Shown here in pieces: positions 1 through 64,000 of a stretch of 64,000 nt of DNA (its first letter is position 1; each line of letters begins with the position of its first letter). Source of the stretch: an uncultured Lachnospiraceae bacterium (GTDB taxonomy: Bacteria; Bacillota; Clostridia; Lachnospirales; Lachnospiraceae); contig CAJOMN010000003.1 of NCBI GenBank assembly GCA_905235745.1, positions 1 through 64,000 of the forward strand. Reading direction: 5' to 3'. A model generated the notes under the pieces. It made no database searches. It was given only the letters and a program-made list of their open reading frames with translations, and had not been told where the DNA came from. A program made the position numbers and the translations under genes.

Positions 1-41
1 AGGAAGGTGCCAACCTGAGCGAGCGATCGAACAATAAGAGG
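1..41 (+). promoter_or_regulatory. SAM-I riboswitch (S box), 3' part only
   Basis: The window opens inside a sequence that matches the 3' half of a SAM-I riboswitch: the conserved GGTGCCAA core at 6-13, a following CCTG, a short variable stem, then AATAAGAGG at 33-41 as the 3' strand of P1. The 5' half lies outside the window. It stands directly before a terminator hairpin and metK, the classic S-box target, so high S-adenosylmethionine would stop transcription of its own synthase gene. The pairing of P1 cannot be checked here. Confidence 0.75.
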
Positions 42-57
42 ATTTGATTGAATTTTG

Positions 58-94
58 AGTCCGCTTATTCCTATGATAAGCGGACTTGTTTGTT
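58..94 (+). terminator. Riboswitch expression-platform terminator before metK
   Basis: Perfect 11-bp stem (58-68 with 76-86, loop 69-75) followed by a T-rich run at 86-94. It lies between the SAM riboswitch remnant and the metK start, so it is read as the conditional terminator of the riboswitch and not as the end of an upstream gene. Confidence 0.8.
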
Positions 95-125
95 ACAGTG
101 CCATACGGCACGGAAAGGATCAGAT

Positions 126-1307
126 ATGGAAAAACGTTTATTTACTTCCGAATCGGTAACGGAAGGACATCCGGACAAAGTATGTGATGCTATCTCAGAC
201 GCCATATTGGATGCGTGCATGCAGCAGGATCCGATGAGCCGCGTTGCCTGCGAGACTGCTGTCTGCACCGGCTTCGTCCTTATCACGGGAGAGATCACGA
301 CAAATGCATATGTTGATATGCAAAAAGTTGTCCGTGACACTGTCAAAGAGATAGGCTACACAAAGAGTGAATACGGGTTTGACGGAAACACCTGTGCGGT
401 ATTTGTTGCCATTGACGAGCAGTCTTCGGATATTGCAATGGGAGTCGACAAGGCGCTTGAAGCCAAGGAAGGCGAACTTACGGACGATCTTGACACAGGA
501 GCCGGAGATCAGGGGATGATGTTTGGTTACGCGACCAATGAGACACCCGAGTATATGCCTTATCCGATCTCTCTTGCCCACAAGCTTGCCCGTCAGCTTA
601 CGAATGTCCGCAAGAACGGAACGCTTAAGTATCTTCGTCCGGACGGAAAGAGCCAGGTTTCGGTTGAATATGACGAGAACGGCAAACCGATCCGTCTGGA
701 GGCGGTAGTACTGTCAACACAGCATGATGATGATGTTACACAGGAACAGATCCATGAAGATATCAAAAAGTATGTGTTCGATCCTGTGCTTCCGAAGGAA
801 CTCATCGATGAAAACACCAAGTTCTTCATTAATCCTACGGGACGTTTCGTTATCGGCGGACCTCACGGTGACGCAGGTCTTACCGGACGTAAGATCATAG
901 TTGATACTTACGGCGGATACGCAAGACACGGCGGCGGAGCATTTTCCGGCAAGGACTGCACAAAGGTCGACCGTTCGGCGGCATATGCTGCAAGATACGT
1001 TGCCAAGAACATTGTAGCAGCAGGGCTTGCAGACAAGTGTGAGATCCAGCTTTCATATGCCATCGGAGTGGCGCAGCCCACATCGATAATGGCAGATACG
1101 TTTGGAACAGGCAAGGTATCGGATGAGAAGCTTGTAGAGATCATAAGAAAGAATTTTGATCTTCGTCCCGCAGGCATTATCAAGATGCTCGATCTTCGCA
1201 GACCTATATATAAGCAGACATCTGCATACGGACACTTCGGACGCGATGATCTTAATCTTCCCTGGGAGGCGCTTGACAAGGTTGATACTCTGAAGAAATA
1301 TCTGTAA
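126..1307 (+). CDS. metK: S-adenosylmethionine synthase
   Basis: Makes S-adenosylmethionine from methionine and ATP in the cytoplasm. The 393-residue product has the usual family length and signatures: [13 protein letters not shown] at the N terminus, the [12 protein letters not shown] hexapeptide region, the [13 protein letters not shown] phosphate loop, and the C-terminal [18 protein letters not shown] block. The frame is open from 48, but the ATG at 126 begins exactly where the family begins and follows GGAAAGGA; the upstream part is riboswitch terminator. Probably controlled by the SAM riboswitch. A strong terminator follows, so it is likely transcribed alone. Confidence 0.97.
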
Positions 1308-1337
1308 TAGTAAGAGAGTTCTGATCAGGAACAGGTG

Positions 1338-1368
1338 AAAATGCCGGAGCAAAGCTCCGGCATTTTTG
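1338..1368 (+). terminator. Intrinsic terminator after metK
   Basis: Perfect 13-bp stem 1338-1350 / 1354-1366 with a three-base loop, ending in TTTTTG. It lies 30 bases after the metK stop. Confidence 0.93.
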
Positions 1369-1500
1369 TAATATGACAGGGTTCACTTTGCCTTAAAGCC
1401 GTACAAAATTTCTTAAATTGTGATATATTTATCGTAAACGAACATAACGAAGATCGTTTTGTCGTATACTACAAACCGTAACAGACGGGAAGAAGCTGAT

Positions 1501-4500
1501 ATGAGGATCGTATTTATGAAGATCAGAAGATTATTTCCAATACTTGCAGGCGCCGTAATGACAGCGTGCATTATCATCATGAACCATACAACGGTATATG
1601 CGTCATCAGATCGTGATATATTCGGGATCAATGCCGATTATGCCGCAGTTTTATATGACAGTTCAAACGGCATGCTGACGTCCGAAGCCAATGCGATTGC
1701 CCAGAGTGGTGACGGCTTCATATGGCTGGGAGGCTACAGCGGACTTATCAGGTTTGACGGATCATCTTTCTATCGTTACGATTCTTCTACAGGTATTTCC
1801 TCGGTATTTGCGCTGTACATTGACGACGACGGCAGAATATGGATCGGCACCAACGAGAACGGCATTGTGATGCTGGACAGGGATATTATCAAAGCCTACG
1901 GAAGAGTTGATACCATCAACTCGAATTCGGTCAGATCCATGGTCGCCGACGGAGCCGGAAATATTATAATAGGAACGACACGTGGGCTTGCCTATATTGA
2001 CGCTGCCACTTTGGAGATCCGTCCGCTGAGCGATCCCAGGATCGATCAGGACTACATCAACTGTCTTGTACGGGACAGTCAGGGGGATGTATACGGTCTG
2101 ACTGCGGACGGGGATCTGTTCATGATAAGCAATCTTGCCGTAACTGCATGGTTTGCCGCAGACGATACGGAGGCAGAACAGATCAATTCCGTTTATGCGG
2201 ATCCAAACGAGCCCGGGATTCTATATCTGGGCACAACGGAATCATCGGTAATAAAGGCCTCTGTAGGCATTGACCAATATACCGGACTGGACAGCTTCGA
2301 TGTTTCTCCCGTTAAGAATATCAACTCAATGATAGCAAGAGGCGACAGTCTGTGGGTAACAGGAACGAACGGGATCGGTTATCTTGACGGTAATAACCGC
2401 TTTCGCCGAATAGAAGACGCTCCGATGAACTATTCGATCACCAATGTGATGACGGATATGGAAGGGAATCTCTGGTTTACTTCCACAAGGCAGGGCGTCA
2501 TGAAGATCGTTCCGGACAGATTTATGGATATAAGCAAACTGGCAGGGAGCGGATCCAAAGTCGTCAACTCAACCTGTGTCAACGCCGGAAAGTTATATCT
2601 CGGAACCGACAGCGGACTGGAGATAATTGACTTCAAGGATTATTCAGGCGTTCAAAACGAACTTACAGAGCTGCTTAAAGGCGTCAGGATCAGGTGTATC
2701 AGGAATGATGATACCGGAAGGATATGGCTGTGCACCCATGGCGATACCGGTCTTACATGTTATGATCCGGCAGACGGTCACATTACGATCTACAATGAAG
2801 AAAACGGTATTGATTCCAACAGGATAAGGGATGCCATAGTGCTGCGTGACAATACGATCGCAGCTGCCACGGGGAACGGACTCTTTCTCGTATCAGACGA
2901 GAAGGTAACGCAACATTACGGACAGGAAAGCGGACTCAGTGTTACGGAGATCCTGACCGTTGAGGAAGATCCTGACGGAAAATTGTATCTCGGAAGTGAC
3001 GGCGACGGAATATATGTTATAGACGATGACCATATATCGAAACTGGGTGTTGATGACGGACTTACAAGCGAGGTGATACTACGGATAAAGTGGGACGAAG
3101 AACGGAATATGATGTGGCTTATAACATCCAACTCGATCGAATATATGAAAGACGGTGTTATAACAGCCGTAACAAAATTCCCGTATTCCAATAATTACGA
3201 TATCTATTTCGATGATAACGGCGATGCATGGGTATTGTCATCGGATGGCATATATATCGCCCCGGTGGACTCTCTCATAGAAGATTCGGATATCAGATAC
3301 AGCTTCTTCAATAAAGAAAGGGGATTGTCCTATATCCCCACCGGTAATTCGAGAGATCATATCGGAGAAGACGGAATGCTGTATATCGCGGGGACTACAG
3401 GAGTATGTGCGGTTAATATCAACGCCGGCGATCCGGTAAGCAATGATATAAAGCTTGTCATACCGGCCGTTGATATCGACGACAGGGAGATCGTTCTCAG
3501 GGAAGAGGATACAGTGACGATTCCGGCCGGAAGCAAGCGTCTTGCGATCAATGCGTACGCGCTTACCTACGGACTGTCCAATCCAACGCTTTGTTACTGG
3601 CTGGAGGGCTTTGATCTTGAGCCGATCATAACCTCCGGACATGAAATGGATAAGATCGTATATACTAATCTTGACGGAGGATCATATACATTTCATTTCG
3701 AACTGTTAGACGATCTGACCCAGGAGCCTGTACAGTCGGTATCCTTGAATATCGACAAGGAGCGGTCAATATATGATAATTTCCTGTTCTGGCTGGCACT
3801 TATCGTTCTTACCGTCGGCATTACGGGACTTATCATGTGGAAGGCGTTTTCCCGCAGACAGCTTGCTCTTTTGAAGAAGCAGGAAGAGGACAGGAAACTG
3901 ATCGACCAGATCATGCATACCTTTGCCAAGAGCATAGACCTCCGCGACCAGCAAAATCAAGGGCATTCATTCCGTGTCGCATACTATACGAGGCTCCTGG
4001 CGGAAGAGCTCAGGGAAAAACGCGGATATACAAGGGAAGATATAGATGAGTTCTATCATATAGCACTTATGCATGATATCGGAAAGCTCAGCATACCCGA
4101 CAGGATACTGAACAAGCCGGAACGGCTTGATGACGAGGAATACAGCATAATGAAGACTCACGCGGAGAACGGAGCCCATATGCTCAAAAACGTAACAATA
4201 GTCAGGGATCTGTCCGTCGGTGCCGGTTGTCATCATGAAAGGATGGACGGAAAAGGTTATCCGAACGGTCTTAGCGGGGACGAGATACCCGAGTGTGCGA
4301 GGATAATAGCCGTTGCCGACACGTTTGATGCAATGTATTCCACAAGACCATACAGGAAACAGCTTGATATAAGCGTGGTACTCGACGAGATGAAGCGTAT
4401 ACGCGGAACCCAGCTTGATGCTGAAGTAGTGGACGCTCTGTTTGTACTGGCGCAAAAGGGCGAGCTTAACAGGGAAAAGGTCGATGAGGTTGTCAGGAAC

Positions 4501-4644
4501 CTTGATGTGAACAAGGAGCATATCGAGATCGTCGAGGAAGCAGAGGACTCAATCACTGATCAGGATCGAGAGGATGCTGAATTCCTGAATAACCTCGGAT
4601 TCCAAAAAGGAGAGGAAAATGCTGAAGATACATCGGGATTATAG
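1501..4644 (+). CDS. Beta-propeller sensor with HD-GYP phosphodiesterase output
   Basis: Predicted membrane sensor of 1047 residues. An N-terminal hydrophobic signal or anchor (residues 10-33) precedes about 14 two-component-regulator propeller blades with repeated IWIGT/LWFTS/LYLGS strands, then a Y_Y_Y-like domain (about 680-750), one membrane helix (about 759-782) and a cytoplasmic HD-GYP domain with HDIGK near 857 and GKGYP near 916. HD-GYP domains hydrolyse cyclic di-GMP; the propeller should sense an external ligand, often a glycan in related sensors. No kinase or receiver domain is present. An in-frame TTG at 1459 exists, but the ATG at 1501 sits behind GGGAAGAAG. The end overlaps the next gene by 26 bases, so the two are probably co-transcribed. 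Confidence 0.88.
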   Translation: MRIVFMKIRRLFPILAGAVMTACIIIMNHTTVYASSDRDIFGINADYAAVLYDSSNGMLTSEANAIAQSGDGFIWLGGYSGLIRFDGSSFYRYDSSTGISSVFALYIDDDGRIWIGTNENGIVMLDRDIIKAYGRVDTINSNSVRSMVADGAGNIIIGTTRGLAYIDAATLEIRPLSDPRIDQDYINCLVRDSQGDVYGLTADGDLFMISNLAVTAWFAADDTEAEQINSVYADPNEPGILYLGTTESSVIKASVGIDQYTGLDSFDVSPVKNINSMIARGDSLWVTGTNGIGYLDGNNRFRRIEDAPMNYSITNVMTDMEGNLWFTSTRQGVMKIVPDRFMDISKLAGSGSKVVNSTCVNAGKLYLGTDSGLEIIDFKDYSGVQNELTELLKGVRIRCIRNDDTGRIWLCTHGDTGLTCYDPADGHITIYNEENGIDSNRIRDAIVLRDNTIAAATGNGLFLVSDEKVTQHYGQESGLSVTEILTVEEDPDGKLYLGSDGDGIYVIDDDHISKLGVDDGLTSEVILRIKWDEERNMMWLITSNSIEYMKDGVITAVTKFPYSNNYDIYFDDNGDAWVLSSDGIYIAPVDSLIEDSDIRYSFFNKERGLSYIPTGNSRDHIGEDGMLYIAGTTGVCAVNINAGDPVSNDIKLVIPAVDIDDREIVLREEDTVTIPAGSKRLAINAYALTYGLSNPTLCYWLEGFDLEPIITSGHEMDKIVYTNLDGGSYTFHFELLDDLTQEPVQSVSLNIDKERSIYDNFLFWLALIVLTVGITGLIMWKAFSRRQLALLKKQEEDRKLIDQIMHTFAKSIDLRDQQNQGHSFRVAYYTRLLAEELREKRGYTREDIDEFYHIALMHDIGKLSIPDRILNKPERLDDEEYSIMKTHAENGAHMLKNVTIVRDLSVGAGCHHERMDGKGYPNGLSGDEIPECARIIAVADTFDAMYSTRPYRKQLDISVVLDEMKRIRGTQLDAEVVDALFVLAQKGELNREKVDEVVRNLDVNKEHIEIVEEAEDSITDQDREDAEFLNNLGFQKGEENAEDTSGL

Positions 4645-6055
4645 TCAAACAGATGAACAAAAAAGCGCCGGCAAAGCAAGACACCCGATGATGCTGCTCG
4701 TTATTGTGGTGGTACTGTGTGCGCTTCTTACGTATATTGTGCCTGCAGGGCAATATGACCGTGAGATATCGGCAGAGTCGGGAATGGAGATGGTCGTTCC
4801 GGGAAGCTTTCACTATGTGGTGCGTACACCGGTATCGTTAATGGGTCTTCTCGGATCACTTACGACTGGAATGCAAAAGGCAGCGTCTGTCATATTCTTT
4901 GTTATGGTCGCAGGAGGGATGTTTGCGATAATAAACGGAACGGGCGCTCTTAACACAGCACTTGCAAACGCGATCAAGCGCATGAAGGGCAGGGAGATAC
5001 TTCTGATCCCGATACTCATGACCATTTTCGGGTGCAGCTCGGCATTTTGCGGTAGCTTTGAGGAGTTCCTTGTGTTTGTTCCGCTGATACTTGCTGTATG
5101 CATCACGATAGGATATGATTCCCTGACTGCGGTCGGCATCATATTTATAGCGGCAACTGCGGGGTATGCCGGATCAATAACAAATGCGTTTACTGAGGGA
5201 GCGGCACAGGATATTGCATCGGTTCCGAGATTTTCGGGTATGATTTTTCGGGCGGGTATGTTCATATGTCTTGAGGCCGTATCCGTCCTGTATGTTATGT
5301 GGATGGCCAGAGCGGTCAAGAATAACCCGAAGTTTTCGGGATCCTATGTATATGACAGGGAATTCAACAAAGGCAAGAGGATCGACCTTGATAATGTAGG
5401 GAAGCTATCGCGCCGTCAGATATATGCGATACTGGTATTTGTTATCGGCATTGCTATTGCCGTAGTCGGGATAATAAAGTGGGAATATTATGTGGATGAG
5501 CTCGCTGCCATATTCCTTGCGATCGGGATAGCGGGCGGCATCGTCGGAGGATTAAAGCCGGGAGAGATATGCGAATATTTCGTAAAGGGATGCAGGGATA
5601 TGGTGCTTCCGTGCCTAATGATAGGCCTTGCCAATTCGGCTGTCGTAATATTAAGCGATGCGAATGTCATGGACTCGGCGCTTCACGCGCTTGCATATGT
5701 GCTGCAGAAAATGCCCCAGCCCGTGATGCCGTTTGGAATGTTTGTATTTCATGAGATCATCAACATCATTGTTCCTTCGGGATCGGCACAGGCTGCCGTT
5801 ACGATGCCTCTTATGATACCGCTTGCGGATAAGGTCGGTATCACAAGGCAGACCGCGGTTCTGGCGTATCAGCTGGGCGATGCGTTCACCAATATAATGT
5901 CTCCGACGGGCGGAGAGATACTGGCTGCCCTTGCGATCTGCAAAGTGCCGTTTGGCAAGTGGGTCAGATATCTGCTTCCGCTGTTTATCATATGGTGGAT
6001 CATGGCGTTTGCTTTTCTGCTTCTTGCGACAGGTATCGGGTTTGGACCGATATAA
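4619..6055 (+). CDS. YfcC/DcuC-family membrane transporter
   Basis: A 478-residue polytopic membrane protein of the YfcC branch of the DcuC/arginine-ornithine antiporter superfamily. The start has a hydrophobic helix followed by YIVPAGQYDRE, a family hallmark; the GGMFAIINGTGALN stretch and the C-terminal VPSGSAQAAVTMPLMIPLAD and SPTGGEILAAL loops are also typical. The substrate cannot be read from sequence; dicarboxylates, amino acids or short-chain acids are possible. The ATG at 4619 follows AAAAAGGAGAGGA and lies inside the 3' end of the HD-GYP sensor gene, which suggests that sensor and transporter respond to one signal. Confidence 0.85.
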   Translation: MLKIHRDYSQTDEQKSAGKARHPMMLLVIVVVLCALLTYIVPAGQYDREISAESGMEMVVPGSFHYVVRTPVSLMGLLGSLTTGMQKAASVIFFVMVAGGMFAIINGTGALNTALANAIKRMKGREILLIPILMTIFGCSSAFCGSFEEFLVFVPLILAVCITIGYDSLTAVGIIFIAATAGYAGSITNAFTEGAAQDIASVPRFSGMIFRAGMFICLEAVSVLYVMWMARAVKNNPKFSGSYVYDREFNKGKRIDLDNVGKLSRRQIYAILVFVIGIAIAVVGIIKWEYYVDELAAIFLAIGIAGGIVGGLKPGEICEYFVKGCRDMVLPCLMIGLANSAVVILSDANVMDSALHALAYVLQKMPQPVMPFGMFVFHEIINIIVPSGSAQAAVTMPLMIPLADKVGITRQTAVLAYQLGDAFTNIMSPTGGEILAALAICKVPFGKWVRYLLPLFIIWWIMAFAFLLLATGIGFGPI

Positions 6056-6073
6056 TTATAAAAGGAGATATGG

Positions 6074-8392
6074 ATGAATATAGATGAGATTTTTGCCGAA
6101 ATAGACAGACTGTTTAATGATAACCGCGGGGATGCCGTCGAGACGTTTATTCTTGAAAAGCTGGGCGAAGCCACACAGGCAGGTGATGAGAATATCATTA
6201 TCCAGCTGCTGAATGAGCTGATAGGCTATTATCGTGAGACGAGTGAATATGATAAGATGTGCACATTTGCCGCAAAGCTCCTGGAGATCCTTGACGGAAG
6301 CAGCATCAAAGGCTCGATGGCGCACGCAACATCGCTTCTGAATGTTGCCAACGCATACCGCGCCGCGGGAATGCTGAAGGAAAGCAGCGCATTGTACCAG
6401 CAGGTAAAATCATATTACGATGATAATGTCGCCCCGGATTCGATGCTGTATGCCTCGCTTCTGAACAATATGAGCCTTCTGTTTCAGGAATTGTCCGACT
6501 ATGAAAGCGCTGCGGACTGCCTGGAACGCGCACTCGGAATCTCTCTTGCGTATCCCGAGTGCCGCATAGAGCAGGCGACAACATATACCAATCTTGCGAT
6601 CACGCTGATAAGGCTCGGCAGATTTGATGAAGCCGAGGCACATATCGGTAAAGCCTTTGAACTGTTCGACATGGATCCTGAACCTGATTATCATTACAGT
6701 GCCGCGGCATCGGCGATGGCCGAGATCAGATTTATCAGGAAAGATTATGCCGGCTCCGTAAAGTATTATGAAAAAGCACTTGACGTTATAGAAAGGTGTG
6801 TCGGTAAGAGCAGGGCATATGAGATCACACGGCAGAATATGGAGGTTGCGGTCGCAAAGCTGAAGGAGACGGACGGGACGGCTGCAGGGGAGAATGAGGC
6901 GCAGGACGCAAGCGGACTCGAAATAGCAAGACTGTACTATGAGACGTTCGGACGGGATATGATCCATGATAAATTTCCCGAATACGAAGGAAGGATAGCG
7001 GTAGGTTTTGTCGGAGAAGGAAGTGACTGTTTCGGATTTGATGACCGGTTCAGCAGGGATCATGACTGGGGACCGGGATTTTGTATGTGGCTGACCGACG
7101 AGGATCATGACAAGATCGGCGCAAGTCTTCAGGAAGAATATGATAAGCTTCCGGATAGCTTCATGGGATACGGGAAACGAAGCAGTGCGGTTACCGGCAG
7201 ACGCGACGGTGTGCACACGATAACAGGATTCTACAACAGGCTCCTTGGCATCGGAAGGGCACCGGAAAATGACAGCGAATGGCTTGCTATCGACGACGAG
7301 AAGTTTGCGACCGTTACTAACGGTGAGGTAATAAGAGACGATCTGGGAGAATTTTCCCGTATAAGAGAGGCGGTAAAGCAGTATTATCCTGATCGAATCT
7401 GGAGACGGAAGATCGCATATACGGCGGCATCGATGTCCCAGACAGGGCAGTACAATTATTCCAGAATGCTTGAGAGGGGAGATACCGTCACTGCATCCGT
7501 ATGTCTGGCAGATTTTACAAAGCATACGATGAGCATGCTGTACCTGCTCGACAGGAAGTATGCCCCATACTATAAATGGATGTACAAGGGTCTTGCGGGA
7601 TCCGGGGATGCTGACAGCATCTGCGCGAAGCTTGCCGAGTTATCGGTACTAAAGCCGAAAGAGAAGCGGGTAACGGATATCATAGAGGATATCTGTTATG
7701 AAATACTGCACAGACTGAGCCAAATGGGTCTGACGGGCGATAGCGACAATTATCTGGATCATCATGTGAATGAGATACTGATGCCGGACAGATCCGAGCT
7801 GATTGACAGGATAGTCACTCTTGAGTGGAACGCATTCGACAAGGTGATAAATGAGGGAGGACGGGCAAGCTGTCAGGATGATTTTCAGACATTTTCGGTA
7901 ATGAGAAAGAGCCAGTATATGCTCTGGAGCAGGGAAATGCTTGAAAGCTTCATTGATGATTTTGAGACCGCAAACGCAAGGGGCTGGAATCTTATCACCG
8001 AAAAATACGGAAGGATGGAGGAGTCGACCGCACCCGAAGAATATGCGAAGATCAAGGATTCGCTGCCGCCGATTTCCGATGAAAAGAAGCAGATAATAGA
8101 GGCAATAGTCGGGATACAGACGGGAATGATGGAAGAGTTTGCCGCCATGTATCCGAAGAGCGCAAGCGAGGCAAGAGTCATCCACACTTCGGAGGATACT
8201 GCCGACAACACATCCTATGAAACATACCTGAGAGGAGAAATATCCACGTATTCCGACAGAACGCTTGAGCTATACGGCAGATTTGTCGCCGAATGTGCCG
8301 CCGCGGATCGGAACATCGCAAGAGAGACCATTACCAATTCCGCGCTGCTGTACGGGTACAGATCACTTGAACATATGGAGTCCAGGCTTTGA
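6074..8392 (+). CDS. TPR protein with DUF4037 and DUF4125 domains
   Basis: A 772-residue cytoplasmic protein in three parts. Residues 1-270 are tetratricopeptide repeats (LLNVANAYRAAGMLKES, YTNLAITLIRLGRFDEAEA). About 290-520 is a DUF4037 domain with GEGSDCFGFDDRFSRDHDWG, reminiscent of a nucleotidyltransferase core, and RKYAPYYKW. About 575-772 is DUF4125 (NEGGRASCQDD, SYETYLRGEISTYSDRTLELY, YGYRSLE). The two DUF domains are known together in Clostridia, but no reaction is established. RBS AAAGGAG lies before 6074. The stop overlaps the start of the DNA glycosylase gene, so the pair is translationally coupled. Confidence 0.85.
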   Translation: MNIDEIFAEIDRLFNDNRGDAVETFILEKLGEATQAGDENIIIQLLNELIGYYRETSEYDKMCTFAAKLLEILDGSSIKGSMAHATSLLNVANAYRAAGMLKESSALYQQVKSYYDDNVAPDSMLYASLLNNMSLLFQELSDYESAADCLERALGISLAYPECRIEQATTYTNLAITLIRLGRFDEAEAHIGKAFELFDMDPEPDYHYSAAASAMAEIRFIRKDYAGSVKYYEKALDVIERCVGKSRAYEITRQNMEVAVAKLKETDGTAAGENEAQDASGLEIARLYYETFGRDMIHDKFPEYEGRIAVGFVGEGSDCFGFDDRFSRDHDWGPGFCMWLTDEDHDKIGASLQEEYDKLPDSFMGYGKRSSAVTGRRDGVHTITGFYNRLLGIGRAPENDSEWLAIDDEKFATVTNGEVIRDDLGEFSRIREAVKQYYPDRIWRRKIAYTAASMSQTGQYNYSRMLERGDTVTASVCLADFTKHTMSMLYLLDRKYAPYYKWMYKGLAGSGDADSICAKLAELSVLKPKEKRVTDIIEDICYEILHRLSQMGLTGDSDNYLDHHVNEILMPDRSELIDRIVTLEWNAFDKVINEGGRASCQDDFQTFSVMRKSQYMLWSREMLESFIDDFETANARGWNLITEKYGRMEESTAPEEYAKIKDSLPPISDEKKQIIEAIVGIQTGMMEEFAAMYPKSASEARVIHTSEDTADNTSYETYLRGEISTYSDRTLELYGRFVAECAAADRNIARETITNSALLYGYRSLEHMESRL

Positions 8393-9222
8393 ATATTACG
8401 ATAGATGATGATTTTGACCTTGATAAGATCATTGATTCCGGGCAGTGCTTCCGTCCGAAGAAGACGGGCAGCATATACAGGTTTGTAACGGGAAGAAACG
8501 TTGTCGATATACGCGATCTTACTGATCCCGGCAGTAAATGTGATGCCGGTCATCCGACCAGGCTCTCGGTCTCATGCAGCCGGCAGGAGTGGGAGAAGAT
8601 ATGGCATCCGTACTTTGATCTTGATACGGATTACAGACAGATAAGGCAGAGCATTCCTGCCGATGATGAGTTCCTAAGCAGTGCGGCACGCTACGGAACG
8701 GGCATCCGGATACTCCGGCAGGACAGGTTCGAGACCCTTATATCATTCATTATCTCACAGAGAAAAAGTATACCCGCGATAAGGACAAGCGTCGAAAGGA
8801 TAGTTGCGACATACGGCAGCGACGGTTATTTTCCGGATGCGGAGGATATTCTTGCCGCAACTTGCGAGGAATTGTCTGCTTGCGGACTCGGTTACAGATG
8901 CTCATATGTATATAATGCCGCAAAGCGCATCGCGAGAGGTGAGGTTGACCTTGAGAGAATGGACGAGCTTACGGACGAGGAACTGTTCAACGAGCTCAAA
9001 TCATTTGACGGGGTCGGAGACAAGGTGGCAAACTGCGTTGCGCTGTTTGCGTATCACAGAACGGGACGTGCCCCTGTTGATACATGGATAGCGAAAGTGA
9101 TAAATGAAGAATACGGCGGCATCAATCCGTTCGGACGGTACGGCAATGTCGCAGGGATCATGCAGCAGTACATGTTTTATAGTAAGCGAAATAATTATAC
9201 GCCCCAAAGAGTGCGGTCATAA
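8389..9222 (+). CDS. ogg: 8-oxoguanine DNA glycosylase, Ogg1 type
   Basis: Base-excision repair enzyme of the HhH-GPD superfamily that removes 8-oxoguanine. The 277-residue product starts with an Ogg N-terminal domain (FDLDKIIDSGQCFRP) and carries the helix-hairpin-helix FDGVGDKVANC with the expected catalytic lysine at 212 and PVDTW with the catalytic aspartate at 231. The start is a TTG at 8389 overlapping the TGA of the TPR gene by four bases, with GGAG at 8377-8380. The last 28 bases overlap the convergent carboxypeptidase gene. Confidence 0.92.
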   Translation: MNITIDDDFDLDKIIDSGQCFRPKKTGSIYRFVTGRNVVDIRDLTDPGSKCDAGHPTRLSVSCSRQEWEKIWHPYFDLDTDYRQIRQSIPADDEFLSSAARYGTGIRILRQDRFETLISFIISQRKSIPAIRTSVERIVATYGSDGYFPDAEDILAATCEELSACGLGYRCSYVYNAAKRIARGEVDLERMDELTDEELFNELKSFDGVGDKVANCVALFAYHRTGRAPVDTWIAKVINEEYGGINPFGRYGNVAGIMQQYMFYSKRNNYTPQRVRS

Positions 9223-10292
9223 TCGATCGATACGGTATTACCCACCGCGCTGACGCTTGCGAACGCTCCAGATATTATCGGCATCTGCGGAAACTGATGA
9301 CCTATATCCATGTCCATTATTATCGGAACATTGTATTTGCCGAGTATTCCGACAAACGCGTCATAATGATCAAAGTCCCCGAATGTATCATCAAAATGCA
9401 GCGGGCGTCCGATAAGAAATCCTTTTACGTTCTCAAACCATCCCGCGTTTTCCATCTGCCAGAGAGCCCGCCGCATCGACATTACCGACAGGTCGCAGCT
9501 TTCCAAGAACCATATGATCCCGTCATCCCTGTATCTTGATGCGAAATCAGAGACTTTATCAAATCTTGTCCCGATAAGATTAATGAGACAGTCAAGACAT
9601 CCTCCGGTAAGCCTTCCGGAAAAAGATGCCTTATCTGTTTCCGATGAACCGTTGTAGATGTATTGCTTATAGGGAATCACATAGAATTCATCCCCGGTCT
9701 TTTCGTTAACGAATCTGTCATAAACATCCGCTGTTTCCGGAACGGTCATATTCTGGCTGTCGGAGGCAAATATCTCCTTGTACCAGACATCATAATTGGA
9801 GACGGACGATCTTCTCCCGCAGAGGATATCAAAGGCATCATCAACGCATTTGTGGCGGTCGCGGGGGCTGAATTTGGATGCGCACACCGAGTAGATCGAA
9901 GCGGTATCGCATAATGTATTTAACAGAAAAGTAAGGTTAGTATTGTCGGAATAACCCATGAACCATTTCGGCGCGGCTTCTGCGATCCTGTCAAAGTCAA
10001 CATATGGCAGGATCTCGCACATGAGTTCTCCGCCGCCGCAAGATATTATCACATCGCTTCGGTCATTCACGAAGAAATCATTAACTTCTTGCGCACACTT
10101 TGCAGGAGTATTACTGATCCCAGTTCCGGAATCGCTGTAGCAATTAGATCCCAGAACGGTCTCATAGCCCTTGCTGCAAAACCACGAAAGAGCATCGTCA
10201 AAATCGGATCTGTACGGCTCAATTGCACACCCGAAACTCGGCGCGATAAATCCTATCCTTCCGTTGTCTTTGAGAATTTGCGGGTATCTCAT
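9195..10292 (-). CDS. S66-family LD-carboxypeptidase
   Basis: Peptidase S66 (LdcA/MccF-like) of 365 residues. These serine enzymes cut the L-D bond of murein tetrapeptides during recycling, or inactivate microcin-like compounds. Seen: the N-terminal GRIGFIAPS strand, the CGGGELMCEILPYVDF segment, and the nucleophile elbow MGYSDNT with Ser115. The family's C-terminal Glu/His partners probably lie in WFLESCD and MDMDIGHQFPQ. No signal peptide, so it acts in the cytoplasm. The RBS GGAGG lies just before the ATG, and a sigma-A-like promoter is visible at 10352-10380. Murein versus MccF-like role cannot be separated here. Confidence 0.88.
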   Translation of the reverse strand: MRYPQILKDNGRIGFIAPSFGCAIEPYRSDFDDALSWFCSKGYETVLGSNCYSDSGTGISNTPAKCAQEVNDFFVNDRSDVIISCGGGELMCEILPYVDFDRIAEAAPKWFMGYSDNTNLTFLLNTLCDTASIYSVCASKFSPRDRHKCVDDAFDILCGRRSSVSNYDVWYKEIFASDSQNMTVPETADVYDRFVNEKTGDEFYVIPYKQYIYNGSSETDKASFSGRLTGGCLDCLINLIGTRFDKVSDFASRYRDDGIIWFLESCDLSVMSMRRALWQMENAGWFENVKGFLIGRPLHFDDTFGDFDHYDAFVGILGKYNVPIIMDMDIGHQFPQMPIISGAFASVSAVGNTVSIDYDRTLWGV

Positions 10293-10351
10293 GCGCTACC
10301 TCCATGTGTCAAAAGGGACGGTTCTTTTTGTCACCTTTGATTCCGTATATA

Positions 10352-10380
10352 ATTGTATACAAGAGTGGGAATAAATACAA
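10352..10380 (-). promoter_or_regulatory. Sigma-A-like promoter for the S66 carboxypeptidase
   Basis: On the minus strand TTGTAT (10380-10375), a 17-base spacer and TACAAT (10357-10352), about 60 bases before the gene start. Found by eye from consensus match and spacing. Confidence 0.55.
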
Positions 10381-10424
10381 TTGAAAAGTGCAGGTATTAC
10401 AAATCAACAAGAGCCTACGGTACG

Positions 10425-10453
10425 TTGCGAGAGTGGCAAAAAGAGTGTACAAT
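10425..10453 (+). promoter_or_regulatory. Sigma-A-like promoter for the rpe-tarI-tarJ set
   Basis: TTGCGA at 10425-10430, a 17-base spacer, and TACAAT at 10448-10453, 46 bases before the epimerase start. It would drive 10500-13081. Recognised by eye only. Confidence 0.5.
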
Positions 10454-10499
10454 CAAACAAAAGATGTTCTCATTTGGCCGGAGAGAGGTAGGATAATCA

Positions 10500-11168
10500 A
10501 TGGAAATTGAACTTTGTGCATCAATGATGTGTGCCCATTACGGGAATCTCGAAAGAGAAGTAAGGGAACTTGAGGATGCGGGAATCGATTCGTTTCATAT
10601 CGACATCATGGACGGTCGTTATGTTCCGAACTTTGCCATGTCCCTTAATGATATGGCCTATATTGCATCGGCGACCAAAAAGCCTCTTGATGTTCATCTG
10701 ATGATCGAACACCCCAATAACAACATACACTTTTTCCTTGAAAAGCTTCGTCCGGGAGACACTGTTTACATTCATCCGGAAGCGGAGTATCATCCGTCAA
10801 CAACATTGCAGAAGATAATAAATGCGAAGATGGTTCCCGGAATTGCCATCAATCCGGGAACAAGTGTAGAGACAGTTGTTGAAATGCTCCAGATCGTCCA
10901 AAAAGTACTTGTCATGTCAGTTAACCCAGGAAACGCCGGACAGATGTATCTGCCGTATGTTTCCAAGAAATATGACAAGCTTCTGCCGCTACAGAAGGAG
11001 ATGGGATTTGATGCTTATTGGGATGGGGCATGCTCGGCTGATAAGATAACTGAATTTGCGCCGAAAGGCGTTAAAGGGTTCGTGCTCGGAACGACGCTTC
11101 TGTTCGGTAAGAAGAAACAATACAAGGATTCACTGCAGGAAATAAGAGATCTTGTAAGGGAGATGTAA
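10500..11168 (+). CDS. Ribulose-phosphate 3-epimerase family protein
   Basis: TIM-barrel epimerase of 222 residues interconverting ribulose-5-phosphate and xylulose-5-phosphate, or a close relative such as an allulose-6-phosphate epimerase. Metal ligands appear in FHIDIMDGRYVPN and DVHLMI, with MSVNPGNAGQ as the phosphate loop and YWDGACS at the place of the family VDGG motif. That last motif is divergent, so this may be a specialised paralogue. It leads a set with a TarI-like cytidylyltransferase and a TarJ-like dehydrogenase, where it would feed ribulose-5-phosphate into CDP-ribitol synthesis. RBS AGAGAGG precedes the ATG. Confidence 0.87.
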   Translation: MEIELCASMMCAHYGNLEREVRELEDAGIDSFHIDIMDGRYVPNFAMSLNDMAYIASATKKPLDVHLMIEHPNNNIHFFLEKLRPGDTVYIHPEAEYHPSTTLQKIINAKMVPGIAINPGTSVETVVEMLQIVQKVLVMSVNPGNAGQMYLPYVSKKYDKLLPLQKEMGFDAYWDGACSADKITEFAPKGVKGFVLGTTLLFGKKKQYKDSLQEIRDLVREM

Positions 11169-11220
11169 AGTTTCCCATGAAAATGGTGGAGAGCCTGAGT
11201 ACGATAAAGGATAACGGAAT

Positions 11221-11928
11221 ATGAATATTGCTCTGATTCTTTCCGGAGGTACGGGAACGAGACTTGGAGGAGATATCCCCAAGCAGTATATAAAAGTCAA
11301 AGGCAGAATGCTCATAGCATACTGCCTTAATATGTTTGCGTCTTATTCTGCGGTTGACGGGATATTTATCGTAGCATCGCCGGAGTGGAGAGATGAGATC
11401 TTAAATGAGTGTGAAAGGCTGGGAATTGAAAAGACGGCAATAACCGGTTTTTCCGATCCGGGCCAGACGCGGCAGCTGTCAATATTAAACGGACTCAGAG
11501 ATATTGATACATATGTAAAATCATTGGATATACCCGTTGATGACCCGGTGGTGATAATCCACGATGCCGCCCGTCCCAACCTGACGGCTGAGTATTTGGA
11601 CAGATGCCTTGATGCTTTAAAAGGGTGCGATGGTGTAATGCCGGCACTTCCGATGAAAGATACTGTTTATTACAGCAAAAACGGAGTGAAGGCAGACAGA
11701 CTGCTTGACAGAAGCTGTATCTTTGCAGGACAGGCACCGGAACTGTACAGACTGGGCAAATACCTTGAAGCAAATGAGAGGCTGCTGCCGGACGAAATAC
11801 TGAGGATCAACGGCTCAACGGAGCCTGCTGTCATGGCAGGACTGGATGTTGTGATGATCCCCGGCGATGAGAACAATTACAAGGTAACAACGCAAATGGA
11901 TATGGATCGGTTTGTGCAGGGGATCTAA
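11221..11928 (+). CDS. tarI: IspD/TarI-family cytidylyltransferase (copy 1)
   Basis: A 235-residue nucleotidyltransferase with LSGGTGTRLGGDIPKQY, HDAARPN and the C-terminal NYKVTTQMDMD signature. The fold is shared by IspD (CDP-methylerythritol) and TarI (CDP-ribitol). The neighbours, a ribulose-phosphate epimerase before it and a TarJ-like alcohol dehydrogenase after it, favour the ribitol-5-phosphate reaction. FAGQAPELY stands where IspD normally has QTPQ, which also argues against IspD. A second paralogue lies at 37396. Function inferred from context. Confidence 0.8.
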   Translation: MNIALILSGGTGTRLGGDIPKQYIKVKGRMLIAYCLNMFASYSAVDGIFIVASPEWRDEILNECERLGIEKTAITGFSDPGQTRQLSILNGLRDIDTYVKSLDIPVDDPVVIIHDAARPNLTAEYLDRCLDALKGCDGVMPALPMKDTVYYSKNGVKADRLLDRSCIFAGQAPELYRLGKYLEANERLLPDEILRINGSTEPAVMAGLDVVMIPGDENNYKVTTQMDMDRFVQGI

Positions 11929-11962
11929 TGAGCCGAAGTTCAAGGGAATAAAGGGTAAGACA

Positions 11963-13081
11963 ATGAAGGCGCTTGTACTTGAAAAAATCGGAAAACTCGA
12001 ATACAAAGAAATCGAGAAACCCGTTCCGCAAAAGGGAGAGGCATTGGTTGCTGTCAAGGCATGCGGAATATGCGGCTCTGATATTCCGAGGGCATACAGG
12101 GACGGGGCACACAAGATGCCGCTTATTATAGGACATGAGTTTTCGGGGTGTGTAGAAGCGGTCGGTGACGGAGTATCTTCTGCATGGATTGGAAAGCATG
12201 TGGGAGTGTTTCCGCTCATTCCGTGCAGGAAGTGTAAACCGTGCCTTAAAAGGCAGTATGAGATGTGCCGCCACTATGATTATCTCGGATCCAGAAGCAA
12301 CGGAGGGTTCGCGGAGTATGTGACTGTTCCGGAGTGGAACCTCATAGAGCTTCCGGAGGATGTTTCATATGAGGCAGCGGCAATGATCGAGCCGATGGCT
12401 GTTGCAGTTCATGCAATGAGGAGGTCTTTGACCGGTTCATCCGGGGCGGCGTATGAGCGGAGTGAATCAGGGTACGGTCTTAAAATTGCGGTATGCGGTC
12501 TTGGAACAATAGGGACATTTCTTGTGATGTTTCTGATCGACGCGGGATACACAGATATCCTCGTTATCGGAAACAAAGAATTTCAGAGAAATACGATGAA
12601 AGAACTGGGAATTCCCGACGGGAATTACTGCGACAGCAACAAAGAAGATGCATATGATTTTATTATGAAACATACAGACGGTGTGGGTGCGGATGTTTTC
12701 TTTGAATGCGTGGGAAGCAACGAGGTGGCAAGCCTTGCCGTAGAAGCCGCGGCACCGGCAGGCCGGGTATGCTTTGTAGGAAATCCTCACTCCGACATGA
12801 AATTTGACAAGGACGTTTATTGGAAAATTCTTCGGAACCAGTTAAGAATTACAGGAACGTGGAATGCGTCATTCTTGGGGAATAAGGATTACGATCTGTC
12901 TGCGGCTTTCAATGGAGAGGAAGATGACTGGAAATATGTCATAAAGCGCCTTGCAGCAGGCACTATAACACCTGAGAAGCTTATCACACAACAATACGAC
13001 CTCCAAGAGATCCGCAGAGGTTTTGAACTAATGCGGGATAAGACAGAGGATTATATAAAGGTTATGGCACTAGCTTTCTAA
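11963..13081 (+). CDS. tarJ: TarJ-like zinc alcohol dehydrogenase (ribulose-5-phosphate reductase)
   Basis: Medium-chain zinc dehydrogenase of 372 residues. Catalytic zinc region CGICGSDIPRAY and GHEFSG; structural zinc cysteines in CRKCKPCLKRQYEMC; nucleotide-binding CGLGTIGTF. Next to TarI this type reduces ribulose-5-phosphate to ribitol-5-phosphate with NADPH, giving the substrate of TarI. The ATG at 11963 matches the family start (MKALVLEKIGKLEYKE); the frame is open 17 codons further upstream, overlapping tarI, but those codons do not fit. Sorbitol- or threonine-dehydrogenase activity cannot be excluded from sequence alone. Confidence 0.82.
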   Translation: MKALVLEKIGKLEYKEIEKPVPQKGEALVAVKACGICGSDIPRAYRDGAHKMPLIIGHEFSGCVEAVGDGVSSAWIGKHVGVFPLIPCRKCKPCLKRQYEMCRHYDYLGSRSNGGFAEYVTVPEWNLIELPEDVSYEAAAMIEPMAVAVHAMRRSLTGSSGAAYERSESGYGLKIAVCGLGTIGTFLVMFLIDAGYTDILVIGNKEFQRNTMKELGIPDGNYCDSNKEDAYDFIMKHTDGVGADVFFECVGSNEVASLAVEAAAPAGRVCFVGNPHSDMKFDKDVYWKILRNQLRITGTWNASFLGNKDYDLSAAFNGEEDDWKYVIKRLAAGTITPEKLITQQYDLQEIRRGFELMRDKTEDYIKVMALAF

Positions 13082-13269
13082 ATGTGTTAGAATCATTTTA
13101 TAAGCGGATATATTTCATCTTTGGCAATCATTGCCGTCTATATTCTCATCTGAGTATTTTCTGAAATTCCTGCTTATAAATCCAATAAACAATAGGCAGG
13201 AACAATGATATACGGAATAGATGCTCTTTGTATCATACTCCTGCCGGCATAAACCGAAAGGAGATTAAT

Positions 13270-14064
13270 ATGAGCGAAACAAGAGTAATGAAAAGTTATG
13301 AGGAACTTGAGTTCAGAGATGATTTTATGTTCGGCAAGGTTATGGAGAACAGGGAACTGTGCAGGGAAGTGCTGGAATGCCTCTTACAGAAACCTGTTGG
13401 AGAACTTCAAGAGCTCCAAACCCAGAGGGAATTCAAGTTTACTTCAGATGGCAAGCCGATAAGAATTGATGTCTATAACGAGGACAATGTCGGAACAGTT
13501 TATGATGCGGAGATGCAAAACCTCAACAATCATAGTATTGAATGGCATGCACTACCGAAGAGAAGCAGATTCTATCAAGCTTCCATTGATATCGATTATA
13601 TGAACAAGGGGAATAGTTACGATTCCTTGCCGGATAGTAATATCATGTTTATCTGCACATTTGATCCGTTTAAAAAGGGTCTTTGCCAGTATACATTTAG
13701 GGAACGATGCGATGAGGATAATAACACGCTTTTTAATGATGGAACGGAAAAGCACTTCTATAATTGTTGCTATGAGGGTGAAGACATACCGGGTGATCTG
13801 AGGCAACTATATGAGTATATCAGGTCGGGAAGAGCGGGAAGTGAGCTTACTAGAAAGATTGACAATGCTGTAATTGAGGGACGTAGAAACGAGACTTGGA
13901 GGACACAGTATATGAAAGAACGGGTTATAATACAGGATGCAATCAGAGAAGAGCGAGAGGAAAAGGAAAAAGCACAAAAGCGTGCCGATGAAGCACAAAA
14001 GCGTGCCGATGAAGCCGAGGCAAGAATAAAGGTTCTTGAAGCTCAAATAGCTGCAAAATCATAG
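13270..14064 (+). CDS. Rpn/PD-(D/E)XK nuclease-family transposase-like protein
   Basis: A 265-residue member of the recombination-promoting nuclease family common in Clostridia. Seen: FRDDFMFGKVMENRELC at the start, a nuclease core with IDVYNEDNVGTVYDAEMQ (the expected D-x(n)-ExQ layout) and YQASIDIDYMNKG, then a charged coiled-coil tail. Family members promote RecA-independent DNA exchange and may help gene transfer. The ATG at 13270 follows AAAGGAG. The tail holds an exact 21-base tandem duplication, and a broken relative lies 650 bases downstream. The 188 bases before it hold no gene that I can see. Confidence 0.85.
   Translation: MSETRVMKSYEELEFRDDFMFGKVMENRELCREVLECLLQKPVGELQELQTQREFKFTSDGKPIRIDVYNEDNVGTVYDAEMQNLNNHSIEWHALPKRSRFYQASIDIDYMNKGNSYDSLPDSNIMFICTFDPFKKGLCQYTFRERCDEDNNTLFNDGTEKHFYNCCYEGEDIPGDLRQLYEYIRSGRAGSELTRKIDNAVIEGRRNETWRTQYMKERVIIQDAIREEREEKEKAQKRADEAQKRADEAEARIKVLEAQIAAKS
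13971..14012 (+). repeat. Exact tandem repeat, 2 x 21 bases, in the nuclease gene
   Basis: Positions 13971-13991 and 13992-14012 are identical. The unit is seven codons, encoding AQKRADE-type heptads, so it lengthens the C-terminal coiled coil by one heptad and keeps the frame. Confidence 0.95.
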
Positions 14065-14169
14065 ATATATTACAGAAAGAAAGCAACCTGTTAAAGATTC
14101 TCACGATTAATGCCGATATATATAAATGGATACCTTATATCAGCATGGAAGCGAAAATCAGGTAATTAC

Positions 14170-14197
14170 AGCTGTCGCTAAAATGCGGCAGCTTTCT
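14170..14197 (+). terminator. Probable intrinsic terminator after the nuclease gene
   Basis: Nine-pair stem 14170-14178 / 14185-14193 with one G-T pair, followed by TTTCTTTG. About 105 bases after the nuclease stop. Confidence 0.7.
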
Positions 14198-14280
14198 TTG
14201 TATAAACATAATGTTGTGCAAACAGTTAATAAAGTATACAATATAGTGTATAAGTATATACAATACAATAGCCCGAATCA

Positions 14281-14309
14281 TTGACATCGAACACATGTTC
14301 TGATACAAT
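14281..14309 (+). promoter_or_regulatory. Strong sigma-A promoter of a small gene
   Basis: TTGACA at 14281-14286, exactly 17 bases, TACAAT at 14304-14309. The leader that follows has small hairpins (TTACC/GGTAA near 14321-14336 and GGATG/CATCC near 14353-14365) and leads to a strong RBS at 14378-14385. Confidence 0.75.
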
Positions 14310-14392
14310 GATATTGGGCATTACCAAAACGGTAAGCGGTTCGCCTTTCAACGGATGTATCATCCGGACTTCCATTAGAAGGAGGTATTGGA

Positions 14393-14555
14393 ATGGAAAA
14401 TCTAGAGAAAGGTTCGATCAAGTAGTTTTGTGCTGATCTTAACAGCTCTTGGAACTGTAGCATCTGTCGCGGGAGTAATCCTAGCGATAGTGTTCAGGAT
14501 CCGGGACAAAAGAAATCATAAAATGAAAGAAAGCAACCGCCTAGCTAAGGATTAG
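14393..14555 (+). pseudogene. Small single-helix membrane peptide, frameshifted
   Basis: AGAAGGAGG precedes an ATG at 14393 that reads MENLEKGSIK and stops at 14423-14425. One base later in frame (from 14424) the sequence reads a 34-residue hydrophobic helix with a basic end: SFVLILTALG, then TVASVAGVILAIVF, then RIRDKRNHK, stopping at 14553-14555 inside a strong terminator hairpin. Promoter, leader, RBS, peptide and terminator form a complete small transcription unit. It resembles the layout of type I toxin or small membrane peptide genes, but no family is recognised. Either a one-base frameshift killed it, or the hydrophobic part is made by recoding or by a start at GTG 14430. Confidence 0.5.
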
Positions 14556-14568
14556 GTTGCTTTCTTTG
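14526..14568 (+). terminator. Intrinsic terminator of the small peptide unit
   Basis: Perfect 13-bp stem 14526-14538 / 14555-14567 with a 16-base loop; the 3' arm itself ends in TTTCTTT. Part of the 5' arm sequence also occurs at about 14074-14088 after the nuclease gene. Confidence 0.85.
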
Positions 14569-14691
14569 CAACTATAAACCAAGGCGAACCGTTTGCTTTA
14601 CGATAGTGCCTTTTTGATTATTATAATAACGACTGTTGACGGAAATGTCAATATCCGCTTTACAGCGAAAATCATATAATCAGCACCTTGA

Positions 14692-14925
14692 CAGTTTCAT
14701 ACTTTACATCAGGATTCATATAAGAAGCCGCCGTATCTTGTTGAATATGACGCAGCAATAGAAGAGGCAAGAGCAAAAGGTGAAGCAGAAAGAAGGGCAG
14801 AAGGAGAAGCAAAAGAAGAGGCTGAGCGTGACAGACTCCAGTCTAGGAATCGGACACTCCAGTCCGAAAACGACATGCTTCGTGCTAAAGCCGAAGAGCT
14901 GGAGAAAAAGTGCGCTGTGGTATAA
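14692..14925 (+). pseudogene. C-terminal remnant of a second Rpn-like nuclease
   Basis: An open frame without a start, ending in TAA at 14923-14925. It reads KPPYLVEYDAAIEEARAKG, a charged EAERRAEGEAKEEAERD stretch and RAKAEELEKK, i.e. the coiled-coil tail expected at the end of an Rpn-type protein. The nuclease core is missing. Its own terminator follows. Together with the intact gene at 13270 this indicates repeated insertion and decay here. Confidence 0.65.
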
Positions 14926-14940
14926 AAGATAGTCTATAAT

Positions 14941-14989
14941 ACAGAGTCCCGATGAAAGGTGTGAAAAGCTACATCGGGATTCTGTTTTT
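14941..14989 (+). terminator. Intrinsic terminator after the nuclease remnant
   Basis: Fourteen-pair stem 14941-14954 / 14972-14985 with one G-T pair, followed by TTTTTG. Confidence 0.85.
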
Positions 14990-15069
14990 GACAGCAAAAT
15001 CATTTTGACAGACAAATAGCAAAAGATATTTCTACGACACTACCCAAAAATGGAATGAGGATTATATCT

Positions 15070-15390
15070 ATGGATTATCTCGGAAAGATTTCAAATATAT
15101 TTGGAAAACCTGAAGATAAAGCCAAGTATCTTGGGGCGTTTGAGGAGTTGGTATCAGATGACATTAGGGATTATATTGTCCGGAACGACAAGCTCTTTTC
15201 TTTTTATAATGAAGTAATAAAAAGAGCTATCGAGGAGTCAGGATATAACAAATCAAATTTTGAGCCCCTTTTCTTTAAATATGTAAATGATGAAAACCTA
15301 GAAGATCAGTTTAAGAATCAACATGAAATGGAGAATCAAAAAATAATGGAGTGCATGAAGGGATTGTATAATAGTCGATATATAAAGTAA
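15070..15390 (+). CDS. Small hypothetical protein, 106 residues
   Basis: No family recognised. A soluble, acidic, helix-rich product beginning MDYLGKISNIFGKPEDKAKYL, with no membrane segment or metal motif. GAGG at 15057-15060 supports the ATG at 15070; an ATG at 15055 lacks an RBS. It stands alone between a decayed nuclease gene and a truncated IS630 transposase on the opposite strand, which suggests an accessory or orphaned gene. Confidence 0.55.
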   Translation: MDYLGKISNIFGKPEDKAKYLGAFEELVSDDIRDYIVRNDKLFSFYNEVIKRAIEESGYNKSNFEPLFFKYVNDENLEDQFKNQHEMENQKIMECMKGLYNSRYIK

Positions 15391-15410
15391 AATGATAAGA
15401 GACAGACGTA

Positions 15411-15731
15411 TTCTATCAATATTGCTTCTGTGCGACCATCTACCTTACGTCTTGCCTAGTCGGAATTAACGCTGCGCTTTCTGGCAAGTGCGGAATCGAT
15501 TCCGCCTTCCGAAAAGTTTTTTACAAGTGTTGAAATTGTTGTCTTACTTACTCCGTAAGCATCAACACCGTGATCATATGGCGTAGCATGTGGATGATCT
15601 TCATCCAATGCAGTTAGAACGCGGCAACGATTAGCGATAGTTTGATTGGTATCCTTCTTCTTGATGATACCTTTCAGATGTTTAGCATCGGTATCTGATA
15701 ATTGAACATGATTCTTCTTCGGACGAACCAT
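15411..15731 (-). pseudogene. IS630-family transposase, N-terminal fragment
   Basis: On the minus strand an ATG at 15731 behind CGGAGG reads MVRPKKNHVQLSDTDAKHLK and then a helix-turn-helix (YGVSKTTISTLVKNFSEGGI), the DNA-binding start of IS630-type transposases. A TAG at 15458-15456 stops it after 91 residues, but the same frame continues as ARRKVDGRTEAILIE, a recognisable continuation, to about 15411. The DDE catalytic domain is missing. It is therefore a remnant with one nonsense codon and a lost 3' part, at the left edge of the glycan island. Confidence 0.8.
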
Positions 15732-15879
15732 TGAACAACCTCCGTATATACTGTCTACACCTGCAATTACTGTATAATACAGGCTATATATTAGTTCAAT
15801 TACCAATATGCCATACACTAGAACCAAAAAAGGCGTTAGAGACCCCTTTGAATAGAAGAAAGAGTTGTTGTGACAGCAT

Positions 15880-17022
15880 ATGATATCCTTAGCAATCCCA
15901 GATCTATCCGGTAACGAACGAAAATACTTAAATGAATGCATAGACACCACCTTTGTATCCTCTGTTGGCCCTTTTGTAGAGAGACTGGAGAAGATGGTAG
16001 CTGAAATTGCTGGGTGCAAGTGTGGCGTAGCAACATCATCCGGCACAACCGGACTTCACACTGCACTAGTGAGTTATGGCATAGGCAGAGATGATCTGGT
16101 TATCATCCCGTCGTTTACGTTTATTGCTACAGCAAATGCGATATCCCATTGCGGTGCTGTTCCGTGGCTTATGGATATCGATCCTGTCACATGGACACTA
16201 AGTGCCAATCAACTGCGAACTGAATTGTATGACAATACAGAAACACAAGACGGCCAGCTGATACATAAAGGAACCGGTAGAAGAGTAGCTGCCATAATGC
16301 CTGTATATACACTGGGAAACATCCCTGACATGGATTCTATAGTGAATATCTCCAGAGATTATAATCTTCCTGTTATAGCTGATGCTGCTGCAGCAATCGG
16401 AGCGGAATACAAAGGTAAAAAAGTAGGAGAATTGGCGGACTGCACTGTTTTCTCATTTAATGGGAACAAAACGGTTACATCCGGTGGTGGCGGAGCCATG
16501 GTAACCGACAATGAAGAAATAGCGAAAAGAGGAAAGCATATATCCACTACAGCTCGAATCAGTACGGAATATGACTTTGACATGGTTGGATACAACTATC
16601 GAATGACTAATATACAGGCTGCAATTGGCTGTGCTCAGTTGGAACGGGTAGAAGAATTCGTTAATAAGAAAAGGCACATTAGAGAGACTTACAATAGTCT
16701 GCTATCAGAATGTGATGGTGTGAGTCTCTTTCCGGAACTTGAGAATACAAGATCATCCTGTTGGTTTTCTGGGGTTGTGATCCCGGATGGCAATCCGGAC
16801 AAACTCCGTGAAATATGTGTAATTCTTAAAGAAAAAGGCATCGAAGCCAGAACCTTTTGGAAGCCTATACATCTACAGAAACCATATGAACATGCTATAT
16901 GCGCAAAAACTCTTGAACAAACTGAAAACGTTTGGGACAAGATTCTGACACTTCCGTGCTCTACAAGTATTACGGATGAAGAGATAGAAATAGTTACGAA
17001 CACACTAAAGGAGCTTCTTTGA
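15880..17022 (+). CDS. legC: LegC-type PLP aminotransferase
   Basis: DegT/DnrJ/EryC1/StrS-family sugar aminotransferase of 380 residues. Seen: MISLAIPDLSGNERKYL, SSGTTGLHTAL for phosphate binding, and the PLP lysine in FSFNGNKTVTSGGGGAM. In the legionaminic acid pathway LegC adds the 4-amino group to the 4-keto-6-deoxy sugar nucleotide made by LegB (found at 20925). It opens a run of seven tightly packed pathway genes. The ATG at 15880 matches the family start, although no strong RBS is visible. The next gene starts five bases or less from this stop. Confidence 0.9.
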   Translation: MISLAIPDLSGNERKYLNECIDTTFVSSVGPFVERLEKMVAEIAGCKCGVATSSGTTGLHTALVSYGIGRDDLVIIPSFTFIATANAISHCGAVPWLMDIDPVTWTLSANQLRTELYDNTETQDGQLIHKGTGRRVAAIMPVYTLGNIPDMDSIVNISRDYNLPVIADAAAAIGAEYKGKKVGELADCTVFSFNGNKTVTSGGGGAMVTDNEEIAKRGKHISTTARISTEYDFDMVGYNYRMTNIQAAIGCAQLERVEEFVNKKRHIRETYNSLLSECDGVSLFPELENTRSSCWFSGVVIPDGNPDKLREICVILKEKGIEARTFWKPIHLQKPYEHAICAKTLEQTENVWDKILTLPCSTSITDEEIEIVTNTLKELL

Positions 17023-17024
17023 TC

Positions 17025-18074
17025 ATGCAACTCAATGATTATATTGTTCTTTCCGACAACAATATAATGGATATCATGCGCAAGATTGATAAAAACGCTA
17101 GGGGCGTAGTTTTTGTGTGCGATGATGACAGAAGACTCTTGGGTTCGATCACGGACGGAGACATCCGCAGGTTTATCATTCATTCCGGAAAACTTGATGC
17201 CAGAGCAAAACAAATAATGAAAACAGATCCGATATTTGTTCCGGAGAAGGAAATTGAATCGGCTAGAAGGATCATGAGAATTCGTCAAATTAGTTCGATT
17301 CCGATACTGGATAAAGATCATCGTGTTATAGATATCCATTTTCTTGATGAAAGAAGCATTGTTGTAAAGAAAAAGATAGACTGCCCTGTTGTGATCATGG
17401 CAGGGGGTATGGGAACAAGACTTCAACCATATACAAGTGTTCTTCCCAAGCCATTGATACCGATAGGGGATAAGACTATTACGGAGCACATAATTGAGAG
17501 ATTTCAGAATGCTGGTTGCAGGCATTTTGATATGATTGTCAACTACAAGAAACACTTTATAAAATCATATTTCAGAGATTTAGAAAACAGTCCGGATATC
17601 ATTTTCCATGAAGAAGATGAGTTTCTTGGAACCGCAGGGGGTTTGCGGCTGTTGATGGGGAGGTACAAAGAGTCGTTTTTCATGACAAACTGCGATATTC
17701 TGATCGAAGCGGATTACTCTGAGATCATGGAATATCACAGGAAGAGAGGAAACATTGCAACAATCGTATGTGCTGTTAAGAATATGAAGCTGCCATATGG
17801 AGTGATCAAGACAAGAGATAACGGACAAGTAGATTCGATTCAGGAAAAACCGGATATCACATTGGTCGTTAATACCGGATTCTATGTGTTGACACCGGAT
17901 TTTTTGGATGAAATACCTGAAGATAAGTTCGTTCATATTACGGAAGTACTCCAAACATGTATAAATAAAGGCCTTAAGGTTGGTATGTATCCTGTATCTG
18001 AAGACAATTGGATGGATATGGGACAGATGGATGAACTGCAGAAAATGACTGAAAAACTGGGAGAACTTGGATGA
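17025..18074 (+). CDS. ptmE: CBS-domain sugar-1-phosphate nucleotidyltransferase, PtmE type
   Basis: A 349-residue fusion: two CBS repeats at about 1-115, then a nucleotidyltransferase with MAGGMGTRLQPYTSVLPKPL near residue 124. This order is that of PtmE from Campylobacter, which makes GDP-glucosamine from glucosamine-1-phosphate and GTP and starts the legionaminic acid route. An in-frame TTG at 17019 is possible, but AAAGGAG at 17007-17013 is better spaced for the ATG at 17025. The nucleotide used (GTP or UTP) cannot be read from the sequence. Overlaps the next gene by four bases. Confidence 0.87.
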   Translation: MQLNDYIVLSDNNIMDIMRKIDKNARGVVFVCDDDRRLLGSITDGDIRRFIIHSGKLDARAKQIMKTDPIFVPEKEIESARRIMRIRQISSIPILDKDHRVIDIHFLDERSIVVKKKIDCPVVIMAGGMGTRLQPYTSVLPKPLIPIGDKTITEHIIERFQNAGCRHFDMIVNYKKHFIKSYFRDLENSPDIIFHEEDEFLGTAGGLRLLMGRYKESFFMTNCDILIEADYSEIMEYHRKRGNIATIVCAVKNMKLPYGVIKTRDNGQVDSIQEKPDITLVVNTGFYVLTPDFLDEIPEDKFVHITEVLQTCINKGLKVGMYPVSEDNWMDMGQMDELQKMTEKLGELG

Positions 18075-18727
18075 AGCCGATAGTTATCCTTGGATCCGGC
18101 GGTCAGGCACAGGAACTGGCATGGTTGATCGAGGACAATAACAAAGAAAATCAAGAATGGGATATCTTAGGGTTTGTAGCAAAGGACGATAAACAGACGC
18201 TGCACAAATTTCCTATCCTGGGCGGCGATGAGTGGCTGTTAAACCGAAAAGAGCAGATATATGTAATTTGCGCGATTGGAGATACCTCTCTTCGAGAGAG
18301 TGTAATCTCACAGTATGTCGGTCATGAAAATATATCTTTTCCAACGATCGTGTCAAGACATGCAGTGATTTCTGATACAGCTAAACTGGGAAGTGGTACT
18401 GTAATTTGTGCCGGATGTGTTATTACTACGGATGTTGAAATTGGCGAATATGTGATCTGTAATTCCGGAAGCATCATTAGTCATGAAACAAGGATCGGAG
18501 ATTATGTTACAATGAATGCAGGTGTGAGGATTTCAGGAAACGTATCTGTTGGTGACCGTTCCTATATTGGTGTGAATGCCTGTACTATACAAGGAATAAA
18601 CATTGGTACAGATGTAATGATAGGGGCGGGAGCAAGCGTTATAAGCGATCTTCCTGACCGGTGCACAGCCGTTGGTGTTCCTGCAAAAGTGATAAAACTT
18701 GATGGGAGAAAAGTCGTTGGGTCATAG
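18071..18727 (+). CDS. legH: NeuD/PglD/LegH-like sugar O/N-acetyltransferase
   Basis: A 218-residue protein with an N-terminal PglD-type Rossmann part (IVILGSGGQAQELAWLIED) and a C-terminal left-handed beta-helix made of hexapeptide repeats (IGEYVICNSGSIISHETRIG, GAGASVISDLP, VGVPAKVIK). PglD/LegH acetyltransferases use acetyl-CoA on the 4-amino group of a UDP- or GDP-sugar. Position between PtmE and the synthase supports the LegH role. GGGAG precedes the ATG, and both ends overlap neighbours, so it is co-translated with them. Confidence 0.87.
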   Translation: MKPIVILGSGGQAQELAWLIEDNNKENQEWDILGFVAKDDKQTLHKFPILGGDEWLLNRKEQIYVICAIGDTSLRESVISQYVGHENISFPTIVSRHAVISDTAKLGSGTVICAGCVITTDVEIGEYVICNSGSIISHETRIGDYVTMNAGVRISGNVSVGDRSYIGVNACTIQGINIGTDVMIGAGASVISDLPDRCTAVGVPAKVIKLDGRKVVGS

Positions 18728-19721
18728 TGACAGAGTTTTGATCATAGCTGAGGCCGGCGTTAATCATAACGGAAAGCTGGATATCGCCATGAAACTGGCA
18801 GAGTCAGCTAAGAACTGCGGCGCAGATATCGTAAAGTTCCAAACTTTCAACGTGAACAAACTGGTGTCCAAACATGCACAAATGGCCGAGTATCAAAAGC
18901 AGAACATACATTTAGGTGATACACAGGCAGATATGCTTAATAAGCTTGCTTTAACGAAAGATGATTTCATACAATTGTCTGTCTATTGCAAGAGTATCGG
19001 AATAGGTTTTCTATCTACGCCCTTTGATATTGATAGCGTCAAGTTTTTAAACGGTATATTGGATTTATGGAAAATCCCATCCGGGGAGATCACGAATTAT
19101 CCTTACTTGGTTGAACTTGCCAAAACAGGTAAGGACGTTATCCTTTCTACAGGAATGTCAACACTTGATGAGGTTAGGGAAGCATGGGATGTACTACATG
19201 AGAATGGCGTAGGAGCTGTAACGCTTCTTCACTGTACAACGGAATATCCGGCACCGTATAATGAGGTTAACCTAAAGGCAATGAAAACTCTGCAGGAAAC
19301 ATTCCAATGTCCCGTCGGTTATTCTGATCACACAAAAGGAATAGAAGTCCCGATTGCTGCTGTGGCAATGGGAGCGACGATTATAGAGAAGCATTTTACG
19401 TTGGACAGAACAATGGAAGGCCCTGATCATAAGGCCAGTTTGGAACCTTATGAATTAAAGAGTATGGTAGACTCTATAAGAAACATAGAGTCAGCAATGG
19501 GCACGGGAAAAAAAAGACCTTCTGATTCGGAGATCAAGAATGCAATTGTTGTAAGAAAGAGTATTGTTGCTTCAAGAAGTATTAAAAGCGGAGAGATATT
19601 CAAAGAAGATAATCTTGCTACTAAGCGACCCGGAACCGGTATAAGTCCGATGAGGTGGGATGAAGTTATTGGACTTAAGGCTGACAGAGACTATTTAGAG
19701 GATGAATTGATAGAGATATAG
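18717..19721 (+). CDS. legI: N,N'-diacetyllegionaminate synthase (NeuB family)
   Basis: Condenses a 6-deoxy-diacetamido hexose with phosphoenolpyruvate to the nonulosonic acid. Family marks: IIAEAGVNHNGKLDIAM near the start, KFQTFNV, TPFD, KIPSGE, LLHCTTEYPAP, EKHFTLDR, and a C-terminal SAF/antifreeze-like domain (VVRKSIVASRSIKSGEIF). The TTG at 18717 lies seven bases after GGAGA and gives the usual short lead before the first strand; an ATG at 18702 is in frame but lacks an RBS. About 334 residues. NeuB, LegI and PseI cannot be told apart with certainty by motif; the neighbours point to legionaminate. Confidence 0.88.
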   Translation: MGHSDRVLIIAEAGVNHNGKLDIAMKLAESAKNCGADIVKFQTFNVNKLVSKHAQMAEYQKQNIHLGDTQADMLNKLALTKDDFIQLSVYCKSIGIGFLSTPFDIDSVKFLNGILDLWKIPSGEITNYPYLVELAKTGKDVILSTGMSTLDEVREAWDVLHENGVGAVTLLHCTTEYPAPYNEVNLKAMKTLQETFQCPVGYSDHTKGIEVPIAAVAMGATIIEKHFTLDRTMEGPDHKASLEPYELKSMVDSIRNIESAMGTGKKRPSDSEIKNAIVVRKSIVASRSIKSGEIFKEDNLATKRPGTGISPMRWDEVIGLKADRDYLEDELIEI

Positions 19722-19756
19722 TATGCCGGATGAAATGTGAGCGGGATAAGTAATAT

Positions 19757-20902
19757 ATGAAACGAGTAGCTATTGTTACATCTACCAGAGCTGAATATGG
19801 TCTTCTTTCTAAACTTATAAAGCGAGTGGATGCAGATGACGTGCTCGATCTTGATCTTATTGTTACCGGAACACACTTGTCGCCAAAGCATGGCTATACG
19901 ATAGATGATATTCGTAATGATGGAGTAAAGATATCGCATGAAATTCCAATTCTGGATGACGATAATACGTCCTATGGTATTTCTGTAACAATGTCAAATG
20001 CCATGAAAGGTTTTGCTAAGAGCTTTAATGATGACCGACCGGATATGGCTGTTATCCTGGGAGACAGGACCGAGATGCTTGGGGTAGCTGCTGCTGCGCT
20101 AAACGAAAAAATACCAATAGCACATATACATGGAGGAGAGATTACAGAAGGTGCTGTTGATGATTGTATTAGGCATGCTATTACCAAGATGAGTTATATC
20201 CATTTCACCTCTACGGAAATATATAGACAGCGTGTAATACAAATGGGTGAAGAGCCGGATCGTGTTTTTAATGTAGGTGCATTGGGAGTCGAAAACATCT
20301 TGAATCAAGAATTGATGAGTGAAGATGAGTTTCGAGCTAATACAGGAATTCTGGGCGGAATGAACTATGTTGTCGTCACATTTCATCCGGAAACTTTAGT
20401 TGATGATACAGCTTCAGCTCAAGTTGATGAATTATGTAGCGTCATGAATGCCAGGTCAGATTTCTTCTATCTCATTACCGGGGCAAATTCAGATGTTGGT
20501 GGAGATATTATTAATGATCATTTACGGATGTTTGCCAATGAACATTCAAATGCTATATTTGTTAGAAATCTGGGAATGAAGCGGTATCTTAGTGCTGTTA
20601 AGTATGCTTCATTTGTTATGGGAAATAGTTCGAGCGGAATAATTGAGGCGCCCACGTTAGGAACTCCAACGATTAACATTGGGTTTAGGCAGAAAGGCAG
20701 AATTCACGGACAAAGTGTTATAGATTGTGATCTGAAAAAAGATGATATTCTTTCTGCAATTAACGCAGTATTGAAACTTGACGTATTTGGTATTCACGAG
20801 TTGTACGGAAATGGAAAAACATCTGAAAAAATCGTCAAGATAATAAAGGATACATTAAATAAAAGCATAGAGATTAAGAAAGCATTCTATGATTATCCGT
20901 AG
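19757..20902 (+). CDS. legG: Hydrolysing sugar-nucleotide 2-epimerase (NeuC/LegG)
   Basis: A 381-residue GT-B fold epimerase that removes the nucleotide and inverts C2, giving the 2,4-diacetamido mannose-type substrate for LegI. Seen: VAIVTSTRAEYGLLSKLIK, GDRTEMLGVAAAAL, HIHGGEITEGAVDD, TFHPETL, and GNSSSGIIEAPTLGTPTINIG. All are typical for NeuC/LegG. Located directly after the synthase and before the dehydratase gene, completing the middle of the pathway. Confidence 0.9.
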   Translation: MKRVAIVTSTRAEYGLLSKLIKRVDADDVLDLDLIVTGTHLSPKHGYTIDDIRNDGVKISHEIPILDDDNTSYGISVTMSNAMKGFAKSFNDDRPDMAVILGDRTEMLGVAAAALNEKIPIAHIHGGEITEGAVDDCIRHAITKMSYIHFTSTEIYRQRVIQMGEEPDRVFNVGALGVENILNQELMSEDEFRANTGILGGMNYVVVTFHPETLVDDTASAQVDELCSVMNARSDFFYLITGANSDVGGDIINDHLRMFANEHSNAIFVRNLGMKRYLSAVKYASFVMGNSSSGIIEAPTLGTPTINIGFRQKGRIHGQSVIDCDLKKDDILSAINAVLKLDVFGIHELYGNGKTSEKIVKIIKDTLNKSIEIKKAFYDYP

Positions 20903-20924
20903 TGATTCAGAATAGGTATAGGAA

Positions 20925-21905
20925 ATGAAGAAAATATTAGTTACCGGTGCCGATGGATTCATAGGCAGTCACCTCACGGAAGAGTTGGTTGAAAGGGGAT
21001 ATGATGTAAAAGCGTTTGTTTTCTACAACTCTTTTAATACATGGGGATGGCTTGATAGCCTTGATAAGAACATAATGTATCATGTGGAGATATTTGCGGG
21101 AGATGTTCGTGATCCTCATGGGGTAAAAAAGGCGATGGAAGGGTGTAAAGCTGTATTTCACCTGGCAGCGCTGATAGGCATACCCTTTAGTTATCATTCT
21201 CCGGACGCTTATGTCGACACTAACATTAAAGGAACACTCAATATCCTTCAAGCAGCAAGAGAACTTGAGCTGGAACGTGTTTTGATTACATCAACATCAG
21301 AAGTATATGGTACTGCTCAGTACGTTCCGATAGATGAGAAACACCCGTTCCAGGGACAGTCGCCATATTCTGCCACCAAAATCGGAGCGGACAGACTGGC
21401 GGAGTCGTTTTATCGAAGTTTCAACCTTCCTGTGAGTATTGTGAGGCCCTTTAATACTTACGGTCCCAGACAGTCAGCCAGGGCTGTTATTCCGACAATA
21501 ATATCGCAACTCCTCGCGGGAAGAGAGGAGATCAAACTTGGTTCACTTACACCAACACGAGACTTCAACTATGTAAAAGATACAGCTAACGGCTTCATAT
21601 CCATATATGAGTCAGAGGTTACAATAGGAGAGGAGATAAATATAGCAACAGGTCACGAAGTATCAATAGGGGCTCTGGCAGTAGAGTTGATAAAGCAGAT
21701 CAATCCAAAAGCCATAATAATATGCGATGAACAAAGATTTAGACCCCCAAATAGTGAGGTAAATCGTCTTTTGGGAAGTAATAAAAAGCTTATCGAACTG
21801 ACTGACTGGAAGCAACAGTGGTCATTTGAAGAAGGAATAACAGAGACAATAAACTGGATTAAGAATAATAAATCGACTTATAGAACCGATATATACAATG
21901 TGTGA
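20925..21905 (+). CDS. legB: LegB-type NAD-dependent 4,6-dehydratase
   Basis: Extended SDR of 326 residues with TGADGFIGSHL for NAD binding, HLAALIGIPFSYHSP, TSTSEVYGTA and the catalytic YSATK. The SFNTWGWLDSL loop and the ALIGIPFSY segment are typical of LegB, which acts on GDP-GlcNAc and provides the 4-keto-6-deoxy intermediate for LegC. It is the first sugar-modifying step, but is sixth in gene order. The following 146 bases up to legF are A+T-rich and hold no gene that I can see. Confidence 0.88.
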   Translation: MKKILVTGADGFIGSHLTEELVERGYDVKAFVFYNSFNTWGWLDSLDKNIMYHVEIFAGDVRDPHGVKKAMEGCKAVFHLAALIGIPFSYHSPDAYVDTNIKGTLNILQAARELELERVLITSTSEVYGTAQYVPIDEKHPFQGQSPYSATKIGADRLAESFYRSFNLPVSIVRPFNTYGPRQSARAVIPTIISQLLAGREEIKLGSLTPTRDFNYVKDTANGFISIYESEVTIGEEINIATGHEVSIGALAVELIKQINPKAIIICDEQRFRPPNSEVNRLLGSNKKLIELTDWKQQWSFEEGITETINWIKNNKSTYRTDIYNV

Positions 21906-22051
21906 GGAGAGAGTGCTTCAAGTTCTTCAAGTCACAATATGTTCAATGTCTCCAAGATTCCTAAAAAGAGGGCAATAGAGAAATATAGTAGACAGTAAAC
22001 CGTATTAGCTGTGTTTACGTGTTAACATCATTACGGATAAAACAATATAAA

Positions 22052-22747
22052 ATGAAGATAATAGCAATTATTCCAGCAAGAAGTGGTTCAAAAGGTTTAC
22101 CCAATAAGAATATTATGGAATTGTGTGGTAAACCGTTAATTGCATATTCGGTGGAGGCGGCATTAAGAGCAGAGGTATTTGAAGAAATCATGGTATCGAC
22201 TGATTCGGAAGAATATGCGGATGTTGCAAAGGAATATGGAGCAGAAGTACCATTTCTCAGAAGTAAAAAGAATTCCAGTGATAATGCTAGTTCCTGGGAT
22301 ACGGTATATGAAGTAATTAGTCATTATCATGAGATAAATAGAGAGTTTGATGCATTTGTACTATTACAGCCAACGTCCCCTTTGCGAGATGAAAGAGATA
22401 TTAGAGGTGCAATAGAAGAGTATAATGAAAAGAAGGCAAATACGATCGTATCTGTATGTGAAGCGGAGTATACACCTACATATATGAACATTCTTCCAGA
22501 ATCACTAAGTATGGAGAGTTTCTTTGAGGATCATAAATGGGCTAGAAGACAGGATTTGCCAAAGTATTACAGGTTAAATGGGGCAATATATATGTCCGAT
22601 GTAAAGAGCTTTATGTCCTATAGAGATGTTTACAAGGGAAGGTGTTATGCATACATAATGAATACTACAAATTCAATAGACATAGACTCGTATTTGGATT
22701 TTCTATATGCGGAGGCGGTATTGAAATATCGTGATCGTACATTATGA
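22052..22747 (+). CDS. legF: CMP-legionaminate synthase (NeuA/LegF family)
   Basis: Activates the nonulosonic acid with CTP, the last step before transfer. The 231-residue product begins with IIPARSGSKGLPNKNI, the signature of CMP-acylneuraminate synthetases, and has LLQPTSPLRD and NGAIYMSD. The ATG at 22052 gives the family start; the frame is open from 22019. No good RBS is visible, and base composition turns A+T-rich here, so this gene may have a different history from legB. The next 218 bases (22748-22965) hold only a weak 7-bp hairpin and no gene. Confidence 0.9.
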   Translation: MKIIAIIPARSGSKGLPNKNIMELCGKPLIAYSVEAALRAEVFEEIMVSTDSEEYADVAKEYGAEVPFLRSKKNSSDNASSWDTVYEVISHYHEINREFDAFVLLQPTSPLRDERDIRGAIEEYNEKKANTIVSVCEAEYTPTYMNILPESLSMESFFEDHKWARRQDLPKYYRLNGAIYMSDVKSFMSYRDVYKGRCYAYIMNTTNSIDIDSYLDFLYAEAVLKYRDRTL

Positions 22748-22965
22748 CGTTTTCGTTATTTGATAGTTTTGTGGGTTAGAGATTAATTCAGTACATTACA
22801 GATTGATAGGTTTGAAGTCTTAGAAACCTAGAAAACAAAGAGTATAGAAGTAATCGGAATGCCTAAAGAAGGGATTCACTTGTATAGGATATGAGATTGT
22901 GGTAACAATATATAGCATATATTGTGTAAGTATGAGTCTATTCAGTAGACTTTTGGATTATTTAC

Positions 22966-23934
22966 ATGAAGGATAAGAATAATAAACTGTTCATTTCAAT
23001 GTACCACTATATCAGAGATCTTAAATATAGCCGTTATCCGAATATAAAGGGAATGGATATAAGACAATTTCGCGCTCAAATGGAGTTCTTTCGAGATAAT
23101 TTTAATGTTGTAAAGATGGAACAAGTAATTGAAGCCGTGAAAAGTGGAGGAAAACTTCCACAGAATGCGGTGTTGCTTACATTTGACGATGGGTACATTG
23201 ATCATTATACTTATGTTTTTCCGGTGTTAGAGGAGTTTGGTTTTCAAGGATCCTTCTTCATTCCTGGGAAACCTATTTCAGAGCATAAATTATTGGATGT
23301 AAATAAAATACATCACATACTTGCATGTGCAGATATAAAATCGCTTGTTATAGATGTTAAAGAAAGAATGAATCATTATAGGGGGAGTGAGTATAATTAT
23401 GCATCAACAGATGAACTATGGAATCAGTATGCTATAGAAAACAGATTTGATAGTAAAGAAGTTGTTTTTATAAAGCGAGTTCTTCAGACTGCCTTACCAG
23501 AGCCAGTAAGAAATAAAATATCATCAGATTTGTTTGAACGGTATGTAGATGTTTCTGAGGAACAAGTGGCAAGTGAATTATATATGAGCGAGGAGCAAAT
23601 TGGCGTGATGAGGCGACACGGTATGTTTATTGGGTTACATGGTTACGAACATTACTGGCTAGGGAACCTCACAAGAGAAGAAATGGCTTGCGATATTTCT
23701 AAGGCTATGATGGTGATGTGTGAGTATATAAATCCTAAGGAATGGGTAATGAATTATCCGTATGGCAATTACAGTTTGGATGTTATTTCATATGTTGAAT
23801 CCAAGGGAGCTTGCGTTGGATTAACGACGAAGGTTCAAGTTGCAGATATAGAAGTTGATTCTGCGCTGGAACTTCCAAGACTTGATTGTAATGATTTTCC
23901 GCCTCAGAGTAATGACTATATTTATTATCTGTAA
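22966..23934 (+). CDS. Polysaccharide deacetylase-family protein
   Basis: NodB-homology hydrolase of 322 residues with YHYIRD near the start, the metal motif LLTFDDGYIDHY, and HGYEHYWLGNLT as the second motif; MNYPYGNYS is the third. The family removes acetyl or formyl groups from sugars in a metal-dependent way. No signal peptide is seen, so the substrate is probably a cytoplasmic sugar or nucleotide sugar. It sits between nonulosonic-acid genes and glycan transfer genes, in an A+T-rich stretch. Confidence 0.8.
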   Translation: MKDKNNKLFISMYHYIRDLKYSRYPNIKGMDIRQFRAQMEFFRDNFNVVKMEQVIEAVKSGGKLPQNAVLLTFDDGYIDHYTYVFPVLEEFGFQGSFFIPGKPISEHKLLDVNKIHHILACADIKSLVIDVKERMNHYRGSEYNYASTDELWNQYAIENRFDSKEVVFIKRVLQTALPEPVRNKISSDLFERYVDVSEEQVASELYMSEEQIGVMRRHGMFIGLHGYEHYWLGNLTREEMACDISKAMMVMCEYINPKEWVMNYPYGNYSLDVISYVESKGACVGLTTKVQVADIEVDSALELPRLDCNDFPPQSNDYIYYL

Positions 23935-24097
23935 AGCCTACTAATAAAATGTCAATAGTAAATTGAATAATATTTCCAAGGAGAAATAGGTCACACCAAT
24001 GCTCACCTATCATACAGCTTAAACAATGAGAGGTATAAGGCTTAACTGGTTGTTAGGTTACCTAATACCTACAATCGATTTATTAGGAGGAGAAAGT

Positions 24098-24850
24098 ATG
24101 TCCGACGAAAGTAATACAAGGAAAGAGCAGAATATCAGGACTAATAATTTTTATATTAACGAATTTACTGAAAAGGAAAACTTTAAGTTACTTGCTAAAG
24201 TATTAGCCTCCAAAATTGAGAATCATGAAATTAAAAGAATATGTGATGTTGGGTGCGCAACGGGAGAATTACTCTGCTATCTAATAAGAAGTTTTGGAAA
24301 AGATAATATTGATTATTATGGAATAGATGTAAATGAACAGTACATTTCACTTTGCAAGGAAAGGATCCCGAATTGTAATTTTATAAAAGGGGATATATAT
24401 GAGGGAATTCTACTTTCGGAAGAGAGAAGGTTTGACTGTGTAACTTTTTTTGGGACATTATGTCTATTTTCTGATTTTAAACAAGTTTTTAGGAATTTGT
24501 TATCCTTACTAAGGAGCGAGGGATATTTATATGTTTTTAGTCCGTTTAATCAATATGGATATCATGTGAAATATGAGTATATACATAGAGCAACAAATGG
24601 AAAAATGATTAAAGATGTTGAATATACTTGTTCTATTGAAGAGATATCAGAATGGCTAGAAGAAAGAAACATGAGTTATATATGGCATAGTTTTCGTATG
24701 CCGATTGATATAATACACTCAAATGAAAAATACCCTGTGAGAGCGTGGACGGAGTTGTTAAATAGTGGAGAACGTATAACGCGAGATGCTATAGATAGAA
24801 TTCAAGAACAGTTTTTACTTGAGATTAGGGTGGGATCGAAGAATAGTTGA
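24098..24850 (+). CDS. Class I SAM-dependent methyltransferase
   Basis: A 250-residue methyltransferase with motif I ICDVGCATGELLCYL, an acidic end of strand two (YYGIDVNEQY) and FDCVTFFGTLCLF as motif post-II. The target cannot be read; a sugar or an intermediate is likely from context. The ATG at 24098 follows AGGAGGAG; the upstream in-frame ATG at 24026 has no RBS. The 163 bases before it hold no clear gene. Ends 24 bases before the next start. Confidence 0.8.
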   Translation: MSDESNTRKEQNIRTNNFYINEFTEKENFKLLAKVLASKIENHEIKRICDVGCATGELLCYLIRSFGKDNIDYYGIDVNEQYISLCKERIPNCNFIKGDIYEGILLSEERRFDCVTFFGTLCLFSDFKQVFRNLLSLLRSEGYLYVFSPFNQYGYHVKYEYIHRATNGKMIKDVEYTCSIEEISEWLEERNMSYIWHSFRMPIDIIHSNEKYPVRAWTELLNSGERITRDAIDRIQEQFLLEIRVGSKNS

Positions 24851-24874
24851 ATTAATACGGGAGGGAGAGAAGAG

Positions 24875-25999
24875 TTGAACATTGACGAGATTAGTTTTTA
24901 TGCAAACGATGGAATTATTTGTGATAATGACTATATTTGGTACTATGCTAATGAGTTGTCTTCCGTTATACAAGTAGAAAAAAGGACTGGAACAACAAAA
25001 GTTTTGTTCGTAATAAAAGAAGCCTTCGGAAGTTTTTCTTTTAGATCGATTGCAAGATTTAAGGATTATATTTTTGTTTTTCCATTTCGAGGAGATAAAT
25101 ATATCAAGTATGATATAAACAGCAGAACTTACTTATACAAGAAAATACCAAATGAGATTGAAAACTGGAATTGGAGCGCTCGATATTTTCAAGATAGTAC
25201 GTCTTTGTATTTTTATTTTCAGCCGCCATTTATTGTTAGATTTTATTTAGAAACTGAAGATTGGGCTATATACAAATTGGAGGAGTTTATTAATGGGGCT
25301 TCTTATAATGATACAAAGCAATGGCTTGGAGTTGGAGCTTTTTCTTCAGAGAATTACATTTTGTTCCAGTTTTACAATGATAATAAGCTAGTTAGGTTAA
25401 ATCAATTAACAGGTAAAATAAGTATAATAGAGCTGAATTTGCCATATGAGGATTCTTATATAGAAACTATGACCTACAGTGAAGGAGGGGTATGGCTAGT
25501 TTTAAATGATAGAAAAGGAAAAAGTAGGATTATTAAATATGATAGTATTGAGTTTGAAACATATAAGGAAATATGTGCTATTGAGAATGGAGAGTTGAGT
25601 AAAGATAGAACAGTAACGTTTTATTCTCAGATTGTAGTTGGAAGAACTTATTTGTGGCTATTGCCATTTGAATCTGATAGAGTTCTTAAGGTTTCTAAGG
25701 ATGGAAATATGATGGTCACGCCAGAGGGAATTCCTGTTATAAATAGATCATCCTTAAAACCAGTTTGGGGAAGGGCGGGGAATTATAATATAGGAAAGAT
25801 GTTGAACGAAACATACACGAATATGCATATCTGGTCAAATACTATTGTGGAGATTAATATTGATAATGACAACATTGTCAGTTTCGTGCCTATGTCTTTT
25901 GATAGGTCTGATATATGGGAACAGGCGAATTTAGATATCATTCAGGAAAACACATACTACAGTTTAAAGGATTTTTTGATTAGGGAAGTGGGATTGTAA
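24875..25999 (+). CDS. Unknown 374-residue protein, probably beta-propeller
   Basis: No family recognised. The sequence is rich in aromatic residues and short beta strands with repeating patterns such as DNDYIWYYA, FKDYIFVFPF, TSLYFYFQP and GGVWLVLNDRKGKSR, spaced roughly every 45-55 residues, as in a propeller fold. No signal peptide or membrane segment. The start is TTG behind GGGAGGGA. Its stop overlaps the start of the MptE/sialyltransferase-like gene by one base, so the two are translated together and may act on the same glycan. Confidence 0.6.
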   Translation: MNIDEISFYANDGIICDNDYIWYYANELSSVIQVEKRTGTTKVLFVIKEAFGSFSFRSIARFKDYIFVFPFRGDKYIKYDINSRTYLYKKIPNEIENWNWSARYFQDSTSLYFYFQPPFIVRFYLETEDWAIYKLEEFINGASYNDTKQWLGVGAFSSENYILFQFYNDNKLVRLNQLTGKISIIELNLPYEDSYIETMTYSEGGVWLVLNDRKGKSRIIKYDSIEFETYKEICAIENGELSKDRTVTFYSQIVVGRTYLWLLPFESDRVLKVSKDGNMMVTPEGIPVINRSSLKPVWGRAGNYNIGKMLNETYTNMHIWSNTIVEINIDNDNIVSFVPMSFDRSDIWEQANLDIIQENTYYSLKDFLIREVGL

Positions 26000-27171
26000 T
26001 GTATAAGAAACTATATAGAGAAGATTATGTTGATTTAATTAATAAGAAATTAGAAGAGCTAAGTAGAAAAAAAAACATTGCTATATGGGGACTTGGTGAA
26101 TATGCTGAGAAAATAGTGATTTATTCCAATATACTCAAATATGATATCAGATTTTATGTTGATGATAAACGGGGAGGGTTTTTTACGGGAAATACAATAA
26201 ACACATCCAAGGAGATTATATGGAATAATGTTGAAGCCGTGGTGATAACATCCTATTACAAAGGAGAAGAGATAGAACGCTATCTTTATGATAGGATTAA
26301 TTATGAAGGCTTGATAATAAATTTAGGAAGGAAGGATGAGAGCAGAGAATTTTACAAATGTGAATCTAGAGCTGTTAATAGTTTTGACGAAAAGTTTATT
26401 CCAATTCTGTCGAGAAATGTGATATTTAGAGACAGACACTCAGGGGAAAAGTGCATTATTCTAGGAAATGGACCATCACTCAATGATGTTGATTTAAAAA
26501 GATTTAGTCAAAAATCAATTGTGTTTGCAGTTAATAATTATTATAGACAATGTCAGAGAATCCCAGTCAATTACTACGTTGTCGCAGATCCTTTTTATTT
26601 TGATCCAGACTTGTATCATGATTACGGGAAGTTCTTTTATGCGAACATTAAAGAATTAGAACAGGATAACAAAGATATATGTTATTTCTTTCCAGTACAG
26701 TTTGCTGATTATTTGGTGTCAAAAGGAACTCAGTGGCTAAATACATATTATTTTCTTGCGAATAGAGATTGGAATAAAAGAGTGGATAACGATGTGGATT
26801 TAACCAAGGGTATATTTGGAAGATATTCTGTCATCCAGTATTGTGTTCTAATGGCTGTATATATGGGATTTAAAGAAATATATTTGATTGGTTGTGAGGA
26901 GACGTCGATTTATGGGACGTTAGATAATTACATTGATGAGGGATATGCAGAGTATGCATTTGATATTCCTAAAGAACAATTAAACATTATGAAAGAGTAT
27001 GGGAAAAGTACCCCCTTAGAAGATATATTAGTGGGATTTGCGAATATATATAAGGGTTATAAAGAAATGGACCACTTGTGTAAGGCAAAAGAGGTAAAGT
27101 TATATACATGTTCCAAGAGGACTTTAGTCAAGAATATAGAATATCGAGATTATAATGATGTAGTTGGATAA
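25999..27171 (+). CDS. MptE/DUF115-like glycan transferase with N-terminal Rossmann module
   Basis: A 390-residue protein. Residues about 24-105 form the small Rossmann module found in several island proteins (IAIWGLGEYAEKIVI, YVDD). From residue 154 comes ILGNGPSLNDVDL, then FAVNNYYRQC and MGFKEIYLIGCEET. GNGPSL with that layout is shared by MptE-like/DUF115 proteins, by Maf flagellin-glycosylation factors and by GT42 sialyltransferases. With CMP-legionaminate made next door it is the best candidate for the legionaminate transferase; this is inference. A remnant of a second copy follows at 27224. Confidence 0.72.
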   Translation: MYKKLYREDYVDLINKKLEELSRKKNIAIWGLGEYAEKIVIYSNILKYDIRFYVDDKRGGFFTGNTINTSKEIIWNNVEAVVITSYYKGEEIERYLYDRINYEGLIINLGRKDESREFYKCESRAVNSFDEKFIPILSRNVIFRDRHSGEKCIILGNGPSLNDVDLKRFSQKSIVFAVNNYYRQCQRIPVNYYVVADPFYFDPDLYHDYGKFFYANIKELEQDNKDICYFFPVQFADYLVSKGTQWLNTYYFLANRDWNKRVDNDVDLTKGIFGRYSVIQYCVLMAVYMGFKEIYLIGCEETSIYGTLDNYIDEGYAEYAFDIPKEQLNIMKEYGKSTPLEDILVGFANIYKGYKEMDHLCKAKEVKLYTCSKRTLVKNIEYRDYNDVVG

Positions 27172-27223
27172 TAACGAAAAAGAATTAATGCTTCATTTAT
27201 TATGGTCGACATATTGAATTACA

Positions 27224-27292
27224 CTTTATACATGTGCAAATAAAACGTTAGTAAGAGACATTGAATACTGTTCGTTTGATGATGCTGTTTAG
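27224..27292 (+). pseudogene. C-terminal remnant of a paralogue of the preceding gene
   Basis: The frame 27224-27292 reads LYTCANKTLVRDIEYCSFDDAV and a stop. The preceding protein ends LYTCSKRTLVKNIEYRDYNDVVG. The match of 14 in about 22 residues shows that a second, diverged copy once lay here and was deleted except for its tail. It carries no start and is not expected to be made. Confidence 0.8.
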
Positions 27293-27313
27293 CTGGAGAG
27301 GTGTGATGTAAGA

Positions 27314-28267
27314 ATGGTGAGCAAGGTCGAGAGGATTGTATGTTGGGGAATAGGAAGGGAATATAGAAAGATAAAACCAGTTCTTGATAAAGAAATCAAT
27401 CAGGGCACAATTCAAGTTGTTGCTTGTGTCGATAAAGACAAGGGGTTTGGGGGATATGAGTATATAATCCCACCAGATATGCTAGAAGATGTAGAATTCG
27501 ACTATGTAATCATATGTTCTTCAATATATCGGTATGAAATCCGAGATGATATTATTCGGAGAGGAATTAGCGAAGATAGGATAATATATGGGGGATTGCT
27601 TAATGAGAGTGGTTTTGATTTCCTACAGTATAAAAAAAGCGGGTGGTTGAATAATTGCATCATTAATTCGAAATTTAGTGATGATTCATACAAGGATGAA
27701 AAGAGGTCATATAAAGGAAAAAACATAGTTCTTTCTTTGGGAAGAAAAAGTTATATTGGTGAAATGACCTTCGAGAGAGGTGATTTAAGAGATACATTTA
27801 GTTTAAATGTGGGCAATTACTCATGCATTTCTTGGGGCATTCGCGTTGAAATAGGGCTAAATCTAGATCATGATTATCATAGAATAATGAACTATGGTAT
27901 TACCCATTTTGATTCGGAGAATTTGCCTCCCTATGATTATTCACAATCATATCATAGTATTGAAATTGGATCGGATGTTTGGATAGGTCGAGGTAGCGCA
28001 TTAAAAAGTGGAATCCGCATAGGTGATGGGGCTGTTGTGGCTGCCAACAGCAATGTAGTATCAGATGTTGATGATTTTGCTATTGTAGGCGGCAATCCAG
28101 CAAGATTGATTAAGTATCGTTTTGATAGAGATTTGATTGCATCAATTAAAGAAACAAAGTGGTGGGAGTTACCCGAGAGAGAGTTGCTTCGATTTGGGGA
28201 TTTATTTGATGATCCACAACGCTTTGTTGAGAAATTCAAATATATACCGAGTATAGACTCGAGTTAA
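27314..28267 (+). CDS. Hexapeptide-repeat acetyltransferase with N-terminal Rossmann module
   Basis: A 317-residue fusion. Residues 6-90 are the Rossmann module (VCWGIGREYRKI, VDKDKGF). From about 135 a left-handed beta-helix of the xenobiotic/CatB acetyltransferase type follows: GNYSCISWGIRVEIG, IEIGSDVWIGRGSALKSG, VVAANSNVV, IVGGNPARLIKYRF. It should O-acetylate a sugar with acetyl-CoA. GGAGAGGTG lies before the ATG. It differs from the PglD/LegH protein of this island by its XAT-type helix and larger N-terminal part. Confidence 0.82.
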   Translation: MVSKVERIVCWGIGREYRKIKPVLDKEINQGTIQVVACVDKDKGFGGYEYIIPPDMLEDVEFDYVIICSSIYRYEIRDDIIRRGISEDRIIYGGLLNESGFDFLQYKKSGWLNNCIINSKFSDDSYKDEKRSYKGKNIVLSLGRKSYIGEMTFERGDLRDTFSLNVGNYSCISWGIRVEIGLNLDHDYHRIMNYGITHFDSENLPPYDYSQSYHSIEIGSDVWIGRGSALKSGIRIGDGAVVAANSNVVSDVDDFAIVGGNPARLIKYRFDRDLIASIKETKWWELPERELLRFGDLFDDPQRFVEKFKYIPSIDSS

Positions 28268-28385
28268 CAATGATATTCGTATATCCATAACATGTCACCG
28301 CTCATGATGAGTTAGAGCTACTTGAAGCAGAGGCTGTCACGCCGATTATGTGTATGAAAACAAAAGAATAAAATGGGGTAGCGTT

Positions 28386-29417
28386 TTGAAGAAAATATCT
28401 ATAATTACCGTCGTGTTAAATGGCGTGAGTACGATCGATAAAACAATCAGAAGTGTTATTAATCAAGATTATGATAATATTGAATACATAATTATTGACG
28501 GTGGATCGACGGATGGCACGATAGAGATAATTGAAAAATATAGAGACCTGATTGATATCATAATATCAGAACAGGATTCGGGTCTGTACAATGCGATGAA
28601 TAAGGGTATTGCCTTGGCCTCAGGAGAGATTATTGGAATCATTAATAGTGATGACTGGTATGAAGAAGGGGCAATTGCAGAGGTTGTAGAGGCATTTGAA
28701 AAAAAACCGGAAATGGAAATCTTGTTCGGTAATATGAACTATATAATGACTGATGGTAGAATCGTAAAGTATGAACAACCCCCATTTAGGTCATTGTGGC
28801 ATTTGATGTCAGTCAATCATCCGGCAACATTTGTTAAACGAGAAGTTTACGAGAAGAAAGGAGTCTTCGATGAGGATTTCCGGATATCAGGAGATTTTGA
28901 ACTGATGAATCGCTTTTGGAGTTATGGATCAATATTTGGGCATCTAAATAAAACGTTATCTTGTTTTTCACTTGGTGGAATAAGCAATAGCGAAACAGAA
29001 TTAAGAGATGAGGAGAATAGATATATTAGAGAAAAGTATTTTGATAGAGAGTTGTTTGTTGCAGGATGCTTGGAAGATGTAGTAGATAAGGCATTTCCTA
29101 TTTATCTATGGGGAGCAGGTTACGGAGGGAGAATGCTCTCCGGTTTCTTGAGAGATAATAACATAGTTGAAGGTATTATAGATGTGGACTCTGAAAAGTT
29201 GGGGAAGAGATTAAACGGTATTGAGATAATCCGACCGGATGAACTTCCAAATTGTATAGTAAATATCATTATATCAGCATATACAAGAGAAAATGAGATA
29301 AGAGAGCTTATAGAGAAAATATATGAAGACGGTCATATAGTTAAGAGCATTAATGATTGTTATGAGGCATATGAAGAACGATTAGTACTGAAAAATGGTG
29401 AATGTTTGAAATTCTAG
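28386..29417 (+). CDS. Family 2 glycosyltransferase with C-terminal Rossmann module
   Basis: A 343-residue protein: a GT2 GT-A domain (ISIITVVLNG, IIIDGGSTDGT, GLYNAMNKGI, NSDDWY near residue 88 as the DxD region, NHPATFVKR, DFELMNRF) and, from about residue 238, the Rossmann module (IYLWGAGYGGRMLSGFL, IDVDSEK). The TTG at 28386 gives the standard GT2 start and follows GGGG; the frame is open from GTG 28350. It adds a sugar from a nucleotide donor in the cytoplasm. Sugar and acceptor unknown. Confidence 0.82.
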   Translation: MKKISIITVVLNGVSTIDKTIRSVINQDYDNIEYIIIDGGSTDGTIEIIEKYRDLIDIIISEQDSGLYNAMNKGIALASGEIIGIINSDDWYEEGAIAEVVEAFEKKPEMEILFGNMNYIMTDGRIVKYEQPPFRSLWHLMSVNHPATFVKREVYEKKGVFDEDFRISGDFELMNRFWSYGSIFGHLNKTLSCFSLGGISNSETELRDEENRYIREKYFDRELFVAGCLEDVVDKAFPIYLWGAGYGGRMLSGFLRDNNIVEGIIDVDSEKLGKRLNGIEIIRPDELPNCIVNIIISAYTRENEIRELIEKIYEDGHIVKSINDCYEAYEERLVLKNGECLKF

Positions 29418-29457
29418 CAATATCGGGTTGGGTTTATTCCCAAATTGGTGAGCTGAT

Positions 29458-30465
29458 ATGAGAATAGGCATAATAGGATGCGGCCTTATAGGCAATAAAA
29501 GAGCAAATGCTATAAAGGGAAATCACGATATAGTGGCGCTGTGTGATACGGATATCAAAAAAGCAGAGCGATTGAAAGCCCAGCGTGAATTGAGTGATAA
29601 ACTGAATTACTCAAAGGATATAGATATTTTCATTACAGATGACTATAAGGAATTGTGCAATAGGGATCTTGATATTGTTATCGTATCAACAATAAACGCA
29701 AAATTGTCTGAAATCACGTTATATGCAGTTTCAAAGAACATTAATGTGATTGTCGAAAAGCCTGCGGGCATTGATTCAAGAGAAATACTTCCTATTCTGG
29801 ATATTGTAAAAGAAAGAAATGTTAAAGTTAAAGTCGGGTTTAACCACAGGTATCATCCTGCCTTATTAAAAGCACACGAGATATTTGATTCAGGTGTGTG
29901 CGGACCGATTATGTTCATTAGAGGGAGATATGGGCACGGCGGACGCTTAGGATATGATAGGGAGTGGCGGGCGGATGTTTCTCTTTCCGGTGGAGGAGAA
30001 ACTATAGATCAGGGTGTACACCTTATAGATCTTGCTAGATGGTTTATGGGTGATTTTGATATTGTGGAAGGATTTGCAACGACATATTATTGGGATATGC
30101 CGGTAGATGATAATGGTTTCATATCACTTAGGCGGGAAGATGGGAGGGCTGCTTGGCTCCAGGTTAGCTGTACTGAATGGAAGAATATGTTTTCTTTCGA
30201 AATATACTGCAGAGACGTTAAACTGGATGTTGAGGGACTTGGAGGCAGTTATGGTATAGAGACTCTTAAAGTATATTCGATGCTTCCGGAGATGGGTCCG
30301 CCGGACACCACAATATACGAGTTCCCACGAGGAGACGTTTCCTGGGAGATGGAGTTTGACGAGTTTGTTAACGATATAGAAGAAGATCATCCGGTTAGAA
30401 TGGGGGACATAGAAGATGCTTATAAGACACTAAGAATTGTAGAAAAGATTTATGGACGTGAATAG
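29458..30465 (+). CDS. Gfo/Idh/MocA-family oxidoreductase
   Basis: NAD(P)-dependent sugar dehydrogenase family, 335 residues. Seen: IGIIGCGLIGNKRANAI for cofactor binding, VEKPAG with the conserved EKP lysine, GFNHRYHPA, and GGGETIDQGVHLIDLARWFMGD. Paired 12 bases upstream of an SDR gene, an arrangement like the ptm flagellin-modification genes of Campylobacter where an SDR (PtmA) joins the legionaminate pathway. It could oxidise or reduce a nucleotide sugar; the substrate is not known. Confidence 0.85.
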   Translation: MRIGIIGCGLIGNKRANAIKGNHDIVALCDTDIKKAERLKAQRELSDKLNYSKDIDIFITDDYKELCNRDLDIVIVSTINAKLSEITLYAVSKNINVIVEKPAGIDSREILPILDIVKERNVKVKVGFNHRYHPALLKAHEIFDSGVCGPIMFIRGRYGHGGRLGYDREWRADVSLSGGGETIDQGVHLIDLARWFMGDFDIVEGFATTYYWDMPVDDNGFISLRREDGRAAWLQVSCTEWKNMFSFEIYCRDVKLDVEGLGGSYGIETLKVYSMLPEMGPPDTTIYEFPRGDVSWEMEFDEFVNDIEEDHPVRMGDIEDAYKTLRIVEKIYGRE

Positions 30466-30476
30466 AGGGATAGATT

Positions 30477-31355
30477 ATGACCGGAAAGAGGGCTATTATC
30501 ACCGGTGGCTCGAGAGGGCTGGGTTATGAAATTGCAAAGGAATTTGTTCTGTCAGGTGCAAATGTGTGTATCTGTGCCAGAGATGAGCATGAACTTCAAA
30601 ATGCCGTTGAGTCATTATATGAGTTCAGAAGGTACAGGGATCAGAAGATACTGTTTAAGAAATCCGATATAGGAAATACAACTGATATAGATGAATTATA
30701 TGATTATGCAATATCTGATATGAAGGAGATCGACATAGTAGTAAATAATGCGGCGATACAGGGACCGATTGGACTATTTGAACATAATTCGTGGGATGAA
30801 GTCCTGCGTGTATTGGATGTTGACCTTATCGGTGTATTGTACAGTATGCGTAAAGCTGTCAATGTTTTTAAAGAGATTGATATAGCTTCCAACAATAAAA
30901 TGGATAAGTGCATTATCAATATTTCTGGAGGAGGTGCCACTTCGGTAAGACCTAATTTCATGGGATATGCAATAGCAAAGACCGGAGTGGTCAGAGCTAC
31001 AGAGATTTTGGCCAAAGAGACAGAAGAATATGGAATCCGGGTAAATGCTGTTGCTCCGGGAGCCATGAATACCAGAATGATCGATGATATCATCAAGGCG
31101 GGAAAGGATGCCGGTTCTGAATACAAAAAATCTTTGGAGCGCAAAGATGCTGATGATAAGACCCAAAGGAGGGCAGCAAAATGTGTTGCATGGCTTGCTT
31201 CTGAGAGAGCGGCGGGAATAACCGGGCGCCTTATAAGTGCTATGTGGGATGGCTGGGACATCTATTCGGATGAATGTATTAGACAAATAGGGGAAAGTGA
31301 TATATATACGCTTAGACGAATAATACCAAAAGACAGAGGTTATGACTGGGAATAA
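30477..31355 (+). CDS. PtmA-like short-chain dehydrogenase
   Basis: Classical SDR of 292 residues with TGGSRGLG, NNAA, a serine-bearing NISGGG strand and the catalytic YAIAK, then VNAVAPGAMNTRM. The long C terminus ending TLRRIIPKDRGYDWE is not part of the basic fold and is seen in flagellin-modification SDRs such as PtmA; that assignment rests on memory of the family and on the neighbouring genes. Closely spaced after the Gfo/Idh gene, so the two probably act in sequence. Confidence 0.8.
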   Translation: MTGKRAIITGGSRGLGYEIAKEFVLSGANVCICARDEHELQNAVESLYEFRRYRDQKILFKKSDIGNTTDIDELYDYAISDMKEIDIVVNNAAIQGPIGLFEHNSWDEVLRVLDVDLIGVLYSMRKAVNVFKEIDIASNNKMDKCIINISGGGATSVRPNFMGYAIAKTGVVRATEILAKETEEYGIRVNAVAPGAMNTRMIDDIIKAGKDAGSEYKKSLERKDADDKTQRRAAKCVAWLASERAAGITGRLISAMWDGWDIYSDECIRQIGESDIYTLRRIIPKDRGYDWE

Positions 31356-31381
31356 CTTAGCAAGATTGTGGAGGAGACATT

Positions 31382-32623
31382 ATGAAGATAGTTGCACTGG
31401 TTAAGGTCGGAAATGAGAGCGAAATCATTGAATCATTTGTCAGATATAATATGAATTTTATTGATGCGATGGTAATCGTAAGTAGTTGTTGTATAGATAA
31501 CACCTTGATAATTCTTCGGAAGCTTACGGAGGAGGGGTACGATATCCGGGTAAAGGTTGAAACCGATATTGCATACGATGAAAGATATTTAGATAACAAA
31601 TACATGAAGCAGATTATAAATGATGGAGAATTTGATCTTATTGTTCCCCTTGATTCTGATGAATTTATTACAGGGAGTGGTAACCCCAGAGAGATGTTGG
31701 AAAGATTGCCCTTGGATGAGGTTACTATAGTAAAATGGATGAATTATGCAATGTGCGAGGATGATGACTTTACTGAACCATTTATACCTTTTAGACTGAA
31801 AAGAAGAAAGGAAGACTACGCCGGGAATGAAATTACAAAAGTCATTATTCCTGTAGATCTTGCGAAGAAAAAAAACCTGACGATGAATGCTGGCAGACAC
31901 TCAGTTATAGGAAGCGATATTGTGACACGCGAAAACCATGATATCCGAATTGCGCATTATCCTACGATAAGTACGGAGCAGTATAAGAGCATGATTTTCC
32001 AGGAGAGTATTAAGAGCATTGTTAGATACAACATGGGAAATAATGAAGGAGTTCACAAATACAAACAGAGAATCGGACTTGAGAAAGGAGAGGACATATT
32101 TGGACTAGCTAACGATTATGGGTTTAATAAAAACGAAAATTATCACCTGGTAGAGGATCCTTTGGATGTGTCGTATTGTGTTGACGGAAGCTGCGTAATC
32201 AAGTACAGGGATCTGGCCCACTCGGATTCTTTGCTTGAAATATGGCGCACAGGACAATTGATGGCAATTAAGGCGTATATTCTGGAAATTGAAAAGCAAC
32301 TGGATCAGGATTTACCGACAGTTCTCATTTTCGGAGCAGGGAAGGCTGCACAGACTCTGTTTAATGGTGTGGATGACGGGGTTGTTAACATTCTGGCATA
32401 TATAGACAATGATCCGGTCAGGGAACTTAGGATTTTTAACAGAAGGTTGGTGATTCCTGTCGCATATGTGAGGTTTTTCAAATACGATCAGATTGTCATT
32501 TCAAGCACAAAATACTATAACGAAATGTTTTATTTGCTGATTGAGAATGGTGTAGATAAGGATAAGATCAGTGGGGCGGGATATCTACTGGATAAAATGC
32601 AAATAAAAAGGCAAGAAAGATGA
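31382..32623 (+). CDS. GT2-like glycosyltransferase (GT92 style) with C-terminal Rossmann module
   Basis: A 413-residue fusion. The N-terminal part has VKVGNESEIIESFVRYNMNF and VPLDSDEF near residue 88 (DxD metal site), typical of the Glyco_tranf_2_4 group, which resembles GT92. NAGRHSV and IAHYPTIS follow. From residue 313 to the end comes the Rossmann module (VLIFGAGKAAQTLF, AYIDNDP). GGAGG precedes the ATG. The stop overlaps the start of the FkbM gene by four bases, so the two are coupled. Confidence 0.8.
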   Translation: MKIVALVKVGNESEIIESFVRYNMNFIDAMVIVSSCCIDNTLIILRKLTEEGYDIRVKVETDIAYDERYLDNKYMKQIINDGEFDLIVPLDSDEFITGSGNPREMLERLPLDEVTIVKWMNYAMCEDDDFTEPFIPFRLKRRKEDYAGNEITKVIIPVDLAKKKNLTMNAGRHSVIGSDIVTRENHDIRIAHYPTISTEQYKSMIFQESIKSIVRYNMGNNEGVHKYKQRIGLEKGEDIFGLANDYGFNKNENYHLVEDPLDVSYCVDGSCVIKYRDLAHSDSLLEIWRTGQLMAIKAYILEIEKQLDQDLPTVLIFGAGKAAQTLFNGVDDGVVNILAYIDNDPVRELRIFNRRLVIPVAYVRFFKYDQIVISSTKYYNEMFYLLIENGVDKDKISGAGYLLDKMQIKRQER

Positions 32624-33714
32624 TGGAAAACGTACTACTATGGGGAACCGGAAGGGTTGCTCACATGATTCTCAAAGAGTGTCGCACCCTGAATTGTTAC
32701 AACATTTTAGGCGTGGTAGATAATGATGATAAGAAGATCGGGACACTTTTTTTTGGCTTTGCAGTATATTCTCCCGGTATAATCATTGAGAAACGGAGCA
32801 TCATTGACAGAATTGTCATCCTTACAAGATCATATGATGAGATAAAAAGGCAAATTGTCGAAATTGATCCTACGCTGGAAAACCAGATCGAGAATGAGAA
32901 TTATTTTTACAAGCGGAGCATATTGAAAAGGTATTTCTGTTCAAAAGATCCGGAGATCACCGATATTACAAACTACTTACGCGCTCACTCTCTTGACGTT
33001 TTTAACTATGATTTTGTCGACAATTATGAAGCCAGAGAAGATATGATTTGTTATGATAACGATTGCGGATTATACTACAGGGTGGTAAAAGGGTTTAACG
33101 TGTATCTGTCTAGAAAATATAACAGTAGGGAAAGAGCTGCTCATTATTTCAGCAGATTATTGATGGAACAGGACGAAAAATCACCCCACAAATATCTTGA
33201 TGATGATTTTTTTGTTAATAAGGGTGATATAGTTATAGATGTGGGTGTAGCTGAAGGAAACTTTAGTATTGAGGTAATTGAATCAGCAAAAAAAGTATAC
33301 ATGATAGAAGCTGATCCCTTGTGGATTGAAGCATTAAACCATACATTCAATGACTATCGAGATAAGATATGTATAATACAAAAGTATGCAAGTTCATATG
33401 ATGAGGGAGATTTTGCACGTATCGATAGCATTATAAATGAAGATGTTAATTTTATTAAACTTGATATTGAAGGATATGAATACGATGCTCTGAAGGGAGC
33501 GTTTGATATTCTGAATAGATCTGCACCGCTAAAGGTTGCCGCTTGCTGCTATCATAGTGATTTTGATGAAGTATTGATCAGGAGCGAGTTGGATAAACAT
33601 GGTATATCTTGTACGACAACAAAAGGGTATATGTGGTTTCCGTATACGTTCAGGCAAACGTGGGTTTCAACGCAGTTGAACAGAGGAGTAGTGCGGGGAG
33701 TAAAGAAGGAATAG
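32620..33714 (+). CDS. FkbM methyltransferase with N-terminal Rossmann module
   Basis: A 364-residue fusion. Residues 3-90 are the Rossmann module (VLLWGTGRVAHMILKEC, VVDNDDKKIG). From about residue 200 an FkbM-type methyltransferase follows: IVIDVGVAEGNFSIEVIE as motif I, MIEADPLW, and NFIKLDIEGYEYDALKGA, the FkbM signature. It should methylate a sugar hydroxyl with S-adenosylmethionine. A second in-frame ATG at 32623 is possible. Overlaps the preceding gene by four bases. Confidence 0.85.
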   Translation: MMENVLLWGTGRVAHMILKECRTLNCYNILGVVDNDDKKIGTLFFGFAVYSPGIIIEKRSIIDRIVILTRSYDEIKRQIVEIDPTLENQIENENYFYKRSILKRYFCSKDPEITDITNYLRAHSLDVFNYDFVDNYEAREDMICYDNDCGLYYRVVKGFNVYLSRKYNSRERAAHYFSRLLMEQDEKSPHKYLDDDFFVNKGDIVIDVGVAEGNFSIEVIESAKKVYMIEADPLWIEALNHTFNDYRDKICIIQKYASSYDEGDFARIDSIINEDVNFIKLDIEGYEYDALKGAFDILNRSAPLKVAACCYHSDFDEVLIRSELDKHGISCTTTKGYMWFPYTFRQTWVSTQLNRGVVRGVKKE

Positions 33715-33725
33715 CAAGTTTTACT

Positions 33726-34883
33726 ATGGTTAAGCACATAAGTGTTGTAGTACCGGTCTATCACGGAAAACAGTATATAGAGAAACAGATAAAGCAGATA
33801 GAAGAAGCAGCGGCTTGTAGTAATACTGCTGAACCACTTTTCGATATTGAACTGATATTTGCGAATGATGACCCCGGAGAACAGCTAAGAACCAATCTCA
33901 CATCAGCGTTTATTGATATAAAGGTTTTGAATACAGATATTAACCGCGGCGTTCAGGGAGCAAGAATTTACGGACTTGACCATGCATCCGGGGATTATAT
34001 TCATTTTCTTGATCAGGATGATGAGGTATCCTATGATTTCTACAAAAGCCAGCTTGAGAAGATAGGGGATGCCGATCTCATCTATTGCAGGTGTTATAAC
34101 GGAAACAGACAGACATATAATAATGATCGCGTGTTTGAGACTGCGATGGATAAGGGTCATATCTTTAATGCAACTCCGATGATATCACCGGGTCAGGCGC
34201 TGATTAAAAAAAGTGCAATTCCTGATATTTGGAGGAAGAACATATTGACTCATATGGGATCTGATGACCATATGCTTTGGTTGTGTATGTATGCTGAAAA
34301 TGCCAAAGTAGCACTTAATCAGGACATACTGTTCCGGCACGTCATAAATGGTTCGAACTATTCTCTTGATGTTCTCAAAGCTTACGAATCTGATAAGGAA
34401 ATGGCCAAGGTTCTGATAAAAAGTGGGTTGTATGATGCGAATGAGAATAAACTACTAAGAAGTCTTCCGGATAATAACCTGAAGCGGAGATACAGGCCGC
34501 AGAATCATGACCAGATTGTGCTTTATATTCTATCTGATCTGCTTATGGCGGAGGAACATGGAAATTCAGTGGGGGATTATCTTCGGAACATGGGATTAGC
34601 AAAGATAGCTATATACGGAGCCGGGATACTTGGAAGCAGGTTAAAGGGTATTCTTGATAGAAATGGAATCGAGGTTAGATGCTTTATAGATAGGAATGCT
34701 GAATTCATCAGTAGAGATATCCCGATATATACTTTGGAGAGCTTAACAGGAGATTTTGACGGAGTAATCCTGTCTATAATATCCGGAGAGGATATGGTTA
34801 CAGAGGAAATACGAAAGAGGATTTCCGTTCCGGTAATGAGAATAAAGGACATAGTTACAGAATTGATGCTATCGGAGAAATGA
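33726..34883 (+). CDS. Family 2 glycosyltransferase with C-terminal Rossmann module
   Basis: A 385-residue protein: GT2 domain with ISVVVPVYHGKQYIEKQ, ELIFANDD, NRGVQGARIYGLDHA and FLDQDDE near residue 95; then from about residue 293 the Rossmann module (IAIYGAGILGSRLKGIL, FIDRNAE). The frame is open from 33609 inside the FkbM gene, but ATG 33726 gives the usual GT2 start; the RBS GAAGGAA is rather far upstream. Stop overlaps the next ATG by four bases. Confidence 0.8.
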   Translation: MVKHISVVVPVYHGKQYIEKQIKQIEEAAACSNTAEPLFDIELIFANDDPGEQLRTNLTSAFIDIKVLNTDINRGVQGARIYGLDHASGDYIHFLDQDDEVSYDFYKSQLEKIGDADLIYCRCYNGNRQTYNNDRVFETAMDKGHIFNATPMISPGQALIKKSAIPDIWRKNILTHMGSDDHMLWLCMYAENAKVALNQDILFRHVINGSNYSLDVLKAYESDKEMAKVLIKSGLYDANENKLLRSLPDNNLKRRYRPQNHDQIVLYILSDLLMAEEHGNSVGDYLRNMGLAKIAIYGAGILGSRLKGILDRNGIEVRCFIDRNAEFISRDIPIYTLESLTGDFDGVILSIISGEDMVTEEIRKRISVPVMRIKDIVTELMLSEK

Positions 34884-36430
34884 TCGTGGCGAGTTTAGTA
34901 CAACTGACACAGGATAATGTTGAGAAGCTGAATAATAATAAGATATACTTAATCGACTACTTTGAGGACATGTATAGGGAAATGTATGATACTTTCCCTG
35001 AACTTAAACCATTTGATGGTATATTCGATAACAGGGTCAGGAACCGAGGGCTACGAAGTTATAATGGAACTTCGTACGATATAAAAGAGTTTGACAGGAT
35101 CAGGGAATTGGCTGAGCCGGCGGTATTTATCATCGTGTCCGGGTATTACGAAGACGATTATGCGGAATTACAGCGTTATGATATCCCTGATATAGTGGAT
35201 CAGACCGTGTATTATTATGCCAATAAGAATACGTTCATATATAAGGGTTATTTGGAGAAGTACATGGAGACCCCCCTTGAGAACATTGTAGTATTCAGAA
35301 GCGGCCCCGGAAGTGCTGAATATGCTAAAGGTACAGATTATTCGGATAACTCCAGAGCTTTATTTGAACACATGATCTCAAACGGATATGACCGAAAATG
35401 GGAGATGGTATGGCTTGTCAAATACCCAGAAGAATTTACTTCAGAATCGGTAAAATATCCGGGAGTTGATTTTATATCCTATGACTGGGCTGAAAGTGAG
35501 GATGCCGATAAACAAGATCGGTACTATCGGGTTATTTGTCTTGCAAAGTTCTTCTTCTTTACAGATGCATGTGCTTTTTGCAGATATCCGAGAGAGGGGC
35601 AGGTAAGGGTTCAATTGTGGCACGGTTGTGGGTACAAAAAGCGTAAGCAGAATGACATATGCGCTAATAAATATGAGTATATGCCGGTCAGCAGCGAGGT
35701 TTATGCTGATATTCACAGCAAGGTGTTCGGACTCGGCGATGGTCAAATGATGATCACCGGATACCCTAAGCAGGACTGGGTGTTTCATCCGATTGCGGAT
35801 TGGCATGAGAGACTTGGTGTTCCCTATGTCGATAAATATATCTTCTGGCTACCTACGTATCGCAAGGTAAACGGACGCGGATCCGATATGAGTTCGGATA
35901 CACTGAATACCGGGACAGGTCTGCCGATCATTGATACTGAAGATGAGCTTGTAGAGATGAATGAGTATCTCAGGAGTAATGATATAGTGCTTTTTATAAA
36001 ACTTCACCCAATTCAGTCAGCAGAGGATATTAAGGTCAGAGAATTATCCAACATAGTTATTATGGATAATAAAGCCTTCTCAGAAGCTTCCATTCATGTA
36101 AACAGTATCATGGCGTATGCAAGTGGATTATTATGTGACTATTCATCTGCCATTGTAGATTATTTGCTACTGGATCGTCCAATAGGTGTGACTACTGATG
36201 ACCTTGAGAACTATCAGAAGGAGAGAGGCTTTGTCTTTGATAATATCAACGACTGGCTTCCGGGAATAATCATAACAAAGTTTGATGAGCTTATTGATTT
36301 TATTGGGAAGGTTTGTGCCGGTGAGGATCCGGGATGTGAGATCAGACACAGGATCTCCGGCAAGATGAATAAGTATAGGGATGACGGAAGCTGTGAGAGG
36401 ATACTGGATCGGCTGGGAGTTACAAGGTGA
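34880..36430 (+). CDS. TagB/TagF-type glycerol/ribitol phosphotransferase (copy 1)
   Basis: A 516-residue CDP-polyol transferase (Glyphos_transf family) that adds or polymerises glycerol- or ribitol-phosphate on a glycan. Seen: VVFRSGPGSAEYAKG, RALFEHMISNGY, VQLWHGCGYKKRKQ with the essential histidine, TGYPKQDWVF, FWLPTYR, FIKLHPIQS, and CDYSSAIVDYLLLDRP with the second catalytic region. No membrane helix. A paralogue of equal length stands at 39143. CDP-ribitol could come from the TarI copies at 37396 and 11221. Acceptor unknown. Confidence 0.87.
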   Translation: MIVASLVQLTQDNVEKLNNNKIYLIDYFEDMYREMYDTFPELKPFDGIFDNRVRNRGLRSYNGTSYDIKEFDRIRELAEPAVFIIVSGYYEDDYAELQRYDIPDIVDQTVYYYANKNTFIYKGYLEKYMETPLENIVVFRSGPGSAEYAKGTDYSDNSRALFEHMISNGYDRKWEMVWLVKYPEEFTSESVKYPGVDFISYDWAESEDADKQDRYYRVICLAKFFFFTDACAFCRYPREGQVRVQLWHGCGYKKRKQNDICANKYEYMPVSSEVYADIHSKVFGLGDGQMMITGYPKQDWVFHPIADWHERLGVPYVDKYIFWLPTYRKVNGRGSDMSSDTLNTGTGLPIIDTEDELVEMNEYLRSNDIVLFIKLHPIQSAEDIKVRELSNIVIMDNKAFSEASIHVNSIMAYASGLLCDYSSAIVDYLLLDRPIGVTTDDLENYQKERGFVFDNINDWLPGIIITKFDELIDFIGKVCAGEDPGCEIRHRISGKMNKYRDDGSCERILDRLGVTR

Positions 36431-36462
36431 GTATTGCCGTTATATTCACCGGTGGTACAGGA
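36415..36462 (+). repeat. Direct repeat copy 1: duplicate of the tarI start
   Basis: 48 bases nearly identical to 37384-37431, covering the RBS region, start and first codons of tarI copy 2. Both begin GGGAGTTACAAG and share TATTGCCGTTATATT; I count about seven mismatches. The two copies flank a 0.9-kb two-gene block. Confidence 0.85.
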
Positions 36463-36492
36463 AGTGACGTTGAAACAGTAAATGGACAATGA
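36427..36492 (+). pseudogene. tarI N-terminal remnant, 21 codons
   Basis: From GTG 36427 the frame reads MSIAVIFTGGTGSDVETVNGQ and stops at 36490-36492 (first 14 residues are an IspD/TarI nucleotide-binding start). The intact gene at 37396 starts MNIAVIFAGGAGKRM. So the beginning of a tarI gene stood directly behind the phosphotransferase and was cut off by the two-gene block that follows. Confidence 0.75.
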
Positions 36493-36529
36493 TATTATTG
36501 TATCTGAAGGGATGGAAGGAGGTTCTGCC

Positions 36530-36985
36530 ATGATTATAGACGCCTTGAAGAAGGAAACGGCAGGCATGTCTGATTACAATTTGATGCAGCTGATCGATTT
36601 TGCCAGATTCCTGAAGTATAACAGTGAGAAGAGTTATAGCCCCTCCGACATAAGATTAAGAAACATCAGATTATTGGAATTGATCAGAGAGACTCAGAAC
36701 ATAGATGATGAGGATTATGTTTCAGATACGGTTGTTGACAATGCTTTGAAGATAGTGTTCTTCTTAAAACATCAGCCGGAATTGTTCAAGACTTATGAGA
36801 ACAGCATTAATATGCAGTTTGAGTCAGAAGATGGAAGCTATTTGGAATTTGAAGTGTTTGAGAACCGAATATCAAGCATGATGGTTCCGGAGAGAGATTA
36901 CGACAGAGCCGTTTTTCCTGTAGTAGAGTTGGGTGATATGAAATCTATTGATAGAATAGTTGGAGAGTTCTATGGTCAATCATGA
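36530..36985 (+). CDS. Hypothetical protein, first of an inserted pair
   Basis: 151 residues, no family recognised with confidence. The start MIIDALKKETAGMSDYNLMQ followed by LIDFARFLKY is a helical segment of the kind found in DUF2281-like antitoxins; the rest is a soluble mixed fold (FESEDGSYLEFEVFENRISS). The ATG at 36530 lies seven bases after AAGGAGG, a strong RBS. It overlaps the next gene by 14 bases. A toxin-antitoxin-like or immunity-like role is only a guess from the paired, overlapping layout and the insertion site. Confidence 0.55.
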   Translation: MIIDALKKETAGMSDYNLMQLIDFARFLKYNSEKSYSPSDIRLRNIRLLELIRETQNIDDEDYVSDTVVDNALKIVFFLKHQPELFKTYENSINMQFESEDGSYLEFEVFENRISSMMVPERDYDRAVFPVVELGDMKSIDRIVGEFYGQS

Positions 36986-37367
36986 TATAGTCGGTGATGG
37001 TGAGAAATTGTATAGGGTAATCAAACGATCCAGACCGGACTGTCTGTCTGATTCAGGATGTATTTCACAGGCACTGTTTAAGGATATTGACGGGATATCT
37101 GTTGACAGGGATGGGGGTAGGATTGAAGATGAGATTATCGACTTCATTTTAAACATAACATTCAAGCGGCGCACCCGCGGTATTTGTATGGTCACATCTG
37201 ATTATTGTATGAAAATAGGTGCGGATGTTATTCCGGAACCATCAGACATTAATCCATTTCACGCCAATATATGGTTGGATTCCCAGAATGAGAATAATAG
37301 AAACCTTCAGGCTCTCAAACTTGCGGATGCCTGTAAACTGATCTATTCAAATGACAATATAGGGTAG
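36972..37367 (+). CDS. Hypothetical protein, second of an inserted pair
   Basis: 131 residues. Function not recognised. It has a motif-rich start, LYRVIKRSRPDCLSDSGCIS followed by ALFKDIDGISVDRDGGR, which looks like a conserved enzymatic or binding core, then CMVTSDYC and NPFHANIWLDSQNE. No membrane segment. The ATG at 36972 follows GGAGAG and overlaps the previous gene. The pair stands between two copies of the tarI start, so it probably came in as one unit. Confidence 0.55.
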   Translation: MVNHDIVGDGEKLYRVIKRSRPDCLSDSGCISQALFKDIDGISVDRDGGRIEDEIIDFILNITFKRRTRGICMVTSDYCMKIGADVIPEPSDINPFHANIWLDSQNENNRNLQALKLADACKLIYSNDNIG

Positions 37368-37383
37368 ACTTAGTTCCAAAACG

Positions 37384-37431
37384 GGGAGTTACAAGATGAA
37401 TATTGCCGTTATATTTGCCGGCGGTGCCGGA
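37384..37431 (+). repeat. Direct repeat copy 2, at the intact tarI start
   Basis: Partner of 36415-36462, including GGGGAGTTACAAG and the first codons of tarI copy 2. Confidence 0.85.
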
Positions 37432-38130
37432 AAGAGAATGCATTCGAAGGACAGACCCAAGCAGTTCCTTGAGATGTATAACAAACCAATCATCATACAT
37501 ACTCTGGAAAAGTTTGAGAAGTGTGACGAGATAGATGCAATGGTTGTTGTCTGTATTGATGGTTGGATCAAGCATCTGGAGAAGCTGTTATACAAATACC
37601 GGATAGATAAGGTCAGAAAGATCGTTACCGGTGCCAATACCGGTCAGATGTCGATCTACAACGGTCTTGTGGCTGCTAAGGAGTTATCGGGATCGGAACG
37701 CTCCATTGTACTGATTCATGACGGAGTACGTCCGCTTATAGATGACAATCTGATCAGGAACAACATAAATGCTGTCATGAAAAATGGTAGCGCAATAACT
37801 ACGTCCAAAGTCAAGGAGACTATATTGGTGGTGGATGAAAACAGTGAGGAGATAATAGAAGTCCCACCCAGAAAGGATTCCAGGGTTGCCAAGGCACCTC
37901 AAAGCTTCTGGCTGGATGAAATCCTGGAACTTCACAACAGAGCTCAGTCGGATGGTATATATGACTGTATAGACTCCTGTACCATGATGCAGATGTACGG
38001 ACACTCTCTGTATCTGGTGGATGGCTCTGATGATAACATCAAGATTACAACACCTGAGGACTTTTACGTAATGAGGGCGCTGGTTGAGGCGAAAGAAAAC
38101 GCCCAGATATACGGATATGGGGAATTATAA
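37396..38130 (+). CDS. tarI: IspD/TarI-family cytidylyltransferase (copy 2)
   Basis: A 244-residue CTP transferase with IFAGGAGKRMHSKDRPKQF, HDGVRPLID, KVKETILVVDE, RKDSRVAKAPQSFWL and the C-terminal NIKITTPEDF. FAGGxGxRM and KAPQSF are more typical of TarI-type ribitol-5-phosphate cytidylyltransferases in surface-glycan loci than of IspD. Between two TagB/TagF-like genes and before an epimerase gene it probably supplies CDP-ribitol or a related CDP-polyol. Start fixed by the RBS GGGGAG. It would be partly redundant with the copy at 11221. Confidence 0.85.
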   Translation: MNIAVIFAGGAGKRMHSKDRPKQFLEMYNKPIIIHTLEKFEKCDEIDAMVVVCIDGWIKHLEKLLYKYRIDKVRKIVTGANTGQMSIYNGLVAAKELSGSERSIVLIHDGVRPLIDDNLIRNNINAVMKNGSAITTSKVKETILVVDENSEEIIEVPPRKDSRVAKAPQSFWLDEILELHNRAQSDGIYDCIDSCTMMQMYGHSLYLVDGSDDNIKITTPEDFYVMRALVEAKENAQIYGYGEL

Positions 38131-38132
38131 TC

Positions 38133-39119
38133 ATGCATACAGAAGAAATAACGGCCGACAAGTTTGCGTATATTGACTGGGAACTTTTGAGAAAAAAAAC
38201 TGTGTTTCTGACTGGGGTAACAGGTCTTGTGGGACTATCAGTATATAAGCTGCTGAATTTGGCGGAAAAGAGATATGATCTTGGTATGACGTTGCGATGT
38301 CTGGTGAGGAATAAAGATAAGGCAGTCCAAAGGTTGTCTACTGTTGCTGATCACTGCCTGAGGATTGATTACATGGAAGGTAGTGTAACTGATAAATTGC
38401 CGGAAATATCGATTGATTATGTAATTCATTGCGCTGCGGATACTGCCAGTAAGAGCTTTGTGGATAATCCTGCAGATGTGATGAAAACATCAATAAATGG
38501 TACTATTAATGTGCTTGAACTTGCCAGACAATCAAAGGTATTAGGGATGGTATATCTTTCGAGCATGGAAGTGTTTGGTGTGGCAGAAAAAGGAGTTAGA
38601 CTAACCGAACAGATGACTGGCAGTTTTTCACCATCTAATACGAGAGACAGTTACCCTATCGGAAAGGTTACCTGTGAGGCATTGTGCAACAGCTATTTTA
38701 AGGAATATGATCTGCCGGTTAAGGTGGTACGTTTGTCGCAGGTAATAGGCGGGGAATACAGCGAGAGTGACTCCAGATTTCCCGCGATGCTTATGAAATG
38801 TGCCAGAGAAAAAAAGGATATCGTGCTGAGGACAAAAGGTCTTTCAGAAAGATGCTATATAGGCTCGCTGGATGCAGCCGGGGCGATCTTATTGATCCTG
38901 CTGAAAGGAAATGCGGGAGATATATATAATGTAGCCGATGAAGGCTATTACTGCTCTGTGTCCGAGATGGCTGAAAGGGTGGCCTCAAAGAACGGCATAA
39001 AGGTTGTTTATGATTTATTGGCACAGAATAAATCCATATATCCCAAGGATTCTTATCTTTATATGGATACCCAAAAGCTAAGGGGTCTTGGTTGGAAAAG
39101 AATTGTGGGAATATTATGA
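38133..39119 (+). CDS. NAD-dependent sugar epimerase/dehydratase
   Basis: Extended SDR of 328 residues: VFLTGVTGLVGLSVYKLL for NAD binding, VIHCAADTASKSFVDNP, YLSSMEVFGVAE, the catalytic YPIGKVTCE and VVRLSQVIGG. It starts three bases after the tarI stop. In several surface-glycan loci an SDR of this kind follows the TarI-type gene and may reduce or epimerise the sugar phosphate or CDP-sugar. The exact reaction cannot be read. Ends 23 bases before the second phosphotransferase. Confidence 0.83.
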   Translation: MHTEEITADKFAYIDWELLRKKTVFLTGVTGLVGLSVYKLLNLAEKRYDLGMTLRCLVRNKDKAVQRLSTVADHCLRIDYMEGSVTDKLPEISIDYVIHCAADTASKSFVDNPADVMKTSINGTINVLELARQSKVLGMVYLSSMEVFGVAEKGVRLTEQMTGSFSPSNTRDSYPIGKVTCEALCNSYFKEYDLPVKVVRLSQVIGGEYSESDSRFPAMLMKCAREKKDIVLRTKGLSERCYIGSLDAAGAILLILLKGNAGDIYNVADEGYYCSVSEMAERVASKNGIKVVYDLLAQNKSIYPKDSYLYMDTQKLRGLGWKRIVGIL

Positions 39120-39142
39120 ATGTGGGAATGGGGATAATATAG

Positions 39143-40693
39143 ATGAAACTTGTGCCTTTTAATGAAAAGCAGTTAGAAAATGATAATCTAAGAATCATAG
39201 CCATTGGAAGGGGAAGTAGGGATCTTAAGGAATTCTGTGTAAGATTTGATGCTGTTGACCGTATCATTATGATGCTTAATGATAATATCAGAGAGCATAA
39301 GGATATAGAGATAGAAGGACGGAGGATTGGCACAGGAGACTTTTCCTGGTTTTCATACTACATAGACTATAATGATCCATTGAAAGACTATATCTGTGTG
39401 ATTATGGACGATTACTATAAGGAAGTATATGAAGTTTTGAATTCGGAGCAGAGTCTAGTAAAAAGAGATATTAATATCTACTATTACCTAAACTATGAGA
39501 ATGAAATAGAGTATGAGTACAGAGAAAGTTACAAAGAATCGGAACTTGAAGATATCATTGTATTTCGAAGCGGACCTCATCCATCACAATATATGAAGGG
39601 GATGGATTTTGACGATAATGCAAGGGCGTTATTTGAGCATATGCTGTCCACAGGATTAAATGAGAAATATGAGCTTGTATGGATTGTTAAGGAGCCCTCT
39701 GAATTTGAAAGGTTTGAAAGAAATAAAGGTGTTAGATTTTTATCATACGAGTGGGCTCATGATGGAGTTAAAGAAGAGATGGATGCATATTATCATGCAA
39801 TATGTTGTGCAAGATTTATCTTCTTTACTGATGCATATGGTTTTGCCAGAAATTGCCGTGAAGATCAGGTTAGAGTGCAACTCTGGCACGGATGCGGATA
39901 TAAGAGCAGGGTCAATTACACTCGGTGTGAACATAGGTACGAAAAGATGGTTGTAACCGGTTCAGCTTATAAGGAGATACATGCAAGACTGTTCGGACTT
40001 AGAGATGATCAAATGATTGTCACAGGCTGCCCAAAGGAGGACTGGCTGTTTCATCAATCTGAACAAGGCGTCGAACATTTTATCAAATCTAAAAAGGCAT
40101 CAAAAATAATCTTCTGGCTGCCAACTTTCAGAGAAACTGGTGAGCATTTGTCTAATTTGAATGAGTATTCGGTAAAGGGGGATACAGGTCTTCCCGTGGC
40201 GGACACACATGTAAAATTAGAAAAACTTAATGAATTGCTTATAAAGCAGAGTGCGGTAATTGTTGTAAAATTGCATCCATATCAAAAGAGAGACAAAGTG
40301 AAGTGTGAGGGTTATTCCAATATAATTCTTGTAGAGAATGAAGAACTTCGAGGATTAGATTTGCACATAAATAAATTGCTTGGATGTGCTGATGCGCTGA
40401 TAAGTGACTATTCCTCCGTGTCCATTGATTATCTGATTCTAAACAGACCAATAGGCTTTTTGCTCGATGATGCTAAAGATTATGCCGGGTCGAGAGGCTT
40501 TATATTTGAACCATTAACAGACTATCTGCCCGGAGCAGAGTTATACACCTTTGAGGATATGCTTAGGTTTGTTGAGGAAATCTCAAGTGGGATAGATTCC
40601 AGTTACGATAAACGTCAAAAAATAAAAGAACAGTTACAGGCATTTGATGATGACAGGAGTTGTGAACGTCTGATAAAGGAGTTGGGGATATAG
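39143..40693 (+). CDS. TagB/TagF-type glycerol/ribitol phosphotransferase (copy 2)
   Basis: Also 516 residues, and clearly a paralogue of the protein at 34880: FRSGPHPSQYMKG, RALFEHMLSTGL, VQLWHGCGYKSRV, TGCPKEDWLFHQ, FWLPTFRETGEH, VVKLHPYQK, SDYSSVSIDYLILNRP. The N-terminal 120 residues are different from copy 1, so acceptor or partner binding may differ; one may prime and the other extend the polyol-phosphate chain, as TagB and TagF do. Last gene of the plus-strand island. No clear terminator follows. Confidence 0.87.
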   Translation: MKLVPFNEKQLENDNLRIIAIGRGSRDLKEFCVRFDAVDRIIMMLNDNIREHKDIEIEGRRIGTGDFSWFSYYIDYNDPLKDYICVIMDDYYKEVYEVLNSEQSLVKRDINIYYYLNYENEIEYEYRESYKESELEDIIVFRSGPHPSQYMKGMDFDDNARALFEHMLSTGLNEKYELVWIVKEPSEFERFERNKGVRFLSYEWAHDGVKEEMDAYYHAICCARFIFFTDAYGFARNCREDQVRVQLWHGCGYKSRVNYTRCEHRYEKMVVTGSAYKEIHARLFGLRDDQMIVTGCPKEDWLFHQSEQGVEHFIKSKKASKIIFWLPTFRETGEHLSNLNEYSVKGDTGLPVADTHVKLEKLNELLIKQSAVIVVKLHPYQKRDKVKCEGYSNIILVENEELRGLDLHINKLLGCADALISDYSSVSIDYLILNRPIGFLLDDAKDYAGSRGFIFEPLTDYLPGAELYTFEDMLRFVEEISSGIDSSYDKRQKIKEQLQAFDDDRSCERLIKELGI

Positions 40694-40935
40694 TTGGTGG
40701 TGAAATCATGGCAAATGAATTCCAACATTAGAGTTTTATCGCCAAGACCATGTCTTTCGTCAATGTTCCCGAAGCCACAAGTCAAGAATATGGAGTGATT
40801 TTTAATATGTAGTGGAAAAATGGGGGCAAAATGCCCCATTCTGGTAAACTTGAAATTGTACTCCTATAGGAGTTAATTGGGGAGCTTACAAGAGAATTGC
40901 TCATATGACATGAATTTAAAAGACCTACTTGATAT
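40694..40935. other. Gene-poor scar with a ghost of the DUF3990/HTH unit
   Basis: No intact gene. At 40848-40873 and 40880-40895 it carries two blocks that match 42605-42630 and 42832-42847, i.e. the leader of the DUF3990 pseudogene and the start of the HTH gene, with the about 200 bases between them deleted. A hairpin at 40829-40850 (AATGGGG/CCCCATT, one bulge) is followed on the minus strand by a T-run and could be a minus-strand terminator, though no minus-strand gene ends here. Confidence 0.7.
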
Positions 40936-40969
40936 CCTGCTAGCAAAATGCTATTATTTTGCTAGCAGG
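40936..40969. repeat. Perfect 14-bp inverted repeat before the RelB-like gene
   Basis: Arms 40936-40949 and 40956-40969 are exact inverse complements with a six-base loop. The right arm runs into the RBS AGGAGG (40967-40972). It could be the operator through which the antitoxin represses itself, or an RNA hairpin that hides the RBS. Confidence 0.9.
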
Positions 40970-40980
40970 AGGTGAGATAA

Positions 40981-41181
40981 ATGAAGCAGGCGGTAACAAG
41001 AGTAGAAGATAAGGAATATGATCTATTTCAGGAGACGGCTGCGAATATAGGAACTACAGCATCTGATGCTCTTCGTATGTTTATTTATGCCTTCAATGAT
41101 TATCATGGATTTCCTTATCCGGTACAGAGCCGAAGGATGCAGGTAGAGCCTTTTGACTCGGAAAAGGAGGCTACAAGATAA
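40981..41181 (+). CDS. RelB/DinJ-family antitoxin, orphan
   Basis: 66 residues beginning MKQAVTRVEDKEYDLFQETA and continuing with a ribbon-helix-helix (GTTASDALRMFIYAFNDYHG), followed by FPYPVQSRR, the usual RelB/DinJ plan. Such proteins bind DNA and neutralise a RelE/YafQ toxin. RBS AGGAGGTGAG is strong. No toxin follows: the next gene is an ATPase on the other strand, and 41182-41211 is too short. So the toxin is lost or located elsewhere. Confidence 0.85.
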   Translation: MKQAVTRVEDKEYDLFQETAANIGTTASDALRMFIYAFNDYHGFPYPVQSRRMQVEPFDSEKEATR

Positions 41182-41211
41182 GTAATAATACCGTCACTTT
41201 GAAGATTGTGG

Positions 41212-42504
41212 CTAATTTTTCAAACATCCGATAGGAATAACATATACGCCGTCTTCACGCTTATAACCATATTCAGTCGCAGTAATGACAAGCTTGAGAT
41301 CCGGCAATCGGAGCGGAACCTGCTTTTCTGTTTTATTGTATTCGGCAATGAGCCTTTCTATCTTGCACAGATGCTCGGCACCTATATCAATTTCCCTGCT
41401 TCCAAGTTTAAATTCTATCAGGGCATATCTACCATCCTTAAGATGAAGTACTGCGTCTGCCTCTAAGCCATAGCGGTCATGATAATATGAAATCTCTCCG
41501 TTCATTCCGGACGAATAAATCCTTAAATCTCTGATACATAATGATTCAAAAAGGAACCCCAAGGTCTTGAAATCTGTATTGAAGTAGTCAGGCGATAATC
41601 CAAGTGCGGCTACTGCTATAGATGGATCTGCAAGATTTCTTTTATTTCCGGATCGGATCGCTTCCTTTGAACGTATTGAGGGGCGCCATGCAGGAAGTTC
41701 ATCGATTATGTATAATTCTTCAAGATCATGGAAATAATCATAGAAAGTGGGCTTTGATATTTCCGTTGTTGATGTGGTATCTGAAAAAATGGTTTTTGTC
41801 TCTGCCAAGGTACATATATTTCTTGAATAAGATCTTAGCAGACGTTCTGCCCATAATGGATTTCTTTTAACATGGCTGATATTGGATATATCAGTATGAC
41901 AGGTCTGAAAAAAGAGATCAGATGCGATAGAAAGCGCCGCCTCTCTATTCTTGATATCAATACTTTGAGGCCATCCACCACGACAGATGGCATAGATCAG
42001 ATCATCAATCGTTAGTTTAGACTCTTCCCATTCAATATTCTTTCCATCAAAAAGATCCATAAGGGAGACGGTGCCGGATGACTCACCGCTCTCGTATAGA
42101 CTCATAGGAAACATACGAAGTGTTGAAATCCTGAGAGTTCCGGTATGTGGCGTTTCAACTTTCTGAGAAGATGAGCCGGTGAGGATGTACTGACCTTTTA
42201 AGCCTGTGTCATCTACATTTTTACGTATTGCCCCCCAAATCTTCGGGGCGTCCTGCCATTCGTCGAATAGTCTTGGTTTATCACCTATCAGAAGTTTTGA
42301 AGGCATGTTTTCAGCAACTTCTAATAGTCGATCTCTGGCATCCTCATCCTGAAATTCCACATAACTGTTTGCAAAATGCTTTGCAGTGGTTGTTTTCCCA
42401 CAACCTTTTGGACCTACTATCAAGGTCGCGCCAAAAGCTTCAAGTTTAAGTTCTAACGCAGAATCGGTTATCCGGTTGAGGTATGTCTTTTCAGTATTAT
42501 CCAT
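41212..42504 (-). CDS. AAA_14/DUF4143-family ATPase
   Basis: A 430-residue ATPase with Walker A LIVGPKGCGKTTTAKHF, Walker B LLIGDKPRLFDEWQ, sensor YILTGSSSQK and a C-terminal DUF4143 nuclease-like part with GLEADAVLHLKDGRYALIEFKLG, a PD-(D/E)XK pattern (D, then E-x-K). These proteins are frequent and mobile in Clostridia and Bacteroidia; their function is not established. RBS AGGTGAT lies before the ATG. Two copies of a 16-base direct repeat stand directly upstream. Confidence 0.88.
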   Translation of the reverse strand: MDNTEKTYLNRITDSALELKLEAFGATLIVGPKGCGKTTTAKHFANSYVEFQDEDARDRLLEVAENMPSKLLIGDKPRLFDEWQDAPKIWGAIRKNVDDTGLKGQYILTGSSSQKVETPHTGTLRISTLRMFPMSLYESGESSGTVSLMDLFDGKNIEWEESKLTIDDLIYAICRGGWPQSIDIKNREAALSIASDLFFQTCHTDISNISHVKRNPLWAERLLRSYSRNICTLAETKTIFSDTTSTTEISKPTFYDYFHDLEELYIIDELPAWRPSIRSKEAIRSGNKRNLADPSIAVAALGLSPDYFNTDFKTLGFLFESLCIRDLRIYSSGMNGEISYYHDRYGLEADAVLHLKDGRYALIEFKLGSREIDIGAEHLCKIERLIAEYNKTEKQVPLRLPDLKLVITATEYGYKREDGVYVIPIGCLKN

Positions 42505-42535
42505 TTGTAAATCACCTCAAAGACGATTTTACTCC

Positions 42536-42574
42536 ATTTAACATTTATGCGCAATATTATTTAACATTTATGCG
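42536..42574. repeat. Two 16-base direct repeats upstream of the DUF4143 ATPase
   Basis: ATTTAACATTTATGCG occurs at 42536-42551 and 42559-42574, start-to-start 23 bases or about two helix turns; a degenerate third (ACATATGTGCGCAA) lies near 42587-42600. They sit in the promoter region of the minus-strand ATPase gene and may be operator sites. Confidence 0.85.
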
Positions 42575-42641
42575 GCAAACCACCTTACATATGTGCGCAA
42601 TTACACTTGAAATTGTACTCCTGTAGGAGTACAATTTTTGT

Positions 42642-42829
42642 ATGAAGGAAATACTGTATCATGGTTCCAATAGAATAGTGGATAAGCCGGAATACGGGCG
42701 CGGAAAGCCCAATAATGATTATGGCCGGTAGCATCTGATCGTGACGGATATATTAATGAGTATTCTTTGGCAACTGATAAGCTTCGAGCCGTGGAAAAAG
42801 GGCGAGATCTATCTTATGCAGATAATTGA
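42642..42829 (+). pseudogene. DUF3990 protein, broken by deletion
   Basis: From ATG 42642 (RBS AGGAG inside a palindrome at 42613-42630) the frame reads MKEILYHGSNRIVDKPEYGR, GKPNNDYGR and stops. The continuation is in another frame: SDRDGYINEYSLATDKL, to a stop at 42827-42829. DUF3990 proteins normally read NDYGxGFYCTE between these parts, so an internal segment was deleted. Such genes usually precede the HTH partner that follows here. Confidence 0.75.
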
Positions 42830-42846
42830 CAGGGAGCTTACAAGAG

Positions 42847-43473
42847 ATGAACTGTTCATATGACAGGAACTTATTATATAAGGCGCAGACTTCAATGGCG
42901 CATATGCTTGATGCTGCGGTGGCTTTATATGGTTATGAGCTTGAGGACTATTATGACATGTTTCTCAACTCATCATATTCCGTGCGGTTTGAAAGGGGTG
43001 AATCCTCTGTTATTGCCGGAATGTCGGGACATGAGCTTGCATATGCGGTAATCAGTGAGCACAGGGATGTTGACCTTCATGACTATGTGTTCACTGTTGA
43101 TAAAAGCCGCGAATACTGGATAGGGTGGAGTCTGTCGTATTATCAGTGGGAGAGCTCCAGGTCATTTCGCTATATCAATGAGCTTGTCCCGATCAGTGAT
43201 ATGTACTCGATGTATCCGAAGTACCATGAAATGGACATTTCACAATTTGTCGATCGGGTGGATGAGATCGATCAGGATAGGCGGAAGCAGGCATTTAAGA
43301 GATTGAGACAATATGCCGGAATCAGTCAGAGAGAATTGGCGGAGCGGACCGGAATTCCGCTCAGAACAATCCAGCAATATGAGCAGGGCCAGAAGAATCT
43401 GGCTCATGCAAGGGCAGATGTTGTTGTCAAATTGAGTAAGGCGCTGTATTGCCGGGTTGAGGACATTGTTTGA
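42847..43473 (+). CDS. Helix-turn-helix protein, partner of DUF3990
   Basis: 208 residues. The N-terminal part (LYKAQTSMAHMLDAA, YELEDYYDMFLNSS, SGHELAYAVI) is not assigned to a known activity; the C-terminal 60 residues are a Cro/CI-type HTH (LRQYAGISQRELAERTGIPL, RTIQQYEQGQKN). ATG 42847 follows GGGAG; a TTG at 42826 is also in frame. In related genomes a gene like this accompanies DUF3990 proteins, so it may be the regulator or antitoxin of a now dead partner. The toxin-antitoxin idea is inference. Confidence 0.75.
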   Translation: MNCSYDRNLLYKAQTSMAHMLDAAVALYGYELEDYYDMFLNSSYSVRFERGESSVIAGMSGHELAYAVISEHRDVDLHDYVFTVDKSREYWIGWSLSYYQWESSRSFRYINELVPISDMYSMYPKYHEMDISQFVDRVDEIDQDRRKQAFKRLRQYAGISQRELAERTGIPLRTIQQYEQGQKNLAHARADVVVKLSKALYCRVEDIV

Positions 43474-43526
43474 TGCCAGGGTTATCAGAATAACTATGCC
43501 AACAGATCTCGCTTCTGCCCAAAGGG

Positions 43527-43661
43527 AATTATAATCCGCTTAATCTATCGAAAACCTAAAGATTAAGCGGATTATAATTATTCAAAAGACTTGATTCGAC
43601 CGAGTTATTGGATTATAATCCACTTAAAGTGATATATCAGGCAAGATTAAGCGAGTTATAG
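43527..43661. repeat. 20-bp inverted repeat with two further copies, upstream of an ATPase
   Basis: Arms 43527-43546 and 43560-43579 are perfect inverse complements of 20 bases with a 13-base loop. Shortened copies follow: GATTATAATCCACTTAA at 43611-43627 and AGATTAAGCGAGTTATA at 43644-43660, the latter ending at the RBS of the ATPase gene. So the motif appears four times in alternating orientation in 135 bases. Confidence 0.9.
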
Positions 43662-43674
43662 GAAGGTGTTGCAA

Positions 43675-45102
43675 TTGCTTATTGGGAGAGATAAGGAAAT
43701 TGAATTGCTTAATATGGCGATAAATGACAGTGAATCGCACTTTATAGCCATATATGGGAGAAGAAGGATAGGCAAGACATATCTTGTCAGAGAGGCCTGC
43801 ACCAACAGGCTTACGTTCCAACATTCAGGCCTATATGATGGGGGAATGAGTGATCAGATATTTGCGTTTACTGCTTCCCTCAGCGCGGCAGGATATGACT
43901 TTAAAAAGAAGCCTCAAAACTGGCTTGAGGCATTTGAAGGACTCAAGGAACTGATTAGACAGTCAAAAGAGAGCAGGAAGATTATATTTATTGACGAGCT
44001 GTCTTGGATGGATACACCCAAAAGCAACCTTATAATGGCTCTCGAGAACTTTTGGAACGGATTTGCATCAGCCAGAAAAGACGTGATTCTTATATGTTGT
44101 TCATCTGCCACGGCATGGATGATCTCAAAGGTCATACATAATAAAGGCGGGTTATATAACCGGCTTACGGAGAAGATAGCACTTAAACCGTTTTCGCTCA
44201 GACAGTGCGAGGATTATGTTCACGCAAAAGGACTGGTTCTTAATCGTGAGCAGATCCTGCAGTATTATATGATCTTTGGGGGCGTTCCGTATTACTGGAC
44301 TTTCCTGAAGAAGGGGCTAAGCCTTGCTCAGAATATTGATGAGATTCTGTTTTCTGATGATGCAGCGCTTAAAGATGAGTTTAAATACCTGTATTCATCA
44401 ATATTTAAGAACCCGGATGTATATTATAAGATTGTTCAGGCTCTTGGCAGCAAGAAGGCCGGAATGACTAGGGAAGAGATCATAGATGCAACTCATATTA
44501 GTAATTCGGGGGATCTTACACTAAGGCTTGAAGAACTTGAAAGCTGTGGCTTTATACGACGATACAATGCTTATGGAATGAAAAAGAAGAATGCGTTGTA
44601 TCAGCTGATCGATAACTATACCCTGTTCTATTTCAAATATATTAAAAACGCTCCGGGTGATGAACATTTTTGGTCCAACAGTATTAACACTCCGTCATAT
44701 AACACGTGGTGCGGTTTTGCATTTGAGAGAGTGTGCCTGGAACACATACGTCAGATAAAGAGGAAGCTGGGTATATCAGGTGTTCTTACGGAAGTTAATT
44801 CATGGTTTTGCAAAAGAGACCCGGAGAAGGGGATTTTCGGTTCGCAGATTGACATGCTGATAGTAAGAAAGGATCAGGTTATCAATCTCTGCGAGATGAA
44901 ATATTCTGTTTCGGAATACACAATAACGGTCAAGGACGAAAATGATATTAATAAAAAGATAAATGACCTTGTTCGGCAAACCGGAACGGGATATGCGATA
45001 TTTCCGACACTTGTTACAACGAAGGGTCTTGTTCCAAACACCCATTCGGGGATGATACAGTCGGTTGTCACATTAAATGATCTTTTCGAAAAGGAGGAAT
45101 AG
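43675..45102 (+). CDS. DUF234-type AAA ATPase
   Basis: A 475-residue archaeal-type ATPase: Walker A IYGRRRIGKTYLVREA, Walker B KIIFIDELSWMD, sensor VILICCSSATAWM, a winged helix (MTREEIIDATHISNSGDLTL) and a C-terminal DUF234 part with QIDMLIVRKDQVINLCEMKY, again a PD-(D/E)XK pattern. Possible starts are GTG 43666, TTG 43669 and TTG 43675; GGAAGG at 43661-43666 fits the last best. Role unknown; related genes are often next to DNA repeats, as here. Confidence 0.87.
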   Translation: MLIGRDKEIELLNMAINDSESHFIAIYGRRRIGKTYLVREACTNRLTFQHSGLYDGGMSDQIFAFTASLSAAGYDFKKKPQNWLEAFEGLKELIRQSKESRKIIFIDELSWMDTPKSNLIMALENFWNGFASARKDVILICCSSATAWMISKVIHNKGGLYNRLTEKIALKPFSLRQCEDYVHAKGLVLNREQILQYYMIFGGVPYYWTFLKKGLSLAQNIDEILFSDDAALKDEFKYLYSSIFKNPDVYYKIVQALGSKKAGMTREEIIDATHISNSGDLTLRLEELESCGFIRRYNAYGMKKKNALYQLIDNYTLFYFKYIKNAPGDEHFWSNSINTPSYNTWCGFAFERVCLEHIRQIKRKLGISGVLTEVNSWFCKRDPEKGIFGSQIDMLIVRKDQVINLCEMKYSVSEYTITVKDENDINKKINDLVRQTGTGYAIFPTLVTTKGLVPNTHSGMIQSVVTLNDLFEKEE

Positions 45103-45195
45103 GTTAACTATAACGCACTTGAACTCTTTCTTTCGGGCAATTACAATGAAGATGTCGTTTCTTTTAAGATGCTGGCGATTATCCTAAGAAACTGA
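45103..45195 (+). other. Orphan reading frame between the ATPase and HerA genes
   Basis: Directly after the ATPase stop, 30 codons without a start read VNYNALELFLSGNYNEDVV and SFKMLAIILRN, then TGA. The composition looks protein-like, so it may be the end of a lost gene. I do not recognise the family. The rest of 45103-45254 shows only the RBS AGGAGG of the next gene. Confidence 0.3.
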
Positions 45196-45254
45196 TGAGA
45201 GAGAACAATACAAATATTCAGAAATGAAATGATCATACGACAGGAGGATATGAT

Positions 45255-46862
45255 ATGTTCTATGACAACAGGATCTGGATCGGAAACGCGGGCGATAAGA
45301 GGGTTTCGATCCTTCCGCAGATGGCAAACAGGCACGGTCTTATTGCCGGTGCAACCGGTACGGGCAAGACGATCACGCTGAAGGTGCTTGCAGAGAGCTT
45401 CTCGGATATGGGCGTTCCGGTTTTTCTCGTAGATGTAAAGGGCGATCTTGCCGGTATGTGCAGACCGGGAACTGACAGCGAGGATATGCAGGAGCGGATC
45501 AGAAGGTTCGGGCTTGATGAGGCGGGATTTTCATACAGGGATTATCCGACGGCATTCTGGGATATCTACTGCAGTTCGGGCATCCCCCTTCGTACCACCG
45601 TTTCCGAAATGGGTCCCTTACTGCTTGCCAAGCTTATGGATCTTAACGACACGCAGGCAGACATACTCACATGCCTGTTCAAAATGGCAGACGACGAGAA
45701 CCTTCTGCTTGTGGATATCAAGGATCTCAAGGCGATGCTGCAGTACGCAAGCGACAACGCGGCAGAGATATCCAAGAATTACGGCAATATTACCAAGGCA
45801 AGCGTGGCGGCGATCATAAGAGGAGTTGTAGCGCTTGAGGCAGCGGGCGGTGATCAGTTCTTCACAGAACCGGGATTTAATATTGCGGACTTCTTCAAGA
45901 CAGGCATTGACGGCAGGGGTACCATCAATATCCTCGACGGAAGAAGACTTGCATCGGATATGAAGCTGTATTCGGCATTCCTGCTGTACCTGTTGTCCGA
46001 ACTGTTTGAAACACTTCCCGAGGTAGGCGATCTTGACAGGCCGAGGATGGTATTCTTCTTCGATGAGGCGCATCTGTTGTTTGATGACATTTCAAAAGCA
46101 TTGAAGCAGAAGATCGAGCAGGTAGTCAAGCTTATCAGGAGCAAAGGGGTCGGCATATATTTCTGCACGCAGAATCCGAGAGATATCCCGGATGAAGTGC
46201 TTGCCCAGCTCGGAAATAAGATACAGCACGCGCTTCATGCATACACACCTTCGGAGGAACGTGCGGTCAAGACGGCTGCGGATTCATTCAGACCCAATCC
46301 GGAATTTGACACAAAGACGGCGATAATGGAGCTCGGTGTCGGAGAGGCGCTCGTATCGGTACTTGATGAGGAAGGCGTACCTACCGTAGTCGAAAGATGC
46401 AGGATATTGCCTCCGAGATCGCTCATGGGGACTGTCAGCGACGGGGAGAGGGAGAAGGTCTTCTTGTCTGATAACCTCTATATGACCTACAAGGATCCGA
46501 AGGAAACCGACAGCGCATATGAATTCCTGGAAAGACTGAAGAGCCAGAGGGAGCTTGCCGTAAAGGAGGCCAAGGAAGCCGAAGCGGCTGCGAAAGCGGA
46601 GGAACAGGAGGCCGCAAGGGCAGAACGTGAAGCCGCAAAGGCAGCGGAGAAGGCAGCCAAAGACGCGGAACGGGAAGCTGCGGCAAGGAAGAAGAAGGCA
46701 AAGAGCGCGGCAGGATCCGTTGCAAGTTCGGCAGCAGGAACGATAGGGCGTGAAATTGGAAAGGATATAGGCGGAAAGGTCGGAGGCTCGTTTGGCAAGA
46801 CGCTCGGCGGAAACGTTATGGCACAGCTCGGCAGAAGCGTAATGGGAACATTATTCAAGTAA
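45255..46862 (+). CDS. HerA-like DNA-translocating ATPase, DUF853 family
   Basis: A 535-residue HerA/FtsK-superfamily ATPase: Walker A LIAGATGTGKTITLKVLAE, VDVKGDLAG, Walker B MVFFFDEAHLLFDD, and FCTQNPRDIPDEVLAQLGN as sensor region. About residues 425-485 is an Ala/Glu/Lys coiled coil, followed by a glycine-rich tail (GREIGKDIGGKVGG) that looks amphipathic. DUF853 proteins are widespread, and their cellular role is poorly known; pumping of DNA or protein is assumed from the family. RBS AGGAGG precedes the ATG. Core-like base composition returns here. One-base overlap with the next gene. Confidence 0.88.
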   Translation: MFYDNRIWIGNAGDKRVSILPQMANRHGLIAGATGTGKTITLKVLAESFSDMGVPVFLVDVKGDLAGMCRPGTDSEDMQERIRRFGLDEAGFSYRDYPTAFWDIYCSSGIPLRTTVSEMGPLLLAKLMDLNDTQADILTCLFKMADDENLLLVDIKDLKAMLQYASDNAAEISKNYGNITKASVAAIIRGVVALEAAGGDQFFTEPGFNIADFFKTGIDGRGTINILDGRRLASDMKLYSAFLLYLLSELFETLPEVGDLDRPRMVFFFDEAHLLFDDISKALKQKIEQVVKLIRSKGVGIYFCTQNPRDIPDEVLAQLGNKIQHALHAYTPSEERAVKTAADSFRPNPEFDTKTAIMELGVGEALVSVLDEEGVPTVVERCRILPPRSLMGTVSDGEREKVFLSDNLYMTYKDPKETDSAYEFLERLKSQRELAVKEAKEAEAAAKAEEQEAARAEREAAKAAEKAAKDAEREAAARKKKAKSAAGSVASSAAGTIGREIGKDIGGKVGGSFGKTLGGNVMAQLGRSVMGTLFK

Positions 46863-48754
46863 TGCAGACAGATCATAGTTTCTACGAAGATGAAATAAGG
46901 TGCGATTATATCGTTCCGTCAATGATCAAGCGTTCATGGGGTGCCCAGCTGCAGATACTCGATGATCTTGAGTCGGCATGCAAAAAGGCCGGGCTTAATA
47001 TCTGCGCAGAGTGGGGCACTTTGCTCGGTACCATTCGTCACGGAGGATTTATTCCGTGGGACGATGATATGGATGTATGCATGAGCCGGAAGGATTATAA
47101 TTATCTTATTGATCACTATTCATCTATTCTTCCGGACAATTATTCTGTAGTCAGTTTCAGATCTAATCCGGATTTCAAACAGATGCTTTGCCGTGTTGTA
47201 TCAAGCGACCACTATCGGTTTGATCCCGGGTATATGCACAGATACTCAGGACTTCCGGTGGCTCTTGGAATAGATGTTTTCCCGCTTGACTTTTTATCGG
47301 GAGATGAGGAGTTCGAAGCCGCGAGAGAAGGGCGTGTGAGGCTTGTATATGAGGCCGTAAATGAGATTGCATATTACGGTACAAGCCCCGTGGCGATCGA
47401 AAACAGGCTCCGTCAGATAGAGGCGGAATACGGTACTAAGATAGATCGGGGCGGCGATGTGCTTCTGCAGCTTCGGCTTCTTCTGGAGAAATCATTCGGA
47501 GAAGTCGGGGAATCTGATGCCCGGTATGTGACTCTTTATCCCATATGGCTTGACAATCATTCCTATAAGTTTCCCGTAGAGTATTATTCCGGGAGTATCA
47601 GCATGCCATTCGAATATACTTCTATAAACGTACCGGTATGCTATGATGCCATTTTGAGAAAAAAATATGGTGAACATTACATGGAACAGGTTCGAAGCGG
47701 GGGTGCACATGACTATCCGTATATTGACAGGCATTTGACCGTCCTTCGTGACAGCTTCGGATTTGAATGGCCTTCCTATGCGTTTAAAGCATCGGATATG
47801 CCGCAGAAGGATCGTGCCGATAACACGGGCTTCGCAGAGAGAAAATCATGCCTGTTCATTACATACTGCGCCGGGGCGTTTGATAATATGCGCGATGTTG
47901 CGCGGCATTATATCGACGACGGATATGAAGTGACCATTCTTCCCGTGACGAAATACGATATTGCGGCAGATATGACCGGAATAGAGGCTTCCCCGGATGA
48001 CCGGCCCGCCTCGTATTATACGGAGGGGCTATCCGGTGCGGTTGTTTGTTACGACGGCAGTATTCTTGACTCACATCCCGATGTCATAGTTACCAATTAC
48101 CAGTATGACGAGTATAATCTTATAACGACGGTCGACAAGGCATATTATTCCGGGAACCTTCGCAGGCACTGCGACAGGCTTGTATTTGTGCCGCCGTTTG
48201 AGGCACGGTCGCAGGAGGCGGGTGATGAGCGGGCGCGAAAGCTTATGCCATCATATGTATGTACTGCCCTTATCACTGCGTGCGACGGGATAATAGTGCA
48301 CAGCGATGAGATGAAGCAGCGGTACGTGGAGTGCCTTAGCGCCTGGTCGGGAGAAGGGTACACAAGTGTCTGGGAGAGCAAGATCACCGTGCTTGCACGG
48401 GATCATGCAGAAGATACCGCACCGCACGGCAGCAGGCGGAAGATCATGTTTTATGTCGGAATATCGTTTTTCGCGGAGTATGGGGAAGCGGCCATAGATA
48501 AGATCAGATGGTCATTTGATATATTCCATGATAACAGGGACAGGATAGAAGTTGTATACGTTACGCAGGACGGACTGTCTGACAATCTGAAAAGGCTCTA
48601 CCCTGATCTGTATGATATGTATGTCGCGGGCGGATTTCCGGATCCGGAAGATACGATAAGCGCGGATGACTGCGATGCATATTACGGGGAAGCATCCGCG
48701 TATGCCACTGAATTTGTTAATGCGCACAAACCGGTAATGATCATGAATATATGA
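46862..48754 (+). CDS. LicD-family protein fused to a GT-B-like C-terminal domain
   Basis: A 630-residue fusion. Residues about 25-270 are LicD: WGTLLGTIRHGGFIPWDDDM and IDVFPLDFL; LicD proteins move phosphocholine or other phospho-groups from CDP donors to glycans. From about residue 320 a second domain follows (CLFITYCAGAFDNMRDVARH, VIVTNYQYDEYN, DGIIVHSDEMKQRY) that resembles a GT-B or CDP-glycerol-transferase-like fold but is not assigned. No membrane helix. Start ATG overlaps the HerA stop (TAATG). It could decorate the same glycan as the island to the left. Confidence 0.75.
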   Translation: MQTDHSFYEDEIRCDYIVPSMIKRSWGAQLQILDDLESACKKAGLNICAEWGTLLGTIRHGGFIPWDDDMDVCMSRKDYNYLIDHYSSILPDNYSVVSFRSNPDFKQMLCRVVSSDHYRFDPGYMHRYSGLPVALGIDVFPLDFLSGDEEFEAAREGRVRLVYEAVNEIAYYGTSPVAIENRLRQIEAEYGTKIDRGGDVLLQLRLLLEKSFGEVGESDARYVTLYPIWLDNHSYKFPVEYYSGSISMPFEYTSINVPVCYDAILRKKYGEHYMEQVRSGGAHDYPYIDRHLTVLRDSFGFEWPSYAFKASDMPQKDRADNTGFAERKSCLFITYCAGAFDNMRDVARHYIDDGYEVTILPVTKYDIAADMTGIEASPDDRPASYYTEGLSGAVVCYDGSILDSHPDVIVTNYQYDEYNLITTVDKAYYSGNLRRHCDRLVFVPPFEARSQEAGDERARKLMPSYVCTALITACDGIIVHSDEMKQRYVECLSAWSGEGYTSVWESKITVLARDHAEDTAPHGSRRKIMFYVGISFFAEYGEAAIDKIRWSFDIFHDNRDRIEVVYVTQDGLSDNLKRLYPDLYDMYVAGGFPDPEDTISADDCDAYYGEASAYATEFVNAHKPVMIMNI

Positions 48755-48797
48755 CCGGACACTGCGGCAGCAACGAAGCGTATAGCAGGAGGACATT

Positions 48798-50015
48798 ATG
48801 GAACCCATCATTACAAGTTTACTTGAAACAGATGCCTACAAGTTTTCCATGGGTCAGGCGATCTATCACCAGTTTTCGGATTACAAGACGACATGGTCAT
48901 TTAAATGCCGCAATAAAGAAGTGCATTTTACGCCGGAGATGATAGAAGAGATAAAACGGCAGATCAGGATGTACTGCGATCTACGGTTTGATGAGGATGA
49001 ACTGGAGTATCTTAATAATGTCAAGTGGATAAAAGGCTCATACGTTGATTTTCTGCGGCTGTGGAAGCCGAGGTTCGATGATTTTGAGTTCGGGACGGAT
49101 TCGGAAAGCGGACTGACCATCGAAACGAAGGGAACGTGGCTTAACACTTCGATGTATGAGATCCCGACGCTTGCTATAGTCAATGAAGTATATTTCAGGA
49201 TGGCGTATGATTACGACGAACTGTTTGAAAGCTTCAGGGAGCGGCTGGACGCCAAGATCGGGGGCATCATCGACGGAACATATGAGCTCGGTGCTTTTTC
49301 CGAGTTCGGTGCAAGACGGAGGCTGTCCGGCGAGGCACAGGAACTTGCCGTGGAATCTCTTGCAAAAGCAAAGCTTCCGGAGGGTAACAGATTCGTCGGA
49401 ACGAGTAACGTCTATCTTGCGAAAAAGCTTGGTCTGGTACCTGTCGGAACAATGGCGCACGAATGGATAATGTGTGTCGGGCAGGGCAACCACAAGCATA
49501 ATCCCGCTTATTCGAACTGGTATGCGTTGGATGCGTGGGTCAGGGAATACGGCGTCCTTAACGGAACCGCGCTTACCGATGCGATAACAACCGAATGTTT
49601 TCTCAAGGATTTCCAGCTGACATATGCCACATTGTTTTCCGGGGTACGGCATGACAGCGGCAGTCCCTACGAATGGGCCGATACGATGATCAGGCATTAC
49701 GAAGATCTGGGAATAGACCCGAAGACGAAGACGCTGCTGTTTTCCGACAGCCTGGATTTTGAAAAGGCGACAGCGATCAACAGGGCATACAAGGACAGGG
49801 TCAAGACCGCGTTCGGTATAGGAACATACATAGCAAACGATACAAAAGTCGCACCGCTTAATATTGTCATGAAGACAACGGTCTGCAACGGATGCGATGT
49901 CGCCAAGATATCCGATGCCGAGGGCAAGAGCATGTGCAAGAGTGATGATTACGTTCATTACCTCAGGCGCTGTATAGACTGGAGAATGGAACACGAAACA
50001 AATGTCATACGGTAA
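48798..50015 (+). CDS. pncB: Nicotinate phosphoribosyltransferase
   Basis: Makes nicotinate mononucleotide for NAD salvage. The 405-residue product has LLETDAYKFSMGQAIYHQF at the start, GAFSEFGARRRLS, GTSNVYLAKKLGLVPVGTMA (substrate region) and FSDSLDFEKA near the phosphoribosyl site. RBS AGGAGG at 48787-48792. The end overlaps the start of the MATE gene by 14 bases. Confidence 0.95.
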   Translation: MEPIITSLLETDAYKFSMGQAIYHQFSDYKTTWSFKCRNKEVHFTPEMIEEIKRQIRMYCDLRFDEDELEYLNNVKWIKGSYVDFLRLWKPRFDDFEFGTDSESGLTIETKGTWLNTSMYEIPTLAIVNEVYFRMAYDYDELFESFRERLDAKIGGIIDGTYELGAFSEFGARRRLSGEAQELAVESLAKAKLPEGNRFVGTSNVYLAKKLGLVPVGTMAHEWIMCVGQGNHKHNPAYSNWYALDAWVREYGVLNGTALTDAITTECFLKDFQLTYATLFSGVRHDSGSPYEWADTMIRHYEDLGIDPKTKTLLFSDSLDFEKATAINRAYKDRVKTAFGIGTYIANDTKVAPLNIVMKTTVCNGCDVAKISDAEGKSMCKSDDYVHYLRRCIDWRMEHETNVIR

Positions 50016-51396
50016 CAGGACCGCCTCCAATACAATTGATATGTGCTCGGGTCCAATCGTCAGCAGACTGCTGCTGTTTGCGATCCCGCTTATGCTTTCG
50101 TCGGTATTGCAGCTCTTGTTCAATGCCGCGGATGTTATCATTGTAGGGAAATATGCGGGTGACGATTCGCTTGCCGCGGTAGGGATGACGGTACCTTTGA
50201 TCAATCTCGTGATCGGGGTGTTCATGGGCCTTTCCATAGGAAGCAACGTTCTTGCATCCCGTTATTACGGGAGCGGCGATGATGTCCGGCTGTCCAGGAC
50301 GTTACATACTTCCGTGCTTGTAAGCGTGATCGGCGGAATAGTGCTTGCGGCGGTAGGATTTGTATTATCCACGCAGATACTTGTGTGGATGAGGGCTCCG
50401 GGTGAGACGCTGCAGCTCGGAAGCTTATACCTTAAGATATACTTTCTCGGAATGCCGGCATCCATGCTGTACAACTTCGGAAGTGCGGTACTTCGCGCGG
50501 TGGGAGACACGAGACGCCCCATGTATTACCTGTTTACGGCAGGGGTCATCAATGTTATCCTGAACCTTTTCTTTGTGATAAGCCTGCATATGGATGTTGC
50601 GGGAGTCGCGGCCGCAACGGTCATCTCACAGATAGTGTCAGCGCTCCTTGTCGTAAGATGCCTTATGAAAGAGACCGGACCACTGCATTTGTCGCCTGCA
50701 TCGCTTACAATAGACAGGACCGAATTTCTGATGATATTTCGTATAGGCATACCGGCAGGACTGCAGGGAATGCTGTTTTCCCTTTCAAACGTTATCATCC
50801 AGTCGGCTGTAAACGGATTCGGTGCAACTGTGGTCGCCGGCAATTCAGCGGCGCAGAACATAGAAGGTTTTATCTACGTGTCCATGAACGCATTCTATCA
50901 GGCGTGCATATCGTTTGTAAGCGCAAATGTCGGAGCGAGGCGGCCCGAGAGGATCAACAGGATAGTTATCCGCGCTGAAATATGTGTTTTTGTAACGGGT
51001 CTGACGCTGGGCGGTCTGGCATATCTGTTCGGATACCGGCTTCTTAATATATATACCGACTCCCGCGCCGTCATGGATGCGGGGATCATCAGGATGAGGT
51101 ATGTCTGTCTGCCGTATTTTCTGTGCGGCATGATGGATGTTATGGTAGGAGGCCTGCGCGGACTCGGTTATGCGATCCTTCCTATGATAGTGTCTTTTTT
51201 GGGAGCATGCGGGCTGCGGATCATATGGATATTTACGCTCTTCAGGCTTCCGCGCTTTCATGAGACACGGTATCTGTATGTGACATATCCCGTTACGTGG
51301 ATCATCACGGTGCTTGCGCATGTTATATGCTATGTCATCGTAAAGCGCAGGTTCGACAGAAAGCATTTCATCAATTCTTCACAAATTCCTTATTGA
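50002..51396 (+). CDS. MATE-family efflux transporter
   Basis: A 464-residue multidrug and toxin extrusion protein with the expected length and about 12 membrane helices. Typical pieces: LLLFAIPLMLSSVLQLLFNA near the start, ADVIIVGKYAGDDSLAAVG, SIGSNVLASRYYGSGD, and RIGIPAGLQGMLFSLSN in the second half. Uses Na+ or H+ to export cationic compounds; substrate unknown. Overlaps pncB, so it is probably translated with it. The heat-shock promoter overlaps its last codons. Confidence 0.92.
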   Translation: MSYGNRTASNTIDMCSGPIVSRLLLFAIPLMLSSVLQLLFNAADVIIVGKYAGDDSLAAVGMTVPLINLVIGVFMGLSIGSNVLASRYYGSGDDVRLSRTLHTSVLVSVIGGIVLAAVGFVLSTQILVWMRAPGETLQLGSLYLKIYFLGMPASMLYNFGSAVLRAVGDTRRPMYYLFTAGVINVILNLFFVISLHMDVAGVAAATVISQIVSALLVVRCLMKETGPLHLSPASLTIDRTEFLMIFRIGIPAGLQGMLFSLSNVIIQSAVNGFGATVVAGNSAAQNIEGFIYVSMNAFYQACISFVSANVGARRPERINRIVIRAEICVFVTGLTLGGLAYLFGYRLLNIYTDSRAVMDAGIIRMRYVCLPYFLCGMMDVMVGGLRGLGYAILPMIVSFLGACGLRIIWIFTLFRLPRFHETRYLYVTYPVTWIITVLAHVICYVIVKRRFDRKHFINSSQIPY

Positions 51397-51422
51397 CAAA
51401 CGTTATAGTGCGGTGGTAAATT
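51393..51422 (+). promoter_or_regulatory. Sigma-A promoter of the hrcA operon
   Basis: TTGACA at 51393-51398, 18-base spacer, TAAATT at 51417-51422, just upstream of the CIRCE operator. It overlaps the last codons of the MATE gene. Confidence 0.75.
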
Positions 51423-51434
51423 ATGTAAAGAATG

Positions 51435-51461
51435 TTAGCACTCTAATGGGTTGAGTGCTAA
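51435..51461. promoter_or_regulatory. CIRCE operator (HrcA binding site)
   Basis: Perfect consensus: TTAGCACTC (51435-51443), nine bases, GAGTGCTAA (51453-51461). It lies between the promoter and hrcA; HrcA repressor binds it until heat shock titrates GroE. Confidence 0.98.
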
Positions 51462-51482
51462 CAAACCGAAAGGACAGACGAC

Positions 51483-52532
51483 TTGGATCTTGACGAGAGA
51501 AAGAAAAAGATATTGCTTGCCATAATCAAGACTTACCTTGAAACAGGTGAGCCGGTCGGTTCAAGAACCATCTCCAAGATAGAAGGGCTTGAGCTCAGCT
51601 CCGCGACTATCCGCAACGAGATGGCAGACCTTGTCGACATGGGGTATATACTTCAGCCGCATACATCCGCGGGAAGGATCCCTTCGGACAAGGGCTACAG
51701 GTTTTACGTCGATCAGCTTATGGAATCAAAAGAGCAGGAGATCGAGGAGCGTGAACGCGAGACCGAGGAAATGAAGGGCATGCTCATTGAGAAGGCAGAC
51801 AAGATGGAGCGTCTTCTCAAGCAGATTGCCAGGAATCTTTCGGCAAACACCAATTATGCCGCGATGATCTCCACGCCGCAGTACCGGCTGAACAGGCTCA
51901 AGTTCATTCAGCTTTCGCGGATGGAGGAAAAGCGGATAGTAGCCGTTATCGTGGCAGAAGGCAATATGATCAAAAATCAGATCCTGGACATCGACGAGCC
52001 GATAGACGATGAGACGCTGCTGAAGCTTAACATGCTTCTTAATACTAATCTGAACGGCATGGCGATAGAAGATATCAATCTGTCGACCATATCGAAGATG
52101 AAGCAGCAGGCGGGAGACCAGGCCGGGATAATAGCGGAAGTGATCGATGCCGTCGCCGAGACGATCAAGGCGGATGAAGACCTTGAGATATATACGAGCG
52201 GTGCCAATAATATCTTCAAGTATCCGGAGCTTGCGGACAATCAGAAGGCAAGCGAGATAATAACCGCATTTGAAGAGAAGAAGCAGCTGACCAGTCTTGT
52301 ATATGAAACGCTGTCGCATTCCGACGAGAAGGGGATCCAGGTCTATATCGGAGAGGAATCTCCGATCGAAAACATGAGGGACTGCAGCGTTGTTACAGCT
52401 ACATATGAGCTTGACGAGGGTGTTCACGGAACGATAGGGATCATAGGACCCAAGCGAATGGATTACGACAAGGTTCTGTCTACCATGAAGAAGCTGACGA
52501 CGGAGCTTGACGAAATGTTCAAAAAAGAATAG
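51483..52532 (+). CDS. hrcA: Heat-inducible transcription repressor HrcA
   Basis: 349-residue winged-helix repressor of CIRCE-controlled genes. Seen: LDERKKKILLAIIKTYLETG, GEPVGSRTISK, LSSATIRNEMADLVDMGYI, and PHTSAGRIPSDKGYRFYVD, all typical. TTG start at 51483 behind GAAAGGACAG. First gene of hrcA-grpE-dnaK-dnaJ, controlled by the CIRCE site just upstream and so by its own product. Confidence 0.96.
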   Translation: MDLDERKKKILLAIIKTYLETGEPVGSRTISKIEGLELSSATIRNEMADLVDMGYILQPHTSAGRIPSDKGYRFYVDQLMESKEQEIEERERETEEMKGMLIEKADKMERLLKQIARNLSANTNYAAMISTPQYRLNRLKFIQLSRMEEKRIVAVIVAEGNMIKNQILDIDEPIDDETLLKLNMLLNTNLNGMAIEDINLSTISKMKQQAGDQAGIIAEVIDAVAETIKADEDLEIYTSGANNIFKYPELADNQKASEIITAFEEKKQLTSLVYETLSHSDEKGIQVYIGEESPIENMRDCSVVTATYELDEGVHGTIGIIGPKRMDYDKVLSTMKKLTTELDEMFKKE

Positions 52533-52543
52533 AGGAGATCAAA

Positions 52544-53230
52544 TTGAGCACAAAAGATGGGAAAAAGATCAAAATTGAATCCGGCACAGATGATGGCGCT
52601 TTGGAAGAAGACATTGCCAAAGAGGAGACAGGCAGTGAAGTAACCGAGGATGGCGCGGACATGCCGGCAGGAGATAAGCCGGAAGAGGGCGCACCGGAGA
52701 CCGCAGAGGATCAGCCGGAGACGAAGGATGCCGGATCGCCGGATGAGGATTCCGGGGAAGGCAGAAAAAAACATTCCGGCAAGAAGAACAAGAAGGATCC
52801 GAGGGACGAAAAGATAGCGGAGCTGGAGGATAGGGTCAAACGCCAGATGGCGGAATTTGAAAACTTCAGGAAACGCACCGACAAGGAAAAGTCCCAGATG
52901 TATGACATGGGAGCCAGGTGCGTGATCGAGAAGATCCTGCCGGTCATCGATAATTTTGAAAGGGGACTGGATAGTGTTCCCGAAGGCTGCGACCAGGCCT
53001 TTGTCGACGGAATGCAGATGATATACAAGCAACTTTCTTCGGAGCTCGAAAAGCTGGGCGTGAAGGAGATAGAGGCGGTAGGCACACCGTTTGATCCGAA
53101 CATTCACAATGCGGTGATGCAGGTGGAGAGCGATGAATATGAAAGCGGAACGGTTGCCGCGCAGCTTCAGAAAGGATATACATACCACGACACGCTTGTA
53201 AGACCGAGTATGGTTTCGGTCGTGTCATAG
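52544..53230 (+). CDS. grpE: Nucleotide exchange factor GrpE
   Basis: 228 residues: a long acidic, low-complexity N-terminal part (about residues 15-85), then the coiled coil LEDRVKRQMAEFENFRKRTD and the beta domain ending VGTPFDPNIHNAVMQVE and YTYHDTLVRPSMVSV. It releases ADP from DnaK. TTG start after AGAGGAG. The N-terminal tail is longer than in many GrpE proteins. Confidence 0.95.
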   Translation: MSTKDGKKIKIESGTDDGALEEDIAKEETGSEVTEDGADMPAGDKPEEGAPETAEDQPETKDAGSPDEDSGEGRKKHSGKKNKKDPRDEKIAELEDRVKRQMAEFENFRKRTDKEKSQMYDMGARCVIEKILPVIDNFERGLDSVPEGCDQAFVDGMQMIYKQLSSELEKLGVKEIEAVGTPFDPNIHNAVMQVESDEYESGTVAAQLQKGYTYHDTLVRPSMVSVVS

Positions 53231-53248
53231 GATATAGTAAGCGGATAA

Positions 53249-55168
<1,920 letters not shown>

Positions 55169-55176
55169 TGTAAGCT

Positions 55177-56385
55177 ATGGCAGAAAGTAAGAGAGATTAT
55201 TATGAAGTCCTCGGCGTTGATAAAAACGCCGATGACTCCGCTATTAAAAGTGCATATCGGAAGCTCGCCAAGAAGTATCATCCCGATATGAATCCCGGAG
55301 ACAAGAATGCGGAGGCCAAATTTAAAGAGGCCTCCGAAGCTTATGCAGTATTATCCGATCCCGACAAGAGAAGGCAGTATGATCAGTATGGTCATGCTGC
55401 GTTTGAGCAGGGAGGACCCGGCGGATTCGGCGGATTTGATTTTAACTCAATGGATTTTACCGATATATTCGGCGATATATTCGGCGATCTGTTCGGGGGA
55501 GGCGGAAGGTCGCGTTCCGGCGGACGGTCATATAACGGTCCGATGAAGGGTCAGAATCTTCACGCGAGTGTCAGGATCACGTTTGAAGAGGCTATATCCG
55601 GATGCGAGAAGGAGATCGAGCCGCTGCAGAAGGATGAATGCAAGACGTGCCACGGCACGGGTGCGAAACCGGGCTCGGGTCCCGTAACCTGCTCGAAGTG
55701 CGGTGGCAAGGGTCAGGTTGTATTTACGTCACAGTCACTTTTCGGAACCGTTCGTAATGTCCAGACGTGTCCCGATTGCGGCGGATCCGGCAAGATAGTC
55801 AAGGATAAGTGTCCCGACTGCCATGGTCAGGGATATATCTCTTCGCGCAAGAAACTGTCTGTTTCCATACCGGCCGGAATCGACAGCGGACAGGCAGTCA
55901 GACTTCGTGAAAAAGGAGAGCCGGGAATAAACGGAGGCGCACGCGGGGATCTGCTTGTTGAAGTTGTTGTTGCCGGTCATCCTATCTTCCAGAGGAAGGA
56001 TATGGATATATATTCCACAGCACCGGTTTCATTTGCCGTTGCCGCGCTGGGAGGGGATATCCTGATCGATACCGTTGACGGCAAGGTGGCATACACCGTG
56101 AAACCCGGCACCCAGACGGATACAAGGATAAGGCTGAAGGGTAAGGGTGTTCCGTCTCTTCGGTCTGCAAATGTAAGGGGAGACCACTACGTTACCCTCG
56201 TAATACAGACACCCGTCAAACTGACTAATGATGCCAAGAAGCTCCTGAAGGATTTTGATGCCGCAACCGATGATTCGCTCACTGCCGTCGAAAGGTACAA
56301 GGCTGCCAAAAATGCAGACGGGGGTGATACGGCTGACAAGACCGATAAAACGGACAAGAAAAAGCGCGGATTTAACAAAAAGTGA
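55177..56385 (+). CDS. dnaJ: Chaperone DnaJ
   Basis: 402 residues: J domain with [17 protein letters not shown] and the HPD motif ([11 protein letters not shown]), G/F-rich linker ([16 protein letters not shown]), four zinc motifs [32 protein letters not shown], and the C-terminal substrate domains. A charged tail rich in Asp, Thr and Lys closes the protein and is longer than usual. Starts nine bases after dnaK with a weak RBS. Confidence 0.97.
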
Positions 56386-56390
56386 TTAAG

Positions 56391-56419
56391 TTGATTTGTG
56401 AAATGAGATAACGTATAAT
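56391..56419 (+). promoter_or_regulatory. Sigma-A promoter for the DUF3048 lipoprotein gene
   Basis: TTGATT at 56391-56396, 17-base spacer, TATAAT at 56414-56419, 50 bases before the gene. Just after the dnaJ stop, so this gene has its own transcription. Confidence 0.75.
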
Positions 56420-56469
56420 GTCTATTGTTTGTGGAGTAAACGGATAATAGTCAGGTAAGGTTAGTAGTA

Positions 56470-57603
56470 ATGAAAATCAATAGATCAACTATAGTTGCGG
56501 CTGCCCTGTGCTTTGCCTGCGTACTGTCGCTTGCGGGCTGCGGCAAAGATGACGAAGAAGCCGCTTCAGACGCTCCTGCGGCCGCGGCAAGTACGGTCAA
56601 TGATGAGAGCAGCGAAACAGAGGGTGCGCAGACCATGATCGAAGAAGATCCGAATGCGCTTCCCGATGGCCAAATGAGAAGTTATCTGTCAGGCCTTCCC
56701 GTTGACGAGAAGATAGGAAACAGGCGTCCTGTTGCCATAATGCTCAACAACCTCGAGGCGGCACAGCCTATGAGCGGTGTTTCATATGCCGATGTCGTAT
56801 ATGAGTATGTTGTGGAAGGTTCCATTACAAGGCTTATGGGACTGTTTGAGAATTACGATAGTCTTGAGAAGATAGGATCGGTCAGAAGCTGCCGCGAGTA
56901 CTTTGTATATACTGCGCTTGAATTTGATGCGATATATATGCATTTCGGACAGGCATCATATGCCGTCGAACTTCTGGATCAGGACTATGTTGACAATATC
57001 AACGGTCTGGGACCTGCGGGAGATGTGGCGTATTACAGGACAACGGACAGACAGGCTCCGCATAATGTATATACGAGCAGTAAAGGTATAGATGCAGGCA
57101 TCAAAATGCTCGGCTATCGCCGGGATCATTATGACGGATATAAAGGAAAGTTCAAATTCTGCGATCTTGACAAAGAGGTCACGAACAAGGACGGGTACAG
57201 CGCAAAGCATATTGAACCGAAATACAGGATCAACAAACCGTGGTTTGATTATAACGAGAAGACCGGCAAATACGACAGATTCCAATACGACGGACCGCAG
57301 ATAGACGACCTGACGGGAGAGCAGTTATCATATGATAATGTCATCCTGCAGTACAATTTCTGGGTTCAGCTTGACGACAAGGATTATCTTGCTTTCGACT
57401 GCCACAGCGGAGGTGCCATTCAATACTGCACAAAAGGCAAGTGTATCCCGGGCACGTGGAAGAGGGACCTCAACGAAGATAATTACGACATGTCGGCTAT
57501 AAGGTATTACGATATGGACGGCAACGAGATTGAGATCAACAACGGAAAAACGTTCGTATGCGTCATACAGAATGATGAGGTCGATAATGTAGTCATTGAA
57601 TAA
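56470..57603 (+). CDS. DUF3048 (YerB-like) lipoprotein
   Basis: 377 residues. Signal peptide with lipobox LSLAGCGK (Cys at about 24), an Ala/Glu/Ser-rich linker to about 60, then the DUF3048 domain with RRPVAIMLNNLEAAQPMSG, YEYVVEGSITRLMGLF, IGSVRSCREYFV and DAIYMHFGQASYA. Bacillus YerB is the best-known relative, itself of unclear function. The protein should face outward on the cell membrane. Own promoter at 56391; terminator after it, so a single-gene unit. Confidence 0.92.
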   Translation: MKINRSTIVAAALCFACVLSLAGCGKDDEEAASDAPAAAASTVNDESSETEGAQTMIEEDPNALPDGQMRSYLSGLPVDEKIGNRRPVAIMLNNLEAAQPMSGVSYADVVYEYVVEGSITRLMGLFENYDSLEKIGSVRSCREYFVYTALEFDAIYMHFGQASYAVELLDQDYVDNINGLGPAGDVAYYRTTDRQAPHNVYTSSKGIDAGIKMLGYRRDHYDGYKGKFKFCDLDKEVTNKDGYSAKHIEPKYRINKPWFDYNEKTGKYDRFQYDGPQIDDLTGEQLSYDNVILQYNFWVQLDDKDYLAFDCHSGGAIQYCTKGKCIPGTWKRDLNEDNYDMSAIRYYDMDGNEIEINNGKTFVCVIQNDEVDNVVIE

Positions 57604-57612
57604 GAGCTTATG

Positions 57613-57641
57613 CAGGGCCTTTAAAGGGGCCCTGATTTTTT
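57613..57641 (+). terminator. Intrinsic terminator after the DUF3048 gene
   Basis: Stem CAGGGCC (57613-57619) with GGCCCTG (57628-57634) and an inner CCTTTAAAGG, followed by ATTTTTT. Confidence 0.88.
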
Positions 57642-57675
57642 ATACTGATCTTTACTCTGGCGGGAATAGGATGTT

Positions 57676-58629
57676 ATGAGATACTGTAAATACACGATAG
57701 AAACCGTTGCCGAAGCGGAAGACATCATCATAAGCATGCTTTACGATCTCGGGGTTGAGGGTACCGAGGTCGAGGATAAGGTTCCGCTGTCGGAAAGTGA
57801 ACTGGCTGGAATGTTTGTTGATATCGCCCCGGAAACAGCGGATGACGACGGAAGTGCGTATGTCTCGTTTTATCTTGATGCTGACGGCGATCATGATGAC
57901 CTCGTCCGCAACATCAGGGCGGAACTTGATGACATGAAGACATATCTTGATGTCGGAAGCTGTGCCATTACATATTCGGAGACCGAAGATGACGACTATA
58001 TCAACAACTGGAAGAAGTATTTCCATCAGTTTTATATAGACGATATTCTGTTCATACCGTCGTGGGAAGAAGTTTTGTCGGAAGATCACACCGGCCTTGT
58101 GATCCACATAGATCCCGGTACCGCTTTCGGTACGGGCATGCACGAGACCACGCAATTGTGTATCCGCTCCCTCAGACGATATGTTACGGAGGGAAGCAGA
58201 ATACTGGATGTCGGAACGGGCAGCGGAGTGCTGTCGATACTTGCGTTCAAGTTCGGCGCATCTTCCGTTACGGCTACAGATCTTGATATATGTGCGCAAA
58301 CGGCTGCGGCCGGCAACATGGCGGCAAACGGACTGGACGGTGCCGATTTCAAGCTGATCATAGGTAATCTTATCGATGATGAAAGGGTTCAGGATGAGGT
58401 CGGAGAAGGATACGATATAGTTGTAGCCAATATCCTCGCTGAGGTTCTTATTCCGCTTCTTCCCGCCGGGATAAAAGCATTAAAGAGCGGCGGTATATAC
58501 ATTATGTCGGGAATAATAGACGATAAGGAAGAAGCGGTGGTAAACGCCTGCAAAGAGCATGGTCTTGAAGTGCTCGAAGTAAACAGGCAGGGAGAATGGG
58601 TATGTGTCACGGGCATGAAACGCTCGTGA
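57676..58629 (+). CDS. prmA: Ribosomal protein L11 methyltransferase
   Basis: 317 residues. PrmA signatures: WKKYFHQFYIDDILFIPSWE, HIDPGTAFGTGMHETTQLC, SAM motif ILDVGTGSGVLSILAFKFGA, and VANILAEVLIPLLPAGIKAL. It trimethylates ribosomal protein L11. First of a close-packed set (prmA-rsmE-cysteine desulfurase-thiI-DUF6311) with small gaps. Confidence 0.96.
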   Translation: MRYCKYTIETVAEAEDIIISMLYDLGVEGTEVEDKVPLSESELAGMFVDIAPETADDDGSAYVSFYLDADGDHDDLVRNIRAELDDMKTYLDVGSCAITYSETEDDDYINNWKKYFHQFYIDDILFIPSWEEVLSEDHTGLVIHIDPGTAFGTGMHETTQLCIRSLRRYVTEGSRILDVGTGSGVLSILAFKFGASSVTATDLDICAQTAAAGNMAANGLDGADFKLIIGNLIDDERVQDEVGEGYDIVVANILAEVLIPLLPAGIKALKSGGIYIMSGIIDDKEEAVVNACKEHGLEVLEVNRQGEWVCVTGMKRS

Positions 58630-58648
58630 CAGGCAAGCGCCGCATGAT

Positions 58649-59401
58649 ATGTACAGATTTTTTGTTGATCACAACCAGATAGATACAGCGAACAGAAGAG
58701 TTGTCGTAACCGGAGCGGACTTCAACCATATACATAATGTGCTGCGGATGAAGCCGGGTGAAGAAGTATCTGTTGCCGTCTCCGGAGAAGACAGGGAATA
58801 CCGGTGTGCAATAGATTCGTATACAGGGGATACGGTTATTCTTACACTCCTGTTTATTAAAGAGAGTAATGTTGAGCTTCCGTGCGAGGTAACACTGTAT
58901 CAGGCGCTTCCGAAAGCCGACAAGATGGAACTTGTCATTACAAAATCGGTCGAGCTTGGCGTATCGGCCATAGTGCCCGTGGCAACGGGAAGATCTGTTG
59001 TCAGGCTGGACGGTTCAAGATCCGTAAAGAAGACCGCAAGATGGAATGCGATATCCGAAGCTGCCGCCAAGCAGTCAGGACGTGCGGTCATCCCGCCTGT
59101 CAGGGATGTGATGTCAATGGAGGAGGCGCTTTCGGATTGCCGCAGCCATACGGTCAGGATAATACCTTACGAGCTGTCCGACCCGGATTCAATGAGCCGC
59201 ACGCGTGATCTGATCGGAAATATATCCCCCGGGGACAGGGTCGCGGTATTTATCGGTCCCGAGGGTGGATTTACGGAAGAAGAAATAGAACTTGCCACGG
59301 CGGCAGGCTGCGTGCCCGTTACTCTCGGCCACAGGATACTGCGCACGGAAACGGCCGGCCCCGTGATCCTATCGTGGATAATATACAGCCTCGGAATATA
59401 G
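58649..59401 (+). CDS. rsmE: 16S rRNA (uracil-1498-N3) methyltransferase
   Basis: 250-residue SPOUT (knotted) methyltransferase with MYRFFVDHNQI at the start, QALPKADKMELVITKSVELG, and the knot motifs FIGPEGGFTEEEIELA and VTLGHRILRTETA. Adds a methyl group to 16S rRNA at U1498. Twenty bases after prmA, the standard neighbour in Firmicutes. Confidence 0.96.
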   Translation: MYRFFVDHNQIDTANRRVVVTGADFNHIHNVLRMKPGEEVSVAVSGEDREYRCAIDSYTGDTVILTLLFIKESNVELPCEVTLYQALPKADKMELVITKSVELGVSAIVPVATGRSVVRLDGSRSVKKTARWNAISEAAAKQSGRAVIPPVRDVMSMEEALSDCRSHTVRIIPYELSDPDSMSRTRDLIGNISPGDRVAVFIGPEGGFTEEEIELATAAGCVPVTLGHRILRTETAGPVILSWIIYSLGI

Positions 59402-59413
59402 AGAGATAAAGCA

Positions 59414-60595
59414 GTGGACATATATCTTGATAACAGCGCGACAACGCGCACATATGATGAAGTAACCGAATACATGACATATATCATGAAGGATGTTTAC
59501 GGCAATCCTTCGAGTATGCATATGGTCGGGGTCAATGCCGAACGTGTGGTCAGGGAAGCAGCCGGAACGATAGCGGAGCATATGAAGGTTGATCCCGGAG
59601 AGATATTGTTTACTTCCGGAGGAACCGAGTCTGATAACCTTGCGCTTATCGGAACGGCACTTGCGAACAAGCGGACGGGAAAGCATCTTATCACAACGAA
59701 GGTCGAGCATCCGGCAGTCCTTGAGACGATGAAGTATCTTGAAGGGCAGGGATTTTCGGTCACATACCTTGATGTCGCAAAGGACGGAAGGGTATCTCCC
59801 GGTGCAATAGCTGATGCCCTGACGGACGATACGATACTTGTATCCGTCATGCATGTGAATAATGAGATCGGGGCGGTAAACAACATTGAAGAGCTTGCAG
59901 GTATCGTCAAAGGCCGTAATCCCGACATAGTGTTCCATACGGACGCCGTACAGTCCTTCGGAAAGTTCAGGATATATCCGAAAAGATCGGGGATCGACCT
60001 CGTGTCGGTAAGCGGGCATAAGATCCACGGTCCGAAAGGAACAGGGGTATTGTATGTCCGTGACGGTGTCAGGATAAGGCCGATAATATACGGCGGCGGT
60101 CAGCAGAAAGGAATGAGATCCGGAACGGAAAATGTTCCGGGTATAGGCGGAATAGGTCTGGCGACGAAGCTTGTATATGAGGATCTCGATGCCGGGCCCG
60201 ACAGGCTGTACGGACTGAAACAATATTTTATCGAAGGATTGCAGAACATTCCGGATGTTAGGATCAACGGTATACCGGACGACGGAACGGATCCTGTCAC
60301 CGCGATCAGGATGAGCGCCCCGCATATCGTAAGCGCGTCATTTGAAGATGTCCGCGCCGAGGTTCTGCTTCATGCGCTTGAAGCTAAAGGGATAAGCGTA
60401 TCCGCAGGAAGCGCGTGTTCGACCAACAAGCCGGCGCCGAGTGCGACACTTCAGGCCATAGGACTCGACAGGAAGCTGCTCGAATCAACGCTTCGATTTT
60501 CTTTTTCTTATGAAACAAGCCGCGAAGAGCTTGAATACACGCTGAACGTTCTGTCGGACGAGGTTCCGAAACTTCGTCGTTTTAAGCGCCGTTAA
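59414..60595 (+). CDS. Cysteine desulfurase, NifS/IscS-like
   Basis: 393 residues, PLP enzyme taking sulfur from cysteine. Seen: YLDNSATTRTYDEV, TSGGTESDNLAL, HTDAVQSFGKF, the PLP lysine in SVSGHKIHGPKGTG and the active-site cysteine in SAGSACSTN. GTG start at 59414. Placed nine bases before thiI, so it most likely provides sulfur for 4-thiouridine in tRNA (the NifZ-like role known in Bacillus), and perhaps also for thiamine or iron-sulfur work. Confidence 0.94.
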   Translation: MDIYLDNSATTRTYDEVTEYMTYIMKDVYGNPSSMHMVGVNAERVVREAAGTIAEHMKVDPGEILFTSGGTESDNLALIGTALANKRTGKHLITTKVEHPAVLETMKYLEGQGFSVTYLDVAKDGRVSPGAIADALTDDTILVSVMHVNNEIGAVNNIEELAGIVKGRNPDIVFHTDAVQSFGKFRIYPKRSGIDLVSVSGHKIHGPKGTGVLYVRDGVRIRPIIYGGGQQKGMRSGTENVPGIGGIGLATKLVYEDLDAGPDRLYGLKQYFIEGLQNIPDVRINGIPDDGTDPVTAIRMSAPHIVSASFEDVRAEVLLHALEAKGISVSAGSACSTNKPAPSATLQAIGLDRKLLESTLRFSFSYETSREELEYTLNVLSDEVPKLRRFKRR

Positions 60596-60603
60596 GGAGT
60601 ATT

Positions 60604-61785
60604 ATGAAATACCGGACTTTTTTGATCAAATATGCGGAAATAGCCATAAAAGGTAAGAACAGGTACGTTTTCGAAGACGCCCTGATGCACAGGATGCGGC
60701 TGGCATTAAAGCATGTGGACGGCGATTTTTCCGTTACCAAGACACAGGGCAGGATGTATGTGGACTGTCTGTCGGACTGTGACCGTGATGAGGTCACTTC
60801 GGCACTTCGGAAAGTATTCGGCATTAATGCGATATGCCCCGTTGTCAAGATCGCGAATGAAGGCTTTGACAAACTGCGTGAATCCGTGGTCAGGTACGTT
60901 GACGAGGAATATCCTGACAAAAGGCACACCTTCAAGGTCTTTGCCAAGAGGGCGGATAAATCGTTTCCTGTCTGTTCGACCGATATGAACAGCGAACTCG
61001 GAGCCGCCATACTTGAGGCGTATCCCGAAATGAAGGTCGATGTCCATAACCCTGAGATAGAGCTGCACGTCGAAGTGCGGGAGAGCATATACATATATTC
61101 GAAGCAGATCGAAGGTCCCGGAGGGATGCCCGTAGGAACAAACGGCAAAGCTATGCTGCTGCTGTCGGGCGGTATCGATTCACCCGTTGCCGGATATATG
61201 ATAGCAAAGCGCGGCGTCAAGATTGATGCGGTGTATTTTCATGCTCCTCCGTATACGAGCGAGCGCGCAAAGCAGAAAGTCATCGATCTTGCAAGGCAGA
61301 TATCGGGATATACCGGTACGATATGCCTTCATGTGATCAATTTTACGGACATTCAGCTTGCCATATATGAAAAGTGCCCGCATGAAGAGCTGACTATAAT
61401 CATGCGCAGATACATGATGCGTATCGCAGAGAAGATAGCAGTGCAGAACGATTGTCTGGGTCTTGTGACCGGTGAGAGCATAGGTCAGGTTGCCAGTCAG
61501 ACGATGCAGTCTCTCGCCGTTACGAACGAGGTGTGTTCGCTTCCTGTATTTCGCCCGCTCATAGGGTTTGATAAGCAGGAGATTATAGAGATATCCGGTA
61601 GGATAGGCACGTTCGAGACGTCCATTCTGCCCTATGAGGACTGCTGTACGATATTTGTGGCAAAACACCCTGTCACGAAGCCGAAGCTGAGTGTTATAGA
61701 GAAGTCCGAGGAAAGACTTGCGGATTGTATTGATGAGCTGGTTGCCACGGCGCTCGAAACAGAAGAAGTGATCAACGTGATATAG
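60604..61785 (+). CDS. thiI: tRNA 4-thiouridine synthase ThiI
   Basis: 393 residues without a rhodanese tail, the short Firmicutes form. THUMP/ferredoxin-like part with RTFLIKYAEIAIKGKNRYVFE, then the PP-loop LLLSGGIDSPVAGYMIAKRG and VTGESIGQVASQTMQSL; YEDCCTIFVAKHP near the end. Adenylates U8 of tRNA and inserts sulfur from the neighbouring desulfurase. RBS AAGGAG precedes the ATG. Confidence 0.96.
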   Translation: MKYRTFLIKYAEIAIKGKNRYVFEDALMHRMRLALKHVDGDFSVTKTQGRMYVDCLSDCDRDEVTSALRKVFGINAICPVVKIANEGFDKLRESVVRYVDEEYPDKRHTFKVFAKRADKSFPVCSTDMNSELGAAILEAYPEMKVDVHNPEIELHVEVRESIYIYSKQIEGPGGMPVGTNGKAMLLLSGGIDSPVAGYMIAKRGVKIDAVYFHAPPYTSERAKQKVIDLARQISGYTGTICLHVINFTDIQLAIYEKCPHEELTIIMRRYMMRIAEKIAVQNDCLGLVTGESIGQVASQTMQSLAVTNEVCSLPVFRPLIGFDKQEIIEISGRIGTFETSILPYEDCCTIFVAKHPVTKPKLSVIEKSEERLADCIDELVATALETEEVINVI

Positions 61786-61794
61786 GTACTGCAC

Positions 61795-63477
61795 ATGTTT
61801 GATGCGAGATCCCGCAACAGAATACACGCCGGGCTGTTGTTTGCCATATGTGCTGCCGTAGGAGCGCTGTGCTTTATCGGTATCTACGGCGTAAGAGTTC
61901 TTGATTTTACGAATACGGGATGGCTCTTTGACAACGACCATGATCTGCGGCAGCATTATATCGGATGGTGTCATTTCAGAACCGATCCGTGGCATTTTCC
62001 GATAGGGCTGATCGATTCGCTGTCATATCCCGACAGTATGTCGGTGATCTATACGGATTCCATCCCCGTCTTTGCCGTCCTGTTTAAGCTGGCAAACCCG
62101 CTCCTTCCGCAGGAATTCCAGTATTTCGGACTGTTCGGGATACTTTCCTTTATGCTGATGGGAGGGTTCGCTTCACTCCTTCTTCGCAGGTTTATAAATG
62201 ATGATATCATATGCATTGCCGGTTCCGTTTTCTACATCATAAGCGCTCCGGTCATACAGAGGATGTATTATCATACTGCGCTGGCGGCGCAGTGGCTGAT
62301 CATCGCCGCGCTTGTGATGTGGGTATACAACAGGGAGCTCGGATCGGATGTAAGACGTGTCATATACTGGGGGCTTATCGGTTTTCTGTGTGTCGGGATA
62401 CACTCGTACTTCCTGCCGATGACCGGTATGATATTACTTGCCGCGATGATAACGCAGGCGGCAGAAGATAAAAAGATCGGGATTCCGCTCCTGGAGCTGG
62501 CGTCATTTTGTCTGTGCGCCGTTGCCAATCTGTATATTCTGGGGGCATTCTACGGTGGGACTTCCCCGGTGGGATACGGACTCGGGACGTTCGGAAGCAA
62601 TCTCAATACGTTTATCAATCCGTGGGAGATAGGAAGGTTTCTTCCCTCACTCCCGCTCCAGAACTGGTTCCAGTACGAGGGCATGGCGTATCTCGGCGCA
62701 GGGATACTGCTGTTGTTCGCACTTGTTGCGGCAGGGATGGTATTTCGCGGCGTACGGCACACACCCGAGGAAGCGTTTCATTCCTCAAAGCTATACGGCA
62801 GGGTGTCTGTGGCGCTTGTTGCCGTCTCCTTCCTGTTGGCAGTGATACCGAATATATCGTTTAATGACAAAACACTGCTATGGCTGCCTCTTCCGCAGGC
62901 ATTGGAGACCTGTATGGGGATATTCCGCTCGAACGGTCGTCTCGTGTGGCCTGCAATGTATGTCCTTATGACAGCGGCGGTCAGCTTCTCGGCATATACG
63001 TTCAGACATTACGCGCCGGTTGCAAGGATTACGGTAGCGGTCGCCCTGATCCTTCAGATAGCGGATATGTCGGATACTTTCCGGATCAAATATGATCTGT
63101 ACTCGGCGGATCATCCGATCGAGACGCTGTGGGACGACGAGGAGGCCTCCGCATTCGCCGCCGGAGCCGGAGAATTTATCTTTCTGTATACGGATAACGA
63201 TATTACGCTGCAGTCTGCCTACTATGGCTATCTGCACAACATACGCCAGAACAATTTTTATTTTGCAAGGGATACAGATGATAAGGTCAGGGAAGGGATC
63301 GAACTGTATTATTCGGAGCTTGACAAAGGAAATATGAGACAGTCGGCCGTCTATATCATAAGGGATGAGGATTATGAGAAGGATCCCTTATACTATGACG
63401 GGCTGGATGCCGATATGATGAGACGATCCGGACATGTGATGTTTAAGGCAAAAAAACAGGACCACGGTACTCCGTGA
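61795..63477 (+). CDS. DUF6311-like polytopic membrane protein
   Basis: 560 residues with about 10 membrane helices and a C-terminal soluble part of about 130 residues. The first loop (FDNDHDLRQHYIGWCHFRTD) has the acidic residues expected after the first helix of GT-C glycosyltransferases; DUF6311 proteins share this plan and are thought to move sugars from lipid carriers, but no activity is established. Ten bases after thiI. The last codons contain the terminator of the convergent HPr-like gene. Confidence 0.72.
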   Translation: MFDARSRNRIHAGLLFAICAAVGALCFIGIYGVRVLDFTNTGWLFDNDHDLRQHYIGWCHFRTDPWHFPIGLIDSLSYPDSMSVIYTDSIPVFAVLFKLANPLLPQEFQYFGLFGILSFMLMGGFASLLLRRFINDDIICIAGSVFYIISAPVIQRMYYHTALAAQWLIIAALVMWVYNRELGSDVRRVIYWGLIGFLCVGIHSYFLPMTGMILLAAMITQAAEDKKIGIPLLELASFCLCAVANLYILGAFYGGTSPVGYGLGTFGSNLNTFINPWEIGRFLPSLPLQNWFQYEGMAYLGAGILLLFALVAAGMVFRGVRHTPEEAFHSSKLYGRVSVALVAVSFLLAVIPNISFNDKTLLWLPLPQALETCMGIFRSNGRLVWPAMYVLMTAAVSFSAYTFRHYAPVARITVAVALILQIADMSDTFRIKYDLYSADHPIETLWDDEEASAFAAGAGEFIFLYTDNDITLQSAYYGYLHNIRQNNFYFARDTDDKVREGIELYYSELDKGNMRQSAVYIIRDEDYEKDPLYYDGLDADMMRRSGHVMFKAKKQDHGTP

Positions 63478-63483
63478 TCCTGT
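63450..63483 (-). terminator. Terminator of the HPr-like gene (minus strand)
   Basis: Stem 63456-63461/63463-63467 with 63472-63476/63478-63483 (single-base bulges) and, on the minus strand, a run of seven T (63456-63450). It overlaps the 3' end of the convergent membrane-protein gene. Confidence 0.8.
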
Positions 63484-63496
63484 GCACAGTCTGATA

Positions 63497-63727
63497 TTAA
63501 ACGGTGTACTGCGAAAGAACAGCCATTACATCATCGGCGTTTCCTTCAGTATGGATGTTAAGATCAATGGGCTTGCTCAGATCCAGACTGAAAATACCCA
63601 TTATTGACTTGGCATCAATAACGTATCTGCCCGATACGAGATCGAAATCATAATCAAACTTGGTTACATCGTTGACGAATGATTTAACCTTGTCGATCGA
63701 GTTTAATGAAATCTGTACTGTCTTCAT
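63497..63727 (-). CDS. HPr-like protein lacking the phosphorylated histidine
   Basis: 76 residues with the HPr fold pattern (MKTVQISLNSIDKVKSFVND, SGRYVIDAKSIMGIFSLDLS, HTEGNADDVMAVLSQY) and the usual HPr length. The loop that holds His15 in true HPr (GLHARPA) reads NSIDKVKS; the only histidine lies near residue 61. So it cannot carry PTS phosphate in the normal way, and a regulatory or scaffold role is likely. RBS AGGAGG on the minus strand. Divergent from mtaB across 116 bases. Confidence 0.85.
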   Translation of the reverse strand: MKTVQISLNSIDKVKSFVNDVTKFDYDFDLVSGRYVIDAKSIMGIFSLDLSKPIDLNIHTEGNADDVMAVLSQYTV

Positions 63728-63843
63728 GAAAAATCCTCCTTTTTCATTTACCTTTTCCTGTTCTGTTAGTCTGCAACATTAATATAAATGCGGAAGAGGT
63801 AAATGTCAATTCTCAATAAATACTGAAAAAACGGGGTTTCCTT

Positions 63844-64000
63844 ATGAAAAAGGTAGCATTTCACAACCTTGGTTGTAAAGTCAATTCCTATGAATTGGAC
63901 GGAATTTTGCAAATGTTCCAAAATCGAGGCTATGAAATTGTTGATTTTGCACAAAAGGCAGATGTATATGTTATCAATACATGCACGGTGACCAATACTG
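63844..64000 (+). CDS. mtaB: tRNA t6A37 methylthiotransferase MtaB, 5' part
   Basis: Only the first 52 codons are in the window: MKKVAFHNLGCKVNSYELDG and the start of the MTTase domain with YVINTCTVTNT. The cysteines in LGCKVN and NTCTVT are two of the three that bind the auxiliary cluster in radical-SAM methylthiotransferases; LGCKVNSYE is typical of MtaB, not MiaB. It makes ms2t6A in tRNA. The gene continues past position 64000. Confidence 0.88.
   Translation, partial: MKKVAFHNLGCKVNSYELDGILQMFQNRGYEIVDFAQKADVYVINTCTVTNT

Follow-up and report, generated by a model that had tools for sequence, protein, structure and literature searches.

The window, the whole 64,000-nt stretch of DNA analysed here, holds seven Rossmann-type segments at the N- or C-termini of proteins, each at the place and end given by a first-pass annotation. 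These segments (copies A to G), the adjoining nonulosonate block and a possible eighth copy are as follows.

15880..22747, + strand: nonulosonate (legionaminic-acid-like) block, seven gene functions, NeuD included
18077..18340, + strand: copy A, PglD_N domain of the NeuD acetyltransferase (gene 18071-18727; PglD_N 2.2e-10, TIGR03570 4.5e-60)
26071..26340, + strand: copy B, module N-terminal to an MptE-like protein (gene 25999-27171; leave-one-out E 4e-4)
27332..27610, + strand: copy C, module N-terminal to a hexapeptide acetyltransferase (gene 27314-28267; leave-one-out E 2e-8)
29094..29375, + strand: copy D, module C-terminal to a GT2 (gene ~28386-29417; leave-one-out E 1.4e-6)
32315..32602, + strand: copy E, module C-terminal to a GT2-like PF13704 protein (gene 31382-32623; leave-one-out E 1.4e-7)
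32626..32901, + strand: copy F, module N-terminal to an FkbM methyltransferase (gene 32620-33714; leave-one-out E 1.8e-6)
34599..34862, + strand: copy G, module C-terminal to a GT2 (gene 33726-34883; leave-one-out E 6e-4)
34880..35269, + strand: N-terminus of a TagF-like protein, possible degenerate eighth copy (gene 34880-36430; weak, conflicting scores)

By Pfam, the partners of the seven are two hexapeptide acyltransferases, three GT2-type proteins (two PF00535, one PF13704), one MptE-like protein and one FkbM methyltransferase; the seven unrelated enzymes of the annotation thus reduce to five partner classes, GT2 and GT2-like being taken as one with PF13704 listed apart. Copies D and G adjoin GT2 domains (PF00535; 1.1e-29 at residues 5-132 and 4.1e-20, respectively), copy E a PF13704 match (1.9e-6) and copy F an FkbM domain (PF05050, 8.6e-7). 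The MptE-like match of the 25999 protein (7.7e-11) covers residues 143-299, the copy B module itself having no Pfam match; no result supports a GT42-like label for this protein. Copy C matches both C2185-like_N (PF22674, 8.2e-12) in Pfam and PDB entry 2g6t (5.3e-8). As the protein at 18071 is a standard NeuD, a PglD_N-type domain is expected there.

Profile HMMs built from five of the six non-NeuD segments were searched against 49 chosen window proteins and 49 reversed copies, minus the training proteins; the sixth segment was recovered at rank 1 (copies C, D, E and F) or 2 (copies B and G) of 93, with E values from 2e-8 to 6e-4, and where it came second the NeuD segment ranked first. The six-segment profile in turn placed NeuD first of 92 (E 8e-5). 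NeuD aside, all remaining window proteins and decoys stayed at E 0.27 or above in every run, meaning that the window's ordinary Rossmann enzymes (MocA at 29458, the SDR at 30477 and the epimerase at 20925) were not recovered; against this background of window proteins and reversed decoys, chance Rossmann look-alikes are ruled out. Because the profile of relatives was grown from window seeds, it is the leave-one-out run that provides an independent test. These recoveries support, from sequence, the assignment of all seven segments to one Rossmann-type family, as had been proposed, and structure prediction and Foldseek agree for one copy (F). A profile scan of the bacterium's own genome gave 12 matches up to E 10: the six seed copies scored 2.4e-27 or better, four more fell between 8e-5 and 0.004, and two were above 0.1.

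The AlphaFold2 model of copy F is a confident Rossmann fold (pLDDT 90.5, pTM 0.83). Its first-ranked Foldseek match was 3nkl (E 2.3e-5, TM 0.68), which we take to be a PF13727 domain; Rex matched at 3.7e-4, with NAD and NADH complexes among the matches and Rex structures filling 18 of the 20 places from rank 3 to 22, and VioB with a TDP-amino-sugar (1.2e-3), WbaP (8t53; rank 25, E 3.3e-3, TM 0.62) and 2g6t (6.0e-3) were also found. A profile search of the PDB returned 3nkl (2.8e-7) and 2g6t (2e-4), and WbaP only at E 0.6. Ordinary NAD(P) dehydrogenases (amine and amino-acid dehydrogenases, biliverdin reductase; 7xdu at 1.5e-5) were matched as well, in both Foldseek and profile searches, and one of ten isolated modules from relatives exceeds the NAD_binding_7 and F420_oxidored cut-offs, so kinship does not favour nucleotide sugars over NAD(P). 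The hhalign comparison is read as ranks only, since there were few relatives for MocA (1), SDR (4) and epimerase (4), and the CapD and Rex sets, having been gathered through module-profile matches, are at an advantage in it. That the module is itself a dehydrogenase, as the name of 3nkl might suggest, we think unlikely, given that the copies, at ~90-100 residues, have no substrate domain of their own.

The six non-NeuD window copies keep both loop glycines and the Asp as invariant columns of their alignment; the IIxSxxYxxE-like strand was not seen in the NeuD copy. The window copies and 116 modules overall share a GxG-type loop after strand 1 and an acidic residue ending strand 2 (G7 in 97%, G9 in 85%, G or A at 12 in 76% and D31 in 92% of the 116). 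Mean pairwise identity in the family is ~20%. Copy D is 19-32% identical to the five other window copies, and modules of the same locus are no closer (mean 19.9%, 487 pairs) than those of different loci (19.5%, 7641 pairs), which rules out recent spread of one copy inside the locus. On the poorly resolved module tree (4 of 125 inner branches well supported), locus requires 97 changes where shuffling gives 101 on average (a count that low arose in 13 of 200 shuffles), and terminus 35 where it gives 35.2 (105 of 200). A plain GxG is missing from the first 22 residues of 27 of 134 modules, a few of which appear to be cut or shifted starts; not every copy, then, need bind.

The recurrence of the module in one locus of other genomes proved wider than anticipated, with at least three matches in 50 of 245 sampled genomes of the bacterium's order in a profile scan. 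One locus (L101) bears it on 16 ORFs within 21 kb, with up to six recognised partner classes, and another (L056) on nine genes in a row. Partners in relatives include GT2, GT1, FkbM, radical-SAM and TagF-type proteins, and across loci and many genera the partner families number well over ten. Within the same six genomes, the module is found on 8 of 13 GT2 genes inside such loci versus 0 of 137 outside among the matches listed; in a set of 80 GT2 relatives spread over many phyla, the GT2 that was matched sits in a module ORF in three (L099, L101 and L107). Fusion is thus independent of the partner and dependent on the locus, which fits a ligand common to a whole pathway. The domain type is already known; for a string of such fusions that takes in almost all enzymes of a glycan locus, we found no report in a search of open-licence papers with narrow terms.

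Within the nonulosonate block, Pfam underlies the naming of the DegT aminotransferase, CBS-nucleotidyltransferase and dehydratase/epimerase (genes 15880, 17019 and 20925), while NeuB, NeuC, the CMP-sugar synthetase and the legionaminic-acid-like pathway name are presumed. Only NeuD in this block fell below E 0.1 with the relatives' module profile. The nonulosonate genes led us to consider a flagellin glycosylation island, which we rejected: none of the 45 flagellin matches listed (nine genomes) shares a contig with a multi-copy module locus, although several contigs are short drafts whose chromosomal surroundings may include flagellin genes.

Kinship with PglD, as first suggested, is supported at the level of the superfamily, but much the same closeness is seen for 3nkl, C2185-like_N and Rex. 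PglD_N (PF17836), the N-terminal domain of PglD/NeuD/VioB acetyltransferases, includes copy A (41.4 bits against a cut-off of 23.4), and the six non-NeuD window copies fall below its Pfam cut-off (copy F at 13.1 bits), which is passed by two of ten isolated relatives' modules (L053, 27.7 bits; L059, 25.5 bits). In PglD it serves one enzyme type, whereas the window modules serve several. The place typical of PglD_N is in front of a left-handed beta-helix acyltransferase that acts on an NDP-amino-sugar: copy A has this architecture, copy C precedes a hexapeptide enzyme, and B, D, E, F and G lie on other enzymes. Copy C is above the cut-off of C2185-like_N (45.7 versus 27 bits), with two relatives near it (L101:13965, 26.3; L054, 23.5); copies B, D, F and G have no PF22674 match and copy E is below the cut-off (13.9 bits, E 0.125). 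That family contains 2g6t of Clostridium acetobutylicum, which we take to be CAC2185, its partner domain presumably differing from those here. The Rossmann domain of Rex matches copy F closely in structure, but Rex is a DNA-binding repressor and the window partners have no known DNA-binding part. Methyltransf_14 (PF08484), the C-terminal domain of sugar C-methyltransferases, whose C-terminal part holds dTDP-sugar, is matched by four of the ten isolated modules at E <= 1, one of which passes its cut-off (24.1 versus 23.5 bits). This domain is not known from other enzyme types; one of 94 module proteins is such an enzyme, and its module match may be the native domain.

Likeness to PF13727 (also 'CoA_binding_3') and WbaP is that of the copy F fold match, with 3nkl best in both the Foldseek and the profile search; the seven window proteins gave no PF13727 match at E <= 1 in Pfam. 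Like the module, PF13727 is an accessory part of glycan enzymes, among them PglF/CapD-type dehydratases and the large monotopic phosphoglycosyl transferases to which WbaP belongs. In WbaP it has four transmembrane helices on one side and the catalytic domain on the other, whereas the window copies are at protein ends, adjoin transferase domains and occur on several enzyme classes. A WbaP study (PMC10942596) describes PF13727 as accessory to functionally unrelated glycan enzymes, and reports that UMP, UDP and UTP have a stabilising effect on the WbaP domain and UDP-Gal a destabilising one, and that UMP acts as an inhibitor of the full-length protein (apparent IC50 4.1 uM); its authors propose nucleotide sensing for this domain.

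The best reading, which we hold with roughly even confidence, is that the module serves as an accessory domain for nucleotide binding, through which the nucleotide of a nucleotide sugar is sensed or anchored; the conserved signature residues and the relatives support such a predicted nucleotide or nucleotide-sugar binding. The module is a ~90-residue Rossmann unit that groups with PglD_N, C2185-like_N and the PF13727 domain. In the order, with Lachnospiraceae as nearest named relatives, one variable type of locus, probably for a surface glycan, carries it at one end or the other of most of its transferases and modifying enzymes. Most likely non-catalytic, it would bind either the nucleotide moiety of a nucleotide sugar or the NMP or NDP product. 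Binding could make the partner enzyme respond to supply and to accumulating product, a feedback sensing of the kind proposed for WbaP, or the module may anchor the NDP-linked substrate, as in VioB and PglD.

The tagging of nearly every enzyme of some loci (L056, L101), whatever its chemistry and at either end, is also what an address tag would give, and WbaP, a relative, makes most inter-chain contacts of its dimer through this domain, according to the same study (PMC10942596). Modules might therefore bind each other or a common scaffold and hold the locus enzymes in one complex, nucleotide binding being secondary or lost. We consider such docking unlikely: conservation is centred on the nucleotide loop, a feature that mere docking would not require, the poorly resolved tree shows no sorting by locus or by terminus, and the absence of greater likeness within a locus leans weakly against locus-specific docking. 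Rex-like NAD(H) binding that links glycan production to cellular redox state would account for the many Rex structures near the top of the Foldseek list, some with NAD or NADH, and for the Rex-like lengths of many single module-profile matches in genomes. This too is improbable, as the best structural and sequence match, 3nkl, bears the name of a nucleotide-sugar enzyme, VioB and WbaP are matched too, and the presence of the module in glycan loci speaks for nucleotide sugars.

High divergence and the 27 modules without GxG are what would be expected of a common stabilising or solubility domain without shared function, spread because glycan loci often recombine; yet, column by column, 76-97% of the 116 copies retain the glycine loop and D31, and the 137 listed GT2 genes outside the loci in the six genomes, and all but three of the 80 GT2 relatives, are without the module, making passive fusion very doubtful. 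There is a similarly slim chance that the module is a pathway-wide address, the glycan being built and decorated on a multi-enzyme assembly line that gathers intermediates or enzymes by a common nucleotide handle; the module would then play, in carbohydrate synthesis, the part that carrier and docking domains play in polyketide synthases. On the preferred reading of nucleotide sensing or anchoring, the data suggest that a surface-sugar pathway may share one sensing or handling part. The module sets apart a class of glycan loci found in Lachnospiraceae and their relatives and offers a handle for finding them, and two questions become open to direct test: whether whole pathways are coordinated by accessory Rossmann domains through nucleotide levels, and whether enzymes of this kind act together in an assembly.

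The N-terminus of the TagF-like protein at 34880 scores E 5e-5 with the relatives' module profile, a hint of an eighth copy that the hhalign probability of 23 and the AlphaFold pLDDT of 36.5 do not confirm; TagF-like proteins of relatives (L056:7717-9321 and L101:17257) carry clear modules.

The seven genes and their segments proved to lie where the first-pass annotation had placed them, in a genome of 2.5 Mb and 32 contigs whose contig 3 (bases 1-64000) supplies the window; its description of the partners as seven unrelated enzymes did not hold, as Pfam assigns them to five families (hexapeptide, PF00535, PF13704, MptE-like and FkbM). Pfam names the module itself in only two of the seven proteins: 18071 (copy A; PglD_N, 2.2e-10), a standard NeuD (TIGR03570, 4.5e-60), and 27314 (copy C), where C2185-like_N (PF22674, 8.2e-12) precedes a hexapeptide acetyltransferase domain. 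For the other five it names the partner alone: MptE-like in copy B (25999), PF00535 GT2 in copies D and G (28386 and 33726), PF13704 GT2-like in copy E (31382) and FkbM in copy F (32620).

Single-sequence comparison in a seven-sequence database joined the six non-NeuD segments weakly (pair E values: C-E 2e-6, D-F 7e-6, E-F 1e-4, D-G 1.5e-4, B-F 2e-4), and between the NeuD segment and the other six found nothing below E 0.028. Against a background of 49 chosen window proteins and reversed copies of each, leave-one-out profiles of five segments ranked the omitted one first (C, D, E, F) or second (B, G) of 93, with E values from 2e-8 to 6e-4; where the target ranked second, the NeuD segment ranked first, and the six-segment profile placed it first of 92 (E 8e-5). 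Besides the seven segments, no window protein or reversed decoy fell below E 0.27 in the leave-one-out searches. Recovery of all seven at rank 1-2 indicates that, by sequence, they are one family, as originally claimed.

An AlphaFold2 model of copy F, the one copy modelled, computed from an alignment of the six window copies, had alternating helices and strands (pLDDT 90.5, pTM 0.83). The Foldseek search that the first-pass annotation had proposed gave 12 PDB matches at E <= 0.001, two to 3nkl (best 2.3e-5) and ten to Rex (best 3.7e-4); further down were VioB, whose PDB entry title describes a complex with TDP-amino-sugar (1.2e-3), WbaP (3.3e-3), 2g6t and the PglB acetyltransferase domain (both 6.0e-3), with ordinary dehydrogenases interspersed (amine dehydrogenase 2.1e-3, biliverdin reductase 2.9e-3). 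The six-row profile (copies B-G) matched PDB sequences of 3nkl (2.8e-7), 7xdu, titled an amine dehydrogenase (1.5e-5), 2g6t (2e-4) and WbaP (about 0.6). By hhalign, the module was closest to the CapD central domain (3.8e-15), NeuD_N (1.2e-14) and Rex (3.8e-13), and more distant from MocA (2.6e-6), epimerase (5e-4) and SDR (9e-4), a ranking in which CapD and Rex are favoured, their sets having been gathered with the module profile, and in which the MocA, epimerase and SDR sets are small. Among ten isolated modules of relatives, two reached the Pfam cut-off for PglD_N, one that for Methyltransf_14, one those for both NAD_binding_7 and F420_oxidored, and none that for C2185-like_N. Judged from these profile results, the module belongs, as one branch, to an already described group of Rossmann domains that bind nucleotides.

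Across 116 modules, G7 is kept in 97%, G9 in 85%, G or A at position 12 in 76% and D31 in 92%, at a mean pairwise identity near 20%; a plain GxG occurs within the first 22 residues of 107 of 134 modules, a slightly different set. In a family so divergent, conservation of the glycine loop and of the acidic residue that closes strand 2 most likely reflects nucleotide binding. By analogy with VioB and the PF13727 domain of WbaP, the ligand would most likely be the nucleotide of nucleotide sugars or of their products, and binding would adjust or feed the attached enzyme. In the WbaP study, UMP, UDP and UTP stabilise the PF13727 domain and UDP-Gal destabilises it; contacts in the dimer fall mostly within this domain, for which the authors propose a role in nucleotide sensing and whose occurrence on PglF-type dehydratases they call puzzling (PMC10942596). 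Docking through the modules, as also proposed earlier, is possible and compatible with nucleotide binding. Modules resemble others of their own locus (19.9% identity, 487 pairs) no more than those of different loci (19.5%, 7641 pairs). A tree of 128 modules (19 loci), in which resolution is poor, sorts neither by locus (97 changes vs a shuffled mean of 101; 13 of 200 shuffles as low) nor by terminus (35 changes vs 35.2; 105 of 200 as low). Neither recent copying nor matching specific to a locus is therefore clearly indicated among the modules.

The six-row profile at 0.01 matched 38 of 61 genomes, the window's own included, with matches concentrated in single contigs. In 20 match-rich regions, the window and short match loci (L014-L048), 132 of 478 different ORFs of at least 120 residues carry the module at 1e-4, by a profile built over five rounds (next match 1.5e-3). 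Of 124 non-redundant modules, 73 are N-terminal, 37 C-terminal and 9 mid-protein (eight in proteins of CapD or Rex size); five lie in short ORFs of 133-165 residues with little else (L052:3313-3807, L023:1291-1767, L049:13849-14247, L051:7249-7671, L060:3-407), which may include both stand-alone modules and fragments or pieces cut off at contig ends. Recurrence within single loci elsewhere, for which the first-pass annotation had suggested a search, was evident: among ORFs of at least 150 residues, nine consecutive genes of 12 carry the module in region L056, 8 of 13 in L052 and 13 of 20 in L049 and L050, which share a contig and 500 bases; in each of L064, L065 and L068 there is a single module gene. 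A 38-row profile at E <= 1e-7 matched at least 109 of 245 genomes of the window's order, in at least 59 of 118 genera, with three or more matches in at least 50 genomes; in a phylum-wide draw it matched at least 90 of 299 genomes, at least 16 with three or more, of which at least 13 belong outside the window's family. As many of the single matches listed have Rex or CapD lengths, we do not count these as the phenomenon. In the window's own genome, two more module proteins, one N-terminal and one C-terminal (C1:385723-387891), near GT2 genes at C1:396-400 kb, are perhaps a second, smaller module locus.

Partners were surveyed in 94 module proteins (window and L049-L068; Pfam at 1e-5; 25 of 48 families listed; counts not additive, since one protein can match several families). 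Commonest among those listed were GT2 (18), FkbM (9), radical SAM (8), DUF4422 (5) and Gly_transf_sug (3); TagF-type, DUF5672, GT1, LicD, WcbI, hexapeptide and Caps_synth occurred twice, and GT-D, Methyltransf_14, GT8, RgpF, pyruvyl transferase and CapD-type (Polysacc_synt_2) once. This kind of domain is probably native in the CapD-type and Methyltransf_14 proteins, so a new fusion need not be assumed there. These glycan loci regularly include radical SAM enzymes: besides the eight among the 94 module proteins, two occur in locus L101 (L101:1317-2462, L101:2395-3666), one with a SPASM domain.

Possession of the module by GT2 enzymes depends on the locus. Among the matches listed from six genomes (150 of 214 GT2 matches), 8 of 13 inside regions with at least three module matches have the module in the same open frame and 0 of 137 outside do; of the two, the count outside is the more informative, as the regions were defined by the same module matches. 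Among 80 loci located in a named-genome collection by two GT2-domain patterns, and ranked with the whole copy-D protein as reference, which favours module carriers, four were module-rich (L099, 7; L101, 16; L107, 11; L170, 7; three Lachnospiraceae and one Eubacterium by record title), and in L099, L101 and L107 the matched GT2 itself lies within a module ORF. Seven loci had one module, which in six of them sits in an ORF of CapD size (596-665 residues); 69, including Roseburia L168, had none, absences that are not firm as several contigs are short. The 16 module ORFs of L101 comprise four methyltransferases, four GT2, two radical SAM, one FkbM, one GT1 and one TagF-type, with three lacking an assigned family.

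Among the results listed by searches of open-licence papers, we found no description of the module family or its serial fusion. The fusion genes have the following surroundings.

Features around the fusion genes
10500-13081: IspD-like nucleotidyltransferase gene, with ribulose-phosphate epimerase and zinc dehydrogenase genes adjacent
15880-22747: nonulosonate block, upstream of the fusion genes (in part by Pfam/TIGR)
24875-25999: 374-residue protein without a Pfam match at 1e-5, its gene flanked by those of a methyltransferase and the MptE-like protein
37396-40693: second IspD-like gene, with epimerase and TagF-like genes adjacent, downstream of the fusion genes (Pfam)

We take the nonulosonate block to include NeuB, NeuC and a CMP-synthetase, and both IspD-like sets to be teichoic-acid-type CDP-alditol genes. 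In nine genomes, several with short draft contigs, no listed flagellin match fell on a contig with a multi-copy module locus, and a capsule or wall glycan therefore seems likelier than a glycan on flagellin. The neighbouring genes, scanned as 63 non-module ORFs in L049-L067, encode members of the AMP-binding, LuxE-type acyl-protein synthetase, TPP-enzyme, asparagine-synthase, glutamine-synthetase and PEP-utiliser families, among others, a hint that the glycan is decorated in unusual ways with acyl or amide groups.
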